From: Sulfitobacter pontiacus
Lineage (GTDB): Bacteria > Pseudomonadota > Alphaproteobacteria > Rhodobacterales > Rhodobacteraceae
Reading direction: 5' to 3'
Assembly (NCBI RefSeq): GCF_040790665.1
Contig: NZ_CP160849.1
Location: 2,319,501-2,383,500, forward strand
Length of the DNA stretch: 64,000 bases
The notes beneath the pieces were generated by a model that was not told the DNA's origin, did not search any database, and saw nothing but the letters and a program-made list of their open reading frames with translations. Of the stretch, positions 1-64,000 are shown piece after piece. Position numbers and translations under genes: made by a program. How positions within the stretch are numbered: position 1 is the first letter of the stretch; the number at the start of each line of letters is the position of its first letter.

Positions 1-234
1 ACGGCCTTTGCCGAAAAGAACAAACGTGTGATGATGAAGCTGATCGTCAGCAAGGAAACACGCGTCGTTCTGGGGTGCCACATCGTCGCACCGAACGCGG
101 GCGAGCTGATCCAGCTGGTGGGCATTGCCGTGAAAGCGGGGCTGACAAAAGAGCAATTCGATGCGACCTGCGCCGTGCACCCGACCATGTCCGAAGAGCT
201 GGTCACCATGCGCAGTCCGACACGCACTGCTTGA
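1..234 (+). CDS. gor: Glutathione-disulfide reductase, C-terminal part
   Basis: Only the last 77 residues are in the window; the frame is open from base 1. The fragment matches the dimerisation domain of pyridine nucleotide-disulfide oxidoreductases: a [16 protein letters not shown] segment followed by AVHPTMSEE, the conserved HPTxxEE motif whose His/Glu pair sits in the active site of the partner subunit. Known role of the family: NADPH-dependent reduction of oxidised glutathione in the cytoplasm. The assignment to glutathione reductase rather than another family member rests on the [10 protein letters not shown] wording and is fairly confident, but the FAD and redox-cysteine parts cannot be seen. 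Confidence 0.75.
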
Positions 235-270
235 AGTTCGGGCGAATATGCCCAACTCTGCACAAGATAA

Positions 271-309
271 AACCGCGTAGGCGGTTGGGATAGGGCCGCT
301 GTAGCGGCC
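271..309. other. Two adjacent small inverted repeats between gor and hflK
   Basis: AACCGC-gtag-GCGGTT (271-286) and GGCCGCT-gt-AGCGGCC (294-309) lie back to back in the short gap before hflK. There is no T-run, so a simple intrinsic terminator is unlikely. They may be RNA structure in the hflK leader; the function is not known. Confidence 0.35.
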
Positions 310-327
310 ATACATAGGGAAGAATTA

Positions 328-1551
328 ATGGCTGGAAATACAGGCGGTCCTTGGGGCGGCGGAGGAAACTCAGGCGGTGGGAACAATGGTGGCGACCGCA
401 ACCGGCCCGGAGGGCAGCGGCCCACCGGTGGTGGCGGGCGCGGTCCGGGTGGCGACAAAGGTCAGATGCCCGAAATCGACGATCTGGTGAAAAAGGGTCA
501 GGAACAGCTGCGCGTCCTCATGGGCGGCAAAGGCGGCAGCCGAAACTCCGGCGGCTCTGGCGGGAATATGGGCGGCGCAGGCCCCAAGTTCACCCGCGGC
601 ACAGTGGGGCTGGGTCTGGTGGCGGCCGCTGTCGTCTGGGGGATGGCAAGCTTTTATACCGTGCGCCCTGAACAACAGTCGATCGAACTCTTCCTTGGCG
701 AATTTTCTGGTATCGGGACAGAGGGTCTGAACTTTGCCCCTTGGCCCTTTGTCACTGCCGAAGTCTTTGACGTAACCACCAACCGCGCCGAAACCATCGG
801 CGCAGGACGCAGTGGCGACGACAACGAAGGGCTGATGCTGACCACGGATGAAAACATCGTCGACATCGACTTTCAGGTCGTCTGGAACGTGAAGAACGCC
901 GAGAACTTCAAGTTCTCGCTGCGGGATCCGCAGATGGCCGTGCGTGCGATTTCTGAATCCGCCATGCGCGAGATCATCGCCCAGTCCGAGCTGGCACCGA
1001 TCCTTAACCGTGACCGTGCCACCATCGAAGCCTCCGCGCGCGAGCTGATCCAGACCACGCTTGATAACCGCGAGACCGGGATCAACATCATCCGAGTCAA
1101 CTTCAACAAGGTGGATCCGCCCAGCCAGACGGTCACCGTGACGGATGCAAATGGCAACACGACGCAGGAATCCGTCATCGACGCCTTCCGTGACGTGCAA
1201 GCTGCCGAACAGGAACGCGATCGGGTCGAACGTCAAGCTGACGCTTATGCCAACCGCCGCACCGCCGAAGCCCGTGGTGAATCCGCCCGTCTGCTGGAAG
1301 CCGCCGAAGGTTACCGCGCACGTGTGGTCAACGACGCCGTGGGTGAGGCAAGCCGCTTTGAAGCGGTATTGCAGGAATATGCAGCAGCACCCGATGTGAC
1401 CCGTCGTCGTCTGTACATTGAAACCATGGAGAAAGTACTGGGAGACGTGGACAAGATCATCCTCGAAAACGGCTCTGACGGAACCGGGCAGGGGGTCGTG
1501 CCTTACCTGCCGCTCAATGAACTCCGCAACTCCAACCGAGGATCGAACTGA
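328..1551 (+). CDS. hflK: HflK, SPFH-domain subunit of the HflKC membrane complex
   Basis: 407 aa. The first ~75 residues are a Gly/Asn/Arg-rich cytoplasmic leader, then a single membrane segment (about 90-110, VGLGLVAAAVVWGMASFYTV), then the periplasmic SPFH/band-7 domain and a long charged helix with the typical ERDRVERQADAYANRRTAEARGES stretch split over the assembly region. In E. coli HflK and HflC form a cage around the FtsH protease and modulate turnover of membrane proteins. The start is preceded by AGGGAAGAATTA. The stop overlaps the hflC start by one base (TGATG), so the two are translationally coupled. Confidence 0.95.
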   Translation: MAGNTGGPWGGGGNSGGGNNGGDRNRPGGQRPTGGGGRGPGGDKGQMPEIDDLVKKGQEQLRVLMGGKGGSRNSGGSGGNMGGAGPKFTRGTVGLGLVAAAVVWGMASFYTVRPEQQSIELFLGEFSGIGTEGLNFAPWPFVTAEVFDVTTNRAETIGAGRSGDDNEGLMLTTDENIVDIDFQVVWNVKNAENFKFSLRDPQMAVRAISESAMREIIAQSELAPILNRDRATIEASARELIQTTLDNRETGINIIRVNFNKVDPPSQTVTVTDANGNTTQESVIDAFRDVQAAEQERDRVERQADAYANRRTAEARGESARLLEAAEGYRARVVNDAVGEASRFEAVLQEYAAAPDVTRRRLYIETMEKVLGDVDKIILENGSDGTGQGVVPYLPLNELRNSNRGSN

Positions 1552-2462
1552 TGCGTAAACTCAATATCCTCATCCCCGTGGTTGTGATCGCAGCCGTTGT
1601 CGCCCTGTCGTCGATCTTTATCGTGGACGAACGTGAACGCGCGCTGGTGCTGCGTTTCGGCCAGATCAAACAGGTGCGTGAAGACGCGGGCATCGGGTTC
1701 AAAATCCCGCTGCTGGATGAAGTCGTCCGCTACGACGACCGTATCCTGTCGCTTGAAACGCCGATGATCGAGGTCACCCCCGCCGATGACCGTCGTCTCG
1801 AAGTGGATGCCTTTGTGCTGTACCGCATCAACAGCGTGCGCCAGTTCCGTCAGGCCCTTGGCACCGACGGTGGCCGTCAGGCTGAAATCCAGTTGAACGG
1901 TATTCTTGACGGTCAGATCCGTGCGGTTCTGGGCTCGCAGGGGGTGACATCCAACACCATCCTGTCGCCCGAACGCTCTGCACTGATGGACCAGATCCGC
2001 GAACGTTCTGATGCGCGTGCGCAGGCGCTTGGTCTGGATGTGGTCGATGTGCGTTTGCGCCAGACCAACCTGCCAGAGCAGAACTTTGACGCGACCCTGC
2101 AGCGGATGATCGCTGAACGTGACCGCGAAGCGACCGATGAACGCGCCCGTGGCCGCGAGGCGGCGCAACGTGTCACCGCTCTTGCGGATCGTACCTACGA
2201 GGAAATCCTGTCGGAAGCCCGTCGTGATGCCCGTATCACCGAAGGTGAGGCCGACGCCGAGCGGAATAAGATCTTTGCGCAAGCCTATTCCAAGGATGCG
2301 GAGTTCTTTGAATTCTACCGCTCGCTCAGCGCTTACGAGCAAGCGTTGAAGGGCGAGAATTCTACCATGGTGATGTCGCCCGACAGCGAGTTCTTTAACT
2401 ATCTCAAGTCGGACGAAGGCAGCCGCAGCCAACGCGCGACCACCACCGGGACTGGCAACTGA
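1551..2462 (+). CDS. hflC: HflC, SPFH-domain partner of HflK
   Basis: 303 aa. An N-terminal membrane anchor (residues 4-24, ILIPVVVIAAVVALSSIFIV) leads into the SPFH domain with the family wording VDERERALVLRFGQI and a C-terminal helical stalk rich in Glu/Arg. Length matches HflC (about 290-330 aa). It shares one base with the end of hflK and acts in the same FtsH-associated periplasmic assembly. A strong terminator follows directly, so hflK-hflC appear to end as one transcript before the protease gene. Confidence 0.95.
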   Translation: MRKLNILIPVVVIAAVVALSSIFIVDERERALVLRFGQIKQVREDAGIGFKIPLLDEVVRYDDRILSLETPMIEVTPADDRRLEVDAFVLYRINSVRQFRQALGTDGGRQAEIQLNGILDGQIRAVLGSQGVTSNTILSPERSALMDQIRERSDARAQALGLDVVDVRLRQTNLPEQNFDATLQRMIAERDREATDERARGREAAQRVTALADRTYEEILSEARRDARITEGEADAERNKIFAQAYSKDAEFFEFYRSLSAYEQALKGENSTMVMSPDSEFFNYLKSDEGSRSQRATTTGTGN

Positions 2463-2483
2463 TCCTATCCACGGTGCACTTTC

Positions 2484-2520
2484 AAACAGGGGCTGGCAGA
2501 AATGCCGGCCCCTGTTTCGT
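2484..2520 (+). terminator. Intrinsic terminator after hflC
   Basis: A 10-bp perfect stem AAACAGGGGC (2484-2493) / GCCCCTGTTT (2508-2517) with an inner GGC/GCC pair and a TTTCGTTT tail. It lies 22 bp after the hflC stop and separates hflKC from the DegP-like gene. The rest of the gap to 2702 holds the protease promoter and ribosome site but no gene that I can support. Confidence 0.75.
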
Positions 2521-2702
2521 TTGGGGGCATGACCCCGGGATCAACGGGATGATGGGCGGCGATTTCGCATAGAAACCGAGGGTCGCGTTGACATGCGCGT
2601 GAGGATGACCATCTTTCACCTTGCAGCAGTGGGTTTGCAGATGCACTCTGCCAAGGACACACAAACGGGGTGTATCGCCCCTTATAAAACCGGAGTTGAC
2701 GA

Positions 2703-4187
2703 ATGCAGCCAAAGGCCGTTTCCCTGTCGCGTACCGACGCAATATCGCCCCAGATCAAATGGTTGATGATGGGTATGCTGGCGCTGGCTTTTGTCCTGAT
2801 GCAGGCCGTGGTCGCACTGGCCAAACCCGAAAGCCTTGCGCCGCTTGCGGAAAAGATCAGCCCGTCGGTCGTGAATATCACCACCTCCACCACCGTTGAA
2901 GGGCGCACGGGCCCCCGTGGCATCGTACCCGAAGGCTCCCCCTTCGAGGATTTCTTCAAGGAATTCCGTGACCGCAACAATGGTGGCGAAGCCCCCGCGC
3001 CACGCAAATCTTCGGCGCTTGGGTCGGGGTTTGTCATCTCTGAAGACGGGTTCGTCGTGACCAACAACCACGTGATCGAAGGCGCGGACGAGATTACCAT
3101 CGAGTTTTTCACCGGTCTTGAACTGAAGGCCGAAGTCATCGGCACCGACCCCAACACCGATATCGCCCTGCTTAAGGTTGAAGCCCCAAGTGCGCTGCCG
3201 TTCGTCAGCTTTGGCGACAGCAATGCCGCCCGCGTTGGTGACTGGGTGCTGGCCATGGGGAACCCGCTGGGGCAGGGGTTTTCCGTCTCGGCCGGAATCG
3301 TCTCGGCGCGCAACCGTGCTTTGTCGGGCACCTACGATGACTATATCCAGACGGATGCTGCCATTAACCGCGGCAACTCCGGCGGGCCGTTGTTCAATAT
3401 GGACGGCGAAGTTATCGGCGTGAACACCGCGATCCTGTCGCCCAACGGCGGCTCCATCGGGATCGGTTTCTCGATGGCGTCGAATGTCGTGACGCGTGTT
3501 GTGAACCAGCTTAAGGAATTCGGCGAAACCCGTCGCGGCTGGTTGGGTGTGCGTATTCAGGACGTTACCCAGGATGTGGCCGACGCGATGGGGCTTGCCA
3601 AAGCGTCCGGCGCGTTGATCACCGATGTACCGGACGGCCCTGCCAAGGATGCGGGCCTGAAAACCGGTGATGTGATCCTCAGCTTTGCAGGGGTCGAGGT
3701 TGAAGACACCCGCGGTCTGGTCCGTCAGGTGGGCAATAGCACCGTCGGGGCCTCGGTCCGCGTGACTGTCCTGCGCGAGGGGAAATCCCAGACGCTCAAG
3801 GTCAAGCTGGGCCGCCGCGAAGATGCCGAGGGGGCAGGGGCGTCTGCGTCTGAGCCAGAGGATGAGGCAGAGCCCGAAGCGCCTGCGTCAAAGTCGGTGC
3901 TTGGTCTGACAATCACGCCGCTGACGGATGATCTGCGTACCGAACTTGGGGCGGATGATTCAGTCGAGGGTCTGGCCGTGACCGAGGTGGACGAGATGTC
4001 GGAAGCCTTCGAGAAAGGCCTGCGTGTCGGGGACATCATCACAGAGGCGGGCCAACAGCCGATCCTGTCCATCACCGATCTGGAGGACCGGATCACCGAG
4101 GCCAAAGACGGCGGCCGCAAGTCGCTGTTGCTGTTGGTGCGCCGCGCAGGTGACCCGCGCTTTGTGGCCCTGGGTCTGGGCGACTAA
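2703..4187 (+). CDS. DegP/Do-like periplasmic serine protease
   Basis: 494 aa. An N-terminal hydrophobic signal or anchor (about 18-41) is followed by a trypsin-like domain with a complete catalytic triad: H123 (TNNHVIEGAD), D153 (NTDIALLKV) and S226 (NRGNSGGPL). Two PDZ domains follow (about 275-370 and 400-490), joined by a very acidic Glu/Ala/Ser linker near 375-400. HtrA/Deg proteases degrade or refold damaged envelope proteins. Placement next to hflKC fits a membrane quality-control neighbourhood. GGAG 8 bases upstream supports this start. Which of the several Deg paralogues (DegP, DegQ, MucD) it is cannot be fixed from sequence alone. Confidence 0.93.
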   Translation: MQPKAVSLSRTDAISPQIKWLMMGMLALAFVLMQAVVALAKPESLAPLAEKISPSVVNITTSTTVEGRTGPRGIVPEGSPFEDFFKEFRDRNNGGEAPAPRKSSALGSGFVISEDGFVVTNNHVIEGADEITIEFFTGLELKAEVIGTDPNTDIALLKVEAPSALPFVSFGDSNAARVGDWVLAMGNPLGQGFSVSAGIVSARNRALSGTYDDYIQTDAAINRGNSGGPLFNMDGEVIGVNTAILSPNGGSIGIGFSMASNVVTRVVNQLKEFGETRRGWLGVRIQDVTQDVADAMGLAKASGALITDVPDGPAKDAGLKTGDVILSFAGVEVEDTRGLVRQVGNSTVGASVRVTVLREGKSQTLKVKLGRREDAEGAGASASEPEDEAEPEAPASKSVLGLTITPLTDDLRTELGADDSVEGLAVTEVDEMSEAFEKGLRVGDIITEAGQQPILSITDLEDRITEAKDGGRKSLLLLVRRAGDPRFVALGLGD

Positions 4188-4216
4188 ACCCGCCCTTCAT
4201 CGCTGGAAAAGCACTG

Positions 4217-4248
4217 CCCCCGTCGGTCCCCGTACCGGCGGGGGTTTT
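4217..4248 (+). terminator. Intrinsic terminator after the DegP-like gene
   Basis: CCCCCGTCGGT (4217-4227) pairs with ACCGGCGGGGG (4234-4244) over 11 bp with one G-U pair and a 6-nt loop, followed by TTTT. Typical rho-independent form, 29 bp after the stop. Confidence 0.85.
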
Positions 4249-4328
4249 GCGTGGGGCGCGTCTGCACGCTGCCGGTTGTTTCGCATATCGAAAGCCGATA
4301 GGATTTACGTCAAATGAAGGACAGCCCC

Positions 4329-5015
4329 ATGCACGACACATCCACGACGGCCATTCGCAGCGATCGGCTGTCTGCGCTGCGCACCCAAATGCTGGCAGAG
4401 GCGGAGATTACCAGCGTGCAGAACCAGTCGCTGATCCAAAGCCGCCGCGAACAGATTTGCGAGGCGGCCTTGTCGCTGTTTCTTGAGAAAGGCTTTGCCG
4501 CCACCACGATCCGCGACATCTGTGCGCGCTCGGGCGTCAATCAAGCCAGCATCTATGATTATATCGCGAATAAGAACGACATCCTGCGCCGCCTGCTGAA
4601 CCAACTGTGGTTCCGCGAGGACGTGTCGACGCTGCCGATCATTCTGCTGGATGAAAACCTGTCACTCGAGGATGCGTTCGAGAAATACTTCCGCGAAAGC
4701 TGGTCGATGAAACGGGATGGCACGCTGCTGGCCTATCGGTGCGTGCCGCATATGCAGGCCGAAGACCGCCGTGCCTTGCACGCGCGCGAGTTTGCGGTGA
4801 TGAAGGATCTGGCCGACCAGCTTGCCCCGCGTCTGGGAATGCATAGCGACGATCAACGGCTTGATATCGTTGCCAATCTGATGGTGTTCCTGTCAGCCTT
4901 TGGCCCGATGCGCGACTGGCTGATCCGTGACATCCCGGACGAGGTGATCCTGCGCACGATCTCGGCCGGTGCGGCGGCGATGGTCAGATCGCTTGCGGAT
5001 CAGACGCAGACCTAA
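4329..5015 (+). CDS. TetR/AcrR-family transcriptional regulator
   Basis: 228 aa. Residues ~38-85 form the TetR helix-turn-helix: EAALSLFLEKGFAATTIRD followed by ICARSGVNQASIYDYIANK, a standard recognition-helix pattern. The C-terminal domain is the variable ligand and dimerisation half, so the inducer is not predictable. An in-frame ATG 15 bases upstream (4314) has no ribosome site, whereas AAGGA lies 7 bases before the ATG at 4329, so I take 4329. It is convergent with the downstream mur gene, with overlapping ends (4 bp), and stands alone, so its target may be itself or distant genes. Confidence 0.85.
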   Translation: MHDTSTTAIRSDRLSALRTQMLAEAEITSVQNQSLIQSRREQICEAALSLFLEKGFAATTIRDICARSGVNQASIYDYIANKNDILRRLLNQLWFREDVSTLPIILLDENLSLEDAFEKYFRESWSMKRDGTLLAYRCVPHMQAEDRRALHAREFAVMKDLADQLAPRLGMHSDDQRLDIVANLMVFLSAFGPMRDWLIRDIPDEVILRTISAGAAAMVRSLADQTQT

Positions 5016-5422
5016 AGTTTGCGGGCGCGAATGACCGTGTGGTGGCTGACCAGCTCATAGCCCATCTCGGCCGCGACACGATCCAGCAGCGTCGCGATCT
5101 CGGTCCCTGGAATTTCCACCAGATCCCCACTGTCGACATCGACCAGATGGTCGTGGTCCGTGTGGGGCATCATCTCGTAGCGGGCAGGGGCATCATCCAG
5201 CACCAGTTTGCGCACCAGCCCTGCGTTTTCAAGCACTGACATCGTGCGATAGACCGTGGCGACAGACACGGTGTCGTCCAGTCTGCGCGCCTTTTCATAC
5301 AAGTCTTCGACATTGGGGTGATCGTCGGTTTCCGACAGCAGCGACACGATGGTTGTACGCTGTGGCGTGACCCGCAGGCCCGCTTCACGCAGCAATTGCT
5401 TGTAATCAGCGCTGTGGGTCAA
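5012..5422 (-). CDS. mur: Fur-family metal regulator, Mur-type
   Basis: 136 aa. The winged helix (about 15-75) includes TVSVATVYRTMSVLENAGLV, the Fur DNA-recognition stretch; the metal site is H87, H90 and H92 (HTDHDHL). The protein has no cysteine, so the structural CxxC zinc site of gammaproteobacterial Fur is absent, as is known for alphaproteobacterial Mur/Fur. It is divergent from sitABCD, and the shared intergenic region carries an operator-like palindrome. In alphaproteobacteria with this arrangement Mur represses sitABCD when manganese is plentiful. The Mur name is an inference from family plus context; a broader iron role is possible. Confidence 0.8.
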   Translation of the reverse strand: MTHSADYKQLLREAGLRVTPQRTTIVSLLSETDDHPNVEDLYEKARRLDDTVSVATVYRTMSVLENAGLVRKLVLDDAPARYEMMPHTDHDHLVDVDSGDLVEIPGTEIATLLDRVAAEMGYELVSHHTVIRARKL

Positions 5423-5481
5423 ACCGATGTCCTTTCTCGTCTGCCTTCTTGTTACGCAAGATTCTCCTTGCCCGCAAGTTT

Positions 5482-5535
5482 ATGCGACCTATTCTTATTT
5501 GCATGTTTGACATATGCGACTAATTCGCATTTACA
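5482..5535 (+). promoter_or_regulatory. sitABCD promoter with Mur-box-like operators
   Basis: A consensus -35 TTGACA (5507-5512) is followed, within the spacer, by the palindrome ATGCGA-ctaat-TCGCAT (5514-5530), with a weak -10 around 5530-5537. Two more half-sites, ATGCGA (5482-5487) and TTGCAT (5499-5504), lie just upstream in the same relative orientation. A repressor bound at 5514-5530 would block RNA polymerase. Assignment to the adjacent Mur-type regulator is inferred from position and family. Confidence 0.65.
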
Positions 5536-5568
5536 TCTAGCGAACGCATTGGTTCTTGGAGGAACAGA

Positions 5569-6474
5569 ATGAGAAAGAATGTGCTGGCGTCGGTTTTTGC
5601 CCCGGTTCTTGGTGTTGCAGCGATGGCGGGCGTGCCTGCGGTTGCCGCTGATTTCAAAGTCGTCACGACCTTTACGGTTCTTGCCGATATGGCGCAGCAG
5701 GTGGGCGGCGATGCGGCAGAGGTGGTATCGATCACTAAGCCGGGTGCGGAAATCCACGGCTATGAGCCCACCCCGCGCGATATCGTGGGCGCGGTGGATG
5801 CCGATCTGATCCTGTGGAACGGCATGAACCTAGAGCTGTGGTTCGAGCAGTTCATCTCGAACCTCGGGGATATTCCGTCGGCGACGCTGACCGACGGGGT
5901 GGAGCCGATTTCGATCGGGGAGGGGGAGTATGAGGGCAAGCCGAACCCCCACGCCTGGATGGGGCTGGATAACGCGCTGATCTACGTCGACAACATCGCG
6001 GCAGCTTTTGCCGAACACGACCCTGACAATGCGGCGACCTATGCCGCCAATGCAGAAAGCTACAAACAGGAAATCCGCGATACGATCACGCCCCTGCGGG
6101 ACCGCATTGCGCAGATCCCCGAAGACCAGCGTTGGCTGGTGACCTGTGAAGGGGCGTTCAGCTACCTCGCGCGGGATTTCGGGATGAAAGAGCTCTACCT
6201 CTGGCCGATGAACGCCGATCAGACCGGCACACCGCAGCAGGTGCGCAAAGTCATCGATTCCGTGCGCGACAATGATATTCCGGTCGTTTTCTGTGAAAGC
6301 ACGGTGAATACCTCGCCTGCAAAGCAGGTCGCGCGGGAAACCGGCGCGGCCTATGGTGGTGTGCTTTATGTCGATAGCCTCAGCACCGCCGAGGGGCCCG
6401 TGCCAAGCTATCTGGACTTGCTGCGCGTCACCTCGCAGACTGTCGCGGACGGGCTGGATGCAGGCCTGAAGTAA
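5569..6474 (+). CDS. sitA: SitA-type manganese/iron-binding periplasmic protein
   Basis: 301 aa, cluster-9 metal-binding lipoprotein/periplasmic family. A signal peptide with cleavage near A26-A27 (VPAVAA-DF) is present. The four expected ligands can be placed: H63 (AEIHGYEP), H128 (NPHAWM), E194 (TCEGAFSY) and D269 (YVDSLS). The Glu at the third position and the absence of a His-rich loop fit Mn/Fe-type proteins such as PsaA and SitA rather than ZnuA. GGAGGA precedes the ATG. First gene of sitABCD; the next gene starts directly after its stop. Confidence 0.92.
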   Translation: MRKNVLASVFAPVLGVAAMAGVPAVAADFKVVTTFTVLADMAQQVGGDAAEVVSITKPGAEIHGYEPTPRDIVGAVDADLILWNGMNLELWFEQFISNLGDIPSATLTDGVEPISIGEGEYEGKPNPHAWMGLDNALIYVDNIAAAFAEHDPDNAATYAANAESYKQEIRDTITPLRDRIAQIPEDQRWLVTCEGAFSYLARDFGMKELYLWPMNADQTGTPQQVRKVIDSVRDNDIPVVFCESTVNTSPAKQVARETGAAYGGVLYVDSLSTAEGPVPSYLDLLRVTSQTVADGLDAGLK

Positions 6475-7383
6475 ATGGATACCCCTATGCACCCCGCCCC
6501 CACGACGACCCCAGATGCCAGCCTTGCGCCCGACGCGATCGGCATCAAGGCCACCGATGTGACCGTGACCTATCGCAACGGCCACACCGCGCTTTATGAT
6601 GCCAGCTTCGAGATCCCGCGCGGTACGATCACGGCGCTGGTCGGGGTGAACGGGGCGGGGAAATCCACGCTGTTCAAGGCGATCATGGGCTTTGTGCCCG
6701 CGGCGCAGGGGCAGATCACCCTGCTGGGCAAGACCGTCAAACAGGCGTTGCGAGAAAACCTTGTGGCCTATGTCCCGCAGTCAGAAGAGGTCGATTGGGC
6801 CTTTCCGGTGCTGGTGCAGGATGTGGTAATGATGGGGCGCTATGGGCATATGGGGTTTCTGCGCCGTCCCAAAGCCGCCGATCATGCGGCGGTGGACGAT
6901 GCTCTGCGCCGCGTCAACATGACCGATTTCCGCCATCGCCAGATCGGAGAGTTGTCTGGCGGGCAGCGCAAACGCGTTTTTCTGGCGCGCGCCTTGGCGC
7001 AGAACGGGCAGGTGATCCTGCTGGACGAACCCTTTACCGGCGTAGACGTGAAGACCGAGGACCAGATCATCGACCTGCTGCGCGAGTTGCGCGACGAAGG
7101 GCGGGTGATGCTGGTGTCGACGCATAACCTGGGCTCTGTCCCGGAATTCTGTGACCGGACCGTCTTGGTCAAGGGCACGGTGCTGGCCTATGGGCCGACG
7201 GAAACGGTCTTTACCCATGACAATCTGGAAACGGCTTTTGGCGGGGTGCTGCGGCACTTTACCCTTGGGGGGCAAGACCTGCACGATGATGACGACGGGC
7301 GCGAGCTGCGGATCATCACCGACGACGAACGCCCCTTCGTGCATTACGGCGAACGCATCGACACCTCCGAGGACGACACATGA
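6475..7383 (+). CDS. sitB: SitB, ATPase of the Mn/Fe ABC transporter
   Basis: 302 aa. Walker A GVNGAGKS at 57-64, signature LSGGQ at 160-164, Walker B ILLDEP at 181-186 and a switch His in VSTHNLG. The ~25-residue N-terminal and ~40-residue acidic C-terminal extensions (EDDT end) are common in SitB. The ATG follows the sitA TAA without a gap; a second ATG lies 12 bases on. Its last codons overlap the sitC start by 4 bp (ATGA). Confidence 0.93.
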
Positions 7384-8255
7384 TCGACCTGCTGCTAGAG
7401 CCGTTCAGCTATGATTATATGTTCAACGCCATGTGGGTGTCAGCGATGGTGGGGGCGGTTTGCGCCTTTCTGTCGTGCTATCTGATGCTCAAGGGCTGGT
7501 CGCTGATCGGCGACGCGCTGAGCCATTCTGTCGTGCCCGGTGTGGCCGGGGCCTATATGCTGGGGCTACCCTTCGCGCTTGGCGCGTTTCTGGCGGGCGG
7601 CATGGCGGCGGGGGCGATGCTGTTTCTGTCGGGGCGGTCGGGGCTGAAGATCGACGTGATCATCGGCATCATCTTTACCGCATTTTTCGGCCTGGGCCTT
7701 TTCATGGTGTCGCTATCGCCCATGTCGGTCAGCATCCAGACCATCATCATGGGCAATATCCTTGCCATCGCGCCGCAGGATATCGTGCAGTTGGCGATCA
7801 TCGGGGTTGTCTGTCTGACCGTGCTGCTGCTGAAGTGGAAAGACCTGATGGTCACCTTCTTTGACGAAAACCACGCACGCTCCATCGGGTTGCGTCCCGA
7901 GCTGTTGAAGGCGGTGTTCTTCATGCTGCTGTCGGCGGCGGTGGTGGCGGCGATGATGACCGTCGGGGCCTTTCTGGTGATCGCCATGGTCGTGACGCCG
8001 GGGGCGACGGCCTATCTGCTGTGTGACCGTTTCCCGCGGCTGATCATCGTATCGGTGCTGATCGGCACGATCACCAGCTTTCTGGGGGCCTATGCCAGCT
8101 ATTTTCTGGACGGGGCGACAGGCGGGGTGATCGTCACGCTGCAAACCGCGATCTTCCTGCTGGCCTTTGTCTTTGCGCCCAAACACGGTGTGCTGGCCGC
8201 GCGGCGAAAGGCTGCGGCGGCGCTCAAATCCTTGCGAGACGGGGTGGCCCCATGA
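7380..8255 (+). CDS. sitC: SitC, membrane permease of the Mn/Fe ABC transporter
   Basis: 291 aa of the ABC-3 permease family with about eight hydrophobic segments and the family wording [23 protein letters not shown] near the N-terminus. It overlaps sitB and sitD by 4 bp each, indicating coupled translation. It pairs with SitD to form the membrane channel for metal delivered by SitA. Confidence 0.92.
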
Positions 8256-9094
8256 TCGAGACGTTGCTGTTCCCCTTCCAGTTTCCCTTCATGCAGAACG
8301 CTTTCTGGATCGTGCTGCTGGTCGCCCCACCCACGGCGCTGCTGTCGTGTTTTCTCGTGCTCAAAGGGTGGGCGCTGATGGGCGATGCGGTCAGTCACGC
8401 TGTGTTGCCTGGGGTGGTGCTGGCATGGATCACGGGGTTGCCGCTGATTGTAGGGGCCTTTGCCGCGGGCATGTCCTGCGCGATGCTGACCGGATACCTG
8501 AGCTATAACAGCCGGATCAAACAGGACACCGTGATGGGGGTCGTCTTTTCGGGCATGTTCGGGATCGGCATCATCATGTACACCTCGATCACCACGAACC
8601 AGCATCTGGATCACGTGTTGTTCGGCAATATGCTGGGCGTCGGCGCGCAGGATCTTTGGACGGCGGGGCTGATCTCGGCCTTTGTGACGGCGTTTCTGGT
8701 GCTCAAGTGGAAAGATCTGCTGCTGCACGCCTTTGACCCCGCACAGGCGCAGGCCAGCGGGCTGCACACGGGGGTCTTGCACTATGGGTTGCTGGCGGTG
8801 TTGTCGCTGACCATCGTGGCGACGCTGACGGCGACGGGGCTGATCCTTGCCGTGGCGTTGCTGGTCACACCGGGGGCGATTGCCTTTCTGGTGGTGCGCA
8901 GCTTTGGCCCGATGCTGATCGTATCTGTGCTGGTCTGCCTGTTGTCGATGTTCGCGGGCGTCTACGCCAGCTTCTTTCTGGATAGCGCACCGGCACCGAC
9001 AATCGTGTTGATCCTGACGGTGATCTTTGTCCTCGCCTTCATCAACCGTTTGCTGGTGACGCGCCGCACCTCGCGTCAGGCGGCACGGGGGTAG
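8252..9094 (+). CDS. sitD: SitD, second membrane permease of the Mn/Fe ABC transporter
   Basis: 280 aa, a paralogue of SitC with the same LKGWALMGDAVSHAVLPGV segment and similar spacing of membrane helices. Last gene of the operon; it converges on the leftward permease genes 22 bp away. Having two distinct permease genes is the SitABCD arrangement and differs from ZnuABC, which has one. Confidence 0.92.
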   Translation: MIETLLFPFQFPFMQNAFWIVLLVAPPTALLSCFLVLKGWALMGDAVSHAVLPGVVLAWITGLPLIVGAFAAGMSCAMLTGYLSYNSRIKQDTVMGVVFSGMFGIGIIMYTSITTNQHLDHVLFGNMLGVGAQDLWTAGLISAFVTAFLVLKWKDLLLHAFDPAQAQASGLHTGVLHYGLLAVLSLTIVATLTATGLILAVALLVTPGAIAFLVVRSFGPMLIVSVLVCLLSMFAGVYASFFLDSAPAPTIVLILTVIFVLAFINRLLVTRRTSRQAARG

Positions 9095-9115
9095 CCTTGA
9101 AGGGGAGGGCGGCCT

Positions 9116-9925
9116 CTAGACCCGCCCGACCTTGAACCCGCGGGACAGATGGTTGCGCATGGCAAACAGCAGCAATGCGCCGGGCAACATAGATGTCAGC
9201 GTGAAGGCCATGACCATCCCGATATCCGTCTGAAAGCCGAACATCGCGCTGAGCGCCATAGAGATCGGCTTGCCGTTGGTGGTGGTCAGGATGCGGGCAA
9301 AGACGACTTCTACCCAGCTGAACATAAAGCAGAAAAACGCAGTCACCGCGATGCCGGGCGCGATCTGCGGTAGCAGGATTTTCCAGATGTAGCGGGGGCG
9401 CGAATAGCCATCAAGGAAGGCCGTCTCGTCCATCTCGCGCGGGACGGCGGCGATGAAGCCCTGCAGAATCCAGATCGATACCGGCAGGTTGAACAGACAA
9501 TGGGCCAGCGCGATGCCGGTGACCGAGTTGACGATGCCAAGCACCGAGAAAAGCTGGAAAATCGGCAGGGTCAGCACTACGGGCGGGGTGATGCGAAAGG
9601 CGATGAAGCTGAAGAACAGGTGTTTGTCCCCCAGAAACGACAGCCGCGCAAAGGCAAAGGCTGCGGGCAGGGCGACGGGGATGGTGATCGCGATATTGAT
9701 CAGCACATAGGCGACTGAATTGCCAAAGGCCGCGCGCAAGCTCGGGTCGGCCCAGATGGCGCGATAGTTGCGCAGCGTCGTCTCGCCCAAGCTCAGCCCG
9801 TCCTGCGCCAGCGTCGCGGTAAAGCTTAACACCGTCATCTGCACCAGCGGCAGGATGGTAAAGAGGATGAACGCCCCCAGCAGCGCCAGTTTGATCACGG
9901 GCCATGCCCGACGCGGTATCATCAC
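9116..9925 (-). CDS. Orphan ABC permease, GlpQ-like (MalG type)
   Basis: 269 aa, six membrane segments, binding-protein-dependent permease domain with the EAA loop EMDETAFLDGYSRPRYIWKI. It closely parallels GlpQ at 16592-17431: both have SFLGDKHLFF/SFMGDKHLFF, ALAHCLFN and a C-terminus ending GRV. It is the last gene of a leftward set glpR-permease-permease, overlapping the preceding permease gene by 4 bp. No ATPase or binding protein is encoded beside it, so it either borrows GlpS/GlpT/GlpV or works with components elsewhere. The substrate is unknown; a polyol or glycerol derivative is a guess from context. Confidence 0.82.
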   Translation of the reverse strand: MMIPRRAWPVIKLALLGAFILFTILPLVQMTVLSFTATLAQDGLSLGETTLRNYRAIWADPSLRAAFGNSVAYVLINIAITIPVALPAAFAFARLSFLGDKHLFFSFIAFRITPPVVLTLPIFQLFSVLGIVNSVTGIALAHCLFNLPVSIWILQGFIAAVPREMDETAFLDGYSRPRYIWKILLPQIAPGIAVTAFFCFMFSWVEVVFARILTTTNGKPISMALSAMFGFQTDIGMVMAFTLTSMLPGALLLFAMRNHLSRGFKVGRV

Positions 9926-10794
9926 GGCACCCCCGGTTTGGGATCGTCAAGCTTCGCCTGCACCTTGGTAAAGACCCATGCAACCGACAGCACGATCAGG
10001 AAATATAGCACCGACCGCGCGGCCGAGGGGCCGTAGTTGAACGCCTTGATCTCTTCGCCCAGATCCACGGCGAGGAACAGGCTGGCCTCGGCCGGGCCGC
10101 CGGCATTGATCGGAAAGGCCTCCGTGTAGATCATGAAACTGTCCATGAACCGCAGCAGCACCGCCATGAGCAGCACATGCTGCAACCGCGGCAACTGGAT
10201 GTGGCGAAACACCTGCCACGGGCGCGCCCCATCGATGGCGGCCGCCTGATAAAGCGGATCGGGGATCGTGGTCAGCGCGCTATAGGCGAGGATGACGACA
10301 AGGCTGGTCCAGTGCCACGTGTCCATTGCCAAGATCACCAGCCAGGTCAGCACGGCGCTGTCCTTCCACGCGGCAGGCCAGCCGTAGCCCGCCAGCCACT
10401 GCCCCAAAATACCTGTGTCGCCATCCATCAGGCTCAACCAGAGCGCAGGGATCATATTCCACGGTACGAGCAGCGGCAGCGACAGCACAGCCAAGGCCGC
10501 CCCCGCCCAGATCCGTCCGCGCGGGATGCACAGGGCCAGCGCGACCCCCAGCGGGATCTGGATGCACAGCACGAAGGTCGAGAACAGCGCGCTGCGCCCG
10601 AAGCTCGCCCAGAAACGCGGTGCGGTGATCAGGTCGCGAAACCATTCGGTGCCGATCCAGAAGCGCGATTGCAGGGTGAAAATCTCGAAAAACGAATAGT
10701 TGATGACGGTGACCAGCGGGATCAGCCCGACCACCCCCAGCAAGAGGCAGGCGGGGGCGACAAAAAGCCAGCCGCGCGAGTCATGGTGCTTCAT
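9922..10794 (-). CDS. Orphan ABC permease, GlpP-like (MalF type)
   Basis: 290 aa, exactly the length of GlpP at 15720-16592, with which it shares long stretches, for example SLPLLVPWN/SLPLLIPWN, MDTWHWTSLV/MDVWHWTSLV and LLRFMDSFMIYTE. Six membrane segments are visible. It starts 21 bp downstream of glpR on the same strand and overlaps the following permease by 4 bp. Together these look like a duplicated glpPQ pair placed under the glpR promoter. The paralogy is seen in the sequence; the function is inferred. Confidence 0.82.
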   Translation of the reverse strand: MKHHDSRGWLFVAPACLLLGVVGLIPLVTVINYSFFEIFTLQSRFWIGTEWFRDLITAPRFWASFGRSALFSTFVLCIQIPLGVALALCIPRGRIWAGAALAVLSLPLLVPWNMIPALWLSLMDGDTGILGQWLAGYGWPAAWKDSAVLTWLVILAMDTWHWTSLVVILAYSALTTIPDPLYQAAAIDGARPWQVFRHIQLPRLQHVLLMAVLLRFMDSFMIYTEAFPINAGGPAEASLFLAVDLGEEIKAFNYGPSAARSVLYFLIVLSVAWVFTKVQAKLDDPKPGVP

Positions 10795-10815
10795 GGGGTT
10801 AAGTCCATACTCGGG

Positions 10816-11571
10816 TCAGGCCGTCACAACCGAGGTGCCCCAGCCCGCGCATTCCGCCTTCAGCGCATCGGGCAGGTGGTGGTCGGTGAACAACGTGTTC
10901 ACATCGCGCAGCGAACAGATCGTCAGCGGGGCCTTGCGCTGGAACTTCAGGTGGTCGGCCACGACCATCACCGTGCGTGACCGCCCGATGGCGGACCGGC
11001 TGACCAGCACCTCTTGCCCGTCGAAATCCAGCAGATCGCCATCCGCATCAATGGCAGAACAGCCCAGAACCGAGAAATCGAACTTGAACTGTTTGACCAT
11101 CTCGGCGGTCAGCCCGCCGACCATGCCGCCATCCGCACGGCGCAAGACGCCGCCCGTCAGGATGATCTCGCAGCTTTGGTTGGCGGCGAGGATATTGGCG
11201 ATGTTGAGGTTGTTCGTCACGACTAGCAGGTTTTCGTGATGCAGCATCTCCTGCGCGACCGCTTCGGTACTGGTGCCGATGTTCATGAACACCGACGCCC
11301 CATGCGGGATCGCCTGCGCACAATGTTCGGCGATGGCGCGTTTGCCTTCCTCGTTCAGGCGGCGGCGTTCGTCATAGACGATATTCACCACCCCCGACGG
11401 GATCACCGCGCCGCCATGCACCCGTTCCAGCTTGCCGCTTTCAGCAAGCTCGGACAGGTCGCGGCGGATGGTCTGCACGGTGACATTATACGCCTCTGCC
11501 AGCCCGTCGACGGTGACTTTGCCGTCCTTGCGCGCCAGCTCCAAAATCTCGCGCTGTCTGAAATTTGACAT
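10816..11571 (-). CDS. glpR: DeoR-family repressor, GlpR
   Basis: 251 aa. An N-terminal DeoR winged helix (about 5-55, RQREILELARKDGKVTVDGLA then TVQTIRRDLSELAESGKLERVHGGA) precedes the phosphosugar-sensing DeoRC domain. GlpR repressors bind glycerol-3-phosphate and release the glp genes. It is divergent from glpD across a 286-bp region with repeated CGAAA motifs and a CGAACGTTCG palindrome. GGGGGGA lies 3-4 bases before the ATG. The two orphan permeases follow it. Confidence 0.9.
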   Translation of the reverse strand: MSNFRQREILELARKDGKVTVDGLAEAYNVTVQTIRRDLSELAESGKLERVHGGAVIPSGVVNIVYDERRRLNEEGKRAIAEHCAQAIPHGASVFMNIGTSTEAVAQEMLHHENLLVVTNNLNIANILAANQSCEIILTGGVLRRADGGMVGGLTAEMVKQFKFDFSVLGCSAIDADGDLLDFDGQEVLVSRSAIGRSRTVMVVADHLKFQRKAPLTICSLRDVNTLFTDHHLPDALKAECAGWGTSVVTA

Positions 11572-11676
11572 AGATCCCCCCGTCTTTGGCTGAGGATGCC
11601 CAAGGTTTCTGCACGCCCGACCAAAACTTACAATCTACGGAAAGCGAAGCACGTCAAGGCCGCGAATCGTGGTATA

Positions 11677-11768
11677 TCGTCTGTAAGGCGCAGAAATGCG
11701 CGTCAGACGAAGGATTAATGCGCCTAAAATCAAGGCTATAGTCGAAAACGAAAAGAAACGAACGTTCG
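11677..11768. promoter_or_regulatory. glpR-glpD divergent control region, candidate GlpR operators
   Basis: The 286-bp gap 11572-11857 carries CGAAAACGAAAAGAAACGAA at 11743-11762, a perfect 10-bp palindrome CGAACGTTCG at 11759-11768, and further CGAA copies at 11780-11783. Upstream, TCGTCTG (11677-11683) pairs with CAGACGA (11704-11710) around an inner CGCA/TGCG stem. Repeated CGAAA-type half-sites next to a DeoR-family gene suggest the operator; no published site is claimed here. Confidence 0.45.
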
Positions 11769-11857
11769 ATCTTGAAAAACGAAGGGGCTTGGTGTCTTTT
11801 GTCACGACGTCCCGCAAACCTAGCTGCGAGACGCGAAAATGATGCGGGGAGGCTTCA

Positions 11858-13471
11858 TTGAGCCAGCTTGAAACAGAACACAGCGTCGATCTCTTTGTGA
11901 TCGGCGGAGGGATCAACGGCTGCGGCATTGCACGCGACGCCGTGGGCCGTGGGTTTACCGTCGAGCTGGCAGAGATGAACGATCTGGCCTCGGCAACCTC
12001 CTCGGCCTCGACCAAGCTGTTTCACGGCGGGTTGCGCTATCTGGAATACTGGGAGGTCCGCCTTGTCCGCGAGGCGTTGATCGAACGCGAAACCCTGCTG
12101 AAAGCGATGCCGCATATCTCTTGGCCGATGCGGTTTGTGCTGCCTTATCATAAGGATATGCGGTTCGAGGGGGATACGCCCACCTCAAAGCTGCTCAACG
12201 TGTTCATGCCGTGGATGAAGGGGCGTCGCCCTGCGTGGCTGATCCGCTTGGGTCTGTTCATGTATGACAATCTGGGCGGGCGGCAGATCCTCAAGGGGAC
12301 GACCGCGGTCGATCTGACGCAGGCCCCCGAGGGGGCACCGCTGCAGGACAAGTTCGAAAAGGCCTATGAGTATTCCGACTGCTGGATCGAAGACAGCCGT
12401 CTGGTGGTGCTGAACGCCCGCGACGCCCAAGCCCGTGGTGCGCGGATCAACACCCGCACCAAGGTCGTCTCGGCCGAGCAGGTCGACGGCATGTGGCAGG
12501 TCACGCTGGAACCGAAAGACGGCGGCCGCCAACGCGTGGTACAGGCCAAGATGTTGGTCAACGCCGGTGGCCCGTGGGTGGAAAACGTGATCCGCAACAC
12601 CGTGCGCATCAATTCCTCGGAAGGGGTGCGGCTGGTGCGGGGCAGCCATATCGTGACGCCCAAGCTGTATGACCACGACAAATGCTACTTCTTCCAAGGC
12701 GAAGACGGGCGCATCATCTTTACCATTCCTTACGAGACGGATTTTACCCTGATCGGCACCACAGATGCCGACCACACGGATGTGTCCGAAAAGCCGGTCT
12801 GCACCCCCGAGGAGCAGGACTACCTCGTGCGTTTTGCGTCCAAATACCTGAAAAAGCAGATCACCACCGACGATATCGTCTGGACCTACTCCGGCGTGCG
12901 CCCGCTGTATAACGACGGGGCGAGCTCTGCCACGGCGGCGACGCGGGACTATGTGTTGAAGGTCGACACATCCGCCGGTGCGCCGGTGCTGAACGTCTTT
13001 GGCGGCAAGATTACCACCTACCGCCGTCTGGCCGAAAGCGCGCTAGAGAAGATCCAGCCCTATTTCGCCAATGACGCCAAACCCTGGACGGCGGGTGTCG
13101 CCTTGCCTGGCGGCGATTTTCCGGTAGACGGCGTGGCGGCGTTGAAACAAGAGTTGCAGGACCGCTACGGCTTTTTGACCCAACGTTGGGCCGATCGTCT
13201 GGTCAAAGCCTACGGGCGCGAGGCATTTGATGTCTTGGGCGACGCGCAAACCGCGGCAGATCTGGGGCGCGATTTCGGCGCGACCCTGACCGAGCGAGAG
13301 GCCAAGTGGCTGATCGACAAGGAATTTGCCCGCACCGCTGACGACATCATCTGGCGCCGGTCCAAACTGGGCCTGCGGCTTGACGCGGATGAATTGAACA
13401 CGTTGGAAGCTTGGATGGTGGAAACCACCGCCACGCCCGCCGACAACACTACAGCCGCCACTGGCGCGTGA
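11858..13471 (+). CDS. glpD: Aerobic glycerol-3-phosphate dehydrogenase
   Basis: 537 aa FAD enzyme that oxidises glycerol-3-phosphate to dihydroxyacetone phosphate at the inner membrane, passing electrons to quinone. The dinucleotide-binding motif VIGGGINGCGIARDA is near residues 13-27, followed by TKLFHGGLRYLE, a GlpD hallmark, and the GlpD C-terminal domain. The start is TTG: GGGGAGG (11846-11852) sits 5 bases upstream and no ATG in frame fits as well. It opens the rightward glp operon. Confidence 0.95.
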   Translation: MSQLETEHSVDLFVIGGGINGCGIARDAVGRGFTVELAEMNDLASATSSASTKLFHGGLRYLEYWEVRLVREALIERETLLKAMPHISWPMRFVLPYHKDMRFEGDTPTSKLLNVFMPWMKGRRPAWLIRLGLFMYDNLGGRQILKGTTAVDLTQAPEGAPLQDKFEKAYEYSDCWIEDSRLVVLNARDAQARGARINTRTKVVSAEQVDGMWQVTLEPKDGGRQRVVQAKMLVNAGGPWVENVIRNTVRINSSEGVRLVRGSHIVTPKLYDHDKCYFFQGEDGRIIFTIPYETDFTLIGTTDADHTDVSEKPVCTPEEQDYLVRFASKYLKKQITTDDIVWTYSGVRPLYNDGASSATAATRDYVLKVDTSAGAPVLNVFGGKITTYRRLAESALEKIQPYFANDAKPWTAGVALPGGDFPVDGVAALKQELQDRYGFLTQRWADRLVKAYGREAFDVLGDAQTAADLGRDFGATLTEREAKWLIDKEFARTADDIIWRRSKLGLRLDADELNTLEAWMVETTATPADNTTAATGA

Positions 13472-13484
13472 AGGGGAGAGGAAC

Positions 13485-14573
13485 ATGTCGCTCGTTTTGC
13501 AAGGCGTGTCCAAGGTCGTAAACGGCCAGACGCATATTCATCCGACAGATCTTGAGCTGCAATCCGGCACCATGAACGTGCTGCTGGGGCCGACATCTGC
13601 GGGCAAGACTTCCCTGATGCGGTTGATGGCGGGGCTGGATGTGCCCAACACCGGCAAGGTGATCTGGAACGGCGAGGATGTCACCGGCATGCGCGTTCAG
13701 GATCGCGGTGTGGCGATGGTGTATCAGCAGTTCATCAACTACCCGTCGATGACCGTCTACAACAACATCGCCAGCCCCATGCGGTTGCTGGGCAAATCCA
13801 AGGACGAGATCGACAGCGCCGTGCGCAAGGCCGCCGATCTGATGCAGTTGACGCCGATGCTGGACCGCAAGCCGCTGGAACTGTCGGGCGGGCAACAGCA
13901 ACGCTGCGCGCTGGCCCGCGCTTTGGTCAAGGACGCGGGGCTGGTGTTGCTGGACGAACCACTGGCGAACCTTGATTACAAACTGCGCGAAGAGCTGCGG
14001 GCCGAGATTCCGAAAATCTTTGAGGAAGCAGGCTCGATCTTTGTCTATGCCACGACCGAACCCGAAGAGGCGCTTTTGCTGGGCGGGCACACCGCCACAT
14101 TGTGGGAAGGGCGCATCACGCAGTTCGGCCTGACCCCCGTGGTCTACCGCCAGCCCGTCGATGCCACGACTGCGCGCGTCTTCTCTGACCCGCCGATGAA
14201 CTTCCTCAACATCACCAAGGCCGGCGACACGCTGACCTTTGGCGACGGCAACACGGTCTCGACCTTCGGGAACTTCAAGACCGTGGCCGATGGCAGCTAT
14301 GTTGCGGGCTTCCGCCCCAATCACCTTGAACTGTCCAAGCAGTCTGACGACGCGCTGGAGTTTGCGGGCAAGCTGAACGTGACCGAGATTACGGGGTCGG
14401 AAACCTTTATCCACCTTGATCACCACGGTGAAAACTGGGTCGGTCTGGTGCACGGGGTCAAAGACCTCAAGATCGGGGCTCCGCTGAACGTCTATCTTGA
14501 CCCGACACATGTTTACATCTTTGCCGAAGACGGCACATCCGTGGCCCCCGCATCCTATGCGGCAGCGGCCTGA
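13485..14573 (+). CDS. glpS: GlpS, ATPase subunit of the glycerol ABC transporter
   Basis: 362 aa, MalK-like ATPase with a C-terminal TOBE region. Walker A GPTSAGKT (35-42), signature LSGGQ (133-137) and Walker B LVLLDE (153-158) are intact, but the switch (H-loop) position reads YATTEPEEA, giving T191 where MalK-type proteins have His. The partner GlpT has the opposite pattern. The order glpD-S-T-P-Q-U-V matches the Rhizobium leguminosarum glycerol transport system. It begins 13 bp after glpD with GGGGAGAGGAAC upstream. Confidence 0.88.
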   Translation: MSLVLQGVSKVVNGQTHIHPTDLELQSGTMNVLLGPTSAGKTSLMRLMAGLDVPNTGKVIWNGEDVTGMRVQDRGVAMVYQQFINYPSMTVYNNIASPMRLLGKSKDEIDSAVRKAADLMQLTPMLDRKPLELSGGQQQRCALARALVKDAGLVLLDEPLANLDYKLREELRAEIPKIFEEAGSIFVYATTEPEEALLLGGHTATLWEGRITQFGLTPVVYRQPVDATTARVFSDPPMNFLNITKAGDTLTFGDGNTVSTFGNFKTVADGSYVAGFRPNHLELSKQSDDALEFAGKLNVTEITGSETFIHLDHHGENWVGLVHGVKDLKIGAPLNVYLDPTHVYIFAEDGTSVAPASYAAAA

Positions 14574-14588
14574 GGGAGGACCGGACCA

Positions 14589-15668
14589 ATGGCAAAAATC
14601 ACCCTTGATAACCTGGCGCATTCCTATTTGCCCAACCCCACCAGCGAAGATGATTTCGCGCTGAAAGAGCTGAACCACGATTGGGTGGACGGCGAGGCCT
14701 ATGCGCTTTTGGGCGCGTCGGGCTGCGGGAAATCCACGTTGCTGAACATCATCTCGGGCCTGCTGCACCCCAGTCAGGGCCGCATCCTGTTCAACGACCG
14801 TGACGTGACCAACGACCCCACGACCAAGCGCAACATCGCGCAGGTTTTCCAGTTTCCGGTGGTCTATGACACGATGACCGTGCGCGACAATCTGGCGTTC
14901 CCGCTGCGCAACCGGGGCGCGGATGCGGCCTATGTCGCGCAGCGCGTGCAGCAGATCGCGGGGATGATCGGCATGGAAGACATGCTGAACCGCAAGGCGC
15001 GCGGGTTGACGGCGGATGCGAAGCAGAAAATCTCGCTCGGGCGGGGGATGGTGCGCGAGGACGTGAACGCGCTGCTGTTTGACGAACCGCTGACCGTGAT
15101 CGACCCCCATATGAAGTGGGAACTGCGCACGCAGCTAAAGTCGCTGCACCATGAATTCGGCCACACAATGATCTATGTGACACATGACCAGACAGAGGCG
15201 CTGACTTTTGCGGATAAGGTCGTCGTCATGTATGACGGCCGCGTTGTGCAGATGGGCACCCCGCAAGAGCTGTTCGAGACGCCACAGCACACCTTCGTTG
15301 GCTATTTCATCGGCTCGCCCGGTATGAATGTGCTGGACGCGACGGTGACCGGCGACAAGGCCGTCATTGGCGGCCACGAGATCGACTTGGGCCACGGCTT
15401 TGCGCCGCTTGACGGCAAGGTCGAACTGGGCGTGCGGCCTGAATTCACACGGCTTGCCACGGGCGCGGCGGGGCTGCCTGTCACGATCAAGCGGATCGAG
15501 GATGTGGGCCGCCACAAGATCGTGCGTGCTGACTTTAATGGCAGTGAAATCAACGTGATCGCCGAAGAAGGTGCCGAGATTTCTCCGGATATGAACCGCA
15601 TTGTTTTCGACCCTGCCGGGGTGAATGTCTATGCCAACAGCTGGCGCGTTGCGCCGCAGGGGGCCTAA
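14589..15668 (+). CDS. glpT: GlpT, second ATPase subunit of the glycerol ABC transporter
   Basis: 359 aa. Walker A GASGCGKS (42-49), Walker B ALLFDE (161-166) and H-loop His H199 (YVTHDQTEA) are intact, but the signature position reads LTADAK (140-145) in place of LSGGQ. With GlpS this gives one composite ATP site with all motifs (GlpT Walker/H-loop plus GlpS signature) and one degenerate site. The name follows the Rhizobium glpSTPQUV scheme and is unrelated to the E. coli GlpT antiporter. GGGAGGA precedes the start. Confidence 0.88.
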   Translation: MAKITLDNLAHSYLPNPTSEDDFALKELNHDWVDGEAYALLGASGCGKSTLLNIISGLLHPSQGRILFNDRDVTNDPTTKRNIAQVFQFPVVYDTMTVRDNLAFPLRNRGADAAYVAQRVQQIAGMIGMEDMLNRKARGLTADAKQKISLGRGMVREDVNALLFDEPLTVIDPHMKWELRTQLKSLHHEFGHTMIYVTHDQTEALTFADKVVVMYDGRVVQMGTPQELFETPQHTFVGYFIGSPGMNVLDATVTGDKAVIGGHEIDLGHGFAPLDGKVELGVRPEFTRLATGAAGLPVTIKRIEDVGRHKIVRADFNGSEINVIAEEGAEISPDMNRIVFDPAGVNVYANSWRVAPQGA

Positions 15669-15719
15669 GATGATCCAATCCGCCGCTTTCCCGCTGACCC
15701 TCGCTGAAAGGACCGCGTC

Positions 15720-16591
15720 ATGAACAAGACCGTCAATCAAAAGGCCTGGTTCCTTGTACTGCCCGTGCTGCTGCTGGTGGCTTTCTCTGCCGTGATCCCG
15801 CTGATGACCGTGGTGAACTATTCCGTGCAGGATACCTTCGGGAACAACCAGTTCTTCTGGGCTGGCCTCGACTGGTTCCGCGAGATGATTGAATCCGAGC
15901 GGATGTGGAACGCCTTGGGCCGCCAGATCGCGTTTTCGGTGATCATTCTGGCGATTGAAATCCCGCTGGGGATCTTCGTCGCGCTGAACATGCCCAAGAA
16001 AGGGTTCTGGGCCTCGCTGTGTCTGGTCCTGATGTCGCTGCCGCTGTTGATCCCGTGGAACGTTGTGGGCACCATCTGGCAAATCTTTGGCCGCGTGGAC
16101 ATTGGCCTGTTGGGCTACACGCTGTCGGCCTTGGGCATCGACTATAACTACACTCAGGATTTCTATGCCGCATGGATCACTGTGATCGTGATGGATGTCT
16201 GGCACTGGACGTCACTGGTGGCGCTGCTGGCCTATGCCGGTCTACAATCCATCCCCGATGCTTACTATCAGGCGGCCAAGATCGACCAGGCGAGCCGCTG
16301 GAAAGTCTTCCGCTATATCGAGCTGCCCAAGATGATGGGCGTTCTGATGATCGCGATCCTGCTGCGGTTTATGGACAGCTTCATGATCTACACCGAACCG
16401 TTCGTCGTGACGGGCGGGGGGCCTGGTAACTCTACCACCTTCCTGTCGATCGATCTGGTCAAGATGGCCCTCGGACAGTTCGACCTTGGTCCTGCGGCGG
16501 CGTTCTCGATCATGTATTATCTGGTGATCCTGCTGATCTCCTATGTGTTCTACACCGTGATGACGAACCTTGATAAAAGGGATGGCCACTG

Positions 16592-16592
<1 letters not shown>
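15720..16592 (+). CDS. glpP: GlpP, permease subunit of the glycerol ABC transporter
   Basis: 290 aa, six membrane segments, MalF-type permease domain with an EAA loop near DAYYQAAKIDQASRWKVFRYIELP. GAAAGGA lies upstream of the ATG, within a 51-bp gap after glpT. It overlaps glpQ by one base. A close paralogue lies at 9922-10794 on the other strand. Confidence 0.9.
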
Positions 16593-17431
<839 letters not shown>

Positions 17432-17455
17432 CAAAGAAAGACCGGAGGAAACATT

Positions 17456-17728
17456 ATGGACTGGATGGCTTGGACTTGGCCCACCGCCGCTTTCTTTGGG
17501 ATCATCGCGGTGACGCTGATCACCTTTACGATCCTTGCAATCAAATTCCCCGAAGTGCCGCGCGCCGGTATACTGGGGATGGAAACGACGCGCGGTGACC
17601 GGTTGTTCATCACGCTTCTGGGCTCGGCCTTTATCAATCTGGCTTGGCTCGGGCTGCTCAGTGCGCCCCAATGGGGGGCATTGGTTGTCTGCCTTTTCTA
17701 TGCCATCGCGGTTTTCCGCTGGGTCTAG
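17456..17728 (+). CDS. glpU: GlpU, small membrane protein of the glycerol transporter (DUF2160)
   Basis: 90 aa with about three hydrophobic segments (PTAAFFGIIAVTLITFTILAI; TLLGSAFINLAWLGLL; GALVVCLFYAIAVFRWV, each approximate) and a short loop GILGMETTRGDR. In Rhizobium the gene at this position is glpU, of unproven biochemical role. CCGGAGGAAAC lies before the ATG. It sits between the permeases and the binding protein, as in other alphaproteobacteria. Confidence 0.85.
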   Translation: MDWMAWTWPTAAFFGIIAVTLITFTILAIKFPEVPRAGILGMETTRGDRLFITLLGSAFINLAWLGLLSAPQWGALVVCLFYAIAVFRWV

Positions 17729-17799
17729 GAAAGGAAAATAAGGGGGGCCGGCCTGCAAGAACCGGACCTCTCAAATGTTCAATTCTAGGGAGGAACATC

Positions 17800-19521
17800 A
17801 TGAACTTGCGCTTAAAGGGAACGACTGCGATCGGGCTTGCGGCTTGCATGTTTGCCGCACCTGCGTTCGCCGACATGGAGGCCGCAAAGGCTTTCCTTGA
17901 TAAGGAAATCGGCGATCTCTCCGCGCTGTCGCGGGAAGACCAGGAAGCCGAACTGCAGTTCTTTATCGACGCTGCAAAACCGTTTGAAGGCATGTCGATC
18001 AACGTCGTGTCCGAGACAATCGGCACGCACACCTACGAATCCACCGTTCTGGCCCCCGCTTTCGAAGCGATCACCGGCATCAAGGTCACCCATGACCTGA
18101 TCGGCGAAGGTGACGTTGTCGAAAAGCTGCAAACGCAAATGCAGTCGGGCGAGAACATCTATGACGCCTATATCAACGATTCCGACCTGATCGGGACGCA
18201 CTGGCGCTATCAGCAAGCCCGCAACCTGTCCGACTGGATGGAAGGCGAAGGCAAGGCCGTGACCAACCCCGGTCTCGACCTCGAAGACTTCATCGGCCTG
18301 TCGTTCACGACCGGCCCCGATGGCAAGATCTACCAGCTGCCCGACCAGCAGTTTGCGAACCTGTACTGGTTCCGCTACGATTGGTTCAACGACGAACAGA
18401 ACAAGGCTGATTTCAAAGAGAAATATGGCTACGATCTTGGTGTTCCGGTCAACTGGTCCGCATATGAGGACATCGCGGAATTCTTCACCGGTCGCGACCT
18501 GTCGCGTCTTGGCGTCGAAGGCGAAGTCTTTGGCAACATGGACTACGGCAAGAAAGACCCGTCGCTTGGCTGGCGCTACACCGATGCGTGGCTGTCGATG
18601 GCCGGTGCCGGTGACGTGGGCGAGCCAAACGGTCTGCCCGTCGATGAATGGGGTATCCGCGTCAACGAAAACTCGCAGCCTGTGGGGTCTTGCGTTGCAC
18701 GTGGCGGTGCCACAAACGGGCCAGCAGCGGTCTATGCTGTGACCAAAGCGATCGAATGGCTGCAGAAGTATTCGCCTCCGGCGGCTGCGGGCATGACCTT
18801 CTCTGAAGCGGGCCCAATTCCGGCGCAGGGCAACGTGGCCCAGCAGATGTTCTGGTACACCGCCTTTACCGCCGCGTCGGTAGAGCCTGACCTGCCCGTG
18901 ATGAACGAAGATGGCACGCCGAAATGGCGCATGGCACCTTCGCCCCACGGTGCCTATTGGACCGAAGGCACCAAGATCGGGTATCAGGATGCCGGGTCGT
19001 GGACGCTGATGAAATCCACGCCGGTGGACCGTGCACAGGCCGCTTGGCTCTATGCGCAGTTCGTCACCTCCAAGACTGTGGACGTCAAGAAAAGCCACGT
19101 TGGCCTGACCTTCATCCGTGAATCGTCGATCCAGCACGAAAGCTTTACAGAGCGTGCACCGAAACTGGGTGGTCTGGTTGAATTCTACCGTTCGCCAGCG
19201 CGCGTTCAGTGGTCCCCAACCGGTACCAACGTGCCTGACTATCCAAAGCTGGCGCAGCTGTGGTGGCAGAACATCGGCGACGCCATGTCCGGTGCGAAGA
19301 CCCCTCAGGAAGCGCTTGATGCCCTGTGCGCCGATCAGGAAAAAGTCCTGATCCGTCTGGAGCGTGCCGGCGTTCAAGGGGACATTGGCCCCAAGATGAA
19401 CGAAGAGCGTGACCCAGAGTACTGGCTGTCCCAGCCCGGTTCGCCCAAAGCGAAACTGGAAAGCGAAGACGAAGAGCCACAGACCATCGCCTATGATGAG
19501 CTGATCAAATCCTGGCAGTAA
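17800..19521 (+). CDS. glpV: GlpV, periplasmic glycerol-binding protein
   Basis: 573 aa family-1-type extracellular solute-binding protein. The ATG at 17800 follows AGGGAGGA by 5 bases and begins a clear signal peptide (RLKGTTAIGLAACMFAAPAF, cleavage after AFA); the frame is open further upstream but that stretch overlaps glpU and lacks a ribosome site. The mature protein is large for the family, as in the Rhizobium GlpV. It delivers substrate to GlpPQ. Confidence 0.92.
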   Translation: MNLRLKGTTAIGLAACMFAAPAFADMEAAKAFLDKEIGDLSALSREDQEAELQFFIDAAKPFEGMSINVVSETIGTHTYESTVLAPAFEAITGIKVTHDLIGEGDVVEKLQTQMQSGENIYDAYINDSDLIGTHWRYQQARNLSDWMEGEGKAVTNPGLDLEDFIGLSFTTGPDGKIYQLPDQQFANLYWFRYDWFNDEQNKADFKEKYGYDLGVPVNWSAYEDIAEFFTGRDLSRLGVEGEVFGNMDYGKKDPSLGWRYTDAWLSMAGAGDVGEPNGLPVDEWGIRVNENSQPVGSCVARGGATNGPAAVYAVTKAIEWLQKYSPPAAAGMTFSEAGPIPAQGNVAQQMFWYTAFTAASVEPDLPVMNEDGTPKWRMAPSPHGAYWTEGTKIGYQDAGSWTLMKSTPVDRAQAAWLYAQFVTSKTVDVKKSHVGLTFIRESSIQHESFTERAPKLGGLVEFYRSPARVQWSPTGTNVPDYPKLAQLWWQNIGDAMSGAKTPQEALDALCADQEKVLIRLERAGVQGDIGPKMNEERDPEYWLSQPGSPKAKLESEDEEPQTIAYDELIKSWQ

Positions 19522-19529
19522 GCCACTCT

Positions 19530-19557
19530 TTCCGGGGCCGGTTCGCTGGCCCCGGAA
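19530..19557 (+). terminator. GC-rich hairpin between glpV and glpK
   Basis: Perfect 10-bp stem TTCCGGGGCC (19530-19539) / GGCCCCGGAA (19548-19557) with an 8-nt loop, 9 bp after the glpV stop. The following CCTTTGATTTTCC is only weakly T-rich, so it may attenuate or stabilise the transport mRNA more than stop transcription into glpK. Confidence 0.6.
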
Positions 19558-19674
19558 CCTTTGATTTTCCAACAACGCCGACATCCGTCATTGCCCTGAC
19601 ATCTGGTCGGGCCTGCCGACCCTTGCTAGGATACGGCACCATCTGACGGTTGCTACACTTCCAAAGGGACGCGC

Positions 19675-21162
<1,488 letters not shown>

Positions 21163-21172
21163 GGAACTCCCC

Positions 21173-22156
21173 ATGACAGCCCCAACGCTTCGCCGGTATC
21201 TGACCCAAAACAGCTTTGACCCCGATCTGGTGTTTCTGCTGGAAGACATCGCATCGGCGTCGCGACTGATCGCCGGTCTCGTGCGTCGTGGTGCCTTCGA
21301 GGGCAACCTTGGTGCCGCCGGAGAGATCAACGTGCAGGGCGAGGCGCAAAAGACGCTGGATATCATGGCCAATGACGTGTTCGAGCGAGAGTGTGCCAAC
21401 AGCCCGCGTGTGGCGGCACTTGTATCGGAAGAGGTGGAAGAGGTCACTTGGCTGAAAGAGCCGCAAAAGGGCGACTACTTGCTGTATTTCGATCCGCTGG
21501 ACGGGTCGTCGAACCTTGATGTGAACCTGTCGGTGGGGTCGATCTTTTCGGTCATGCAGGTGCAGGCCGATGGTGACCGCAACGTGCTGTACAACGGCCG
21601 CAACCAGATTTGCGCGGGCTATGCGATCTACGGCCCCTCGACCATGTTTGTGGTGACCAAAGGCGACGAGGTGGCAGGCTTCAGCAGCGATCCCGACACG
21701 GGCGAATTCAGCCTGACGCACCCCAAGATGACCGTGCCCGCCGAGACCTCGGAATATGCGATCAACACCTCGCGCGCACGCTATTGGTATGCCCCCGTCA
21801 GCCGCTATGTGGACGAGGCCGTCGCGGGCAAGGAAGGCCCCCGTGGCCGGTCGTTCAACATGCGCTGGACCGCGTCCATGGTCGCGGATGTGCACCGTAT
21901 CCTCACGCGTGGCGGCGTCTTTCTGTACCCCGCTGACAGCAACAACCAGAAGACCGGCGGCAAGCTGCGTCTGATGTACGAGGCGAACCCGATGGCGATG
22001 GTGATCGAAGCGGCAGGCGGTGCTGCGTCGACGGGGCAGGGCGCGATCATGGACGTCGCCCCCACGGCACCGCACCAGCGCGTTCCGGTGATCCTTGGCT
22101 CGCGCGACGAGGTTGCCGTGCTTGATAGCTACCACAAAGACACCGCTGACAGCTAA
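21173..22156 (+). CDS. fbp: Class I fructose-1,6-bisphosphatase
   Basis: 327 aa. The metal and phosphate motifs of class I FBPase are clear: SEEVEE in the first third, then FDPLDGSSNLDVNLSVGSIF, and the GGKLRLMYEANPMAMVIEAAGG substrate loop (about 263-284). It hydrolyses fructose-1,6-bisphosphate to fructose-6-phosphate. Its place right after glpK makes sense: growth on glycerol feeds DHAP into gluconeogenesis, which needs this step. TAAGGAAC lies before the ATG. Confidence 0.93.
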   Translation: MTAPTLRRYLTQNSFDPDLVFLLEDIASASRLIAGLVRRGAFEGNLGAAGEINVQGEAQKTLDIMANDVFERECANSPRVAALVSEEVEEVTWLKEPQKGDYLLYFDPLDGSSNLDVNLSVGSIFSVMQVQADGDRNVLYNGRNQICAGYAIYGPSTMFVVTKGDEVAGFSSDPDTGEFSLTHPKMTVPAETSEYAINTSRARYWYAPVSRYVDEAVAGKEGPRGRSFNMRWTASMVADVHRILTRGGVFLYPADSNNQKTGGKLRLMYEANPMAMVIEAAGGAASTGQGAIMDVAPTAPHQRVPVILGSRDEVAVLDSYHKDTADS

Positions 22157-22160
22157 GCCG

Positions 22161-23294
22161 ATGTTCTCGTTCTTCTCTCCGCAAGCGCTGCATTTCGGAC
22201 GTGGACAGGCCGCGCAGACGGCCACGCTGGCCGCTGGCTTTGGGACGCATGTGCTGATCGTACACGGCTCCAATGCAGCGCGGGCGGCTTGGTTGGTCGA
22301 GGATTGCCGCGCGGCGGGTCTGTCGGTCACCACACAAAGCTGCGGGTCCGAGCCGAGCCTGCCTGCGTTGGAGGCCGCACTCGCCGGTGTGTCCGCAGAT
22401 CGGCCGGATGTGGTTGTCGCACTTGGCGGCGGATCGGTGATCGACTTTGCCAAGGCGCTCGCGGCGCTGATCCCCTGTGCGGGGGCACCGCTGGACTACC
22501 TCGAAGGGGTGGGGGGCGGCAAACCGCTCGACCGCGTACCCTTGCCTATGATCGCGCTGCCGACCACGGCGGGCACGGGGGCAGAGGTGACCAAGAACGC
22601 GGTGATTGCCGTGCCGGAACACGGGGTCAAGGTCAGCCTGCGCGACGCGCGGATGATCCCCGATATCGCCATCGTGGATGCCGGGCTGATGCAGGGCGCA
22701 CCGCGCCGCGTCACCCTTGCGGCGGGGCTGGATGCGGTCACGCAGGTGATCGAACCTTATCTGTCCATCAAAGCGACGCCGATGACGGATGCGCTGTGTC
22801 AGGCGGCGATCCCCAAGGGCCTGGCCGCCCTGCGTGCCGTGGTTGAACAAGACGCAGCGGAAGCGTGGGACGATATGGCTTGGGTCAGCACCTGCGGCGG
22901 CTTGGCCTTGGCGAATGCGGGGCTGGGGGCGGTGCATGGTTTTGCGGGTGTGATCGGCGGCCAGACCGGTGCCCCCCACGGAGAGATTTGCGGCGCGCTT
23001 CTGCCCGCGGTGCTGGCGTCTCACTTGGACAAGGCAGAGGCAGGCACGCTGATCCACACGCGCCTGATGTGGGTGCTTGAGCTGATCGATGCGACATTCG
23101 ACGTTCAAGACGGGGCAGGGATCACCGCCCTGCGCGATTGGTCCCGTCAGATGGGGCTGCGGACATTGACCGAGATGGGGCTGAACCCCGAGGATCACGC
23201 AGAGGTGGCACGCTTGTCCGCCGGTGCATCCTCGATGAAGGGCACGCCCTTCGCGCTGACGCAGGACGAGCTGATCGCCATCCTGCGCGCCTGA
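22161..23294 (+). CDS. Iron-containing-type alcohol dehydrogenase, altered metal site
   Basis: 377 aa, group III (iron-type) dehydrogenase fold. NAD-binding GGGS at 89-92 and PTTAGTGAE at 134-142. Of the four family metal ligands, D191, H259 (GAVHGFAG) and H273 (GAPHGEICG) are in place, but the second, normally His in D-A-x-T-H, is Q195 (GLDAVTQVIEPY). The ATG lies 4 bp after fbp, with no strong ribosome site, so coupling is likely. The substrate is unknown; context suggests a C3 aldehyde or alcohol related to glycerol, but that is only inference. Confidence 0.85.
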   Translation: MFSFFSPQALHFGRGQAAQTATLAAGFGTHVLIVHGSNAARAAWLVEDCRAAGLSVTTQSCGSEPSLPALEAALAGVSADRPDVVVALGGGSVIDFAKALAALIPCAGAPLDYLEGVGGGKPLDRVPLPMIALPTTAGTGAEVTKNAVIAVPEHGVKVSLRDARMIPDIAIVDAGLMQGAPRRVTLAAGLDAVTQVIEPYLSIKATPMTDALCQAAIPKGLAALRAVVEQDAAEAWDDMAWVSTCGGLALANAGLGAVHGFAGVIGGQTGAPHGEICGALLPAVLASHLDKAEAGTLIHTRLMWVLELIDATFDVQDGAGITALRDWSRQMGLRTLTEMGLNPEDHAEVARLSAGASSMKGTPFALTQDELIAILRA

Positions 23295-23310
23295 CGCTTA
23301 TCGTGGCGGG

Positions 23311-24132
23311 TTACAGCCCCAGCGATTTGCGCAGCATGTTCAGCGCCACGAGGATCAGGAAGACCGCGAACACCCGTTTCAACGGTTTGGGGTCCATCGC
23401 ATGGGCCAGTCTAACCCCCAGCGGCGCGGTGATGAGCGTCATGGCGATGACAATGGCAAAGGTGGGCAGGTTCACCGCCCCCACCGTCAGCGGCGGGCTG
23501 TTGGGCGCGGCATCCACCAGCAGGAACCCGATGACAGAGGGCACGGCGATCAGCACGCCAAACCCCGCAGCCGTTGCCACGGCACGGTGGATCGGTACGT
23601 TGAACAGGCTCATCAGCGGCACGCCAAAGCTGCCCCCGCCGATCCCCATCAGTACCGATAGAAACCCGACCGAGGGTGACAACGCCGCGCGCGCGGCCCC
23701 ACGGGGCATCGCCTGTCCCAAGCGCCAATGCGCCCGCCCAAAGGCCATGTATAGTCCGACGACCAGCGCCAGCCCTCCAAAGATGCCCTGCAAGACGCTC
23801 GTGCGCAGCTGTGCCACCACCAGCATCCCGATGATGGCCCCAATCACGATCCCCGGTGCCCATGTCTTGAGGATCGCCCAATCGACCGCACCCTTTTTAT
23901 TGTGGCTGTGCACCGACCGCAGCGAGGTCACGATGATCGTCGCCAACGAGGTCGCCAGACACATCTGCATCAGCTGCGGGCTGTCATAGCCAAGCGCTTG
24001 GAACGCATAGAAGAACGCAGGCACCAAGACGATACCGCCACCGACACCAAGCAGCCCCGCCAGCACACCGGCAAAGGCACCGATGGCCATGATCATAAGG
24101 ACAATCTGCAGAAAGAGGGTGGGGTCTTGCAT
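23311..24132 (-). CDS. TauE/SafE-family sulfite/organic-anion permease
   Basis: 273 aa with about eight hydrophobic segments and the family's duplicated pattern: GVLAGLLGVGGGIVLVPAFF near the N-terminus and LMGIGGGSFGVPLMSLF in the second half. TauE/SafE proteins move sulfite, sulfoacetate and related anions across the inner membrane; the substrate here is not determinable. It converges on the glp operon and sits 38 bp downstream of dusA on the same strand. Confidence 0.88.
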   Translation of the reverse strand: MQDPTLFLQIVLMIMAIGAFAGVLAGLLGVGGGIVLVPAFFYAFQALGYDSPQLMQMCLATSLATIIVTSLRSVHSHNKKGAVDWAILKTWAPGIVIGAIIGMLVVAQLRTSVLQGIFGGLALVVGLYMAFGRAHWRLGQAMPRGAARAALSPSVGFLSVLMGIGGGSFGVPLMSLFNVPIHRAVATAAGFGVLIAVPSVIGFLLVDAAPNSPPLTVGAVNLPTFAIVIAMTLITAPLGVRLAHAMDPKPLKRVFAVFLILVALNMLRKSLGL

Positions 24133-24170
24133 GGGGGGCGATCCTGAATGTCGTGCGGTTGCCCCTGTTG

Positions 24171-25229
24171 CTATACCGCTTCTTGCGCCTCGGCCAGTGT
24201 TTGCATCGCGTCCAGCGCCTCTAGCAGCACCTGACGGTCGGCACCGGGGCGGGAGGCTTGCTCGGACAGGGTGCGCCGCCAGACCCGTGCACCGGTGCGA
24301 CCGGCAAAGAGCCCCATCATATGGCGGGTGATCTGGTTCAGCTTGCCGCCGCCGTCGATATGCGCGTCGATATAGGGCAGCATCTGCGCCACGACATCCT
24401 CGGGCGTGGTGTCTGCGCCGGTGCCGTAAATGCGGCGATCCGCCTGCGCCAGAATATCGGTCGGGTTATGATAGGCGCTGCGCCCGATCATCACGCCATC
24501 CAAACCGGCGTCCAGAAACGCCTCTGCCTGATCAAGCGAGGTGATGCCCCCGTTGATCGAGATATGCAGGTTCGGGAACAGCCCCTTCATCCGGTGCACC
24601 AGCTCGTAGTCCAAGGGGGGAATGTCGCGGTTTTCCTTGGGGCTGAGCCCTTGCAGCCACGCCTTGCGCGCGTGGATTGTCACCCGTTCACAACCCGCGC
24701 CGACGATCTGCGCCAGAAACTCGGGCAGCACCTCGGCGGGGTTCTGGTCATCCACGCCGATCCGGCATTTGACGGTCACGTCCACATCCACCGCGCGCCG
24801 CATCGCCGCGACGGATTTCGCCACCAGCGCCGGTTGCTCCATCAGCACCGCGCCAAAACAGCCCGATTGCACGCGATCCGACGGGCAGCCGACGTTCAGG
24901 TTGATCTCGTCATACCCCGCCTGTGCCCCGATCCGCGCCGCCTCTGCCAGCTCGTCCGGGTCAGACCCGCCAAGCTGCAAGGCCACGGGATGCTCCGAGG
25001 TATCATGATCCAGCAAATGCAAAGCGCCGCCGCGCACCAAGGCAGGCGAGGTGACCATTTCGGTATAAAGCAACGTCTGCTTGGAAAACAGCCGGTGCAT
25101 GTAGCGACAATGCCGGTCGGTCCAGTCCATCATGGGTGCCACGGATAGCCTTGATGACCTGCAAATATCTGATTTTAATATACTATTCGTCAAATCAAGT
25201 TCCGTTTCGCTTTGCGCATTGTTGCGCAT
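24171..25229 (-). CDS. dusA: tRNA-dihydrouridine synthase A with phage-supplied 5' end
   Basis: 352 aa FMN enzyme reducing U20/U20a in tRNA. Core motifs: LSVAPMMDWTDRHCRY at 28-43, the catalytic Cys C115 in NVGCPSDRVQSGCFGAVLM, and a C-terminal helical domain. The N-terminal ~26 residues are unlike normal DusA and are encoded by prophage DNA: integration replaced the original start with a new ATG at 25229, or an internal start nearer RLSVAPMM. The displaced original start is at 40009-40065. The RLSVAP codons differ between the two copies only at synonymous sites. The catalytic body is intact, so the gene is probably functional if the new promoter works. Confidence 0.92.
   Translation of the reverse strand: MRNNAQSETELDLTNSILKSDICRSSRLSVAPMMDWTDRHCRYMHRLFSKQTLLYTEMVTSPALVRGGALHLLDHDTSEHPVALQLGGSDPDELAEAARIGAQAGYDEINLNVGCPSDRVQSGCFGAVLMEQPALVAKSVAAMRRAVDVDVTVKCRIGVDDQNPAEVLPEFLAQIVGAGCERVTIHARKAWLQGLSPKENRDIPPLDYELVHRMKGLFPNLHISINGGITSLDQAEAFLDAGLDGVMIGRSAYHNPTDILAQADRRIYGTGADTTPEDVVAQMLPYIDAHIDGGGKLNQITRHMMGLFAGRTGARVWRRTLSEQASRPGADRQVLLEALDAMQTLAEAQEAV
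25128..25151 (-). other. Prophage left junction (attL region) in dusA
   Basis: On the minus strand these 24 bases encode RLSVAPMM. The copy at the other end of the prophage (40009-40032) encodes the same eight residues, but 6 of 24 bases differ, all synonymously; only ATGATG is identical at the inner edge. Thus bases upstream of ATGATG here are phage-derived and the crossover lay at or beyond ATGATG, toward MDWTDRH. Integration of tyrosine-recombinase elements into the 5' end of dusA is a known site preference. Confidence 0.75.
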
Positions 25230-25305
25230 TTTAGCTTGTTTTTGCCCGTTTTTTGCTATCTGAACAATGCATGTTGTTCAGATTGACCAAAAATGTTGTT
25301 CAGAT
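25212..25305. promoter_or_regulatory. Repeat cluster between dusA and the integrase
   Basis: TTGCGCATT occurs twice in tandem (25212-25220, 25222-25230). TTGTTCAGAT occurs at 25274-25283 and 25296-25305 in direct orientation and, inverted, as ATCTGAACAA at 25258-25267. Placement between the attachment site and the integrase gene suits integrase arm-binding sites or an operator for the integrase promoter; which one is not determinable. Confidence 0.5.
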
Positions 25306-26388
25306 ATGCCCCAGATTATAGAGCGTAAACGCAAGGACGGTTCCACCGCGTATGTTGCACAAATCAACATCAGACGGAATGGCAAATGGGCGCATCGCGA
25401 ATCCCGAACTTTTGACAAGCATTCATCTGCTTCAGCATGGTTCAAAAAGCGGATGAAAGAAATCACTGCTGCTGGTGCAGACTTGACCGCCATCAATAGC
25501 AAAGGCCGAACACTAAGCACAGCGATTGACCGCTACATCACCGAAAGCGTCAAAGAGATTGGCCGCACCAAAGCACAGGTTCTGCGGTCAATCCGTGAAT
25601 ATGACATAGCGTCGATGAACTGCAACGACATACAAAGCCACGACATCGTTCAGTTCGCCAAAGAACTTGGCGCGACACGAACACCGGCCACCGTTGGAAA
25701 CTACTTGTCCCACCTTGGGGCAATCTTTGCCGTGGCCAGACCAGCATGGGGCATCCCATTAGACCAGCAGGCGATGAAAGATGCGTTCGTGGTCTGCAAT
25801 CGCCTTGGGATAACTGGCAAAGCGAAGAGGCGTGACCGTCGCCCTACGTTGGATGAACTGGATGCGCTGCTGACCATGTTCGAAGACAAGCACCGTCGCC
25901 GCCCCAATTCACTGCCCATGCATCGCGTGGTCGGGTTCGCGCTGTTTTCAACGCGCCGTCAGGAAGAAATCACAAGGGTGGCTTGGAAAGGTTTGGACCA
26001 GACGCACAACAGGGTGTTCATCAAGGATATGAAGCACCCCGGTGACAAAGTGGGCAATGACGTGTGGTACGACCTACCGGCCCCCGCCATAAACATAGCG
26101 ATGGCGATGCCAAGGAAGAAGCCACTGGTGTTCCCATATCACAGCGACACCATCAGCGCCGCGTTCACGCGGGCATGCAAAGTTCTGGAAATTGAAGACC
26201 TGCGCTTCCACGACCTTCGGCATGAAGGGGTTACGCGCTTGTTCGAAACCGGTGAAACGATTCCGCAGGTTGCCGCCGTGTCCGGGCATCGCTCTTGGTC
26301 TTCACTGCAGCGATACACCCACATCAAACAGACAGGCGACAAATATGAAGATTGGAAGTGGCTGCAAAGGTTAACGACAAGTAACTGA
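25306..26388 (+). CDS. int: Phage tyrosine integrase (dusA-specific type by location)
   Basis: 360 aa from the ATG at 25306; an ATG at 25267 would add 13 residues but would place the repeat cluster inside the gene. An AP2-like arm-binding N-terminus (DGSTAYVAQINIRRNGKW) and a SAM-like core-binding segment precede the catalytic domain. Catalytic residues, numbered from the longer start: R231 (STRRQEEI), H315-x-x-R318 (FHDLRH), H341 (SGHRS) and Y350 (LQRYTH). It would cut and join attP with the dusA attB. Neither start has a strong ribosome site. It is divergent from dusA. Confidence 0.9.
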   Translation: MPQIIERKRKDGSTAYVAQINIRRNGKWAHRESRTFDKHSSASAWFKKRMKEITAAGADLTAINSKGRTLSTAIDRYITESVKEIGRTKAQVLRSIREYDIASMNCNDIQSHDIVQFAKELGATRTPATVGNYLSHLGAIFAVARPAWGIPLDQQAMKDAFVVCNRLGITGKAKRRDRRPTLDELDALLTMFEDKHRRRPNSLPMHRVVGFALFSTRRQEEITRVAWKGLDQTHNRVFIKDMKHPGDKVGNDVWYDLPAPAINIAMAMPRKKPLVFPYHSDTISAAFTRACKVLEIEDLRFHDLRHEGVTRLFETGETIPQVAAVSGHRSWSSLQRYTHIKQTGDKYEDWKWLQRLTTSN

Positions 26389-26613
26389 GAAGTTTAGATC
26401 AACCAGATTTAGTTGCCCGATCACTTTTCACTTCTTTTACCACCTCGGCAACGACTATCCGATGGCCTGGCGTGCTTGTTTCTGAGGCCCAAATCTCTGC
26501 GATATCTTGTGCGTTGGAGTAGTCTGAGTATGCTCCATCCATCCGAACAGGTGCGAACACTTCATTGTCCAAAAGTGATGGCGCATATTCGATAACCAGA
26601 AATTCTTTGACTT

Positions 26614-27930
26614 GGGACTATCCTGAATTTTGTGCGCTGACGTGGTAACTGCTCACAGAGGAGACCCACGTATGAGCATCGACAAAGACTTGCTAGACCG
26701 TCTGATGGAAGGGCGTTCACCCGGTGACCTGTTTGGCAAGAACGGCATCCTGGCGGAGCTGACCAAGGCGCTGGCGGAACGCGCGCTGAGCACAGAGATG
26801 GATGTCCATCTCGATGAAGAGCGCGCAGATGATGCGTCTGAGGGCCAGAACCAGCCGCCCAATCGGCGCAATGGCAGCAGCCAGAAGACCGTGACCATGG
26901 ACAGCGGCAAGGTGGTTCTGGACATTCCCCGCGACCGGAACGGCACCTTCGATCCGATGCTGATCGCGAAGTATCAGCGGCGCTTTCCTGAATTCGACCG
27001 CAAGATTGTCAGCATGTATGCCCGGGGAATGACGACCCGAGAGATCCAGGGGCATATCGAGGAAATCTACGGCGTCGAGGCCTCGCCCAGCCTGATTTCC
27101 GCGATCACCGACGCGGTCATGGAGGAGGTCACCGCCTGGCAGAACCGCCCGCTGGATCCCTGCTATCCGATCGTCTTCATGGACGCGATCCGGGTCAATA
27201 TCCGCAGCGACGGGGCGGTCTCGAACAAGGCGGTCTTCGTGGCCCTCGCGGTGCTGCCGGATGGCACGCGGGACGTTCTGGGCCTGTGGTTTCAGGCCAA
27301 TGAGGGCGCGAAGTTCTGGGCCAAAGTGCTCAGCGACCTGCGCAACAGGGGCGTCCAGGACATCCTCATCACCGTCGTGGACGGGCTGAAGGGCTTTCCC
27401 CAGGCCATTGAGGCCGCATTCCCCCAGACTCGGATCCAGACCTGCATCGTCCATCTGCTGCGCCATTCCATGAACTTCGCCAGCTACAAGGACCGCAAGG
27501 CCGTCGCCGCCGCCCTCAAGGCGATCTACACGGCCGTGGACGTCGAGGCGGCAGAACTGGCTCTGGCTGAGTTCGAGGACAGCGATCTGGCAAGGCAGTA
27601 TCCGGCGATCGCGCCGAGCTGGCGCCGGGCCTGGAACGAGGTCATCCCGTTCCTCGATTACCCGCCCGAGGTCCGCAGGCTGATCTACACCACGAATTCC
27701 ATTGAGGCCTTGAACTCGAAAATTCGCCGTGCCGTCAGAACCCGAGGTCATTTCCCAAGCGACGACGCTGCGGCGAAATTGATCTATCTGGCGCTCAATG
27801 CTACATCGACCGAGTGGAAGCGTTCGGTCCGCGAATGGCACGCTGTCAGATCTCAGCTTGCCATCATGTTCGAAGACCGCTTCCCGATGGCGTAAGAAAA
27901 CGCGTCACGCACAAAATTCTGCACAGTCTC
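26614..27930 (+). mobile_element. Complete IS256-family insertion sequence
   Basis: 1317 bp. Terminal inverted repeats of 23 bp at 26614-26636 and 27908-27930 match at 19 positions and share GAATTTTGTGCG. The flanking sequence TTTGACTT is duplicated at 26606-26613 and 27931-27938, the 8-bp target duplication typical of IS256. One transposase gene fills the element. Intact ends, duplication and open reading frame suggest a recent insertion. Confidence 0.92.
26672..27895 (+). CDS. IS256-family transposase (mutator type)
   Basis: 407 aa DDE transposase. The acidic triad can be placed as Asp in VFMDAIRVN, Asp in TVVDGLKGF and Glu in NSIEALNSKIRR, with the family's TCIVHLLRHSMNF (C/H) segment between the second Asp and the Glu. 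The ATG at 26672 has GAGGAGA 8 bases upstream; the longer open frame from 26630 lacks a ribosome site. Full family length with no disruption. Confidence 0.95.
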   Translation: MSIDKDLLDRLMEGRSPGDLFGKNGILAELTKALAERALSTEMDVHLDEERADDASEGQNQPPNRRNGSSQKTVTMDSGKVVLDIPRDRNGTFDPMLIAKYQRRFPEFDRKIVSMYARGMTTREIQGHIEEIYGVEASPSLISAITDAVMEEVTAWQNRPLDPCYPIVFMDAIRVNIRSDGAVSNKAVFVALAVLPDGTRDVLGLWFQANEGAKFWAKVLSDLRNRGVQDILITVVDGLKGFPQAIEAAFPQTRIQTCIVHLLRHSMNFASYKDRKAVAAALKAIYTAVDVEAAELALAEFEDSDLARQYPAIAPSWRRAWNEVIPFLDYPPEVRRLIYTTNSIEALNSKIRRAVRTRGHFPSDDAAAKLIYLALNATSTEWKRSVREWHAVRSQLAIMFEDRFPMA

Positions 27931-27938
27931 TTTGACTT

Positions 27939-28163
27939 TCATTGCTGAGTTCCTTCATTTTTAACTTTGCGTAGCTCAGAAAGGATAGCTGCCAAAGCCA
28001 AGAAAATAATGCTGAATGCCGTGACTGCTATGTCAGTATCAAGGTTTCTGCTTCCACCAGTATATTGAATCGCAGTGGTATCATCTGCGAATAGTTTAAG
28101 GGCGATGCTAGCGGCTGATATGCTGAGCCCAAAGTAACCAAATACACGCAATACTAACAGCAC
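27939..28163 (-). CDS. 74-aa two-helix membrane protein in the prophage cassette
   Basis: Unrecognised. It starts with GTG at 28163, preceded by GGAGGG about 9 bases upstream. Two hydrophobic stretches are visible (LVLRVFGYFGLSISAASIAL and IAVTAFSIIFLALAAILSEL) with a polar loop between and a basic tail LRKVKNEGTQQ. Its stop overlaps the start of the IS-interrupted 72-aa gene, so the two were coupled. AT-rich relative to the host. It could be an exclusion or holin-like protein, but nothing in the sequence decides. Confidence 0.6.
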   Translation of the reverse strand: MLLVLRVFGYFGLSISAASIALKLFADDTTAIQYTGGSRNLDTDIAVTAFSIIFLALAAILSELRKVKNEGTQQ

Positions 28164-28272
28164 TTCTTAAGCCCTCCAATCAATATGATCACGGTAAATT
28201 ACTCGCTTATTTTTTGCCGAAAGAGCAGGGGGACACTAATAACCTGTGCGACGCAATATCAGTCATTCTGAT

Positions 28273-28704
28273 TTATACTATTCCATCTGTGATAGCTGCT
28301 TTTACAGTCAAAACACCTATGACGAACAGACCGATAGTGGAAACGGCCACCCCTAGTGCAACAACATGGATAATCCGCTTTGCTATTGCTAAGCGAGGTT
28401 CACTAGCGGTGTCCCTTGCATTAAAAGTTGCTGCAGCGGCGTAGTTTGTGAAGTACGCCAATGCGATACCGACTACCCCCAACGCGGCACCAAAGGCAAA
28501 ATAAGCGATCGCATCAGCTACGCCAACGATTGCGACTGAATAATTCATTTCTGCTTTGGCTATAGAGGCTACAAAGCCGAGCACTGCCACAGCTGCGCCC
28601 CCATTGATCAAGATTGCGCTTCTCAAAAACAAGTTCGCGGTATCAATGACCTTTTCGTTCATATGCTTGAACATTTGAACGTACATGTCTGAATCTTGGC
28701 TCAT
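28273..28704 (-). CDS. 143-aa four-helix membrane protein in the prophage cassette
   Basis: Unrecognised. The ATG at 28704 has GGGGG 5-9 bases upstream; a TTG 12 bases earlier is less likely. The N-terminal ~30 residues are amphipathic (SQDSDMYVQMFKHMNEKVID), followed by four hydrophobic segments (about 32-50, 56-90 as two, and 118-140). A short cytosolic loop with ARDTASEPRLAIAKR separates the last two. First of three same-strand small genes next to the integrase, AT-richer than the flanking host genes. Likely accessory cargo and not a structural phage gene; a role in superinfection exclusion or defence is speculation. Confidence 0.6.
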   Translation of the reverse strand: MSQDSDMYVQMFKHMNEKVIDTANLFLRSAILINGGAAVAVLGFVASIAKAEMNYSVAIVGVADAIAYFAFGAALGVVGIALAYFTNYAAAATFNARDTASEPRLAIAKRIIHVVALGVAVSTIGLFVIGVLTVKAAITDGIV

Positions 28705-28871
28705 CAAAACCCCCAAATGGAATAAGCATCTAAATGCACAGTTGCTTTGAAACAGTACAGCTTACAATCTTTTTTTGGAAATCGAGTAGAGCAGGGGGTT
28801 TGCGATAAGATGCTGGCTAAAAATCTTCGTCTATTACTGGAAAAAATAACGCTGTTGAACTGGCAATGCGT

Positions 28872-29282
28872 TCAAAGGTGTTGAGCCATTAACCAAGCAT
28901 AATCTTTTTGTAGGTCAAGTGGCAGTACACCCCGTCTAGGATGCCTGCATCCACCCCAAGGGGCGAAAAATACATCGTTCCAAGCGAGGATAGTCTGCTG
29001 AGATGGATCTACGACAAAGCGTGTGGGTCGTAACAAGCCGCAAGCGTCTAAATCAGACGAGTTCTGAACAATAAGATCAACGTTTGCCTTCTGAGGAAAT
29101 TTAACCTTAGTCGTTCCATAGCAAACGCGAACGCCTATTGCACCGGATTTTGCCTGTAAAACTTGCGTTACGAGCAAAGGACGGCAGTCTGGGCTGCCGT
29201 CCTTTGGTTTTGTTTCGGGGAAGTACCCAGTAACAATTGAGTAAGCTTGCGGGGGTACTTTAATCCAATCAGGCGACTTCAT
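28872..29282 (-). CDS. PemK/MazF-like protein, candidate toxin
   Basis: 136 aa. The pattern YSIVTGYFPE...CRPLLVTQVL followed by YGTTKV and DLDACGLLRPTRFVVD resembles the PemK/MazF fold, in which an N-terminal strand, an RP-x-LV strand and an AGL-x-x-PT-x-x-R stretch recur. Such toxins are usually mRNA endonucleases. The gene overlaps its upstream neighbour by 14 bp, a common toxin-antitoxin arrangement with the antitoxin first. The fold call is from motif memory only and the similarity is moderate. Confidence 0.45.
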   Translation of the reverse strand: MKSPDWIKVPPQAYSIVTGYFPETKPKDGSPDCRPLLVTQVLQAKSGAIGVRVCYGTTKVKFPQKANVDLIVQNSSDLDACGLLRPTRFVVDPSQQTILAWNDVFFAPWGGCRHPRRGVLPLDLQKDYAWLMAQHL

Positions 29283-29463
29283 CGTAAGGGAACTTTAAGC
29301 CGTCAACCACTTCCCAACCTTCTTCGCCGAGCTTGCTCTCAATATCAGCCTTCATTTTCCGAACGCTGTCGGCAGAAAATTCGTCGAAATTCATCGCTGC
29401 CTCGGGGGGGAAAGCGTTCTCAGCCCATTTCCCGCCGGCTTTTTTGGCTGGTGTTCTGTTCAT
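29269..29463 (-). CDS. Small acidic protein, candidate antitoxin partner
   Basis: 64 aa, net acidic, mostly helical-looking (NFDEFSADSVRKMKADIESKLGEEG) with a basic N-terminus MNRTPAKKAGGK. It lies directly upstream of, and overlaps by 14 bp, the PemK/MazF-like gene. The antitoxin role is inferred from position and size only. GGAGAT lies 5 bases before the ATG. Confidence 0.45.
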   Translation of the reverse strand: MNRTPAKKAGGKWAENAFPPEAAMNFDEFSADSVRKMKADIESKLGEEGWEVVDGLKFPYDEVA

Positions 29464-29883
29464 CTGTACATCTCCGTTAAATCCGACCCGGCTTCTATCG
29501 TCCGAACTTCGGTTGATTCTCAGCAGTTTTCCCGCTGAATCCCTATCTGGATAGGGGTTGCGCAGCTTCTATAGCGCGTTTGTGGCGTCTTTGCGTCAGC
29601 TAAGCACATATTGTCAACAGCTGTCCATGCATGGGAGTTCCAATACTACACCATCATTGTTGAAAAATAGATAAGCCTTCGACCGTTGTTTGCAAGCAGG
29701 TCAGTGATGGGAGAGGCGCTCAGTTTCATCATATACCACAGCCAAAATGTCTGATCATCACCCCCAACCGTTAACTGCGTGAGGACGAAATGGACAAAAA
29801 AGTGATCTTTTACCATGCTGCATCAGGGTGTATGCAATCTCTGGTCAGTGTTGCTCTGACCAACTCAATCTTAAGGGAAACTC
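29464..29883. other. AT-rich prophage gap with operator-like palindrome
   Basis: No supported gene on the minus strand. A perfect inverted repeat CCCTATC-tg-GATAGGG lies at 29541-29556, ~80 bp upstream of the candidate antitoxin start, in the right place for an autoregulatory operator. On the plus strand a 34-codon frame (29790-29894, ATG after GAGGACGAA) overlaps the next gene's start by 11 bp and might be a leader peptide. Confidence 0.4.
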
Positions 29884-30066
29884 ATGCCAGCTGAAATCAC
29901 AAAGCTATCCGTCCCAGTCGTCGGAACAAAAGCAGAAGTCCACATCACGCTTGAAGACAAGAAGGGATCTGTCTTTCTAAATCTAGCCGCTGAAGCAGCG
30001 GTCACGGAAGAGGAAGTCCGCGAATTAGCCAAAGACGCGCTAAACGAAGCCCTCAAAGCGATATAA
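29884..30066 (+). CDS. 60-aa acidic protein on the opposite strand of the prophage
   Basis: Unrecognised. ATG preceded by AAGGGA at 7 bases. About one quarter of residues are Glu or Asp; a strand-rich first half (KLSVPVVGTKAEVHITLEDKK, approximate) leads into a helical half (TEEEVRELAKDALNEALKA). It is transcribed against the tail/lysis genes and is followed by a strong terminator. That layout is typical of a phage moron or regulatory gene expressed in the lysogen; the function is unknown. Confidence 0.55.
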   Translation: MPAEITKLSVPVVGTKAEVHITLEDKKGSVFLNLAAEAAVTEEEVRELAKDALNEALKAI

Positions 30067-30116
30067 ATAGTTGCGCGGCACGCACACGGACTACAGCTAG
30101 GCAAGAATTTTTCATA

Positions 30117-30161
30117 AAAAAGGGGCGGTCAGGACCACACCAATGGTCCGAACCGCCCCTT
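30117..30161 (-). terminator. Strong terminator closing the prophage late genes
   Basis: AAGGGGCGGT (30120-30129) pairs with ACCGCCCCTT (30152-30161), with an inner GGACCA/TGGTCC stem. Read on the minus strand, the hairpin is followed by TTTTTT and a further T-rich stretch, the classic intrinsic form. It can also stop plus-strand transcription from the 60-aa gene, since it lies between the two convergent units. Confidence 0.88.
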
Positions 30162-30176
30162 CAAAATAGCATTACT

Positions 30177-30665
30177 TCACGTCGATCGCACGCAGTCTGA
30201 CCCAAGCGCGGGCACCTTCCGATTGCCCCAAGTCACAACATCAAACAGGAACTGTGGTGACACACGCTGCGGATTGGGAAGCCCCAAAGCGGCTGCGCAA
30301 ATCTCCGAACAGAACCATTGGTCAGGGTTGTGGCGACCAAACGCCAGCACCTGTGACAGCATCAAGCCAGCGTAATCATAGCGCGCACCCAAGTGGTCCC
30401 TGATGAATTGACAAGGTGCTTCAGCATCCATCGGCAAAAGCACTAAATCCCAGCTTTCTGCAGTCAGAAGAATGCGCTTCTGCCGCACCCCGCCGTCACG
30501 ACCGGACGCTGAAAGACACATCGAACAATGCCCCGGCAAAGCCGCCCCAGAAATCAACTCAACATGCGAGTAGATGCCGCCGGTCACGCTTCGAATTAAT
30601 CCATTCTGAAACCGCTGGAAGGCAGTATTGCCGCGCCCCTTGTAGAAGGCCAGCGTGACAGTCAC
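30177..30665 (-). CDS. Permuted NlpC/P60-like cysteine hydrolase
   Basis: 162 aa. The motif order GGIYSHVELISG (His) early and QWFCSEICAAALG (Cys) late is the circularly permuted papain-like pattern of YiiX/LRAT-type NlpC/P60 relatives, where His precedes Cys. GARYDYAGLM between them is also typical. No signal peptide. It is the last gene of the prophage late unit, right after the spanin genes and overlapping the o-spanin end by 4 bp. It may be an amidase or lipid-linked hydrolase; the substrate is unknown. Confidence 0.65.
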   Translation of the reverse strand: MTVTLAFYKGRGNTAFQRFQNGLIRSVTGGIYSHVELISGAALPGHCSMCLSASGRDGGVRQKRILLTAESWDLVLLPMDAEAPCQFIRDHLGARYDYAGLMLSQVLAFGRHNPDQWFCSEICAAALGLPNPQRVSPQFLFDVVTWGNRKVPALGSDCVRST

Positions 30666-30976
30666 AGCGCGCCGTCAGGGGGTGAAGACTGGAACCCGGC
30701 ACGCAACTGGTCAAACCATTCAGCGCAGCGCGTTGTACGCATATTCTGACGGGTCAAAGCACGGTCAATCTTCAGCAAGGCCACATCCAACCGGTCACCC
30801 TTCTGGACACCAGCCCGCGACAGGGCGCGACAATCTTCAGGTAAAGCTGGCAGGGTTCGTTCAGCGGCGCGCGCGCCTCGATCTGCACCTACAGTATCCA
30901 GCCGCGCTTCAGTTTGATCGCAGGCGGCGCAGAAGATCACCATCGACAACGCCTTCAGCATTGATGTCAGTTTCAT
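30662..30976 (-). CDS. Candidate outer-membrane spanin (Rz1-like lipoprotein)
   Basis: 104 aa from ATG at 30976; the frame is open further up but inside the preceding gene. A short lipoprotein signal with lipobox-like IFCAAC (Cys at residue 19) is followed by a polar body with several Cys and Arg residues. Its first 68 bases overlap the end of the i-spanin candidate in another frame, the hallmark of overlapping Rz/Rz1 pairs. Function assigned by architecture, not by sequence identity. Confidence 0.6.
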   Translation of the reverse strand: MKLTSMLKALSMVIFCAACDQTEARLDTVGADRGARAAERTLPALPEDCRALSRAGVQKGDRLDVALLKIDRALTRQNMRTTRCAEWFDQLRAGFQSSPPDGAL

Positions 30977-31271
30977 TTTCGAAAGCCTCCAGTTCTGCGG
31001 CAAATCGAAGGGCCTCCCCTTCGGATGCCTGCACCTTTTCCTGCAAGACGCGGTTTGCATTATCTGCCACAGCTGCGCGCCGCCTCATTTCCGCCAGTTC
31101 AGCTTCTGCAGCAGCCAGTTCGACCTGCAGCACATAGCCATCACGCGCGCTTTTTACGGCCTGCGATTTATCCGCGACATGCCAAGCCCACACACCGGCA
31201 CATAAGATGACGGCAAGGCCAACACGGCTGGTCAGCAGCCGCCATCCGAACTTCAATGCAATTGAAATCAT
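30909..31271 (-). CDS. Candidate inner-membrane spanin (Rz-like)
   Basis: 120 aa from ATG at 31271 (GGCAGGGA upstream). One N-terminal membrane segment (SRVGLAVILCAGVWAWHVAD, about 15-34) then a coiled coil rich in Ala/Glu/Arg (VELAAAEAELAEMRRRAAVA and QEKVQASEGEALRFAAELEA). The start overlaps the holin candidate by 4 bp. With the lipoprotein gene nested in its 3' end it would span the periplasm and fuse the membranes at lysis. Confidence 0.65.
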   Translation of the reverse strand: MISIALKFGWRLLTSRVGLAVILCAGVWAWHVADKSQAVKSARDGYVLQVELAAAEAELAEMRRRAAVADNANRVLQEKVQASEGEALRFAAELEAFENETDINAEGVVDGDLLRRLRSN

Positions 31272-31513
31272 TCCCTGCCACCCCATCCGGTTTGGCGACT
31301 GACCCACTCCATGCCATGGGCAACGGTAAGGTTGCCAATGACCAAGGGCAGCGCAAGCGTTAGGATAGCCTGTGTTCCCTCAAGAGAACTGCCAGCTGCC
31401 TCTTTTGCAGCGGACCACCCAAAAGCGATGGACCACAACAAGAAAACCGCCCACGCCTGTTCACGCTTACCCGACTGACCGCCGATGACAAACTTTCCGA
31501 AAAGCTTCAGCAT
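31268..31513 (-). CDS. Candidate holin
   Basis: 81 aa with two hydrophobic segments (AWAVFLLWSIAFGWSAA, about 20-36, and ILTLALPLVIGNLTVAHGM, about 50-68) and charged ends. It lies between the endolysin gene and the spanins, which is the holin position in a lysis cassette. No family assigned; the call rests on size, topology and position. Confidence 0.6.
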   Translation of the reverse strand: MLKLFGKFVIGGQSGKREQAWAVFLLWSIAFGWSAAKEAAGSSLEGTQAILTLALPLVIGNLTVAHGMEWVSRQTGWGGRE

Positions 31514-31514
31514 G

Positions 31515-32255
31515 TCATGCCTCGTTGGTCAGCTTGGCACCACTCGAAGTGATAACCGGCAGGGAACTGAGCCCAGTTTCTGCAGGTGTCGGTGATCCTT
31601 CCGGCCAGTGGTATTGTGCGTTGCGTGCGGTCGGGCTGTAGGGATTGATTGAAACCATGTTCCCTTGGTTTCCACCAAGACCCATGATGTTTCCATGGCG
31701 GTCACGACCTGCGACAAATGTCATGTGACCACTGCCGGGCCTGCCGGGTCGCTCCATCGACATGACGGCCCCAAGGGCGGGACCATCAAGGCGGGTGCCA
31801 TACCCATTCCAGCGCCAACCCAATGCGGCCGCACGGTTCTTGCTCACGATAGGCAGACCAGCAGCCTGCACCATCGCGTTCCCGAACCCCGCGCACCATG
31901 GCGTTTCATCATCCTTGAACGGTAGCGAAAGACGTTCCCACCACCCCAAAATTTCAGCGTTGTGATGCCGCCCTACAATTTCGCGAAGCCCTAGGTGACT
32001 GTACGCCAAACGCAGCCAAACCGGCATAGGGTAGCGCGCGCCATCCGACGCGATATTTGCAGCGACTGGTCGAATTGCCTTACGCAGCGCCATGATGGTC
32101 ACAGGTCCAACATAATCGCGCGCCCGCAAACCCCTGGACTGTTTGAAAGCGATAGTTGCAGCCGATGTTTTGGGGCCGTCAATGCCGTCGATGCGGCCAT
32201 GGTAAAACCCGTAACGCTTCAGCAACTTTTGCCGTTCTTTGATGGTCATAGTCAT
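31515..32255 (-). CDS. Phage endolysin: peptidoglycan-binding plus CHAP-like domain
   Basis: 246 aa from the ATG at 32255, which has GGAGA 6 bases upstream (the ATG at 32261 is too close to it). Residues ~5-60 form a PG-binding-1 domain (KLLKRYGFYHGRIDGIDGPK). The C-terminal part matches the TIGR02594/CHAP-type family: ETPWCAGFGNAMVQAAG carries the Cys and GSGHMTFVAGRD the His. It would cut the peptidoglycan peptide at lysis. No signal peptide is seen, so it needs the holin. Confidence 0.82.
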   Translation of the reverse strand: MTMTIKERQKLLKRYGFYHGRIDGIDGPKTSAATIAFKQSRGLRARDYVGPVTIMALRKAIRPVAANIASDGARYPMPVWLRLAYSHLGLREIVGRHHNAEILGWWERLSLPFKDDETPWCAGFGNAMVQAAGLPIVSKNRAAALGWRWNGYGTRLDGPALGAVMSMERPGRPGSGHMTFVAGRDRHGNIMGLGGNQGNMVSINPYSPTARNAQYHWPEGSPTPAETGLSSLPVITSSGAKLTNEA

Positions 32256-32270
32256 GTCCATTCTCCATAG

Positions 32271-32298
32271 AAAAAGCCCGCCTAAAAAAAGACGGGCC
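32271..32298 (-). terminator. Intrinsic terminator directly before the endolysin gene
   Basis: On the minus strand GCCCGTC, a T-rich loop and GGCGGGC form a 7-bp stem (one G-U) followed by TTTTTC. It lies 16 bases upstream of the endolysin start and after the upstream protease-like gene. It should separate tail from lysis transcription unless antiterminated. Confidence 0.7.
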
Positions 32299-32332
32299 GG
32301 TCAGGTTGAATTGATGTGGATCTGCGCTGGTA

Positions 32333-32713
32333 TTAAAGCAGGCGTAGCAATGGACGCAGAAGGAACTTCAGCGCAACCAACGGGAACAGGTATGGGAACC
32401 GCAGGCGGTAACCATTTGGCAGTTTTTCGACCAGCTTGCGCTGTATGTTGTCAGTCCAGCCGTTACCACGGCACCAGACCACAAGGTGTCCACCACCACT
32501 CGGCGAACGGCAGTGCCAGAACAGATACTTGAAGGTCACCAGCGCCCACCAGAAGCGCAGCAATGATTGCCGCTCCCACAGCCAGACCAGCGTCAGCGAA
32601 TAGTCTTCACAGTCGCCGGAAACCGGACCTTCAGCAGCCAAGATGCGCCAACTATCCCCTTCATCGCTGGCATACCTGAAACGCTTATTCAGCGAATTTT
32701 GAATTTCATTCAT
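32333..32713 (-). CDS. Transglutaminase-like cysteine protease (BTLCP-type)
   Basis: 126 aa from ATG at 32713. The triad can be read: Cys in SGDCEDYSLTLVWL, His in GGHLVVWCRG and Asp in WTDNIQ, the C-H-D order of bacterial transglutaminase-like cysteine proteinases. It is short for the family and ends in a hydrophobic tail (YLFPLVALKFLLRPLLRLL), which may anchor it in the membrane. The start overlaps the upstream gene's stop by 8 bp. Its role in the phage is unknown. Confidence 0.6.
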   Translation of the reverse strand: MNEIQNSLNKRFRYASDEGDSWRILAAEGPVSGDCEDYSLTLVWLWERQSLLRFWWALVTFKYLFWHCRSPSGGGHLVVWCRGNGWTDNIQRKLVEKLPNGYRLRFPYLFPLVALKFLLRPLLRLL

Positions 32714-33374
32714 TCGTATCAGCCTCCATTTGGGAAAGAATTGGCACCTCGAAGCACTCTTCTTCAGGGTCAATTGGGTCATCCTTGGCGCTCATACCGG
32801 GGCAGCTGACATAGCTTGGGCGAACGCAAAGTTCCGCACCGGGCCGCAGCCGACGCGGTGTTGAAAATTTGAACGGAAGGTTGATGTAGGATGTGCCGAC
32901 ATCCTTAGCCGCGCCCGCGAATGTGATTACGTCATGGACCTCATTGTCTCTAGGATTGCGGTAGTAGTAGTCCACGGTGCCCGGCACTATCTGACAGGCT
33001 AAAGCCGCGACCTTCCGCCTGACGCGAATGTTCATCTCGCACGGGACACCATCAATGCAGAAACCGTCGATTGGCCCTGAACGGTCACTGATCTCGAAAA
33101 TATCTGTTGGAATAGTCAAGCGCCGTATCGCTTCGGTATTCTGCGCAATGGCGCGTGCATTATCCAGCATCAGCTGGCGGTCTTCTTCCCTCTGAAGTAG
33201 CGCCTTTTCGGGGTATTCAGACCAAGCCATAATGCCTGACCAGACGTCGGTGGAATAAGCGACAATTCCTGCCGTCACCCCACCCACGAATACACCGATA
33301 AACGATTTCCTGAATGCTGAAGGCATATCGCGTCGCCACTTCTGAAGTTCGGTCAGTTTTACTTCTTCAGTCAT
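32706..33374 (-). CDS. 222-aa prophage protein with one membrane segment
   Basis: Unrecognised. N-terminal cytosolic ~25 residues, a hydrophobic stretch about 26-41 (IGVFVGGVTAGIVAYS), a helical stalk (about 55-85), then a cysteine-containing, strand-rich C-terminal domain (CIDGVPCEMNIRVRRKVAAL and later CVRPSYVSCPGM). The Cys pairs suggest a disulfide-bonded periplasmic domain. It overlaps gpD and the protease-like gene by 8 bp at each end, so it belongs to the tail transcript. Confidence 0.6.
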   Translation of the reverse strand: MTEEVKLTELQKWRRDMPSAFRKSFIGVFVGGVTAGIVAYSTDVWSGIMAWSEYPEKALLQREEDRQLMLDNARAIAQNTEAIRRLTIPTDIFEISDRSGPIDGFCIDGVPCEMNIRVRRKVAALACQIVPGTVDYYYRNPRDNEVHDVITFAGAAKDVGTSYINLPFKFSTPRRLRPGAELCVRPSYVSCPGMSAKDDPIDPEEECFEVPILSQMEADTNE

Positions 33375-34362
33375 TCGCCTTCAGCTTCCCTTCAAATGCC
33401 GTCCGCAGACCGCCTGATTTTGTGTACGAGTGCTTCACCATTTCAGTAATGAATTCGCGACCATCAACGCCCGGACGGACGCCGAGATACGTGACTGGCT
33501 GACCTGCCATCAATCCGGGACGCCCGACGATTGCGCATGATGTCTTGATTAACCCGCGCAACATTTCGCGCGCATAAGCTTCAGCAGCCGCCTGTGCTTC
33601 AACCTTGGAACCAAAGGGTTCACGGATTACGTGTTCACCATCAGCTTCCACGTCACCATCAACCGTGACCTCCTGCCGCTTTGCGCTGCCACGGTCCTGA
33701 TAAAACGCCTTAACCTTGCCAAACCGGTCCACATCGTTTTCTGAAACGCGGCAACTGCCTTCGACGATTGATGTGGGGATGATGACCGTTGCCGCGACAG
33801 ATGTGCCGTCAGCGGTTTCACCCGCACCCCGCTTCAACCAAAGAAGCGCACCGTTTTTTATCGTGAATAAGGCCCCATGGCGCTTGGCGACACGCTCCAA
33901 AAAGTTAAGGTCCGATTCATCTTGCTGGCCAATCCAAGGATAGACGTGACCCGAAACCGCATCTGATATTTTTGGGTCAAGCCCGTACTCACCAGCGATT
34001 TCCGTGACAATATCCTTGACTGATGTGTCATCCCAATGCCGCGATTTGCTTGTCTTCATGTCAGAACGAAGGTCAGCCGAATGCCCCCCAACTGTGATCG
34101 TGTAAGGCAGGCAGCTATGATCAACACGGTCGATGATATAGGCGCCAGCAAATCCACCACCAGAGCCAGCCAAAATGGTCACGGTCGCGACCGCACCGCG
34201 CCTTGGACTGGCAAAATGTGGGGCAGCGTCGTTGAAAGTCATTTCCAAAGTGTCGGACCGGATGCCTTCGCGGTCTGTGATGCTAAGACTGACCAGACGT
34301 TCAAAAAACAATCCGGACACAGGGACACCATCAATGTCCACCAGAACCCGTGGATGCGTCAT
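33367..34362 (-). CDS. P2 gpD-like tail hub protein
   Basis: 331 aa from the ATG at 34362, which overlaps the gpX stop (TGATG). It matches the phage late-control D family: an N-terminal barrel (PRVLVDIDGVPVSG...RLVSLSITDREGI), a middle segment HWDDTSVKDIVTEIAGEYGL with WIGQQDESDLNFLERVAKRHG, a hallmark of gpD, and a C-terminal domain with GRPGLMAGQPVTYLGVRPG. GpD forms the trimeric hub at the base of contractile tails. Confidence 0.88.
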   Translation of the reverse strand: MTHPRVLVDIDGVPVSGLFFERLVSLSITDREGIRSDTLEMTFNDAAPHFASPRRGAVATVTILAGSGGGFAGAYIIDRVDHSCLPYTITVGGHSADLRSDMKTSKSRHWDDTSVKDIVTEIAGEYGLDPKISDAVSGHVYPWIGQQDESDLNFLERVAKRHGALFTIKNGALLWLKRGAGETADGTSVAATVIIPTSIVEGSCRVSENDVDRFGKVKAFYQDRGSAKRQEVTVDGDVEADGEHVIREPFGSKVEAQAAAEAYAREMLRGLIKTSCAIVGRPGLMAGQPVTYLGVRPGVDGREFITEMVKHSYTKSGGLRTAFEGKLKAND

Positions 34363-34574
34363 CAGTCCCAAAGCCTCACTGTTTGCTGACCTTGGCCATT
34401 GGTGGCGATGTCAGGCAGCACAATGGCCAGCCCGACAGGCAAACGATGTGCAACGCCCGCGATGTCAGGGTTGGCTTCCAGAACCTGTTCAACTGCACCA
34501 GCTTGGCGACCGTAGTGGCGCGCGCAGATCAAATCCAAGGCGTCATTTTCAGATGTGACATGAACAGCCGGCAT
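34362..34574 (-). CDS. P2 gpX-like tail protein
   Basis: 70 aa. Reads MPAVHVTSENDALDLICARH then ANPDIAGVAHRLPVGLAIVLPD, the LysM-like tail protein X pattern (first a D-x-L-D-x-I-x, then NP-x-L-A, then LP-x-G-x-x-I-x-LP). Start and stop overlap gpU and gpD by one base each. The order U-X-D is that of P2-like phages. Confidence 0.88.
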   Translation of the reverse strand: MPAVHVTSENDALDLICARHYGRQAGAVEQVLEANPDIAGVAHRLPVGLAIVLPDIATNGQGQQTVRLWD

Positions 34575-34999
34575 CAAATAATCCCCAACAGTGAAAGCAG
34601 CGAAAAGCCAGAGCCGATCTGCCTGACCTTGATTGAATAAGAAATGCGACCGGCTTGCCCTAAACGGTTCATAAACGCCTTGTCGTCTTCGACCCCTTGG
34701 ATGGCCTGCATCCCAAAAATCTGACCCGAACGATTGGCAAGCATCAGCGGAAGCCCGTTCTTTGCGGCCAAACGAACACCGCCCAACGTGCTTTCCCCAC
34801 CCCATTCTGCTGGAAGTAGAACGCCGTTTATTGTGACAATTTCAGAACGCGGGCCAGTCCACTGCAGGGCGTTCATACGCCCCGCAGTTTCAATTTCAGC
34901 CCATGTTGTGTCCAGCTTGCGACTAACATCTGTGTACCCAAAGCCATGCGCACGGAACAAAAATGGCCCTAAAGCCATGGTGACTGGTCCAGACATCAA
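34574..34999 (-). CDS. P2 gpU-like tail terminator protein
   Basis: 141 aa, phage P2 GpU family: ALGPFLFRAHGFGYTDVSRK at the N-terminus and GGVRLAAKNGLPLMLANRSG in the middle. In P2, gpU caps the tail tube. It lies 9 bp after the tape measure gene and overlaps gpX by one base. Confidence 0.85.
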   Translation of the reverse strand: MMSGPVTMALGPFLFRAHGFGYTDVSRKLDTTWAEIETAGRMNALQWTGPRSEIVTINGVLLPAEWGGESTLGGVRLAAKNGLPLMLANRSGQIFGMQAIQGVEDDKAFMNRLGQAGRISYSIKVRQIGSGFSLLSLLGII

Positions 35000-35008
35000 G
35001 TGCCCCTT

Positions 35009-38000
35009 TTAATCAGAAAAGCTGGCCGCAAACGTGGCAGCGATGCGCTCACCCAAACGGGTTTCAATAAGATCCACCAACCCTTCAGGGTCAGACACGC
35101 CAGTTGGCGCAACGATGTGAATTCCACCGTTGATCTCTAGGCGGACATCCTGCGCTGACGATGCCGAACGTAATTCCTGAGCGGGTGCTGCAGCCGCCTG
35201 TGTCGCAACCCCGACAGACACTGCAGCCAAACTGGCAAGCCCAGCAGACCGAACACGCTGCGCACCTCGCGACACGCCTGAATCTTGACCAGTACCAAAA
35301 TGGGACATGAACGCAGACTTCGCCTGACCCACATTCAAAATGCCACCAGATACAGAAGGCACGAACCATTCGGATTTTGGCGTATGCTCGTTTACGCGAT
35401 AGGGCAAACCAGCACGCACCGAACCACCGAATGCCCGCGCACCAGCAGGCTTTGCAGTTGAACCAGAACCGGCACTTGCGCCCGGCATCGCCCGCAGCTG
35501 CGCAGACAAGCGCGCAACCTTTTCCAAAGCACGATCAATTGACGCGGCATTGATTTCAGGTGTTGCTTCAGTTCCATCCAAGACCTGCAGCGCACCTGTC
35601 AGCTGCGCTGCCGCTGCTTCAGCACTATCCAACCGATCTTCAGCGCGTCGAAGGTCAGCTTCAGCTGCATCCAGTCCACTCTGCGCCTGCACACGAAGCG
35701 GATTGATGATGCCGCTATTGAATTCCGGATTGGCATCAAGCGCAGCCTGCGCCGCCTCAACTTCCGAGCGATACGCTGCCGCCTCTTCACGCAGATGCGC
35801 TATGCGCTCGGGAGTCGGTAGATTGATTTCACCTTTGAACTGATGAACGGTATCTGCAGTAGCCCGGATGCCCGGATCATTAGGTAGCAACTCCGGGGAG
35901 ACTGGCGGCGACTTTCCATGCACCCATTCAAACGTGCGCTCATAACCCGCAATTAGATGGCTGATTCCGGGCGTGCTTCGAAATGCTTTATCTATTGACC
36001 GAACGTTTCCTTCCTGAAATTCCCTTAGGCCTTCGGGATTTTCAGGGACATTACGCATCGCAAGGAAGGTCATCGCCCCAGCGGAAAAGGCACCCCACCT
36101 AATGCGCGACAGGCTGCGTTGCATAATGGCGGATTGCCGCCCGACATGGGTGGTCAGGCGTGTGACTTCGGCAGACGCATTGCGGCGAAAGCCAGTGAAA
36201 CGTGCCAGCGCAGGCACAAAGCTTGGCAGAAGGGCGGCGGTCCACCGCAGCGGTACAATCAGCGATGAAAGCGCCAAGCGTCCAGCTAGCCTTGACCATG
36301 GAATCTTCGGGATAAACCGCGATGTCCACTGGAATGGGAATAGCAAACGGTTGATGGCGAAATGCCCTGCGAGACGCACCCACGGAATGCGCCCGATCAG
36401 ACTCGCACCCCAGCGGACAGGGGTCAGTAGGGAGGACAGCGCAAAACGCGGCAGACGACGCAGCGCACCAAAGCGGCCCGCTAAACTAGCAAGACCACCC
36501 CCCGCAAATATGGCGCGCGCGCCCAAGCCCACCAGACCAAAACGCAGAACCGCCATAGTTCCTGCTAGGCCAGCAAGGGCCGTCAGCACAAAGCCACCCG
36601 CGACTGCCATGGCACCAAGCGCAACTCCGCCCATCACCAGCGTCTTGGTCAGCTTTGGGTTTTCCTTCGTCCAATCCACCATATTGTCGAGGATAACCTG
36701 AGATTTCGACAGCAAATCGTTCAAAGGCGGCAAAACCACTTCACCGATGCTAGTGCCCAAGCGGGTGGTTTGGTTGCGCAAGAGCTGCATATTGTTTGCA
36801 GTGGTGCGCGAACGTTCAGCATATTCCGCTTCAGCGCTGCCAAGATATTGCGTTTCCTCAGCGACCAGCGCCAACATTTCCGGCATCAGCTGCATGTTGT
36901 TCATCAGCTTAGTAAGTTCGCGGGCTTCATCACCGAACAGGTCTGACATGACTGATGCACGCACGTGGTCAGGTAGTTCATTCAACCGACGCATGACATC
37001 CATAGTGGTGCCAACAGCGTCTTTCTGCATGGCGCGTGCTACAGCTTCAGAGCCAAGACCCAAACGCTGCATCGCCGCGCTTTGCCGGTCAGTTGCACTT
37101 TCACCGCGGACAAGCGCCCGCCCCATGTTCCGGAACGATGTTGCGGCAGTGTCAGCGCCCGCTCCAGCAGCAATCATCGAAGCACCAATGGCCAGCGTTT
37201 CCGTGCTGTCAAAGCCGAAATTAGAACCATCAGCACCAGCACGGTTCAAAAATTCCAGCGTCTGGTCAGCACGCGCTGCCGAATTGTTCGACAGGTGGTT
37301 CATCGCGTCGAACAAAGAACCAGTTTGGTCCAAGTCCAATGCCATGGCGGTCTTAATGCTGGCCATCGCATCGCCCGATTGACCAGCAGAAATATCAAAC
37401 GCCACACCAATTTTTGCGGCCATTTCCGCAAAGCGTGCCAATTCCTCCTGCGCCACCCCGGACTGACCACCAGCGGCAACGATTTCCGCCAGACCAGTTG
37501 CTGCAATCGGAATCCGCGTGGACATTTCCATGATGTCTTCAGACATCGCACGGAATGCCGCCGGGCTTTCAAAATCCACAACCTTGCGGACATCTGACAT
37601 GGCGCTTTCGAATTCGACCGCCTGCATAATTGGCGCAGACATGCCAGTCAGCATGCGCCGCCCGGTCTGCATTGAAGCATTGCCGACAAAGCTAAGGTTC
37701 GCAGCAGTAGCAAGCGACCGCTGCATTCTTTCGCGGCCTTCAGCAATACGGTCCTGCATTACCTTCAGGCGCTGCATCCGTTCAGCCTGACGTGCGAACT
37801 TGCCATTAGTGGCATCCAATGCACCGGCTAGACGGCGTTGCTCACCAGCAAGGTCAGACGTATTGACGCCTGCAGATTGCATTTGCCCCTGAAGGCCGCG
37901 CAGTTCTGCGCGATTGCGGCGATGCTTCTCTTCAAGTCGACCAGCCGCTGTACGCGCGCGATCAAATTCACGGCGCATTGCGGCTGTTGGGTTCTCGGTC

Positions 38001-38257
38001 GCGCGAATTGTCGCCAAAAGCTGGCGCGTCTTTTCATTCGCCCCATCCAACGCATCAGCAGACTTGCGAACCACCGCTTGCTGACGACGAAAGTCTTCGA
38101 TCAATCGAAGCGGGCCACGCATGTCCTGCATGCGACCCATTTCCGACCGGACCTTGGACGCAAAACGGCCAGTGACCCCTGTCATGTTACGAATTTCAGA
38201 CGAGTATTGGTCAATTGCCTTGATGACCAGTTCCGTTTTGATCCGCTTGTCTGCCAT
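35009..38257 (-). CDS. Phage tail tape measure protein
   Basis: 1082 aa from ATG at 38257 (MADKRIKTEL). The first ~200 residues are coiled coil; residues ~210-460 hold the conserved phage-tail MP domain (IPIAATGLAEIVAAGGQSG and NRAGADGSNFGFDSTETLA); hydrophobic segments follow around 545-620; the C-terminus again has helical heptads and a QDVRLEINGGIHIVAPTGV tail like P2 gpT. The protein sets tail length. AAGGTG lies upstream. No frameshift seen. Confidence 0.93.
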   Translation of the reverse strand: MADKRIKTELVIKAIDQYSSEIRNMTGVTGRFASKVRSEMGRMQDMRGPLRLIEDFRRQQAVVRKSADALDGANEKTRQLLATIRATENPTAAMRREFDRARTAAGRLEEKHRRNRAELRGLQGQMQSAGVNTSDLAGEQRRLAGALDATNGKFARQAERMQRLKVMQDRIAEGRERMQRSLATAANLSFVGNASMQTGRRMLTGMSAPIMQAVEFESAMSDVRKVVDFESPAAFRAMSEDIMEMSTRIPIAATGLAEIVAAGGQSGVAQEELARFAEMAAKIGVAFDISAGQSGDAMASIKTAMALDLDQTGSLFDAMNHLSNNSAARADQTLEFLNRAGADGSNFGFDSTETLAIGASMIAAGAGADTAATSFRNMGRALVRGESATDRQSAAMQRLGLGSEAVARAMQKDAVGTTMDVMRRLNELPDHVRASVMSDLFGDEARELTKLMNNMQLMPEMLALVAEETQYLGSAEAEYAERSRTTANNMQLLRNQTTRLGTSIGEVVLPPLNDLLSKSQVILDNMVDWTKENPKLTKTLVMGGVALGAMAVAGGFVLTALAGLAGTMAVLRFGLVGLGARAIFAGGGLASLAGRFGALRRLPRFALSSLLTPVRWGASLIGRIPWVRLAGHFAINRLLFPFQWTSRFIPKIPWSRLAGRLALSSLIVPLRWTAALLPSFVPALARFTGFRRNASAEVTRLTTHVGRQSAIMQRSLSRIRWGAFSAGAMTFLAMRNVPENPEGLREFQEGNVRSIDKAFRSTPGISHLIAGYERTFEWVHGKSPPVSPELLPNDPGIRATADTVHQFKGEINLPTPERIAHLREEAAAYRSEVEAAQAALDANPEFNSGIINPLRVQAQSGLDAAEADLRRAEDRLDSAEAAAAQLTGALQVLDGTEATPEINAASIDRALEKVARLSAQLRAMPGASAGSGSTAKPAGARAFGGSVRAGLPYRVNEHTPKSEWFVPSVSGGILNVGQAKSAFMSHFGTGQDSGVSRGAQRVRSAGLASLAAVSVGVATQAAAAPAQELRSASSAQDVRLEINGGIHIVAPTGVSDPEGLVDLIETRLGERIAATFAASFSD

Positions 38258-38270
38258 GTCGCTACACACC

Positions 38271-38299
38271 TTGAAGTTGTAGGGTAATATGCCTATATT
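38271..38299 (+). promoter_or_regulatory. Promoter of the small plus-strand gene
   Basis: TTGAAG (38271-38276), a 17-bp spacer, then TATATT (38294-38299). The following ATG at 38306 is 7 bases after the -10 box, where transcription would start, and has no ribosome site. This is a sigma-70-like promoter feeding an apparently leaderless message. Confidence 0.6.
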
Positions 38300-38305
38300 T
38301 ATGGC

Positions 38306-38524
38306 ATGGATATTTTTTCGATGTTTTTTGCTATTGTGATGATAGCTGTCGCCATCGCCGCGACGGTTGTATTGGGCGTCTATGCAGGAGGGGTATGGGG
38401 CGCAGGCGCATTCGCGCTGCTACTGTTTATCCTATACCGGTCCTTCACCCATCAAAGCGGCCCCGACCGTGCAAACGACCGGGGCACGCTGAATGCTTTT
38501 CAGCAGTCACTGGCGGACGACTGA
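38306..38524 (+). CDS. 72-aa membrane protein, candidate phage moron
   Basis: Unrecognised. Lies on the plus strand in the gap between the tape measure start and the gpE' end, against the direction of all tail genes. Two or one long hydrophobic segments (MFFAIVMIAVAIAATVVLGV and GAGAFALLLFILYRSF, approximate), then a polar tail HQSGPDRANDRGTLNAFQQS. Its own promoter precedes it by a few bases and the message looks leaderless. This fits a gene expressed in the lysogen; the function is unknown. Confidence 0.55.
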   Translation: MDIFSMFFAIVMIAVAIAATVVLGVYAGGVWGAGAFALLLFILYRSFTHQSGPDRANDRGTLNAFQQSLADD

Positions 38525-38526
38525 AG

Positions 38527-39044
38527 CTATTCAAATTTCAGCCGCGTTGAATCCCACACCTTCTGTGCAGTTTCATGCCAACTGTTGAAATCTGACATCT
38601 TCATCGACAAGACCTGCGGCAATGGTGTCGAAAACACTGATGCCACAAATCCGGCGGCAAAGCGCAGGTCTTCTGCTACTTTGCCGGGGGTTCGTTTCCC
38701 GAACCAGCACCTTCACCTTTGCCTTCCTTGAACCCTAAGATGGCTTCAGCTGCAGCGTTGACGGCTTCAAGGTCCGAGTCCTTGATTTTGCCAACCACGG
38801 CCTCAGAGACACCCGACAGACGGGCCAGCCAGAAGCGGTTCACCTTCGCGGCCGTGATAGGCGAATGCACGGCCAGTTCAGAACCATCTGACTGCTTTAC
38901 CATCTTCGGTTTCGGAAAGGACGCTTCCAGTTCCGCATAAGCGATTTGGGCGTCAAGGTCAGGCTCATCGAACGCAAGCTTGTCATAGGTCTGCTCATTG
39001 ACCACGACGGGCCGCGTCAGCTTCACTTCAATTGGTAAATCCAT
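38527..39044 (-). CDS. gpE-gpE' tail assembly chaperone made by -1 frameshift
   Basis: The zero frame is the 122-aa gpE-like protein ending at 38676 (...GSGNEPPAK). In that frame TC-G-GGA-AAC gives the slippery heptamer G GGA AAC at 38694-38700. A -1 shift there continues without a stop to TAG at 38527-38529, adding residues that read VAEDLRFAAGFVASVFSTPL and later SWHETAQKVWDSTRLKFE. P2 makes E and E+E' this way and lambda makes G and GT at GGGAAAG. The extension has the small acidic/aromatic character of GpE' proteins. It lies between tube and tape measure genes, the expected place. Confidence 0.8.
38676..39044 (-). CDS. gpE-like tail assembly protein (zero-frame product)
   Basis: 122 aa, phage tail assembly chaperone family: begins LPIEVKLTRPVVVNEQTYDK, contains SPITAAKVNRFWLARLSGVS and ends in a Gly/Glu/Lys-rich tail that includes the frameshift site. 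It helps wrap the tape measure during tail assembly and is absent from the mature tail. It follows the tube gene by 12 bp. Confidence 0.82.
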   Translation of the reverse strand: MDLPIEVKLTRPVVVNEQTYDKLAFDEPDLDAQIAYAELEASFPKPKMVKQSDGSELAVHSPITAAKVNRFWLARLSGVSEAVVGKIKDSDLEAVNAAAEAILGFKEGKGEGAGSGNEPPAK

Positions 39045-39056
39045 CTGCGCAGCCCC

Positions 39057-39566
39057 TTAGTTCAGCATCAGGGCTGAACGGATGTCAGAAGTCTGCGACT
39101 GACCACCCACAGAAACATTGAAGTCATCCGCTTCGATCATTTCAGAACCGCCAATTTCCAGCTTCAGATATTCCCACACGAACGTGTAGTCAGTTTCCGC
39201 TTTGTCGCCAGCTTTCCAGCTGCCAAAATCAGCTTCTTTCAGAAAGCCGCGCAGATAGCAGGTCGCGTTCGAAACCGTGCCATCTTCATCCACCAGCGCG
39301 CCTGTAATCATAAGCGTGTCGGTGGTACCCTGCATGCCGTTGATGGCAGCGACGGTTGCCGGGTCCAAAGCGGTCATTTTGAACTTGGCGTTTTCGCGCT
39401 CATAGCCTTGGCGAATTTCACGCTCCATCACCATGCCTGCGTTGCGGATTTTGTCGGTCTTCACCTTGAAGGGGGGAATGGTCATTTCTGACGCTTGGCC
39501 AACCTTCACGTCTTCGTTCAGCCACATCGCACAATCGCGAAGCAGGAATGCCGGGGTCGATTTCAT
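39057..39566 (-). CDS. Phage major tail tube protein (P2 FII-like)
   Basis: 169 aa. The N-terminus FLLRDCAMWLNEDVKVGQAS and the following segment TIPPFKVKTDKIRNAGM match the contractile-tail tube family, and it ends DFNVSVGGQSQTSDIRSALMLN. It polymerises into the inner tube inside the sheath. GGAGATATGATATG lies at its start. Confidence 0.88.
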   Translation of the reverse strand: MKSTPAFLLRDCAMWLNEDVKVGQASEMTIPPFKVKTDKIRNAGMVMEREIRQGYERENAKFKMTALDPATVAAINGMQGTTDTLMITGALVDEDGTVSNATCYLRGFLKEADFGSWKAGDKAETDYTFVWEYLKLEIGGSEMIEADDFNVSVGGQSQTSDIRSALMLN

Positions 39567-39594
39567 ATCATATCTCCTGAATGGGCCATTTATC

Positions 39595-39633
39595 TGATGG
39601 CATCAGTGCAGATGCACTGGTGGTGCATCTGCA
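39595..39633. repeat. Palindrome plus hairpin between sheath and tube genes
   Basis: A perfect 12-bp palindrome CTGATGCATCAG (39595-39606) adjoins an 11-bp perfect stem TGCAGATGCAC (39607-39617) / GTGCATCTGCA (39623-39633) with a 5-nt loop. No T-run on the minus strand, so possibly mRNA processing or differential expression of tube versus sheath. Confidence 0.45.
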
Positions 39634-39658
39634 TCATGGGTTCGCGGATTGACTGGAC

Positions 39659-40008
39659 TTAGGCTGCGGCCTGAAGCGCCGCTTTGGTCAAATCCAGATA
39701 GTATTCGATGTTGCGGTGCGCGATGAAGCGGATGTCTTCCATCGGTGCAGGCGGTTCGAAATCAAGCGACAGCGTGATGCGACCGGAAGCCAGGGCAATC
39801 GGTTCGTTCAGGTCTTGGTCTAGCCAGACACGGCCCCCGATGATTGCACCTTCAGCAACGAAGGTCCGCATGGCGGCATTGCCTGACTCGATCATCAATT
39901 TGACGTTCGCTGCCGAAAACGGTTTGTCCACGAATTCAAAGTAAGCCTTTTCGATGGCTTCATTGATGAAGTCTGCCGTGCGGCGAACTGCGAGGAACAC
40001 CCACAGGT
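39659..40008 (-). pseudogene. Tail sheath protein, C-terminal remnant
   Basis: About 117 codons of the sheath frame remain (DDLWVFLAVRRTADFINEAI, then FVDKPFSAANVKLMIESGNA, then a NIEYYLDLTKAALQAAA end), matching the conserved C-terminal domain of P2 FI-type contractile sheaths, which are normally about 390-480 aa. At 40009-40014 the sequence passes into the dusA 5' remnant, in a different frame. The rest of the sheath gene is absent, so the contractile tail cannot be made from this locus. Confidence 0.85.
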
Positions 40009-40065
40009 CATCATCGGGGCGACCGAAAGCCGTGCGGCGCGGGTGAGATCGGATCTATGTCCCAT
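40009..40065 (-). pseudogene. dusA: Displaced original 5' end of dusA
   Basis: On the minus strand, ATG at 40065 opens 19 codons that read MGHRSDLTRAARLSVAPMM and then run out of dusA into phage DNA. RLSVAPMM is identical to residues 27-34 of the current DusA, encoded with six synonymous differences. This is the host half of the original prophage right junction. It is cut at ATGATG, short of MDWTDRH, so attR itself is missing. Confidence 0.82.
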
Positions 40066-40351
40066 GATGGTCTAAGCCTTATCGTCTATCGAGCTGGAAA
40101 TATGGGGGTTCGGGAGGGTCAATGCTATAGCGGGGCGGGCATGGCAAGGGGCAGGGGGCCGATATCACGCGCCCGTTGTTTGCCTAAATCCGCGGCATTG
40201 GGCCGGAATGTGCCGGGCTTGATACGTTTATTACCCTGATTTTGCCCAAATACTGCCATATCTTAACACTTATATCACACTGTCGGAGCCAAACTACCGA
40301 CAGGCGACCGAGAATCGAATCGACCGGCGCACAAATTGAACGACCCGAGAG
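40066..40351. promoter_or_regulatory. Former dusA promoter region
   Basis: Intergenic 286 bp between the dusA remnant (-) and the 72-aa gene (+). By position it should contain the original dusA promoter on the minus strand, now orphaned by the prophage. No hexamers convincing enough to place are seen; no RNA gene recognised. Confidence 0.35.
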
Positions 40352-40570
40352 ATGGCAGAGATGAACATGACAGATACAGCGCAAGACCCGCAGACCAATA
40401 TCCTTCGCTTCGTGCCCGCAGCAGCAACATGGCAATGCGTGACCGTGGCGCAGCATTTTGGGGCGACCCCCGTGGTGCCAGCGGCGAATGACAATTACGC
40501 CCCGCAAGATCACGAAGGGGCCCAGACCAGCAGCGAAATGCTTGATTTTCTGTACCGCGTGGCCCGCTGA
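40352..40570 (+). CDS. Small hypothetical protein, 72 aa
   Basis: Not recognised. Reads NILRFVPAAATWQCVTVAQH in the middle and ends SSEMLDFLYRVAR; mildly acidic, no membrane segment. Three in-frame ATGs (40352, 40361, 40367) are possible starts and none has a decisive ribosome site. Composition matches the host genes, so it is likely a native gene outside the prophage. Confidence 0.5.
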   Translation: MAEMNMTDTAQDPQTNILRFVPAAATWQCVTVAQHFGATPVVPAANDNYAPQDHEGAQTSSEMLDFLYRVAR

Positions 40571-40601
40571 ATCCTCATCAACGTTAAGCCGGTTCCCCAG
40601 A

Positions 40602-40844
40602 TCAGCCGGTGCTGTCACGCTTGAGCCGCGCAGAACGGCCCCCCCGCCGCTTCGTCAACGCACCCGCTCGCGATGGTAGCTCTGCCATGATGCTGCGGCG
40701 CTCTTCGGGGGTCATACGCGACCACGCGCCGATCTCGTCAATGGATCGGTAACAGCCTGTGCACAGGCGCGTTTCGGGATGCACCACGCAAAGTTTCACG
40801 CAGGGGCTTTCGACTTCGTTCCGCTTCCAGATCTCGTCACTCAT
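40602..40844 (-). CDS. DUF1289 protein
   Basis: 80 aa. Cysteine pattern SPCVKLCVVHPETRLCTGCYR followed by SIDEIGAWSRMTPEERR is the DUF1289 signature, a small probable metal-binding protein of unknown function. A basic C-terminal tail follows (TKRRGGRSARLKRD). It lies 34 bp downstream of ruvX on the same strand. Confidence 0.85.
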   Translation of the reverse strand: MSDEIWKRNEVESPCVKLCVVHPETRLCTGCYRSIDEIGAWSRMTPEERRSIMAELPSRAGALTKRRGGRSARLKRDSTG

Positions 40845-40878
40845 CGCTTTATCCTCGCGCTGTCGCGCTTATGGGGCC

Positions 40879-41364
40879 TCAATCCGACGCGCCCTGTGCC
40901 TTGATCACACGCAAACGGTCCAGCACCCCTTGCAGAATATAGCCCGCAGCCACGTGGTCGATCACCTCGGCGCGGCGGCGACGCGATGTATCGGCCTCCA
41001 GCAGCGCACGTTCCGCGGCGACCGTGCTCAGCCGTTCATCCCAGAACCCGATGGGAATATCTCCCAGCCGGTCAAAGTTCCGCGCAAAGGCCCGTGTCGA
41101 CTGGCAGCGCGCGCCTTCCGATCCGTCCATATTGCGCGGCAGGCCCAGCACCACCCCGCCGATCCCGCGGGCGGCAATGATCTCTGACAGGCGGGCGGCA
41201 TCAACCCCGAATTTCTTGCGGCGCACCGTTTCCAGCGGGGTGGCGATGGACAGAAAACTGTCGCTGACCGCAACGCCGATGGTCTTTTCCCCAAGGTCCA
41301 GCCCGATCAACGCCTGCATCGGGGGCAGGGCGGCGGCGAAATCTGATATGTCGTCATAGATCAT
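40879..41364 (-). CDS. ruvX: Putative pre-16S rRNA nuclease / Holliday junction resolvase YqgF
   Basis: 161 aa, RNase H-like YqgF fold: LIGLDLGEKTIGVAVSD (first catalytic Asp), VLGLPRNMDGSEG, FWDERLSTVAAE (Glu) and a C-terminal DHVAAGYILQGVLD (Asp). In E. coli the enzyme matures the 5' end of 16S rRNA. It overlaps ccmI by 4 bp, so the two are coupled. Confidence 0.92.
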   Translation of the reverse strand: MIYDDISDFAAALPPMQALIGLDLGEKTIGVAVSDSFLSIATPLETVRRKKFGVDAARLSEIIAARGIGGVVLGLPRNMDGSEGARCQSTRAFARNFDRLGDIPIGFWDERLSTVAAERALLEADTSRRRRAEVIDHVAAGYILQGVLDRLRVIKAQGASD

Positions 41365-42587
41365 TCGGTCACCCCGGCGCGTTCGCCCGCGCGTTGAATA
41401 TCATCCATCGCGGCGGGGTCATCGGCAAAGACCTCTACCGCATTCTCGAAAATCGCCCGCGCCCGTGCCGTTTCCCCCAGCACGCCAAGCGACGTGATCA
41501 ACCGCGCCCAATCCTCGACCGGCCCGCCCTGGCTGGCAAGCCGCGACGACAGGCTTTCGACCATGCCGCCGATCATCTCCATCCGTTCGGCAGGGGTCAT
41601 ATCCTGCGCCGCGTCGATATCTCCGGCCGAGGGGCCGCGCAGCGCGCCGCTACCAATTTCGGGCACGGTATAGTCCACACCGGCCATCGTGGCGATTGGG
41701 GTGATCTGCGCCAGGATTGGCGCGATCCACGGGGCATCTTCGGGGCCGCGGCGCAGCAACCCGTCCCACATGCGGAACGCCAGATCAGGGCGCCCGGTTT
41801 GCACCAGCATCAGCCCCCAATAATACCGCGCCGTGCCGTTTTCGACATCACGGGTCAGCACCGCGCGCAACACCGCCTCGGCTTCGGGCGAGACATAGCC
41901 CCCTGCCGCCATCACCAGCAGCTCCGCATAGCCCGACACATCGTCAATCGAGGCATCCGCCCCCTTGAGGCGCACCACCTTGCCCTGCGCGGCGGCGGCG
42001 GCGGCATAGTTGCCAACGCGCGCCTCGTTCTGGGCCAGCAGGACATGGCCCTGCACATCATCGGGCCGCGCGGCAACCGTTTCGCGCAGGCGGGTCAGCA
42101 GCGCTTCATATTCGGGGCTGAGCTCGGGCGGCAAATCGGCGGCGGGCAGCTCTGCCTCGGCGGTGGCCTGATCGGGTCGGTTCCGGCGCATGTCTTCGGC
42201 CCGCGCGATACGGTCCTGCAATGCCAGATCCCCATAGCCCGGCGCACCCAACTGCCAGTAGAGCCCAAGGCTCCCGCCCAGCAAGACCAGCGCGATCACC
42301 ACGATGACGATAGGCGACGGCGTGCCACTTGCGGCGGGAGTATTTTGTCCGGCAGCATCCGCGGCCAGAATACGGCGCGAGATTTCGGTGCGCACGCGGA
42401 TGGCGTCGGCTTCGGGCAACACCCCGCGCGCGACATCGCGTTCAACCTCGGCCAGCTGGTCGCGATAGACCTGCACATCATGGGCGGCACCGGTCTCGGC
42501 TGGCGCGCTGGCCCCACGGGTCAGGGCACGCGCCAGCAACACGGTCACAAGGGCGGCACCGGCGGCGGCGATGATCCAGAAACTCAT
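41361..42587 (-). CDS. ccmI: CcmI, cytochrome c biogenesis protein
   Basis: 408 aa. Two membrane segments (about 2-20 and 92-112) flank a cytosolic leucine-zipper-like part with the family start VYRDQLAEVERDVARGVLPEAD; the C-terminal half is a periplasmic TPR domain (VLLAQNEARVGNYAAAAAAQG). CcmI hands apocytochrome c to the haem lyase CcmFH. It stands apart from other ccm genes here, with ruvX and DUF1289 downstream. Confidence 0.9.
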   Translation of the reverse strand: MSFWIIAAAGAALVTVLLARALTRGASAPAETGAAHDVQVYRDQLAEVERDVARGVLPEADAIRVRTEISRRILAADAAGQNTPAASGTPSPIVIVVIALVLLGGSLGLYWQLGAPGYGDLALQDRIARAEDMRRNRPDQATAEAELPAADLPPELSPEYEALLTRLRETVAARPDDVQGHVLLAQNEARVGNYAAAAAAQGKVVRLKGADASIDDVSGYAELLVMAAGGYVSPEAEAVLRAVLTRDVENGTARYYWGLMLVQTGRPDLAFRMWDGLLRRGPEDAPWIAPILAQITPIATMAGVDYTVPEIGSGALRGPSAGDIDAAQDMTPAERMEMIGGMVESLSSRLASQGGPVEDWARLITSLGVLGETARARAIFENAVEVFADDPAAMDDIQRAGERAGVTE

Positions 42588-42821
42588 AAAGATGCGGTCC
42601 AGTAATTATAGGTGCTGCACACCTAACCGCTGCGGCGACCTGACAAAAGAGGCCATATTGCTGCACCTTGTCGCGGCGGCGGCTTGGGTTTTGCCAGATT
42701 GCGGCGGATGTCGTAAAACTGTTAAGGAATGCCGCGCCGGGTATCCTCTTTTTCGCCCGAAGACCCAGAAAGAAGCCAAGCCTACGCCACGGCGTACGAA
42801 TCTTTGCCGGAGACCGCTTTC
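42588..42821. promoter_or_regulatory. Divergent control region ccmI / soxBDAG
   Basis: A 17-bp inverted repeat TAGGTG-ctgca-CACCTA lies at 42609-42625, just upstream of ccmI. Otherwise 234 bp with no RNA gene that I recognise. The sox promoter should be in the right half; no regulator gene is adjacent. Confidence 0.4.
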
Positions 42822-44066
42822 ATGAAGAAATACTCAGCCTTTGCCGTCGCCCGCGAATCCCTGCGCCATCATACCGGCTGGCAGCGGGCCTGGCGCGATG
42901 CGCAGCCGAAGAAACGCTATGACGTGATCATCGTCGGGGCCGGGGGGCATGGTCTGGCGACGGCCTACTACCTGGGTAAAAACTTCGGCATCACCAATGT
43001 CGCCATTCTGGAAAAAGGCTGGCTTGGGGGCGGCAACACGGGCCGCAACACCACGATCATCCGGTCCAACTACCTGCAAGACCCCTCCGCCGCGATCTAT
43101 GAAAAGGCGCGCTCGCTTTACGAGACGATGAGCCAGGATCTGAACTATAACGTCATGTTCAGCCCGCGCGGCGTGATCATGCTGGCGCAGACCCATCACG
43201 AGGTGCGCGGCTATCAGCGCACGGCCCATGCCAACGCGCTGCAGGGGGTGCAGACCGAATTCATCGGGCCCGAAAAGGTCAAGGAACTGGTGCCGATCAT
43301 CAATATCGACGGGCCACGTTACCCGGTTCTGGGCGGGCTCTGGCAGCGCCGTGGCGGCACGGCACGCCATGACGCGGTGGCCTGGGGCTATGCGCGGGCC
43401 TGTTCCGATATGGGCATGGACGTGATCCAGAAATGCGAGGTCACCGGCATCCGTCAGGAAAACGGCAAGGTGACGGGCGTGTCGACCAACCGTGGCGATA
43501 TCGACTGTGACAAGCTGGGCATGGTGGTCGCTGGCCATTCTGGTCATCTGGCTGATATGGCGGGCTTCCGTCTCCCGATCGAATCCGTCGCCCTGCAAGC
43601 GCTGGTGTCAGAGCCGATCAAACCCTGCATGGATGTCGTGGTCATGGCCAATACGGTGCATGGCTACATGAGCCAGTCCGACAAGGGCGAGATGGTGATC
43701 GGCGGCGGGACGGATGGCTATAACAACTACACCCAACGCGGCTCTTTCCATCATATCGAGGAAACGGTCCGCGCCCTGGTCGAGACCTTTCCGATGGTGT
43801 CCCGTCTCAAGATGTTGCGCCAATGGGGCGGCATTGTGGATGTGACGGGGGACCGCTCTCCGATCCTGTCCAAAACGCCGGTCGAGGGCGTGTTCGTAAA
43901 CTGTGGCTGGGGCACCGGCGGGTTCAAGGCGATCCCCGGCTCGGGCTGGGCCATGGCCGAACTGATGGCCAAGGGACGGTCGCCGCTGACGGATGCCTTC
44001 GGCCTGAACCGGTTCCAGGAAGGGCGGTTCATCGACGAATCCGTAGCCGCCGGGGTGGCGCATTGA
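42822..44066 (+). CDS. soxB: Sarcosine oxidase beta subunit
   Basis: 414 aa from ATG at 42822, which has GGAGA upstream; the frame is open further back but without a ribosome site. FAD-binding VIIVGAGGHGLATAYYL at 36-52, then GGNTGRNTTIIRSNYL, typical of SoxB. H183 in GGTARHDAVAWG is the likely covalent FMN attachment residue by family knowledge. With SoxA, D and G it oxidatively demethylates sarcosine, giving glycine, H2O2 and, with folate, 5,10-methylene-THF. First gene of soxB-(78 aa)-soxD-soxA-soxG. Confidence 0.95.
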   Translation: MKKYSAFAVARESLRHHTGWQRAWRDAQPKKRYDVIIVGAGGHGLATAYYLGKNFGITNVAILEKGWLGGGNTGRNTTIIRSNYLQDPSAAIYEKARSLYETMSQDLNYNVMFSPRGVIMLAQTHHEVRGYQRTAHANALQGVQTEFIGPEKVKELVPIINIDGPRYPVLGGLWQRRGGTARHDAVAWGYARACSDMGMDVIQKCEVTGIRQENGKVTGVSTNRGDIDCDKLGMVVAGHSGHLADMAGFRLPIESVALQALVSEPIKPCMDVVVMANTVHGYMSQSDKGEMVIGGGTDGYNNYTQRGSFHHIEETVRALVETFPMVSRLKMLRQWGGIVDVTGDRSPILSKTPVEGVFVNCGWGTGGFKAIPGSGWAMAELMAKGRSPLTDAFGLNRFQEGRFIDESVAAGVAH

Positions 44067-44163
44067 TCGGCGCGCGGAAACCTGCCCGCCCAATGGGGCT
44101 GTGGAACTTTTTGCCTGTGAACGGGGTTTGCACTTCATATCAAGTTTATGAAGGACCATTACC

Positions 44164-44400
44164 ATGGCTACGCCTGACAACAACCAAGCGCCACACACCA
44201 CCGTCAACAAAACCAGCGGCACCGGATCGGGGATCGTCATCGGCGTTCTCGTCGTTCTGGTCCTTGGCTTCGGCTTTTACTTCTTCGCCGGTGGCAACCC
44301 GATGGACGACTCTGGCGACATCAACGTCAACGTCGAAGGCGCGGCCGATGGTGCTGCCGATGCCGTTGAAGGCGCGGCCGAGGAAGCAACCGGCAACTAA
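44164..44400 (+). CDS. 78-aa single-pass membrane protein inside the sox operon
   Basis: Not recognised. A polar N-terminus (about 25 residues), one membrane helix GIVIGVLVVLVLGFGFYFFAGG (positions about 23-44, given in part), then an acidic tail with repeated GAADGAADAVEGAAEEA. AAGGACC precedes the ATG. It sits between soxB and soxD, which are normally adjacent, and is followed by its own terminator. It may be an unrelated envelope protein inserted here. Confidence 0.65.
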   Translation: MATPDNNQAPHTTVNKTSGTGSGIVIGVLVVLVLGFGFYFFAGGNPMDDSGDINVNVEGAADGAADAVEGAAEEATGN

Positions 44401-44428
44401 GCCGCTTTCCGCTCTATCCAATATGATC

Positions 44429-44461
44429 AAGGCTGGCCCTCGCACGGGGGCTGGCCTTTTT
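44429..44461 (+). terminator. Intrinsic terminator after the 78-aa gene
   Basis: AAGGCTGGCCC and GGGGCTGGCCTT pair over ~11 bp using G-U pairs at three positions, followed by TTTTT. It lies between the small membrane gene and soxD, so soxD-soxA-soxG need read-through or their own promoter. Confidence 0.7.
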
Positions 44462-44493
44462 GCGTTTCAACCGACCTTAGAAAGGCGCGCCCC

Positions 44494-44823
44494 ATGCTGA
44501 CCCTGACATGCCCCAACTGCGGCATCACCGCCGAGGAAACCGAATTCCACGCGGGCGGCGAGGCGCATCTGAAACGTTTTGGTCCGGGGTCCTCTGACAG
44601 CGACTTCGAAAAATACCTGTTCATGCGGGAAAATCCCAAGGGCGTGCATTTTGAACGCTGGCGGCATGTCTATGGCTGTGGCAAATGGTTCCACGCCGCG
44701 CGCGATACCATGACGCTCGAAGTCTTCGGCACCTATACCGCCCAGACCAGCACGGTCCCGCAAGAGATCATCGACAAGATACAGGACCGTCGCCCCGATT
44801 GGCAGGCCGCCGCCGCCCCATGA
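44494..44823 (+). CDS. soxD: Sarcosine oxidase delta subunit
   Basis: 109 aa. Zinc-binding pattern C6-P-N-C9 at the N-terminus and a later YGCGKWFHAARDT; the SoxD family sequence RENPKGVHFERWRHVYGCGK is present in full. Structural zinc subunit of the heterotetramer. The stop overlaps a short non-coding stretch of 79 bp before soxA. Confidence 0.93.
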   Translation: MLTLTCPNCGITAEETEFHAGGEAHLKRFGPGSSDSDFEKYLFMRENPKGVHFERWRHVYGCGKWFHAARDTMTLEVFGTYTAQTSTVPQEIIDKIQDRRPDWQAAAAP

Positions 44824-44902
44824 CCGCCGCCGTTCTTCATTTTGCCAAGAAAACTCCCGCCGGAGGCGCCCGCGCTTTCGCCCCACACCAAGGTTTGACT
44901 TC

Positions 44903-47900
44903 ATGAGCACCAGAATTGCCACAGGCGGCCGCCTGCTGAACAAATCAAATGCTGTCAGTTTTTCGTTCAACGGAAAGCAGCTGCGCGGCTTCGAGGGCGA
45001 TACCCTGGCCTCGGCTTTGCTGGCGAATGACCAGATGCTGGTGGGGCGGTCGTTCAAATACCACCGTCCGCGCGGCATCGTGGCGGCGGGTCCGGAAGAA
45101 CCCAACGCGCTGGTGAACCTCGGGCAGGGCGACCGGTTTGAACCCAACCAACGCGCCACGACCACCGATCTTTTTGACGGGCTCAAGGCGGAAAGCCAGA
45201 ACCACTGGCCCAGCCTCGAATTCGACGTTGGCGCGATCAACAAACACCTCAGCCGCTTTCTGCCCGCGGGCTTCTACTACAAGATGTTCATCCACCCGCG
45301 CCCCTTCTGGAAGCATGTCTACGAGCCGATCATCCGCCACTCTGCCGGTCTGGGCAAAGCGCCGAAGGAGACGGATGGCGATACCTATGAACATTTCCAC
45401 GCCTTTTGCGACGTGCTGATCATCGGCGGTGGTGTCGCGGGGCTCGAAGCCGCGCGCACGGCGGCCCTGTCCGGTGCCAAGGTCATCGTGCTGGAACAGA
45501 CCGCCCATTGGGGCGGCCGCGCGCCCGTGGATGGTGGTACGGTCGATGGCACGCCCGTCGCCGATTTCATCGACGCGCTGGTGGCAGAGCTGTCGGGGAT
45601 GGCAAACGTCACCCTGCGCACCCGTGTCATGGGGGCGGGCGTCTATGACCACGGCTATGTGCTGGGCTATGAACGTCTGACGGACCACGCGCCGGAGATT
45701 GCCGGACCGCGCCACCGGCTCTGGCGTATTCGCGCAGGTCATATCGTGACCGCCACCGGCGCGATTGAACGGCCTTTGTCCTTTGCTGGCAATGACATTC
45801 CCGGCGTGATGCTGGCCGCATCGGTGCGGGATTATCTGGTGAACTATGGCGTGTCGGTCGGGGATCGCACGGTGGTGGTCACCAACAACGACGACGCCTA
45901 CCGCACCGCCATCGCCTTGACCGAGGCCGGACTGACCGTGCCCGCCATTCTGGATGCCCGCGTGCTGCCGCAGGATTCCGCGCTGATGACGCGCGCCAAA
46001 GATCTGGGCATTCGGGTGATGATGGGTCATGCCGTGGCGCGGGTGACGGGCGGGAAACGCGTGACAGGCGTAGAGGTGTGCAGCCAGGCGGGCGAGGGTG
46101 CGGTGCTTGAAACCTTCCCCTGTGACGCCGTGGCCATGTCGGGCGGCTGGTCGCCTGTGGTGCATCTGTGGTCCCATTGCGGCGGCAAGCTGACCTGGGA
46201 TACCGCCGGGGCCATGTTCCGCCCCGATGTGAACAATCCGCCGCTGGGGGCAGACGGGCATGGTTTTGTCACCGCCGCCGGTGCCGCGGGTGGGTTCTTT
46301 GCGCTGGATGATATCTTGCACGACGCCCATGCCGCCGCGGATGGGGTGGTCACGACGCTGGGGTTCAAGCTGCCCGCCGACGCCGTCTCGCCGAATGCCG
46401 ACCGGCAAGAGGAAGCGCCGCTCGCCCCCGTCTGGATGATGCCCCAAGGCGCGAACGTGAAGCTGCGCGAGAAGACGTGGCTGGATTATCAGAACGATGT
46501 TAAAGTGTCAGACGTGCGGCTTGCCGCGCAAGAAGGCTTTGTCAGCGTCGAACACGCCAAACGCTATACCACGCTTGGCATGGCGACGGATCAAGGGAAG
46601 CTCAGCAATATCAACGGGCTGGCAACGCTGGCGGGCGCGATGGATGCGGATATTCCCGCCGTTGGTACCACCACCTTCCGCCCGCCGTACCACCCGATTT
46701 CGATGGGCGCGATCGCAGGCGAGGCGCGTGGCGATGTGTTCCAACCGATCCGCCGCACCCCGCTGCATGACTGGCACGAGGCGAACGGCGCTGAATGGGA
46801 ACCCGTCGGCCAGTGGCGACGCCCCTATGCCTATCCGCGCAAGGGCGAAACCACCCATGACGCGGTGATGCGCGAGGTCACCAACACGCGCAGCAAATTG
46901 GGGATGCTGGATGCCTCCACCCTGGGCAAGATCATCGTCAAGGGACCGGACGCGGGGCGCTTCCTCGACATGCTCTACACCAATATGATGAGCACGCTGA
47001 AACCGGGGAAATGCCGCTATGGCCTGATGTGTTCGGAAAACGGGTTCCTGATCGACGATGGTGTGGTGGCGCGGATCGATGACGACACCTTCTTGTGCCA
47101 TACAACGACGGGCGGCGCGGAAAGCATCCACCAGCATATGGAAGAATGGCTCCAGACCGAGTGGTGGGATTTCAACGTCTATGTCGCCAATGTCACCGAG
47201 CAATATGCGCAGATCGCCGTGGTCGGCCCCAATGCACGCAAATGTCTGGAAAAGCTGGGCGGCATGGATGTCAGCAAGGACGCGCTCGCCTTTATGGAGT
47301 GGGCGGACGGCACGCTGGGGGGCTTCAAGTGCCGCGTTTACCGGATCTCTTTCTCGGGCGAGCTGAGCTACGAGATCGCGGTGGATGCAGGGCAGGGGCA
47401 AGCCTTCTGGGATGCGCTGATGGTGGCGGGCAATGATCTGGGCGTGATGCCCTATGGGACCGAATGTCTGCACATCCTGCGCGCCGAAAAAGGCTTTATC
47501 ATGATCGGGGACGAAACCGACGGCACCGTGATCCCGCAGGATCTGGGGCTGAACTGGGCGATCTCGAAAAAGAAAGACGACTACTTGGGCAAGCGCGCGC
47601 AGCAGCGGTCCCATATGGTGGACCCGACGCGCTGGAAACTGGTGGGGCTGGAAACAACCGACGGCAGCACCCTGCCGGACGGGGCCTATGCCGTGGGCGA
47701 AGGCGAGAACGAGAACGGCCAGCGCAATATGATCGGGCGTGTCACCTCCACCTATCATTCGCCGACCTTGGGTAAGGGGATCGCGATGGGGCTGGTGCTG
47801 AACGGGCCGGACCGCATGGGCGAGGTGCTCGATTTCCCCGGGACCGACGGCAAGACCTATCAGGCGAAAATCGTCGATCCGGTGTTCTATGACAAAGAAG

Positions 47901-47920
47901 GGGCCAAGCAAAATGTCTGA
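44903..47920 (+). CDS. soxA: Sarcosine oxidase alpha subunit
   Basis: 1005 aa. Order of parts: an N-terminal 2Fe-2S-like fold without the cluster (FSFNGKQLRGFEGDTLASAL), an NAD/FAD-binding domain (DVLIIGGGVAGLEAARTAAL, about 171-190), and a C-terminal aminomethyltransferase (GCV-T) folate domain from about 610 on, including GRFLDMLYTNMMSTLKPGKC. Full family length. It binds NAD and provides the folate site that captures the methyl group as methylene-THF. soxG starts inside its last codons. Confidence 0.95.
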   Translation: MSTRIATGGRLLNKSNAVSFSFNGKQLRGFEGDTLASALLANDQMLVGRSFKYHRPRGIVAAGPEEPNALVNLGQGDRFEPNQRATTTDLFDGLKAESQNHWPSLEFDVGAINKHLSRFLPAGFYYKMFIHPRPFWKHVYEPIIRHSAGLGKAPKETDGDTYEHFHAFCDVLIIGGGVAGLEAARTAALSGAKVIVLEQTAHWGGRAPVDGGTVDGTPVADFIDALVAELSGMANVTLRTRVMGAGVYDHGYVLGYERLTDHAPEIAGPRHRLWRIRAGHIVTATGAIERPLSFAGNDIPGVMLAASVRDYLVNYGVSVGDRTVVVTNNDDAYRTAIALTEAGLTVPAILDARVLPQDSALMTRAKDLGIRVMMGHAVARVTGGKRVTGVEVCSQAGEGAVLETFPCDAVAMSGGWSPVVHLWSHCGGKLTWDTAGAMFRPDVNNPPLGADGHGFVTAAGAAGGFFALDDILHDAHAAADGVVTTLGFKLPADAVSPNADRQEEAPLAPVWMMPQGANVKLREKTWLDYQNDVKVSDVRLAAQEGFVSVEHAKRYTTLGMATDQGKLSNINGLATLAGAMDADIPAVGTTTFRPPYHPISMGAIAGEARGDVFQPIRRTPLHDWHEANGAEWEPVGQWRRPYAYPRKGETTHDAVMREVTNTRSKLGMLDASTLGKIIVKGPDAGRFLDMLYTNMMSTLKPGKCRYGLMCSENGFLIDDGVVARIDDDTFLCHTTTGGAESIHQHMEEWLQTEWWDFNVYVANVTEQYAQIAVVGPNARKCLEKLGGMDVSKDALAFMEWADGTLGGFKCRVYRISFSGELSYEIAVDAGQGQAFWDALMVAGNDLGVMPYGTECLHILRAEKGFIMIGDETDGTVIPQDLGLNWAISKKKDDYLGKRAQQRSHMVDPTRWKLVGLETTDGSTLPDGAYAVGEGENENGQRNMIGRVTSTYHSPTLGKGIAMGLVLNGPDRMGEVLDFPGTDGKTYQAKIVDPVFYDKEGAKQNV

Positions 47921-48494
47921 CGCGGTAAGCGCATTGAAAGCGGCAGAATTCACCGGCGGCATTGCCGAGGTGACCCTGATGGATCCGATTGGCATGATCT
48001 CTGTCCGCGGGGATCTGGGGGCGGGCTATATGAAGAAGGCGCTGAAAAAGGCCGTCGGTCTGGGCCTTCCCGACACCCGCAGCGTCCAGATCAACGGGGA
48101 TCGCGGTGTCGCGTGGATGTCACCGGACGAGCTGTTGTTGCTCTGCCCCTACGATCAGGTCAGCGACACCATCGACACGCTGACCAAATGCTTTGGCAGC
48201 AATCACACGCTGGCGGTCAATGTCTCGGACGCGCGGGCGGTGTTTCGCATCAGCGGGGCGCACAGCCGCGATGTGCTGGCCAAGCTCGCCCCCGTGGATC
48301 TGTCGCCAGACAGTTTCACCCCCGGCATGATCCGCCGCACGCGGCTGGCGCAGGTGCCCGCCGCGTTCTGGATCGAGGACGGCGACAGTTTCCGTCTGGT
48401 CTGCTTCCGCTCGGTCGCGCAATATGTGTTTGATCTGCTTAAAACCGCGGCACAGGCCGGGTCCGCCCCCGAATATTATAGCGCCGCGCGGTAA
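47913..48494 (+). CDS. soxG: Sarcosine oxidase gamma subunit
   Basis: 193 aa from ATG at 47913, with AAGGGG 8 bases upstream, overlapping the soxA end by 8 bp. SoxG wording: VTLMDPIGMISVRGDLGAGY, then VSDARAVFRISGAHSRDVLAK and a C-terminal RSVAQYVFDLLKTAA. It has a partial GCV-T-like fold and completes the SoxBDAG complex. Confidence 0.92.
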   Translation: MSDAVSALKAAEFTGGIAEVTLMDPIGMISVRGDLGAGYMKKALKKAVGLGLPDTRSVQINGDRGVAWMSPDELLLLCPYDQVSDTIDTLTKCFGSNHTLAVNVSDARAVFRISGAHSRDVLAKLAPVDLSPDSFTPGMIRRTRLAQVPAAFWIEDGDSFRLVCFRSVAQYVFDLLKTAAQAGSAPEYYSAAR

Positions 48495-48689
48495 GCCGCT
48501 GGTCAGGGGCAGGGCGGCAGACTGGCGGGAACATTCGCCCCAGCCAGCCGTTTTACCCTTAAGCGGGTGACGATCAAAGCGCCCCGTCGGCTGTGCCGGT
48601 TTGCCCCTTGCGGGTCGATCAGCACTTGACCTTATGACGGGACGGGCTTCATGTGACCCAGACGCAATTCAATAACGGAGGCTTTTCTC

Positions 48690-49289
48690 ATGGCTTTTAC
48701 ACTTCCTGATCTTCCCTATGCCCACGATGCGCTTGCATCCAAAGGTATGTCCAAGGAAACGCTGGAATATCACCACGATAAGCACCACAACGCCTATGTG
48801 ACCAACGGCAACAAAGCCATTGAAGGCACCGAGTGGGAAGGCAAGACCCTCGAGGAAATCATCAAGGGCACCTATAACCCTGACGCGGTCGCGCAAAGCG
48901 GCATCTTCAACAACATCAGCCAGCTCTGGAACCACAACCAGTTCTGGGAAATGATGTCCCCCGAAGACAGCAAAATGCCGTCCGAGCTGGAAAATGCGAT
49001 CACTGAAAGCTTTGGCTCTGTCGATAAGTTCAAGGATGAATTCAAGGCAGCCGGTGGCGGTCAGTTCGGCTCCGGTTGGGCGTGGCTGGTCAAGGACACC
49101 GATGGTGGCCTGAAAGTGACCAAGACCGAAAACGGCGTGAACCCTGTCTGTTTCGGTCAGACCGCACTGCTGGGCTGCGACGTTTGGGAACACTCCTACT
49201 ACATTGATTTCCGCAACGCGCGCCCCGACTACCTGTCGAACTTCCTCGACAATCTGGTCAACTGGGACAACGTCGCATCGCGCATGTAA
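48690..49289 (+). CDS. sodB: Superoxide dismutase, Fe type
   Basis: 199 aa. Metal ligands in the usual places: His in LEYHHDKHHNAYV, His in QLWNHNQFW, and Asp/His in DVWEHSYYIDF. The Gln in NNISQLWNH at the FeSOD position favours an iron enzyme. No signal peptide, so cytoplasmic. A H2O2- and superoxide-linked neighbour of the sarcosine oxidase operon, which itself makes H2O2. CGGAGG precedes the ATG; the upstream 195 bp gap has no other gene. Confidence 0.94.
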   Translation: MAFTLPDLPYAHDALASKGMSKETLEYHHDKHHNAYVTNGNKAIEGTEWEGKTLEEIIKGTYNPDAVAQSGIFNNISQLWNHNQFWEMMSPEDSKMPSELENAITESFGSVDKFKDEFKAAGGGQFGSGWAWLVKDTDGGLKVTKTENGVNPVCFGQTALLGCDVWEHSYYIDFRNARPDYLSNFLDNLVNWDNVASRM

Positions 49290-49341
49290 TCGCAATATGA
49301 TGGGTTAAGGCATCACGCCAACCTGTTGAAATATTTATGTG

Positions 49342-49378
49342 AAAGGCCCTGCAGCATTCCGCTGTGGGGCCTTTTCTT
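49342..49378 (+). terminator. Intrinsic terminator after sodB
   Basis: AAAGGCCC (49342-49349) pairs with GGGCCTTT (49367-49374), extended by a TGCAGC/GCTGTG inner stem to 14 bp with a 5-nt loop, followed by TCTT. Confidence 0.85.
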
Positions 49379-49442
49379 GTGGAACCACCGGCGGGACTGG
49401 GGCGTTTTGCCTGTGAACCCACAAGATGAGAAGGAGACCACG

Positions 49443-49652
49443 ATGGCAGAGCGTCACAGATCGCAGGACGGCGTCAAGGAAACCGACAAATACATCAGCG
49501 AAGCCGATGATATTGACCATCAGGGCCGCTCGGGCGGGGGGCTGCAACGCGATGTCGGCACGCAAGACGAAGAGAAACAGGTGGTCGACAAACCCGGCGC
49601 TGACACCCGCGTCACTGGCGAAGACAAACGCAACCATGGAGAAGACGCATGA
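49443..49652 (+). CDS. 69-aa hydrophilic acidic protein
   Basis: Not recognised. From ATG at 49443 (GAAGGAGA upstream). Highly charged and free of hydrophobic segments: DKYISEADDIDHQGRSGGGL, then RDVGTQDEEKQVVDKPGADT. Likely disordered. Its stop overlaps the start of the host-attachment-family gene by 4 bp, so the two form a coupled pair, possibly stress-related. Confidence 0.65.
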   Translation: MAERHRSQDGVKETDKYISEADDIDHQGRSGGGLQRDVGTQDEEKQVVDKPGADTRVTGEDKRNHGEDA

Positions 49653-50104
49653 CCAAGATTGAAAATGGCACTTGGGTGCTGATCGCAGACGGTGAAAAAG
49701 CGCTGTTCATGGTGAATGAAACCGACGGAGAGGATCCGTTCCTGCAGGTCTTCCGCGAGGAAGAGCAGGAGAACCCGCCCAACCGCGATCAGGCCGCCAA
49801 TCGTCGTGGACGCTTCAACGACGGCCCGTCTGTGCACCGCTCGGCTGTGGACGACACCGACTGGCACCAGCTGTCCAAGGACCGCTTTGCCAGCGAGCTG
49901 GCGGATATCCTGTACAAACAGGCGCATAAGGGCAAGTTCGACAAGATCATTCTGGTCGCACCGCCGAACACTCTGGGCGAGTTGCGTCACGAGATGCACA
50001 AAGAGGTCGCGGACAAAGTCGTGGGCGAAATCCCCAAGACGCTGACGAACCACCCCATCGAAGAGATTGAGAATATCGTGAAATCGACGCTTGAAACAGC
50101 GTGA
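49649..50104 (+). CDS. Host attachment family protein
   Basis: 151 aa, the family named for an Agrobacterium protein needed for attachment to plant cells. Signature: WVLIADGEKALFMVNE at the N-terminus, the middle RFASELADILYKQAHKGKFD, then IILVAPPNTLGELRHEMHKE. The fold is related to eRF1 domain 2. Cytoplasmic; the biochemical role is unknown. Overlaps the preceding gene by 4 bp. Confidence 0.85.
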   Translation: MTKIENGTWVLIADGEKALFMVNETDGEDPFLQVFREEEQENPPNRDQAANRRGRFNDGPSVHRSAVDDTDWHQLSKDRFASELADILYKQAHKGKFDKIILVAPPNTLGELRHEMHKEVADKVVGEIPKTLTNHPIEEIENIVKSTLETA

Positions 50105-50105
50105 T

Positions 50106-50152
50106 GATGTGGCCGCATAGCAACAGTAGAAATCCGGCTATGCGGCCACATC
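50106..50152 (+). terminator. Long perfect hairpin after the host-attachment gene
   Basis: A 16-bp perfect stem, GATGTGGCCGCATAGC (50106-50121) / GCTATGCGGCCACATC (50137-50152), with a 15-nt loop, starting 2 bases after the stop. No T-run follows; it may act as a terminator or a 3' stabiliser. Confidence 0.6.
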
Positions 50153-50187
50153 TATAGGTATTCGGGTTGCCGCAGGGCGGTGATTTG

Positions 50188-50215
50188 AAAGGGCATCCAG
50201 ACGTGGGTGCCCTTT
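50188..50215 (-). terminator. Terminator facing the LOG-family gene
   Basis: AAAGGGCATCC (50188-50198) pairs with GGGTGCCCTTT (50205-50215) over 11 bp with one wobble and a 6-nt loop; T-residues follow the stem on either strand (TTTC on the minus strand). Downstream of the leftward LOG gene. The stretch 50216-50366 contains nothing else that I can support. Confidence 0.6.
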
Positions 50216-50366
50216 GCTGTATCGCGCGTGCTAGCGGCGAACAGGGAGTATGGCGTTGGCCGCTTTAACCTACCGCCCATAGCACTCCTGATCCTGCTTC
50301 GCCGCCGATCAACCCGTTGCCGCGCAGGCGCTTTCTGCACTACCGCGCGCGCTGCCGTGCGTACCT

Positions 50367-50921
50367 CTATGCGGTCAGGCTACGGCGCAGAATGTCCAGC
50401 GCGCCGTCAACGTCATCGACCGTATCCACATAGCCAAGCAGGCTTTCTTCGGCAAAGCCGCGGGCGACGACATGATCCAGAAGCGCTGTGAGAGGATCCC
50501 AGTAACCATTTGTATTCAATAGGATTACCGGTTTCTGATGTAACCCCAACTGGCGCCAGGTCAGCACTTCGAACAGCTCGTCCAGTGATCCGGCACCGCC
50601 GGGCAGGACCACCACGGCATCGCAGTTCATGAACATCACCTTTTTGCGTTCATGCATAGTTTCGGTCACGACATAGGTGGTCAGATCGGTCTTGCCGACC
50701 TCCCATTTGACCAGATGATCGGGGATCACGCCAAAGGTCGTGCCGCCCGCCGTTTGTGCTGCTCGTGCAACGGTGCCCATCAGCCCCACGTCCCCCGCGC
50801 CATAGACCAGCCGCCAATCGTTCTGCGCCAAAGCGCGCCCCAAAGCGTCGGCTTGTGCGGTATATTCGGGGTCATCACCGGGGCGCGAGCCGCAGTAAAC
50901 ACATACGGATTTCTGGATCAT
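50367..50921 (-). CDS. LOG-family protein (TIGR00730)
   Basis: 184 aa from ATG at 50921 with AGGA upstream; the long upstream open frame overlaps the LysM gene and lacks support. The start VCVYCGSRPGDDPEYTAQAD and the nucleotide motif VVLPGGAGSLDELFEVLTWRQL (PGGxGT-x-x-E type) define the LOG/lysine-decarboxylase-like family. Relatives hydrolyse nucleoside monophosphates to base and ribose phosphate (cytokinin activation in plants). The bacterial role is uncertain. Confidence 0.88.
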   Translation of the reverse strand: MIQKSVCVYCGSRPGDDPEYTAQADALGRALAQNDWRLVYGAGDVGLMGTVARAAQTAGGTTFGVIPDHLVKWEVGKTDLTTYVVTETMHERKKVMFMNCDAVVVLPGGAGSLDELFEVLTWRQLGLHQKPVILLNTNGYWDPLTALLDHVVARGFAEESLLGYVDTVDDVDGALDILRRSLTA

Positions 50922-51032
50922 AAACGGGGGTCCTTTTTGCGAATATGCACATGGCATGCAGCTGCATTTTGACCCGTGATAGCCTGCTTGGTACAAGTCC
51001 TCAATGTGGGGAAGTTCAAAGGGATGAACGGG

Positions 51033-52280
51033 ATGTCGGTGTTTCAAACGCGGGGTGCTCAGTTTGCGGGCGCCGCGCTGGTCGTGGCGGTTGCCGTTGC
51101 GGGATATATCTGGTCGCAAGATGCGGATCCCGTCGTGCCGGATACGGCGAAAGACACCGCCACCCAGCCGAAACCCGCGGCCCAGCCCCCCGCGCAAACC
51201 GCCACCGCACCCCAAGACACCAAGGCCGCCGCCACCGTTCCCCCTGCGCCCCAAACGCCTGATCCCGCCGCGTCGCCCGCCACACCCAGTTTTGACGAGG
51301 TGCGCCGCGAGGGGGACGGGATGACCGTGATCGCAGGCCGCGCAGCACCAGGGGCCCGCGTCAGCGTCATCAGCAACGGGGCAGAGGTCGCCAGCGCGCA
51401 GGCCGATCGCTCTGGCAAATTCGCCACGCTTGCCATTTTGCCGCCCGATGGCAGCGGCAAGATCCTGAGCCTGAGCGCGGATGCGGAAACAGGCCCTGTC
51501 GCCTCGGTCGAGGAAGTCATCTTGGCCCCGATCACCGCGCCTGCCGTGGCGCAGGTGACGCTGGCGGAACCAGCAGACGTATCCATCGACACCACATCAG
51601 AGACCACGCCCGACGACACGGCCCCTGAAGCAGCCTCCGCTCCGGTCGCGGAACCGCGAGGGGAAGCCCCCGATGACAGTGCCCCCGAGATGACCGAGGT
51701 CGCCGCCGTGACACCGCAGCCCGATCCCGCGCCCCCGTCTGCTGATACCCCCGTCGCCCTGTTGAAATCCGACGCCGATGGTGTGGAATTACTGCCCGGC
51801 ACCGCGCCCGAGGTGACAGACCGCATCGCGCTCGACACGATCACCTATTCCGATGAGGGCGAGGTCCGGCTGGCGGGGCGCGCACAGGCGCAGGCGTCTT
51901 CCGTGCGGGTCTATCTGGACAACCGCAGCGTCGGCGCGCTTGAGGTGGACCCCCAAGGCCGTTGGCGCGGCGATATCGAGGATATCAAGACCGGCATCTA
52001 CACCCTGCGCGTGGATGAGCTGGATCAGGGCGGCGACGTGATCAGCCGCGTCGAAACCCCCTTTAAACGTGAATCCCCCGAGGTGCTGGCCCGTGCCACC
52101 GCAGACAACGACGGCCCGATCAAGGCGGTGACCGTGCAGGAGGGAGCCACGCTTTGGGCCATCGCCCGCGAACGCTATGGTGACCCGACGCTCTATGTGC
52201 GCGTCTTTGCCGCCAACCGCTCATCAATCCGCGATCCGGATCTGATCTACCCCGGTCAGGTCTTTGATCTGCCGGATTAA
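51033..52280 (+). CDS. LysM-domain membrane-anchored protein
   Basis: 415 aa from ATG at 51033 (AAGGGA 9 bases upstream; an ATG at 51024 is also possible). An N-terminal anchor (FAGAALVVAVAVAGYIW), a long Pro/Ala/Thr-rich linker, a strand-rich middle with repeated GRAxxxxxVxVyLDN (GRAAPGARVSVISN, GRAQAQASSVRVYLDN), then a C-terminal LysM (VQEGATLWAIARERYGDPTL, about 368-412). LysM binds peptidoglycan, so the protein bridges inner membrane and wall. Function unknown. Confidence 0.82.
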   Translation: MSVFQTRGAQFAGAALVVAVAVAGYIWSQDADPVVPDTAKDTATQPKPAAQPPAQTATAPQDTKAAATVPPAPQTPDPAASPATPSFDEVRREGDGMTVIAGRAAPGARVSVISNGAEVASAQADRSGKFATLAILPPDGSGKILSLSADAETGPVASVEEVILAPITAPAVAQVTLAEPADVSIDTTSETTPDDTAPEAASAPVAEPRGEAPDDSAPEMTEVAAVTPQPDPAPPSADTPVALLKSDADGVELLPGTAPEVTDRIALDTITYSDEGEVRLAGRAQAQASSVRVYLDNRSVGALEVDPQGRWRGDIEDIKTGIYTLRVDELDQGGDVISRVETPFKRESPEVLARATADNDGPIKAVTVQEGATLWAIARERYGDPTLYVRVFAANRSSIRDPDLIYPGQVFDLPD

Positions 52281-52366
52281 TAGCGGCTATGCACGCGGAT
52301 GAGGCAGCTGCACTGGCATGATCCGGCTGACGGCCCTATGTAAGGGGCAACCACACAGGATCGTTC

Positions 52367-54223
52367 ATGTCAGCCGATAGCCCGCGCACTGCCAGCCAAC
52401 CCAAACCCGCCACCCAATATCCCATGACAGAAGAGGAGATCGCCCAAGCTGCAGAGCGGCAGTCGAACCTGCTTGTCCTGCGCAAGGTGGCCCCGTACCT
52501 GTGGCCCGACGATATGCCTTGGGTCAAGAAACGCGTGGTCTGGGCGCTGATCTTCTTGGTGGTGTCCAAGCTGATTTCTGTTGTTATTCCCGTGCTTTAC
52601 AAAGACGCGGTGGATGCTCTTGCGAATGAGGGCGTGCCGTTTCTGGCACTTGGCGCGGTGGGGCTGACGATTGCCTATGGGATGGCCCGCGCAATGAACG
52701 TGGGCTTTCAACAGCTGCGCGACGCGGTCTTTGCCCGTGTCGGCCAGCGCGCTTTGCGGATGCTTGCGCTGGAGACGTTCGAGCATATCCACAAGCTGTC
52801 GATGCGCTATCACATCACGCGCAAAACCGGCGGGCTGAGCCGGATCATCGAACGCGGGGTCAAGGGTGTGGAATTCCTGCTCCGCTTCCTGCTTTTCTCG
52901 ATCGGGCCGCTGATTCTGGAGCTGCTGCTGGTCGGCATCATCCTGACCGTGCTGTTCGACGCGTGGTATCTGCTGATCGTGACGGTCACCATCGGGCTTT
53001 ACGTCTGGTTTACCTTCGCGGTGACCGAGTGGCGCGTGAAGCTGCGCCGCCAGATGAACGACCGCGACACGGATGCCAACCAAAAGGCCATCGACAGCCT
53101 GCTGAACTATGAAACCGTCAAGTATTTCGTCGCCGAACAGCGCGAGGCGCAGCGCTATGACGCGGCAATGGCGGGCTATGAAGAGGCGGCGATCAAGACG
53201 AACTACTCGCTTGCCTTCCTGAACTTCGGCCAGTCGTTGCTGATCACCTGCGGGTTGGTCGGCGTGATGATCCTGGCCGCCATCGGGGTGCAGAACGGTG
53301 ACCTTACCGTGGGGGATTTCGTTATGGTCAACGCCTATATGGTGCAGTTGACCGTGCCCCTGAACTTCCTTGGCACCGTCTATCGCGAAATCCGTCAAGC
53401 GCTGGTCGATATGGGGCAGATGTTCACGTTGCTCGATCAACCGGCCGAAATCTCGGACAAGCCCGACGCCCCTGCGCTGCACGTCTCAGGCGGGCGTGTC
53501 ACGCTGGACAACGTGCGCTTTGGCTATGACGACGACCGAGAGATCCTCAAGGGCGTGTCGATCGAAGCCGCCCCGGGAGAGATGGTGGCGATTGTCGGCT
53601 CTACCGGATCGGGGAAATCCACCATCGGGCGTTTGCTGTTCCGGTTCTACGATGTGCAGGGCGGTGCCGTGCGTGTGGACGGGCAAGATGTGCGCGATGT
53701 GACCCAAGACAGCCTGCACCGCGCGATTGGCGTGGTGCCTCAGGATACCGTGCTGTTCAACGATACCATCGGCTATAACATCGCCTATGGCCGCGATAAC
53801 GCCACGCAAGAAGACATCGAGGCCGCGGCAAAATCGGCGCAGATCCACGACTTTATCCAGCGTTTGCCCCACGGGTATGAAACCGCTGTGGGTGAACGCG
53901 GGCTGAAACTGTCGGGGGGGGAAAAGCAGCGTGTCGGTATCGCGCGAACCTTGCTGAAAAACCCGCCGATCCTGCTGCTGGACGAAGCCACAAGCGCGCT
54001 GGACAGCGAGACGGAGCACGAGATTCAGGATGCCCTACGTCAAGCGGGCAAGGGGCGCACGGTGCTGACCATCGCGCACCGCCTGTCCACCGTGGCCGAG
54101 GCGGACCGTATCGTCGTGCTGGAGCAAGGCGAGGTGGTAGAACAGGGGACCCATGACGATCTGCTGGCACGCAACGGGCGTTACGCGCAGCTGTGGCAAC
54201 GCCAGCAATCCGAGGGCGAATAG
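52367..54223 (+). CDS. Atm1-type ABC exporter (half transporter)
   Basis: 618 aa: a six-helix exporter domain (about 55-340) with the Atm1/ABCB7 motif DSLLNYETVKYFVAEQREAQ, then an ATPase with Walker A GSTGSGKS, signature LSGGEKQRVGIART, Walker B ILLLDEATSALDS and H-loop TIAHRL. A homodimer in the inner membrane; relatives export glutathione-linked sulfur compounds or metal-glutathione complexes. The N-terminus is a polar ~45-residue leader. The metal or sulfur cargo is inferred from family. Confidence 0.88.
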   Translation: MSADSPRTASQPKPATQYPMTEEEIAQAAERQSNLLVLRKVAPYLWPDDMPWVKKRVVWALIFLVVSKLISVVIPVLYKDAVDALANEGVPFLALGAVGLTIAYGMARAMNVGFQQLRDAVFARVGQRALRMLALETFEHIHKLSMRYHITRKTGGLSRIIERGVKGVEFLLRFLLFSIGPLILELLLVGIILTVLFDAWYLLIVTVTIGLYVWFTFAVTEWRVKLRRQMNDRDTDANQKAIDSLLNYETVKYFVAEQREAQRYDAAMAGYEEAAIKTNYSLAFLNFGQSLLITCGLVGVMILAAIGVQNGDLTVGDFVMVNAYMVQLTVPLNFLGTVYREIRQALVDMGQMFTLLDQPAEISDKPDAPALHVSGGRVTLDNVRFGYDDDREILKGVSIEAAPGEMVAIVGSTGSGKSTIGRLLFRFYDVQGGAVRVDGQDVRDVTQDSLHRAIGVVPQDTVLFNDTIGYNIAYGRDNATQEDIEAAAKSAQIHDFIQRLPHGYETAVGERGLKLSGGEKQRVGIARTLLKNPPILLLDEATSALDSETEHEIQDALRQAGKGRTVLTIAHRLSTVAEADRIVVLEQGEVVEQGTHDDLLARNGRYAQLWQRQQSEGE

Positions 54224-54255
54224 CTGGCGCCGCCAAGGTTTGGTGGGCGCGGGGG

Positions 54256-54714
54256 TTATTCCTCCGCGATGGCCTTGTCGGTGAGCTTGTCTAGCGCGCC
54301 GGTCATTTTGGTCAGATATTCCGCGTCATCGGGCAACCCGTGGTCTGCGGCCAATGTGGCGGGGTCGTGGTAGCTGACATGCACCATGCCGCTGTCATCG
54401 GCATAGGCCAGCACGCGCATGGGCAGGTCTAGACCAGCGGTCTGACCGTCCAGCATCGCAGGCGTGCCCAGCTTGGGGTTGCCAAAGATCAGCAATGTGG
54501 TCGGGCGCAGCTCCATATCCACTTTGGTCGCCCCTTCGGCGTGGTCCACGCGGGCAAAGACCGTGGCACCGGCTTCGGTCACGGCAGTTTCCAGACGGTC
54601 GATTGTGTCGGGCACGGAATGGGGGCTCATCTTGGTGATGATGTCGGCGGCGGCAGGCAGGGCGGCCAGCGTCGTCAGGGCGAGCGTTGTCGCGGCGAGT
54701 GTCTTGCGGATCAT
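54256..54714 (-). CDS. DUF302 periplasmic protein
   Basis: 152 aa from ATG at 54714 (GAAGGAG 7 bases upstream). A signal peptide (TLAATTLALTTLAALPAAAD, cleavage near AAA-D) precedes the DUF302 domain: SPHSVPDTIDRLETAVTEAG, ARVDHAEGA, RPTTLLIFGNPKLGTPAM and DLPMRVLAYAD. DUF302 proteins form a small alpha/beta fold of unknown function, often near metal or redox genes. Confidence 0.88.
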   Translation of the reverse strand: MIRKTLAATTLALTTLAALPAAADIITKMSPHSVPDTIDRLETAVTEAGATVFARVDHAEGATKVDMELRPTTLLIFGNPKLGTPAMLDGQTAGLDLPMRVLAYADDSGMVHVSYHDPATLAADHGLPDDAEYLTKMTGALDKLTDKAIAEE

Positions 54715-54948
54715 GTGGTCTCTCCTTCGGTTTGCGCGGCCCGTAGGCCTCGGCTTCCTTCTGGAACCTAGTACGCCTTGCCCCATGAACGAGCAAAATT
54801 CGATCAACAAGCAGTGAATTTCCGGTATATGCATACAAACAACATGGTGCATTCTTGCCGTCGGGTACATATGTGCTAGCTCTGCGCTGGCCGAGCGTAA
54901 GACGCGCGGCACCCCCACAGCCTTGCCCACAACCTTGAAGGACTGCCC

Positions 54949-56175
54949 ATGTCTGCCGGAATGTTCCGTACCGCCCTTATTCTTGGCTCTATCTGTGTGA
55001 CAGGTCCTTTTGCCATCGACATGTATCTGCCCGCCTTGCCCGCGATCGAAGAGGCGCTGGATGTCTCTGTCTCGGCGGCCCAGATTACACTGGTCGCCTA
55101 TTTCCTCGCCTACGGCGTGTCGCAGTTGGTCTATGGGCCGCTGTCCGACCAGATCGGGCGCAAAAAGACCCTTGCCATTGGGATGAGCATTTTCTGCGTC
55201 GGCGCGGTGATCTGTGCGGTGGCCCCCGACATCGAGACGCTGGTGCTGGGGCGTCTGGTGCAGGGCATCGGCGGGGCGACGGTGATGGTCATTCCCCGTG
55301 CCATCGTGCGCGATATGTACACCGGAGCGCAGGCGACGCGGTTGATGTCGTCGATCATGCTGGTGATCTCGGTCTCGCCCATGCTGGCGCCCTTGGCGGG
55401 CAGCGCGGTGGTCAGCTTTGGCAGCTGGCGCGAGATTTTCCTCGCCCTTGCTATCCTTGCGGCGGCGACGTTGACGATGGCGCAAATCGCGCTGCCCGAG
55501 ACGCTGACCGCGGACAAACGCCGCAAGGTCAATCTGCGCGAGCTGTCGCGCAGTTGTGGTATCCTGTTCCGCGATCCGGTGTTCGTCGGCCTGACCTTCA
55601 TCGCGGGTTTCGGCATGGCGAGCTTCTTCTTGTTCATCTCCAGCGCGTCCTTCGTCTACACCGGTCAATTCGGGCTGACCCCGACCGAGTTCTCGCTGGC
55701 CTTCGCCTTTAACGCGGTGGGGTTCTTTATCGCCACGCAAGCGGCGGGGCGTCTGGCCGATATGTGGGGGCTCGCCACGCTGATCGGGCGCGGTGTCACC
55801 GGCTTTGCCGTCTGCTCTGCGCTGTTGACGGGCGTTGTGCTGGCCGGTTTCGGCACGCTGCCGGTGCTGTTGATCGGGCTGTTTCTGGCCTATTCCTTTC
55901 TGGGGGTCGTTGTGCCTTCGGCGATGGTCGCGGCACTTGATGCGCATGGACGGCGCGCGGGTATGGCGTCCTCGCTCAGCGGAAGCCTGACAATGCTGAC
56001 GGGGGCCTTTTGCATCGCTGCGACGACGCCGTTCTTTGACGGCACCGCCGTGCCCATGGTGGTGAGCATCGCGCTGTGTGGTGTGGCGGCATTGGGGCTG
56101 GTGATCTTTACCATGCCCAAGCTGCGCCAGCAGCAGGATGCCGCGGCGGCCGACCAGATGCCCGCCGCGGCCTAA
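54949..56175 (+). CDS. Bcr/CflA-type MFS drug exporter
   Basis: 408 aa with 12 membrane segments. The Bcr/CflA signature is clear: GPFAIDMYLPALPAIEEALD in helix 1, then VSQLVYGPLSDQIGRKKTLA (motif A) and RLVQGIGGATVMVIPRAIVR (helix 4). Proton-driven drug/H+ antiporter family; substrate not predictable. It converges on the RND pump gene, with only 3 bp between the ends. Confidence 0.9.
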   Translation: MSAGMFRTALILGSICVTGPFAIDMYLPALPAIEEALDVSVSAAQITLVAYFLAYGVSQLVYGPLSDQIGRKKTLAIGMSIFCVGAVICAVAPDIETLVLGRLVQGIGGATVMVIPRAIVRDMYTGAQATRLMSSIMLVISVSPMLAPLAGSAVVSFGSWREIFLALAILAAATLTMAQIALPETLTADKRRKVNLRELSRSCGILFRDPVFVGLTFIAGFGMASFFLFISSASFVYTGQFGLTPTEFSLAFAFNAVGFFIATQAAGRLADMWGLATLIGRGVTGFAVCSALLTGVVLAGFGTLPVLLIGLFLAYSFLGVVVPSAMVAALDAHGRRAGMASSLSGSLTMLTGAFCIAATTPFFDGTAVPMVVSIALCGVAALGLVIFTMPKLRQQQDAAAADQMPAAA

Positions 56176-56178
56176 GGG

Positions 56179-59100
56179 TCACTCCGCCGGTGGGGTATGG
56201 GCCGGCGGTCCGGTGTCCTCCCACTGGATCACGGTTGTTTGCAGCCTGCGTGCATCACGCGCCAGCGCCCAGTCCTGCGCGGATTTGCTGGCGCGCCCCA
56301 GCGACATCTTGGCCAGCAGCCGCGCGATCCAGCGGGCGTAGGTGGTGGCCCACACGCGGATCGCCAGCATGGACGGGGTGACCAGCAGCGTCAGCACCGT
56401 CGCGATGCCCAGACCAAAGACCACCGCCGTTGCCAGCTGTTTCCACCACAGCGCCGTGGGGCTGTCGATGGTGTAGCCGCCATTGGCAAAGTCGAGGCTC
56501 AGCCCGAACATCATCGGCGCAAGCCCTGCCATCGTGGTGATGGTGGTCAGCAGTACAGGGCGGATACGGGCCTGCGCCGTGCGAATGATCGCCTCGATCC
56601 GCGGCATGTACTGGCTGAACTCCTGATAGGTATCGATCAGGATGATGTTATTGTTCACCACGATCCCCGCCAGCGCCACGATCCCCGTGCCCGTCATGAT
56701 GATCGAAAACGTCTGATCCATCACCAACATGCCAATCAGCACGCCCGTGGTCGATAGCACCACCGCCAGCAGCACCAGCACCGAGTTGTAGATGCTGTTG
56801 AACTGCGCCAGCAGGATGATGAACATCAACCCCAGTGCCGCGGTAAAGGCCGAGGACAAGAACGCCTGACTTTCGGCCTGATCCTCTTGGTCGCCGGTCC
56901 ATTCATAGCTGACGCCCGCGGGCAGGGGCCGGGTTTCCAGCCATTTGGTCAGCTCCGCAATCCGTTCGTTGGCATTGATCGGGATCATGCGGAGGGTGCC
57001 ATTGTCCAGCTCTTGTTGCAGATCGACGCCTTGGGCGGCATTGGTCCGGTTGGTGATCTTGAAGGCCGCACCCTCGGGCCCCGTGATATCGCCCGCGTCC
57101 CCCGCAGGGCGCATCGTCGCGAGGGTGATTGTCGTCTCGCCCGCCTGTTCTGTGTCCGCCTGTGCCGTGCCCGTCTGTGCCGTGCCCGTTTGCGCGGCGG
57201 CCTGGGAGGCATCCACCGTGCGCACCAGTTTGACCAGCCCGGGGAAGACATCGGCCTTCACATCAAGATAGCGTTTCTGGTCGATCCGGTTGATCTCTGC
57301 CAGCTTGGGCACGGGGGTCCGGGTGATGAAGTTCGACAGCGGCACCAGCCCATCCACCGTGCGCACCTTCAGCGTGTCCAGCGTGCTGAGCACACGGTCT
57401 TCTTGCGGCAGGCGCACCCTGATCTCGATCTCTTCGTCCGAACTGTCGACCCGCATCGTGTCCAGCAGCAGCCCGCGGGTGACCAGCTGCACCATTGCGC
57501 CGACGGTGACCACATCAGCCCCGTATTGCCCCGCCTTGGCGACATCCACGTCGATCTGCCAGTCGATGCCGGGCAGGGGGCGGGTGTCTTCGATCAGGGT
57601 CAGGCCGGGGGTTTTCTCGAAGGTGTCACGGGCCTGTGCCGTCGCGGCGATCAGGTCAGTGAAACTGTCGGATTTCAGACGCAGGTGCACCGGCTTGCCC
57701 GACGCAGGGCCGCGCGCCTGTGCAAGGATTTCGATCTTGATGCCGGGGATCGCGCTCAGCGCTTCCGTGAGCTCTGCGATCACGATGTCGCCGTCGAGTT
57801 CCGGGCGCAGGGCGCGGTCTTCCCACGGGATGGTTTCAAGCTGCACCTGACCGATGCTGTCCTTGGGGGCCTGGGCCCCGCCGGTATTGCTGTCGAGCCC
57901 GCCTTCACCGGCAAATGCAAAGGCGGTAGAGACACCGGGATGCGCCAGCACGATCGCCTCCGCCTGCTGCATGATCGCGTCTTTTTCCGCCAGCGACAGG
58001 TTGCCCCGGGCCAGCACATAGACGATCGCCTGCTCGGGTTCGGATTCGACAAAGAACTCCACACCTTTGCTGTTGTTGCCAAAGAAGATCATCGTGGTGC
58101 CGACAAAGACAAAGACGACCCCCGCGACCACCAGCGGCATCACCGGGTTGCCCGCGATAAAGGCAATGACCCGCCCGAAGCCTGATCGACGGTAGCCCGC
58201 CTTGATCACGGTGGGCTCTTTGCGGAACAGCCGCGATGTGACCCAGCGGCCCCCGCGGCCCATGCGGGTGAACAGTGCGAAAAAGCTGGTCAGCCCCAAA
58301 AGCACGCCCGATATCGCCACCGCCACCAGCGCGCAGAGCACGGCGATGCAGATAAAGACCACGGCAAAGACCGGAATGACCGAGCCAAGGATATCCAGCC
58401 CGTCCATGCCCGCGAACTGCGCCGAGATCACGGCAAACAGCGGCTGCATCAGCGCCAGCGGCAGGGCGATCATCGCGGCGACAATGGGAAACAGCAGCAG
58501 ATGCAGATAGAACCGCAGCTTGGCGATGGCAGTCATATTCTGCGCCATCCAGCGTTCCAGCCGTCCGGTGACGCCGCCCATGACGGGTAGATAGATCAGC
58601 GCCACCACCAGCGAGGCGGAGAGCACAAAGATCAGCGTGACCGGCAACATGCCCATGAACTCCCCCGGGACGCCGGGCCAGAACAACATGGGCAGGAAGG
58701 CGCAAAGCGTGGTCGCGGTGGACGAGATGATGGGCCAGAACATGCGTTTGGCGGCCTCGACATAGGCGGCCATGGGGCCTTCGCCCTGTTGCTGGCGCGC
58801 GTCGGCATATTCCACCACAACAATCGCGCCATCCACCAGCATCCCCACCGCAAGGATCAGCCCGAACATCACGATGTTCGAGATGGAAATCCCCATCAGC
58901 GCGAGAAAGGCAAAACACAGCAGGAACGACGTGGGAATCGCAAAGCCCACCAGCAGGGCCGCACGGATCCCCAGGGCGGCAAGCACCACGATCATCACCA
59001 GCGCGATCGCGGTAAAGACCGACCCCAGAAGCTGCTGCACCATACTGTCGACGATGCGGCTTTGATCGTTCGAGGTGCCAAGCGTGACAGCGGCTTTCAG

Positions 59101-60036
59101 CCCCTCGGGCCAGGCGGCGCTTTGGGCGGCGACGATCTCTTTCACCTGGGTGGAGGTGTCGATCAGGTTATAGCCCTTGCGTTTGACCACCTGCAGCGCC
59201 AGCGTCTTTTCCCCGTTGAACCGTGCGGTGCCTTCGCGGTCTTCAAAGGTCAGGTTGATGGTCGCCAGATCGCCCAGTGTCACCACGCGGTCGCCGTTGG
59301 TTTTGACCGGCAGCGCATAGACATCGCGCGGTTCATCAAAGGAGGACGGGATCTTGACCGAGAAACTGCCCTGATCCGACTGCACTTCGCCCGCGGCAAT
59401 CAGCTGGTTATTGTTCTGCACCACATTGATCAGCTCGCCCGCGGTCACGTCATAGGCTTCCAGCCGCAAGGGATCGATCAGCACCTCAAGCATCTCGTCA
59501 CGGTCGCCCGCCAACCCTGCTTCAAGCACCGCATGCACACCTTCCAGCGCGTCTTGCAGATCACGCGCGACGCGAGCCATGGTACGTTCGGGCACGGGGC
59601 CGGTCAGGTTGACGATGATGATGGGGAATTCGGAAAAGTTGATCTCTGTGATCGAATATTTCTCGTAGCCTTCGGGGAATTTGGATTCCGCCGTGCTCAT
59701 CGCGTCGCGCACGTCGGCCATGATCTTGGACTTGTCCCAGCCGAATTCGAATTCCAGCGCGACACCGGCGTAGTTTTCGGCGGCGGTGCCGGTCATGGTC
59801 TTCAGGCCGTCCAGATCGGAAAGCTCCGTCTCCATCGGTTTGACCAGCAGGGTTTCGCTATCCGCGGCAGAGATGCCCGGAAACTGGACCGAGACGAAAA
59901 GCGCCGGGATCTCGATGTCGGGTTCGCCCTCTTTGGGCAGGGTGGAATAGGCATAGCCCCCCACCACGAGGCTCAGCAGGATAAACGCCATGACCATACG
60001 GGCACGGCCCGCGGCCCAATCGACCATGCCGCTCAT
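56179..60036 (-). CDS. RND efflux pump, inner-membrane subunit with extra insertion
   Basis: 1285 aa, about 230 longer than typical AcrB-like pumps. The usual parts are visible: N-terminal helix with GYAYSTLPKEGEPDIEIPAL, LLVKPMETELSDLDG, and TM4 GMLVDGAIVVVEYAD with one of the two family aspartates (the second is Gly). Between the two halves lies an insertion (about 505-610) with extra hydrophobic segments (LHLLLFPIVAAMIALPLAL, then a long VIPVFAVVFICIAVLCALVA run). A second oddity is a short tandem TAQTGTAQ... repeat in the C-terminal porter domain. Paired with the adaptor gene; no outer-membrane channel gene here. Confidence 0.9.
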   Translation of the reverse strand: MSGMVDWAAGRARMVMAFILLSLVVGGYAYSTLPKEGEPDIEIPALFVSVQFPGISAADSETLLVKPMETELSDLDGLKTMTGTAAENYAGVALEFEFGWDKSKIMADVRDAMSTAESKFPEGYEKYSITEINFSEFPIIIVNLTGPVPERTMARVARDLQDALEGVHAVLEAGLAGDRDEMLEVLIDPLRLEAYDVTAGELINVVQNNNQLIAAGEVQSDQGSFSVKIPSSFDEPRDVYALPVKTNGDRVVTLGDLATINLTFEDREGTARFNGEKTLALQVVKRKGYNLIDTSTQVKEIVAAQSAAWPEGLKAAVTLGTSNDQSRIVDSMVQQLLGSVFTAIALVMIVVLAALGIRAALLVGFAIPTSFLLCFAFLALMGISISNIVMFGLILAVGMLVDGAIVVVEYADARQQQGEGPMAAYVEAAKRMFWPIISSTATTLCAFLPMLFWPGVPGEFMGMLPVTLIFVLSASLVVALIYLPVMGGVTGRLERWMAQNMTAIAKLRFYLHLLLFPIVAAMIALPLALMQPLFAVISAQFAGMDGLDILGSVIPVFAVVFICIAVLCALVAVAISGVLLGLTSFFALFTRMGRGGRWVTSRLFRKEPTVIKAGYRRSGFGRVIAFIAGNPVMPLVVAGVVFVFVGTTMIFFGNNSKGVEFFVESEPEQAIVYVLARGNLSLAEKDAIMQQAEAIVLAHPGVSTAFAFAGEGGLDSNTGGAQAPKDSIGQVQLETIPWEDRALRPELDGDIVIAELTEALSAIPGIKIEILAQARGPASGKPVHLRLKSDSFTDLIAATAQARDTFEKTPGLTLIEDTRPLPGIDWQIDVDVAKAGQYGADVVTVGAMVQLVTRGLLLDTMRVDSSDEEIEIRVRLPQEDRVLSTLDTLKVRTVDGLVPLSNFITRTPVPKLAEINRIDQKRYLDVKADVFPGLVKLVRTVDASQAAAQTGTAQTGTAQADTEQAGETTITLATMRPAGDAGDITGPEGAAFKITNRTNAAQGVDLQQELDNGTLRMIPINANERIAELTKWLETRPLPAGVSYEWTGDQEDQAESQAFLSSAFTAALGLMFIILLAQFNSIYNSVLVLLAVVLSTTGVLIGMLVMDQTFSIIMTGTGIVALAGIVVNNNIILIDTYQEFSQYMPRIEAIIRTAQARIRPVLLTTITTMAGLAPMMFGLSLDFANGGYTIDSPTALWWKQLATAVVFGLGIATVLTLLVTPSMLAIRVWATTYARWIARLLAKMSLGRASKSAQDWALARDARRLQTTVIQWEDTGPPAHTPPAE
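57142..57200 (-). repeat. Short in-frame tandem repeat in the RND pump gene
   Basis: Imperfect 15-bp units, visible as repeated TGTGCCGTGCCCGT, encode AQTGTAQTGTAQADTEQ in a loop of the second porter domain. The units differ in number-prone fashion, so length may vary between strains. Confidence 0.6.
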
Positions 60037-61283
60037 TCCGGGGCCTCGTCGCGGAAGGTCGGGGTGACGGTCACGCCAGCGGTGACATATTCCTGTCCCA
60101 GCACGATGACATTCGCCTGCGCGGGCAGGCCGGTGACCCAGATCCCCTCGGGCGTGTCGCGCACAAGTGTGACTGCGGCGAAATCAACGGTATTCTCGGC
60201 GTCGATCAGACGCACGCCAAGGGTGCCGTCATCATTCAGCGTCAGGGCGGATTGCGGCAGCAGATGCGCCTCGACCCCGGCCGAGGCGATGGCGATTTCG
60301 GCGGTCTGGCCGTCGCGGATGCTCAGATCGGGGTTGGGCACCTCGATTTCCACCTGAAAGGTGCGCGTCGTCGGATCGGAGGCGCGCGAGATAAAGGTGA
60401 CGGTACCTGCGATCTCGCGGTCGCCCGCGGCCAGCCGCGCCTGCGCCTGCGCGCCAAGGCTGACGCGGTCAACCTCGGTTTCGGGGATAAAGCCCACCAG
60501 TTTGATCGGATCAAGCTGGATCACCTGCGCACAAAGCGATCCGGTTTGCAGCAGGCTGCCAAGCTCTGCGGTGTCGCTTTCCAGCAGCCCTTCGAACGGC
60601 GCGGTGAGGGTCAGCCGGTCAATCTCGGCCTGTGTGCTGGCAACGGCGGCCTCCGCAGCCTCAATGCCGGAATGTGCCGCATTCAGCCCCGCCTCGGCAG
60701 AGCTGAGTGCAGCGCGCGCGGCGGCGACAGCAGCTTCGGCGGTGGCCAGCGTGGTCTGCGACGAAAACCCGCCTTCGCCCAGTTTTTGTGCCGCGTTCAG
60801 CTTGATCAGGGTTTCATCCAGACGGGCCTGCGCCTCGGCCACGCGGGCCTGTGCCTCGGGGACGCGGGATTGTGCCTCGTCGCGGCGGGCCTGCGCCTCT
60901 GCCTGTTGCGCACCACGGGTGCCGGGGTCCAGCTCGCACAGCACATCGCCCGCGTTCACGGTCGCGCCCTTGCGCAGCGGGGCCGATACCACAACGGCAG
61001 AGGTTTCCGCCTTGACCGCCACCTGCCGCGCCGCCGTGGTCTGACCGCGCACGATCACGGCAGAGGCGAGCGGTGCCGCCGCGCTGCGCTGCACCACGAC
61101 CTTCACCCGCGCGGGCTCTGCCACATCTGACGGGGACGCGGTATCGGTGCTGTCGGCATCCACCGCAGGCGCCGGAGGTTGCGCGGCCCCCTGTGCCAGC
61201 CCCAACAGGGCGTCACGTTCGAAAATTGCCATATACATCAGGGCGGAAACGGCGATGGCCGCCAGAAGGGGGAAGATGCGCAT
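60033..61283 (-). CDS. RND periplasmic adaptor (membrane fusion protein)
   Basis: 416 aa. N-terminal anchor (about 5-20), a biotinyl-lipoyl-like half-motif (GATVNAGDVLCELDPGTRG), a long Ala/Glu/Arg coiled-coil hairpin (EAQARRDEAQSRVPEAQARV), the second lipoyl half (LTLTAPFEGLLES) and barrel domains. It links the RND pump to an outer-membrane channel encoded elsewhere. Its stop overlaps the pump start by 4 bp. Confidence 0.92.
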   Translation of the reverse strand: MRIFPLLAAIAVSALMYMAIFERDALLGLAQGAAQPPAPAVDADSTDTASPSDVAEPARVKVVVQRSAAAPLASAVIVRGQTTAARQVAVKAETSAVVVSAPLRKGATVNAGDVLCELDPGTRGAQQAEAQARRDEAQSRVPEAQARVAEAQARLDETLIKLNAAQKLGEGGFSSQTTLATAEAAVAAARAALSSAEAGLNAAHSGIEAAEAAVASTQAEIDRLTLTAPFEGLLESDTAELGSLLQTGSLCAQVIQLDPIKLVGFIPETEVDRVSLGAQAQARLAAGDREIAGTVTFISRASDPTTRTFQVEIEVPNPDLSIRDGQTAEIAIASAGVEAHLLPQSALTLNDDGTLGVRLIDAENTVDFAAVTLVRDTPEGIWVTGLPAQANVIVLGQEYVTAGVTVTPTFRDEAPE

Positions 61284-61512
61284 TCGGGCCTCGGTTCAGT
61301 GAAACGCGGGCTTTGCGGCACCGCAGTATGTCGTATGCTATAGGGCCAAATGCTTAAGCGAATAAAACTGAACTGCATAGTTCACTATTGAAAAAACTTG
61401 CGACATGCGACCTTGTGAACAACGCGTGGGTCACTTGCTGTGCAGCCAAGCCCTTGGCAGCCCCGCAGCCGCAGGTTAAGAGGGGCGTTAAATCAGGCGG
61501 GACGGGTACCAC
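61284..61512. promoter_or_regulatory. Divergent region with candidate TetR-type operator
   Basis: Perfect inverted repeat TGAACT-gcat-AGTTCA at 61369-61384, about 90 bp upstream of the adaptor gene. Such 16-bp palindromes are usual operators of TetR-type repressors of RND pumps, but no regulator gene is adjacent. The rest of the 229-bp gap holds the yfgM-like gene's upstream region. Confidence 0.5.
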
Positions 61513-62226
61513 ATGAGCGATACAGACAGTTTCATCGACGAAGTAAACGAAGAGGTCCGCCGCGACCGGTTCTACTTTATGCTCAAACGCTATGGCTGGA
61601 TTGCGGTGCTGGCCGTGATCCTGCTGGTCGGTGGGGCCGCGTGGAACGAATACCAGAAAGCACAGGCCCGCGCAGAGGCGGAAACCCTTGGCGACGCGAT
61701 GTTTGCAGCGCTTTCCGCCGAAGATACAGCCGCCCGCGCTGCCGCCTTTGAAAAAATCGAGGCCACAAACCCCCGCGCCGGTGCCATGCTGGGCTTGCTG
61801 ACCGCCGCCGAACAAGCCCAAGCAGGCGAGACCGACGCCGCCGTCGCCACCTTGAACGGCATCGGGCTGGATGCGGATGTGCCCGCGATCTATCGCGAAA
61901 TCGCCCAGTTCAAGGCGATTACCCTGCAAGGATCGGATATGCCCGCCAATGAACGCCGTCTGGCGTTGGAAAATCTGGCGCAGCCCGGCAGCAGCCTGCG
62001 CTTGCTGGCGCAAGAACAACTGGCCATGATCGACATCGAAGAAGACGCCCCCGAGGCCGCGATCGAACGGTATCAGGGGATCCTGAACGACGCGGATGTG
62101 ACCTCGGACTTGCAACAACGCGCCCTTCAGGTGATTGTCGCCTTGGGGGGGGATCCGCAAATGGGTACCGCAGCCCCCGCGCCGCAAACGGACACCGTGC
62201 CGGCGCTGGATGCAGACAATAACTAA
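61513..62226 (+). CDS. YfgM-like TPR protein
   Basis: 237 aa. A ~25-residue cytosolic head (DSFIDEVNEEVRRDRFYFML), one membrane helix (WIAVLAVILLVGGAAW, about 29-45), then a periplasmic TPR-21-type helical domain. In E. coli YfgM is an ancillary SecYEG/PpiD factor encoded before bamB and der; the same order is kept here, which supports the call. The start has no strong ribosome site (GGGACGGGTACCAC). Confidence 0.8.
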   Translation: MSDTDSFIDEVNEEVRRDRFYFMLKRYGWIAVLAVILLVGGAAWNEYQKAQARAEAETLGDAMFAALSAEDTAARAAAFEKIEATNPRAGAMLGLLTAAEQAQAGETDAAVATLNGIGLDADVPAIYREIAQFKAITLQGSDMPANERRLALENLAQPGSSLRLLAQEQLAMIDIEEDAPEAAIERYQGILNDADVTSDLQQRALQVIVALGGDPQMGTAAPAPQTDTVPALDADNN

Positions 62227-62280
62227 TCCTGCCTGAACCCTTCAGGTGACACGGACTTAAAGAGCAAAGCGAGCAGGGCC

Positions 62281-63660
62281 ATGACCATTCTCCACAGCAT
62301 CTCCTTGAAACCCACGTCGACGCGCCGTGCCACACTTGGGATGGGGGCGGTGGTGGCATCGCTGCTGCTGTCAGCCTGCGCCGAACCAGAGGTGATCCTG
62401 CCCGGCGTGCGCGAGGATGTGCGATCGGTCCTGCAAGGCAGCGACGGCTTTGCAGCCCCCGCCGATGCGCCGGTGCCAGCCAATACAACACGCGCGATTT
62501 CGCTGCCTGCAGCGACCACTAACGCCAGCTGGTCGCAAAGCTCTGGCACGCCAAGCACACGCGTCAGCCACCCCGCGCTTGGTGCAGCGCCGCAGCTTGC
62601 GTGGTCTGCCTCTATCGGGAAGGGCGACAGCCGCAAGCAACGCATCACCGCGACGCCTGTCGTGTCGGGCGGGCGCGTGTTCACCATCGATTCCGGTGCG
62701 ACGGTCACCGCGACCTCTGCCACATCGGGAGCCACACTTTGGACGCGTGACCTGACGCCGCAAAGCGACGGGCAGGGCGATGCGACCGGTGGCGGCTTGG
62801 CCGTCGATGGCAACACAGTCTACGTCTCGCTCGGCTTCGGGTCGGTCACGGCGCTGGATGTCGACAGTGGCGGCACGCGCTGGACGCAGGATATCGATGG
62901 CACCGGATCGGGGGCCCCGACAGTCTTTGGCGATATGGTCTATTTCACCTCTGGCGACGACACCGGTTGGGCGCTGAACAAATCCAACGGCCGCGTGCAA
63001 TGGCAGACCGGGTCGACCAGCAGCATCAACAATGTGCTTGGCGCACCGGCCCCCGCCGTGGGGTCGCAGATCGCCGTGCTGGCCTTTGGCTCGGGCGAGG
63101 TGCAAGGGCTCTTCCGTCAGGGCGGGCTGGATCGTTGGAACACGTCTGTCGTGGGCAAACGCCCGGGGCGCGCGCTGGCCAATATCTCTGACGTGACAAG
63201 CGCGCCGGTGATCTCGGGCGATACCGTTTATGTGGGCAACCAGTCGGGCCGCCTGGCAGCACTGAGCCTTGGCGGCGGCGAACGCCAGTGGACCGCGCGC
63301 GAAGGCGCGATTGGCCCCGTTTGGCCCGCAGGCGACAGCGTCTTTGTCGTGACCGACCTGAACGAGCTGGTGCGTCTGGATGCCAGCACCGGCACCCGCA
63401 TCTGGGGCACACCGCTGCCGAATTTCGTCAAGGACAAGCCCAAGCGCCAGTCCGAGGTCTTTGGCAACTACGGCCCCATCCTTGCCGGTGGCCGCGTGAT
63501 CGTGGCCTCTAGCGATGGCACGCTGCGCAGCTTTGACCCTACCAATGGCGCGCTGGTTGCACAGGTGACGATCCCCGGCGGGGCGACCACTGCGCCGGTC
63601 GTGGCGGGGGGCGTTCTTTACGTCGTATCCGCGAAAGGGCAATTGCACGCTTTCCGTTAG
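62281..63660 (+). CDS. bamB: BamB, outer-membrane assembly lipoprotein
   Basis: 459 aa. Signal and lipobox end LLLSAC with the lipid-bearing Cys at 33. The mature part is a PQQ-type beta-propeller with repeated G-x-V-x-A-x-x...G-x-x-x-W blades (TVTATSATSGATLWTRDLTP, SVTALDVDSGGTRWTQDIDG, RLAALSLGGGERQWTAREGA). Part of the BAM complex that inserts outer-membrane proteins. Longer than E. coli BamB (392 aa), as is usual in alphaproteobacteria. 54 bp after the yfgM-like gene. Confidence 0.9.
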   Translation: MTILHSISLKPTSTRRATLGMGAVVASLLLSACAEPEVILPGVREDVRSVLQGSDGFAAPADAPVPANTTRAISLPAATTNASWSQSSGTPSTRVSHPALGAAPQLAWSASIGKGDSRKQRITATPVVSGGRVFTIDSGATVTATSATSGATLWTRDLTPQSDGQGDATGGGLAVDGNTVYVSLGFGSVTALDVDSGGTRWTQDIDGTGSGAPTVFGDMVYFTSGDDTGWALNKSNGRVQWQTGSTSSINNVLGAPAPAVGSQIAVLAFGSGEVQGLFRQGGLDRWNTSVVGKRPGRALANISDVTSAPVISGDTVYVGNQSGRLAALSLGGGERQWTAREGAIGPVWPAGDSVFVVTDLNELVRLDASTGTRIWGTPLPNFVKDKPKRQSEVFGNYGPILAGGRVIVASSDGTLRSFDPTNGALVAQVTIPGGATTAPVVAGGVLYVVSAKGQLHAFR

Positions 63661-63710
63661 GCCGCAAATAGGCTAAGCGGCGGGCTTGACCTAGTCTTCG
63701 GAGCCGTTCC

Positions 63711-64000
63711 ATGTCTTTCACCCTCGCCATTGTGGGCCGTCCCAACGTCGGGAAATCCACGCTGTTCAACCGTCTGGTCGGTAAAAAGCTGGCGTTGGTC
63801 GATGATCAGCCCGGTGTGACGCGCGATCTGCGAGAAGGCGCGGCGCGGCTTGCCGACCTGCGATTCACCGTGGTGGATACCGCCGGGCTTGAAGAAGTCA
63901 CCGACGACAGCCTGCAGGGCCGGATGCGCCGCCTGACCGAACGTGCCGTGGATATGGCGGACATCTGCCTGTTCATGATCGACGCCCGCGTGGGGGTCAC
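63711..64000 (+). CDS. der: GTPase Der (EngA), N-terminal part
   Basis: The first 96 codons are visible; the gene runs off the window. G1 motif [16 protein letters not shown] (9-24), G2-type GVTRDLREG and G3 DTAGLEE are in place for the first G domain. Der is a two-GTPase-domain factor for 50S subunit assembly. It follows bamB by 50 bp. Confidence 0.95.

Follow-up and report, generated by a model that had tools for sequence, protein, structure and literature searches.

Two dusA starts and the empty site

The window, the whole 64,000-nucleotide stretch analysed, belongs to contig 1 of a genome (G000) of 3.55 Mb. As rebuilt, dusA occupies 24171..25193 on the minus strand (NCBIfam DusA, 1e-146; PF01207) with 340 amino acids from a likely start at TTG 25193, and its open frame extends to an ATG at 25229. 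A gene for a tyrosine integrase of 373 amino acids (25267..26388, plus strand; PF00589), divergent from dusA, begins 38 bases beyond this ATG. Direct and inverted copies of TTGTTCAGAT at 25257..25306 are putative integrase arm sites or an operator. Just past the integrase gene lies an IS256-family transposase gene (26675..27895, plus strand; NF033543, 7e-124), a later insertion. Late phage genes on the minus strand (30177..39566) encode an endolysin or tail lysozyme-like protein, GpD, GpX, GpU, a tape measure, a chaperone, a tube and unassigned frames. They are followed by a tail-sheath piece whose 5' part is missing (39659..40018, minus strand), and a displaced dusA start, MGHRSDLTRAARLSVAPMM, lies at 40009..40065 on the minus strand.

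The integrase was aligned with six phage integrases, and R231, H315, R318, H341 and Y350, the five catalytic residues, were invariant among all seven. Its identity was 32% to that of mEp460, 47% to BcepIL02 and 56% to AH2, phages named in PMC4482086. Judged by these residues and by the pairwise identity to named DAI phages, the integrase can be assigned to the DAI type.

The first-pass annotation had reported two dusA starts in the same orientation, the current one in DNA adjoining the integrase. Both starts are present, and family scans confirmed the neighbouring genes as dusA and a tyrosine integrase. The current dusA reads AGG CTA TCC GTG GCA CCC ATG ATG (minus strand, down to 25128) and the displaced start reads CGG CTT TCG GTC GCC CCG ATG ATG (40032-40009). 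The two differ at 6 of 24 bases, all synonymously, so that RLSVAPMM is indeed encoded twice.

A DusA search over 60 relatives gave 42 matches at E <= 1e-100, the window's own included, and 30 loci were read. In the prophage-free genome G012 (locus L004), dusA is uninterrupted and DusA is 95% identical. Window 40009-41570 aligned to L004 1557-3, and the sequence from window 25127 leftwards aligned to L004 1558 onwards; this relative thus joins the two sides directly, as had been predicted. The native start in G012, MGYKSNITRASRLSVAPMMDWTDRH, is the homologue of the stranded start and lies in place, preceded by some 1.5 kb of DNA that matches the window, and joining the window flanks in silico gave MGHRSDLTRAARLSVAPMMDWTDRHCRYM, in frame. 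The module at 25134..25193 on the minus strand, TTG...KSDICRSSRLSVAP, is not in G012. As to gene order, DUF1289-ruvX-ccmI lies upstream of dusA in the window (40602-42587), ruvX and DUF1289 likewise in G012; in several other genomes the three genes lie downstream of dusA and tauE.

These results demonstrate that the displaced start is the host's and that the phage brought its own diverged, synonymous RLSVAP codons, as the annotation had proposed. The opposite view, that MRNNAQ... is the native start and 40009-40065 a chance or duplicated piece, is refuted by G012, which carries a start of the 40009-40065 type in place, and has virtually no probability left. Phage records bear starts of the current type, and no support for a native MRNNAQ was found. 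Neither a native MRNNAQ start nor a lack of the stranded-type start was seen in G012.

The exchange had been placed at or past ATGATG, and far ends of ordinary elements agree with this. Of 18 stretches or records scanned, 7 gave a resolved far end, six of them distinct because G482 duplicates G476; in the remaining 11, no displaced start lay within the stretch scanned. In the six elements (G474, G475, G476, G018, G484 and G229), the displaced start continues through ATGATGG into phage DNA, and attL and attR differ before the core and are the same at least to the end of ATGATGG, the agreement in G474 spanning 19 bases. From these pairs, the attL core of the window is the ATGATG at 25128..25133 (minus strand), where phage-supplied and host codons meet.

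The ATG of MRNNAQ, taken earlier as the start of the current dusA, is probably not the one in use. In an alignment of 15 arms, inspected by eye, 11 had ATG, GTG or TTG in one column, and the remaining four had an in-frame ATG one or six codons upstream of it. The window counterpart of this column is TTG 25193, with GGAA shortly upstream, and DusA probably starts there and not at ATG 25229. A promoter scan of 25100-25400 gave nothing convincing (one 9-of-12 match within the coding part, 0.6 expected by chance), and terminator-like sites in the same scan numbered 2 against 0.3 expected.

Protein-level constraint on the supplied start

Arms of the module's kind adjoin related integrases, also in phage records. 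Related integrases were found in 6 of 58 genus genomes and in 36 of 394 family genomes, the window's own included in both counts, and further loci came from genome contigs (13) and viral contigs (12). After nine copies were removed from the 59 integrase loci entered, 50 arms remained. In 37 of them dusA (WTD[RK]H) adjoined the integrase, and these were kept whatever peptide preceded. Among the other 13, seven had almost no upstream sequence, L073 ends at the core, in L072, L076, L126 and L138 other DNA follows a start-like peptide, and L134 has no such peptide. The dusA-anchored set superseded a first set of 35 arms, which was biased since it had been picked by peptide pattern.

All 37 anchored arms enter dusA in frame, and the 18-mers encoding R-L-S-V-A-P were different in all 37. 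Every arm (37 of 37) kept A and P and had either V or I; L was present in 35, S in 32 and R in 30. In the 35-arm set, chosen by peptide pattern, the serine codons were of both the TCN and AGY kinds. With a nucleotide identity of 0.615, pairwise amino acid identity was 0.805 in the true frame, against 0.26 in the other frames. In 300 column permutations, the amino acid identity reached at most 0.678 versus the 0.805 observed; this is no formal probability because the arms are mutually related, and some of the variation could stem from exchange with host dusA. A DusA-start peptide also adjoined the integrase in all seven phage records examined (RHph_Y3_1, AH2, F1Pa, BcepIL02, AS1, mEp460 and CSP3), chosen from 127 with a match; that of BcepIL02 was not caught by the pattern and was read from the printed frame.

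Since 37 of 37 arms are in frame, with 37 different 18-mers and an amino acid identity of 0.805, these comparisons show that the supplied codons are held at the protein level while silent positions drift. The 37 arms are thus a case of phage DNA kept at the protein level for a host gene that is never wholly phage-encoded. Literature titles and abstract openings contained no codon-level test of supplied gene ends, and such a test may still exist.

A far end fused into a tail-sheath gene

The first-pass annotation described a prophage in dusA; the insertion and the phage-supplied start stood, and the far end needs a correction. In the window, the displaced core runs straight into a 119-residue C-terminal piece of a tail sheath (PF17482). 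The fusion point, CCGATGATG (40009..40017, minus strand), consists of nine bases that the displaced dusA core shares with the sheath genes of L082 and L086, where the uninterrupted sheath reads CCGATGATGACCTG. These nine bases occur once in L082, once in L086 and not in L084; the window has four copies versus 1.5 expected. Beyond them, the sheath site scarcely resembles the dusA site. The junction at 40009, known from one assembly, reads as a deletion junction in the sheath gene and not as an ordinary attR. By eye, a ten-base inverted repeat relates the attL arm CAGGTCATCA to the sheath TGATGACCTG; the G005 arm reads CAGGTCTGCA.

The gene content was compared with that of P2-type relatives. 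The sheath of L084 is complete, at 414 residues with both domains, and genes for head decoration, capsid E, baseplate V, W, J and I, and fibre come before it. In a Pfam scan, none of the 19 window-element proteins matched head, baseplate or fibre families, and several matched nothing; head genes, baseplate wedge, fibre and full sheath, features of an intact P2 prophage, are thus absent among the 19. The P2-type tail tube, tape measure, GpU, GpX and GpD are present. We also looked for an intact parent with both integrase and tail; no tube, sheath or tape measure was found in 13 integrase-bearing stretches or records. Elsewhere on contig 1 of G000, L033 (404507-404809) belongs to a second, longer tail-sheath gene (open frame 449), about 44% identical. 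The tape measure (window 35009-38269) was 64% identical to that of L082, and the sheath piece, tube and GpU were 98-99% identical; this pattern reads as a mosaic swap inside a near-identical tail module.

A second cut-down element was found in G005 (L041; Roseobacter sp. MAG), with an integrase 94% and a tube 99% identical to those of the window. Here, too, the dusA core marks a cut within the sheath, placed about 100 bases upstream of the window's cut, and the junction has only TGA in common with the relatives' sheath. The same junction recurs in the IMG/VR contig L083, perhaps from the same reads. At four-fold sites, the distance between G000 and G005 was 0.48-0.65 in six host genes, against 0.25 in the integrase and 0.23-0.39 in the sheath piece, tube, GpU and GpD; values of 0.49 and 0.42 mark the tape measure and the chaperone, respectively, as divergent. 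Distances lower than those of host genes suggest a horizontal origin of the element.

Next to the displaced start of G005 is another integrase, an outer and divergent one (L041 1080-2207) that shares 35% identity with the inner integrase. The displaced start of G018 resembles the present phage start and adjoins a decayed integrase. Based on these neighbours, the displaced start is itself probably phage-made in two of the eight elements with a resolved far end. L041 1080-2567 holds a tandem pair of DAI elements at dusA, each bringing a DusA start of its own. Whole or fragmentary integrases of this kind were located no more than about 1.5 kb upstream of dusA at 9 of the 30 loci, the window's included. 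In L006 and L027 (the dusA loci of G033 and G011), decayed integrase pieces lie by a phage-looking start, KSDVVRAARLSVAP, and a supplied start may thus outlast its element. The DusA starts of this group would then record repeated phage visits.

In the Vibrio dusA island, Int and RdfN, a PrtN homologue, are described as the only element proteins needed for excision, and int and rdfN lie on opposite sides of attP (excerpts of PMC8409611). A PrtN/RdfN homologue occurs in 60 of 94 islands and hence is not universal (excerpts of PMC4482086). We found PF11112 (PrtN) in all seven comparison genomes or records (G018, G017, G229, G474, G475, G476 and G484); in the six whose far end was resolved, it lies 0.4 to 10.7 kb inward of the displaced start. 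It was found in neither of the two genomes with cut-down elements, with no match across the whole G000 genome; these nine genomes or records were picked since their elements had already been read, and are not a random sample. When the seven RdfN proteins were searched by tblastn against both cut-down elements, the best E was 0.029. As the known excision factor of dusA elements is absent, the prophage is probably locked, though its integrase keeps all five catalytic residues. Seven element frames are unassigned and lack a PrtN match, so another excision factor is possible.

Proposed trimming of the prophage and comparison with known systems

The following course of events would account for the locus. 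The ATGATG core of dusA was the insertion site of a temperate phage with a DAI-type integrase, and the phage start module took the place of the first dusA codons; its silent sites drift and its amino acids are kept. At a later time, or else while the phage was an excised circle, its att core would have recombined with a chance nine-base copy of CCGATGATG in the sheath gene, the partners being attR and the sheath site in the lysogen, or attP and the sheath site in the circle. The deletion would have taken the head, baseplate and fibre genes, the sheath front and, with high probability, also the excision factor of the PrtN type. This loss would lock the remnant and make the phage-made DusA N-terminus permanent.

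We assign a probability of roughly 0.7 to this reading, in which att-core recombination both trimmed the prophage and locked it. The integrase is favoured as the initiator of the exchange, since a deletion between random repeats would seldom pick the att core, which served in two lineages. Loss of the arm by short-repeat slippage without the integrase, the match to the core being luck, is unlikely but deserves weight: nine common bases could suffice alone, and 787 pairs of nine-base repeats were counted when 8.7 kb of such phage sequence was compared with 11.6 kb. This abundance also makes a chance hit on the att core unlikely, the more so as two lineages hit it; the G005 junction, with three common bases only, is poor for site-specific exchange and speaks for slippage. 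Two other arrangements were considered and rejected. A natural attP inside the sheath gene does not fit, as the integrase-side arm has no sheath N-terminus and the sheath is uninterrupted in relatives; nor does a helper-embedded satellite in a late gene (PMC10111431), as the arm encodes a DusA start.

We also considered whether both cut-down elements come from one trimmed, still mobile ancestor in which the fusion occurred once. They share the integrase type and the tail genes, and their sheath cuts lie about 100 bases apart. In a sheath-tube tree of 12 sequences, G000 and L082 stood apart from the rest (support 99) and G005 joined L084 (94). Phage mosaic exchange could mislead such a tree; still, each element is paired with a different intact relative, and a single origin appears improbable. 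The core-sheath fusions of the window and G005 would then be independent, since the window stretch groups with the intact L082 and G005 with the intact L084.

It is about an even bet that integrases can, more generally, trim their own prophages via a pseudo-core in a late gene for a structural protein, excising the head genes and the attR-side excision factor, locking the remnant and making the phage-coded DusA N-terminus permanent, and that they have done so at least twice independently, with the sheath gene of related dusA phages as the site. Such trimming would be a testable route to prophage fixation, in which one recombination removes both the structural genes and the exit factor and the host gene stays repaired. 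Among the literature titles and abstract openings surveyed, we met neither integrase-made prophage deletions, which may still be reported elsewhere, nor a core-exact fusion of dusA with a tail gene accompanied by excision-factor loss. As a whole, the first-pass interpretation was partly supported; it missed the cut-down state, the likely start codon and the published precedent.

Prophages at icd carry a working copy of the disrupted gene end, and icd is rebuilt at its 3' end. The ICE SXT at prfC likewise brings a working copy of the disrupted gene end, and core-exact trimming is not reported for SXT/prfC-type elements in the excerpts of PMC8409611. The element shares the tube, tape measure, GpU, GpX, GpD and sheath C-terminus with P2-type contractile tails (L084), in the same order; unlike them, it lacks the sheath front, baseplate V/W/J/I, fibre and head genes.

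A new DusA N-terminus from such elements is already published: Farrugia et al. 2015 (PMC4482086) describe DAI elements as supplying a new dusA 5' end and a replacement beta strand, and the 2021 work on Vibrio islands (PMC8409611) measured the new DusA promoter and N-terminus with lacZ and described a tandem pair at dusA. The Vibrio dusA islands are mobilizable and carry RdfN (PMC8409611), whereas the window holds a phage remnant without it. DAI elements have, by description, semi-conserved 21-bp repeats at both ends; here there are the attL core and, at the far end, CCGATGATG only, the missing far-end repeat being explained by the later deletion. Unlike DAI elements, the far end is a sheath-gene fusion and no PrtN homologue is left. 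Like the DAI prophages and islands described in PMC4482086, the element has a divergent integrase at dusA and an insertion at the 5' end, with the native dusA end displaced and a new 5' end provided by the element.
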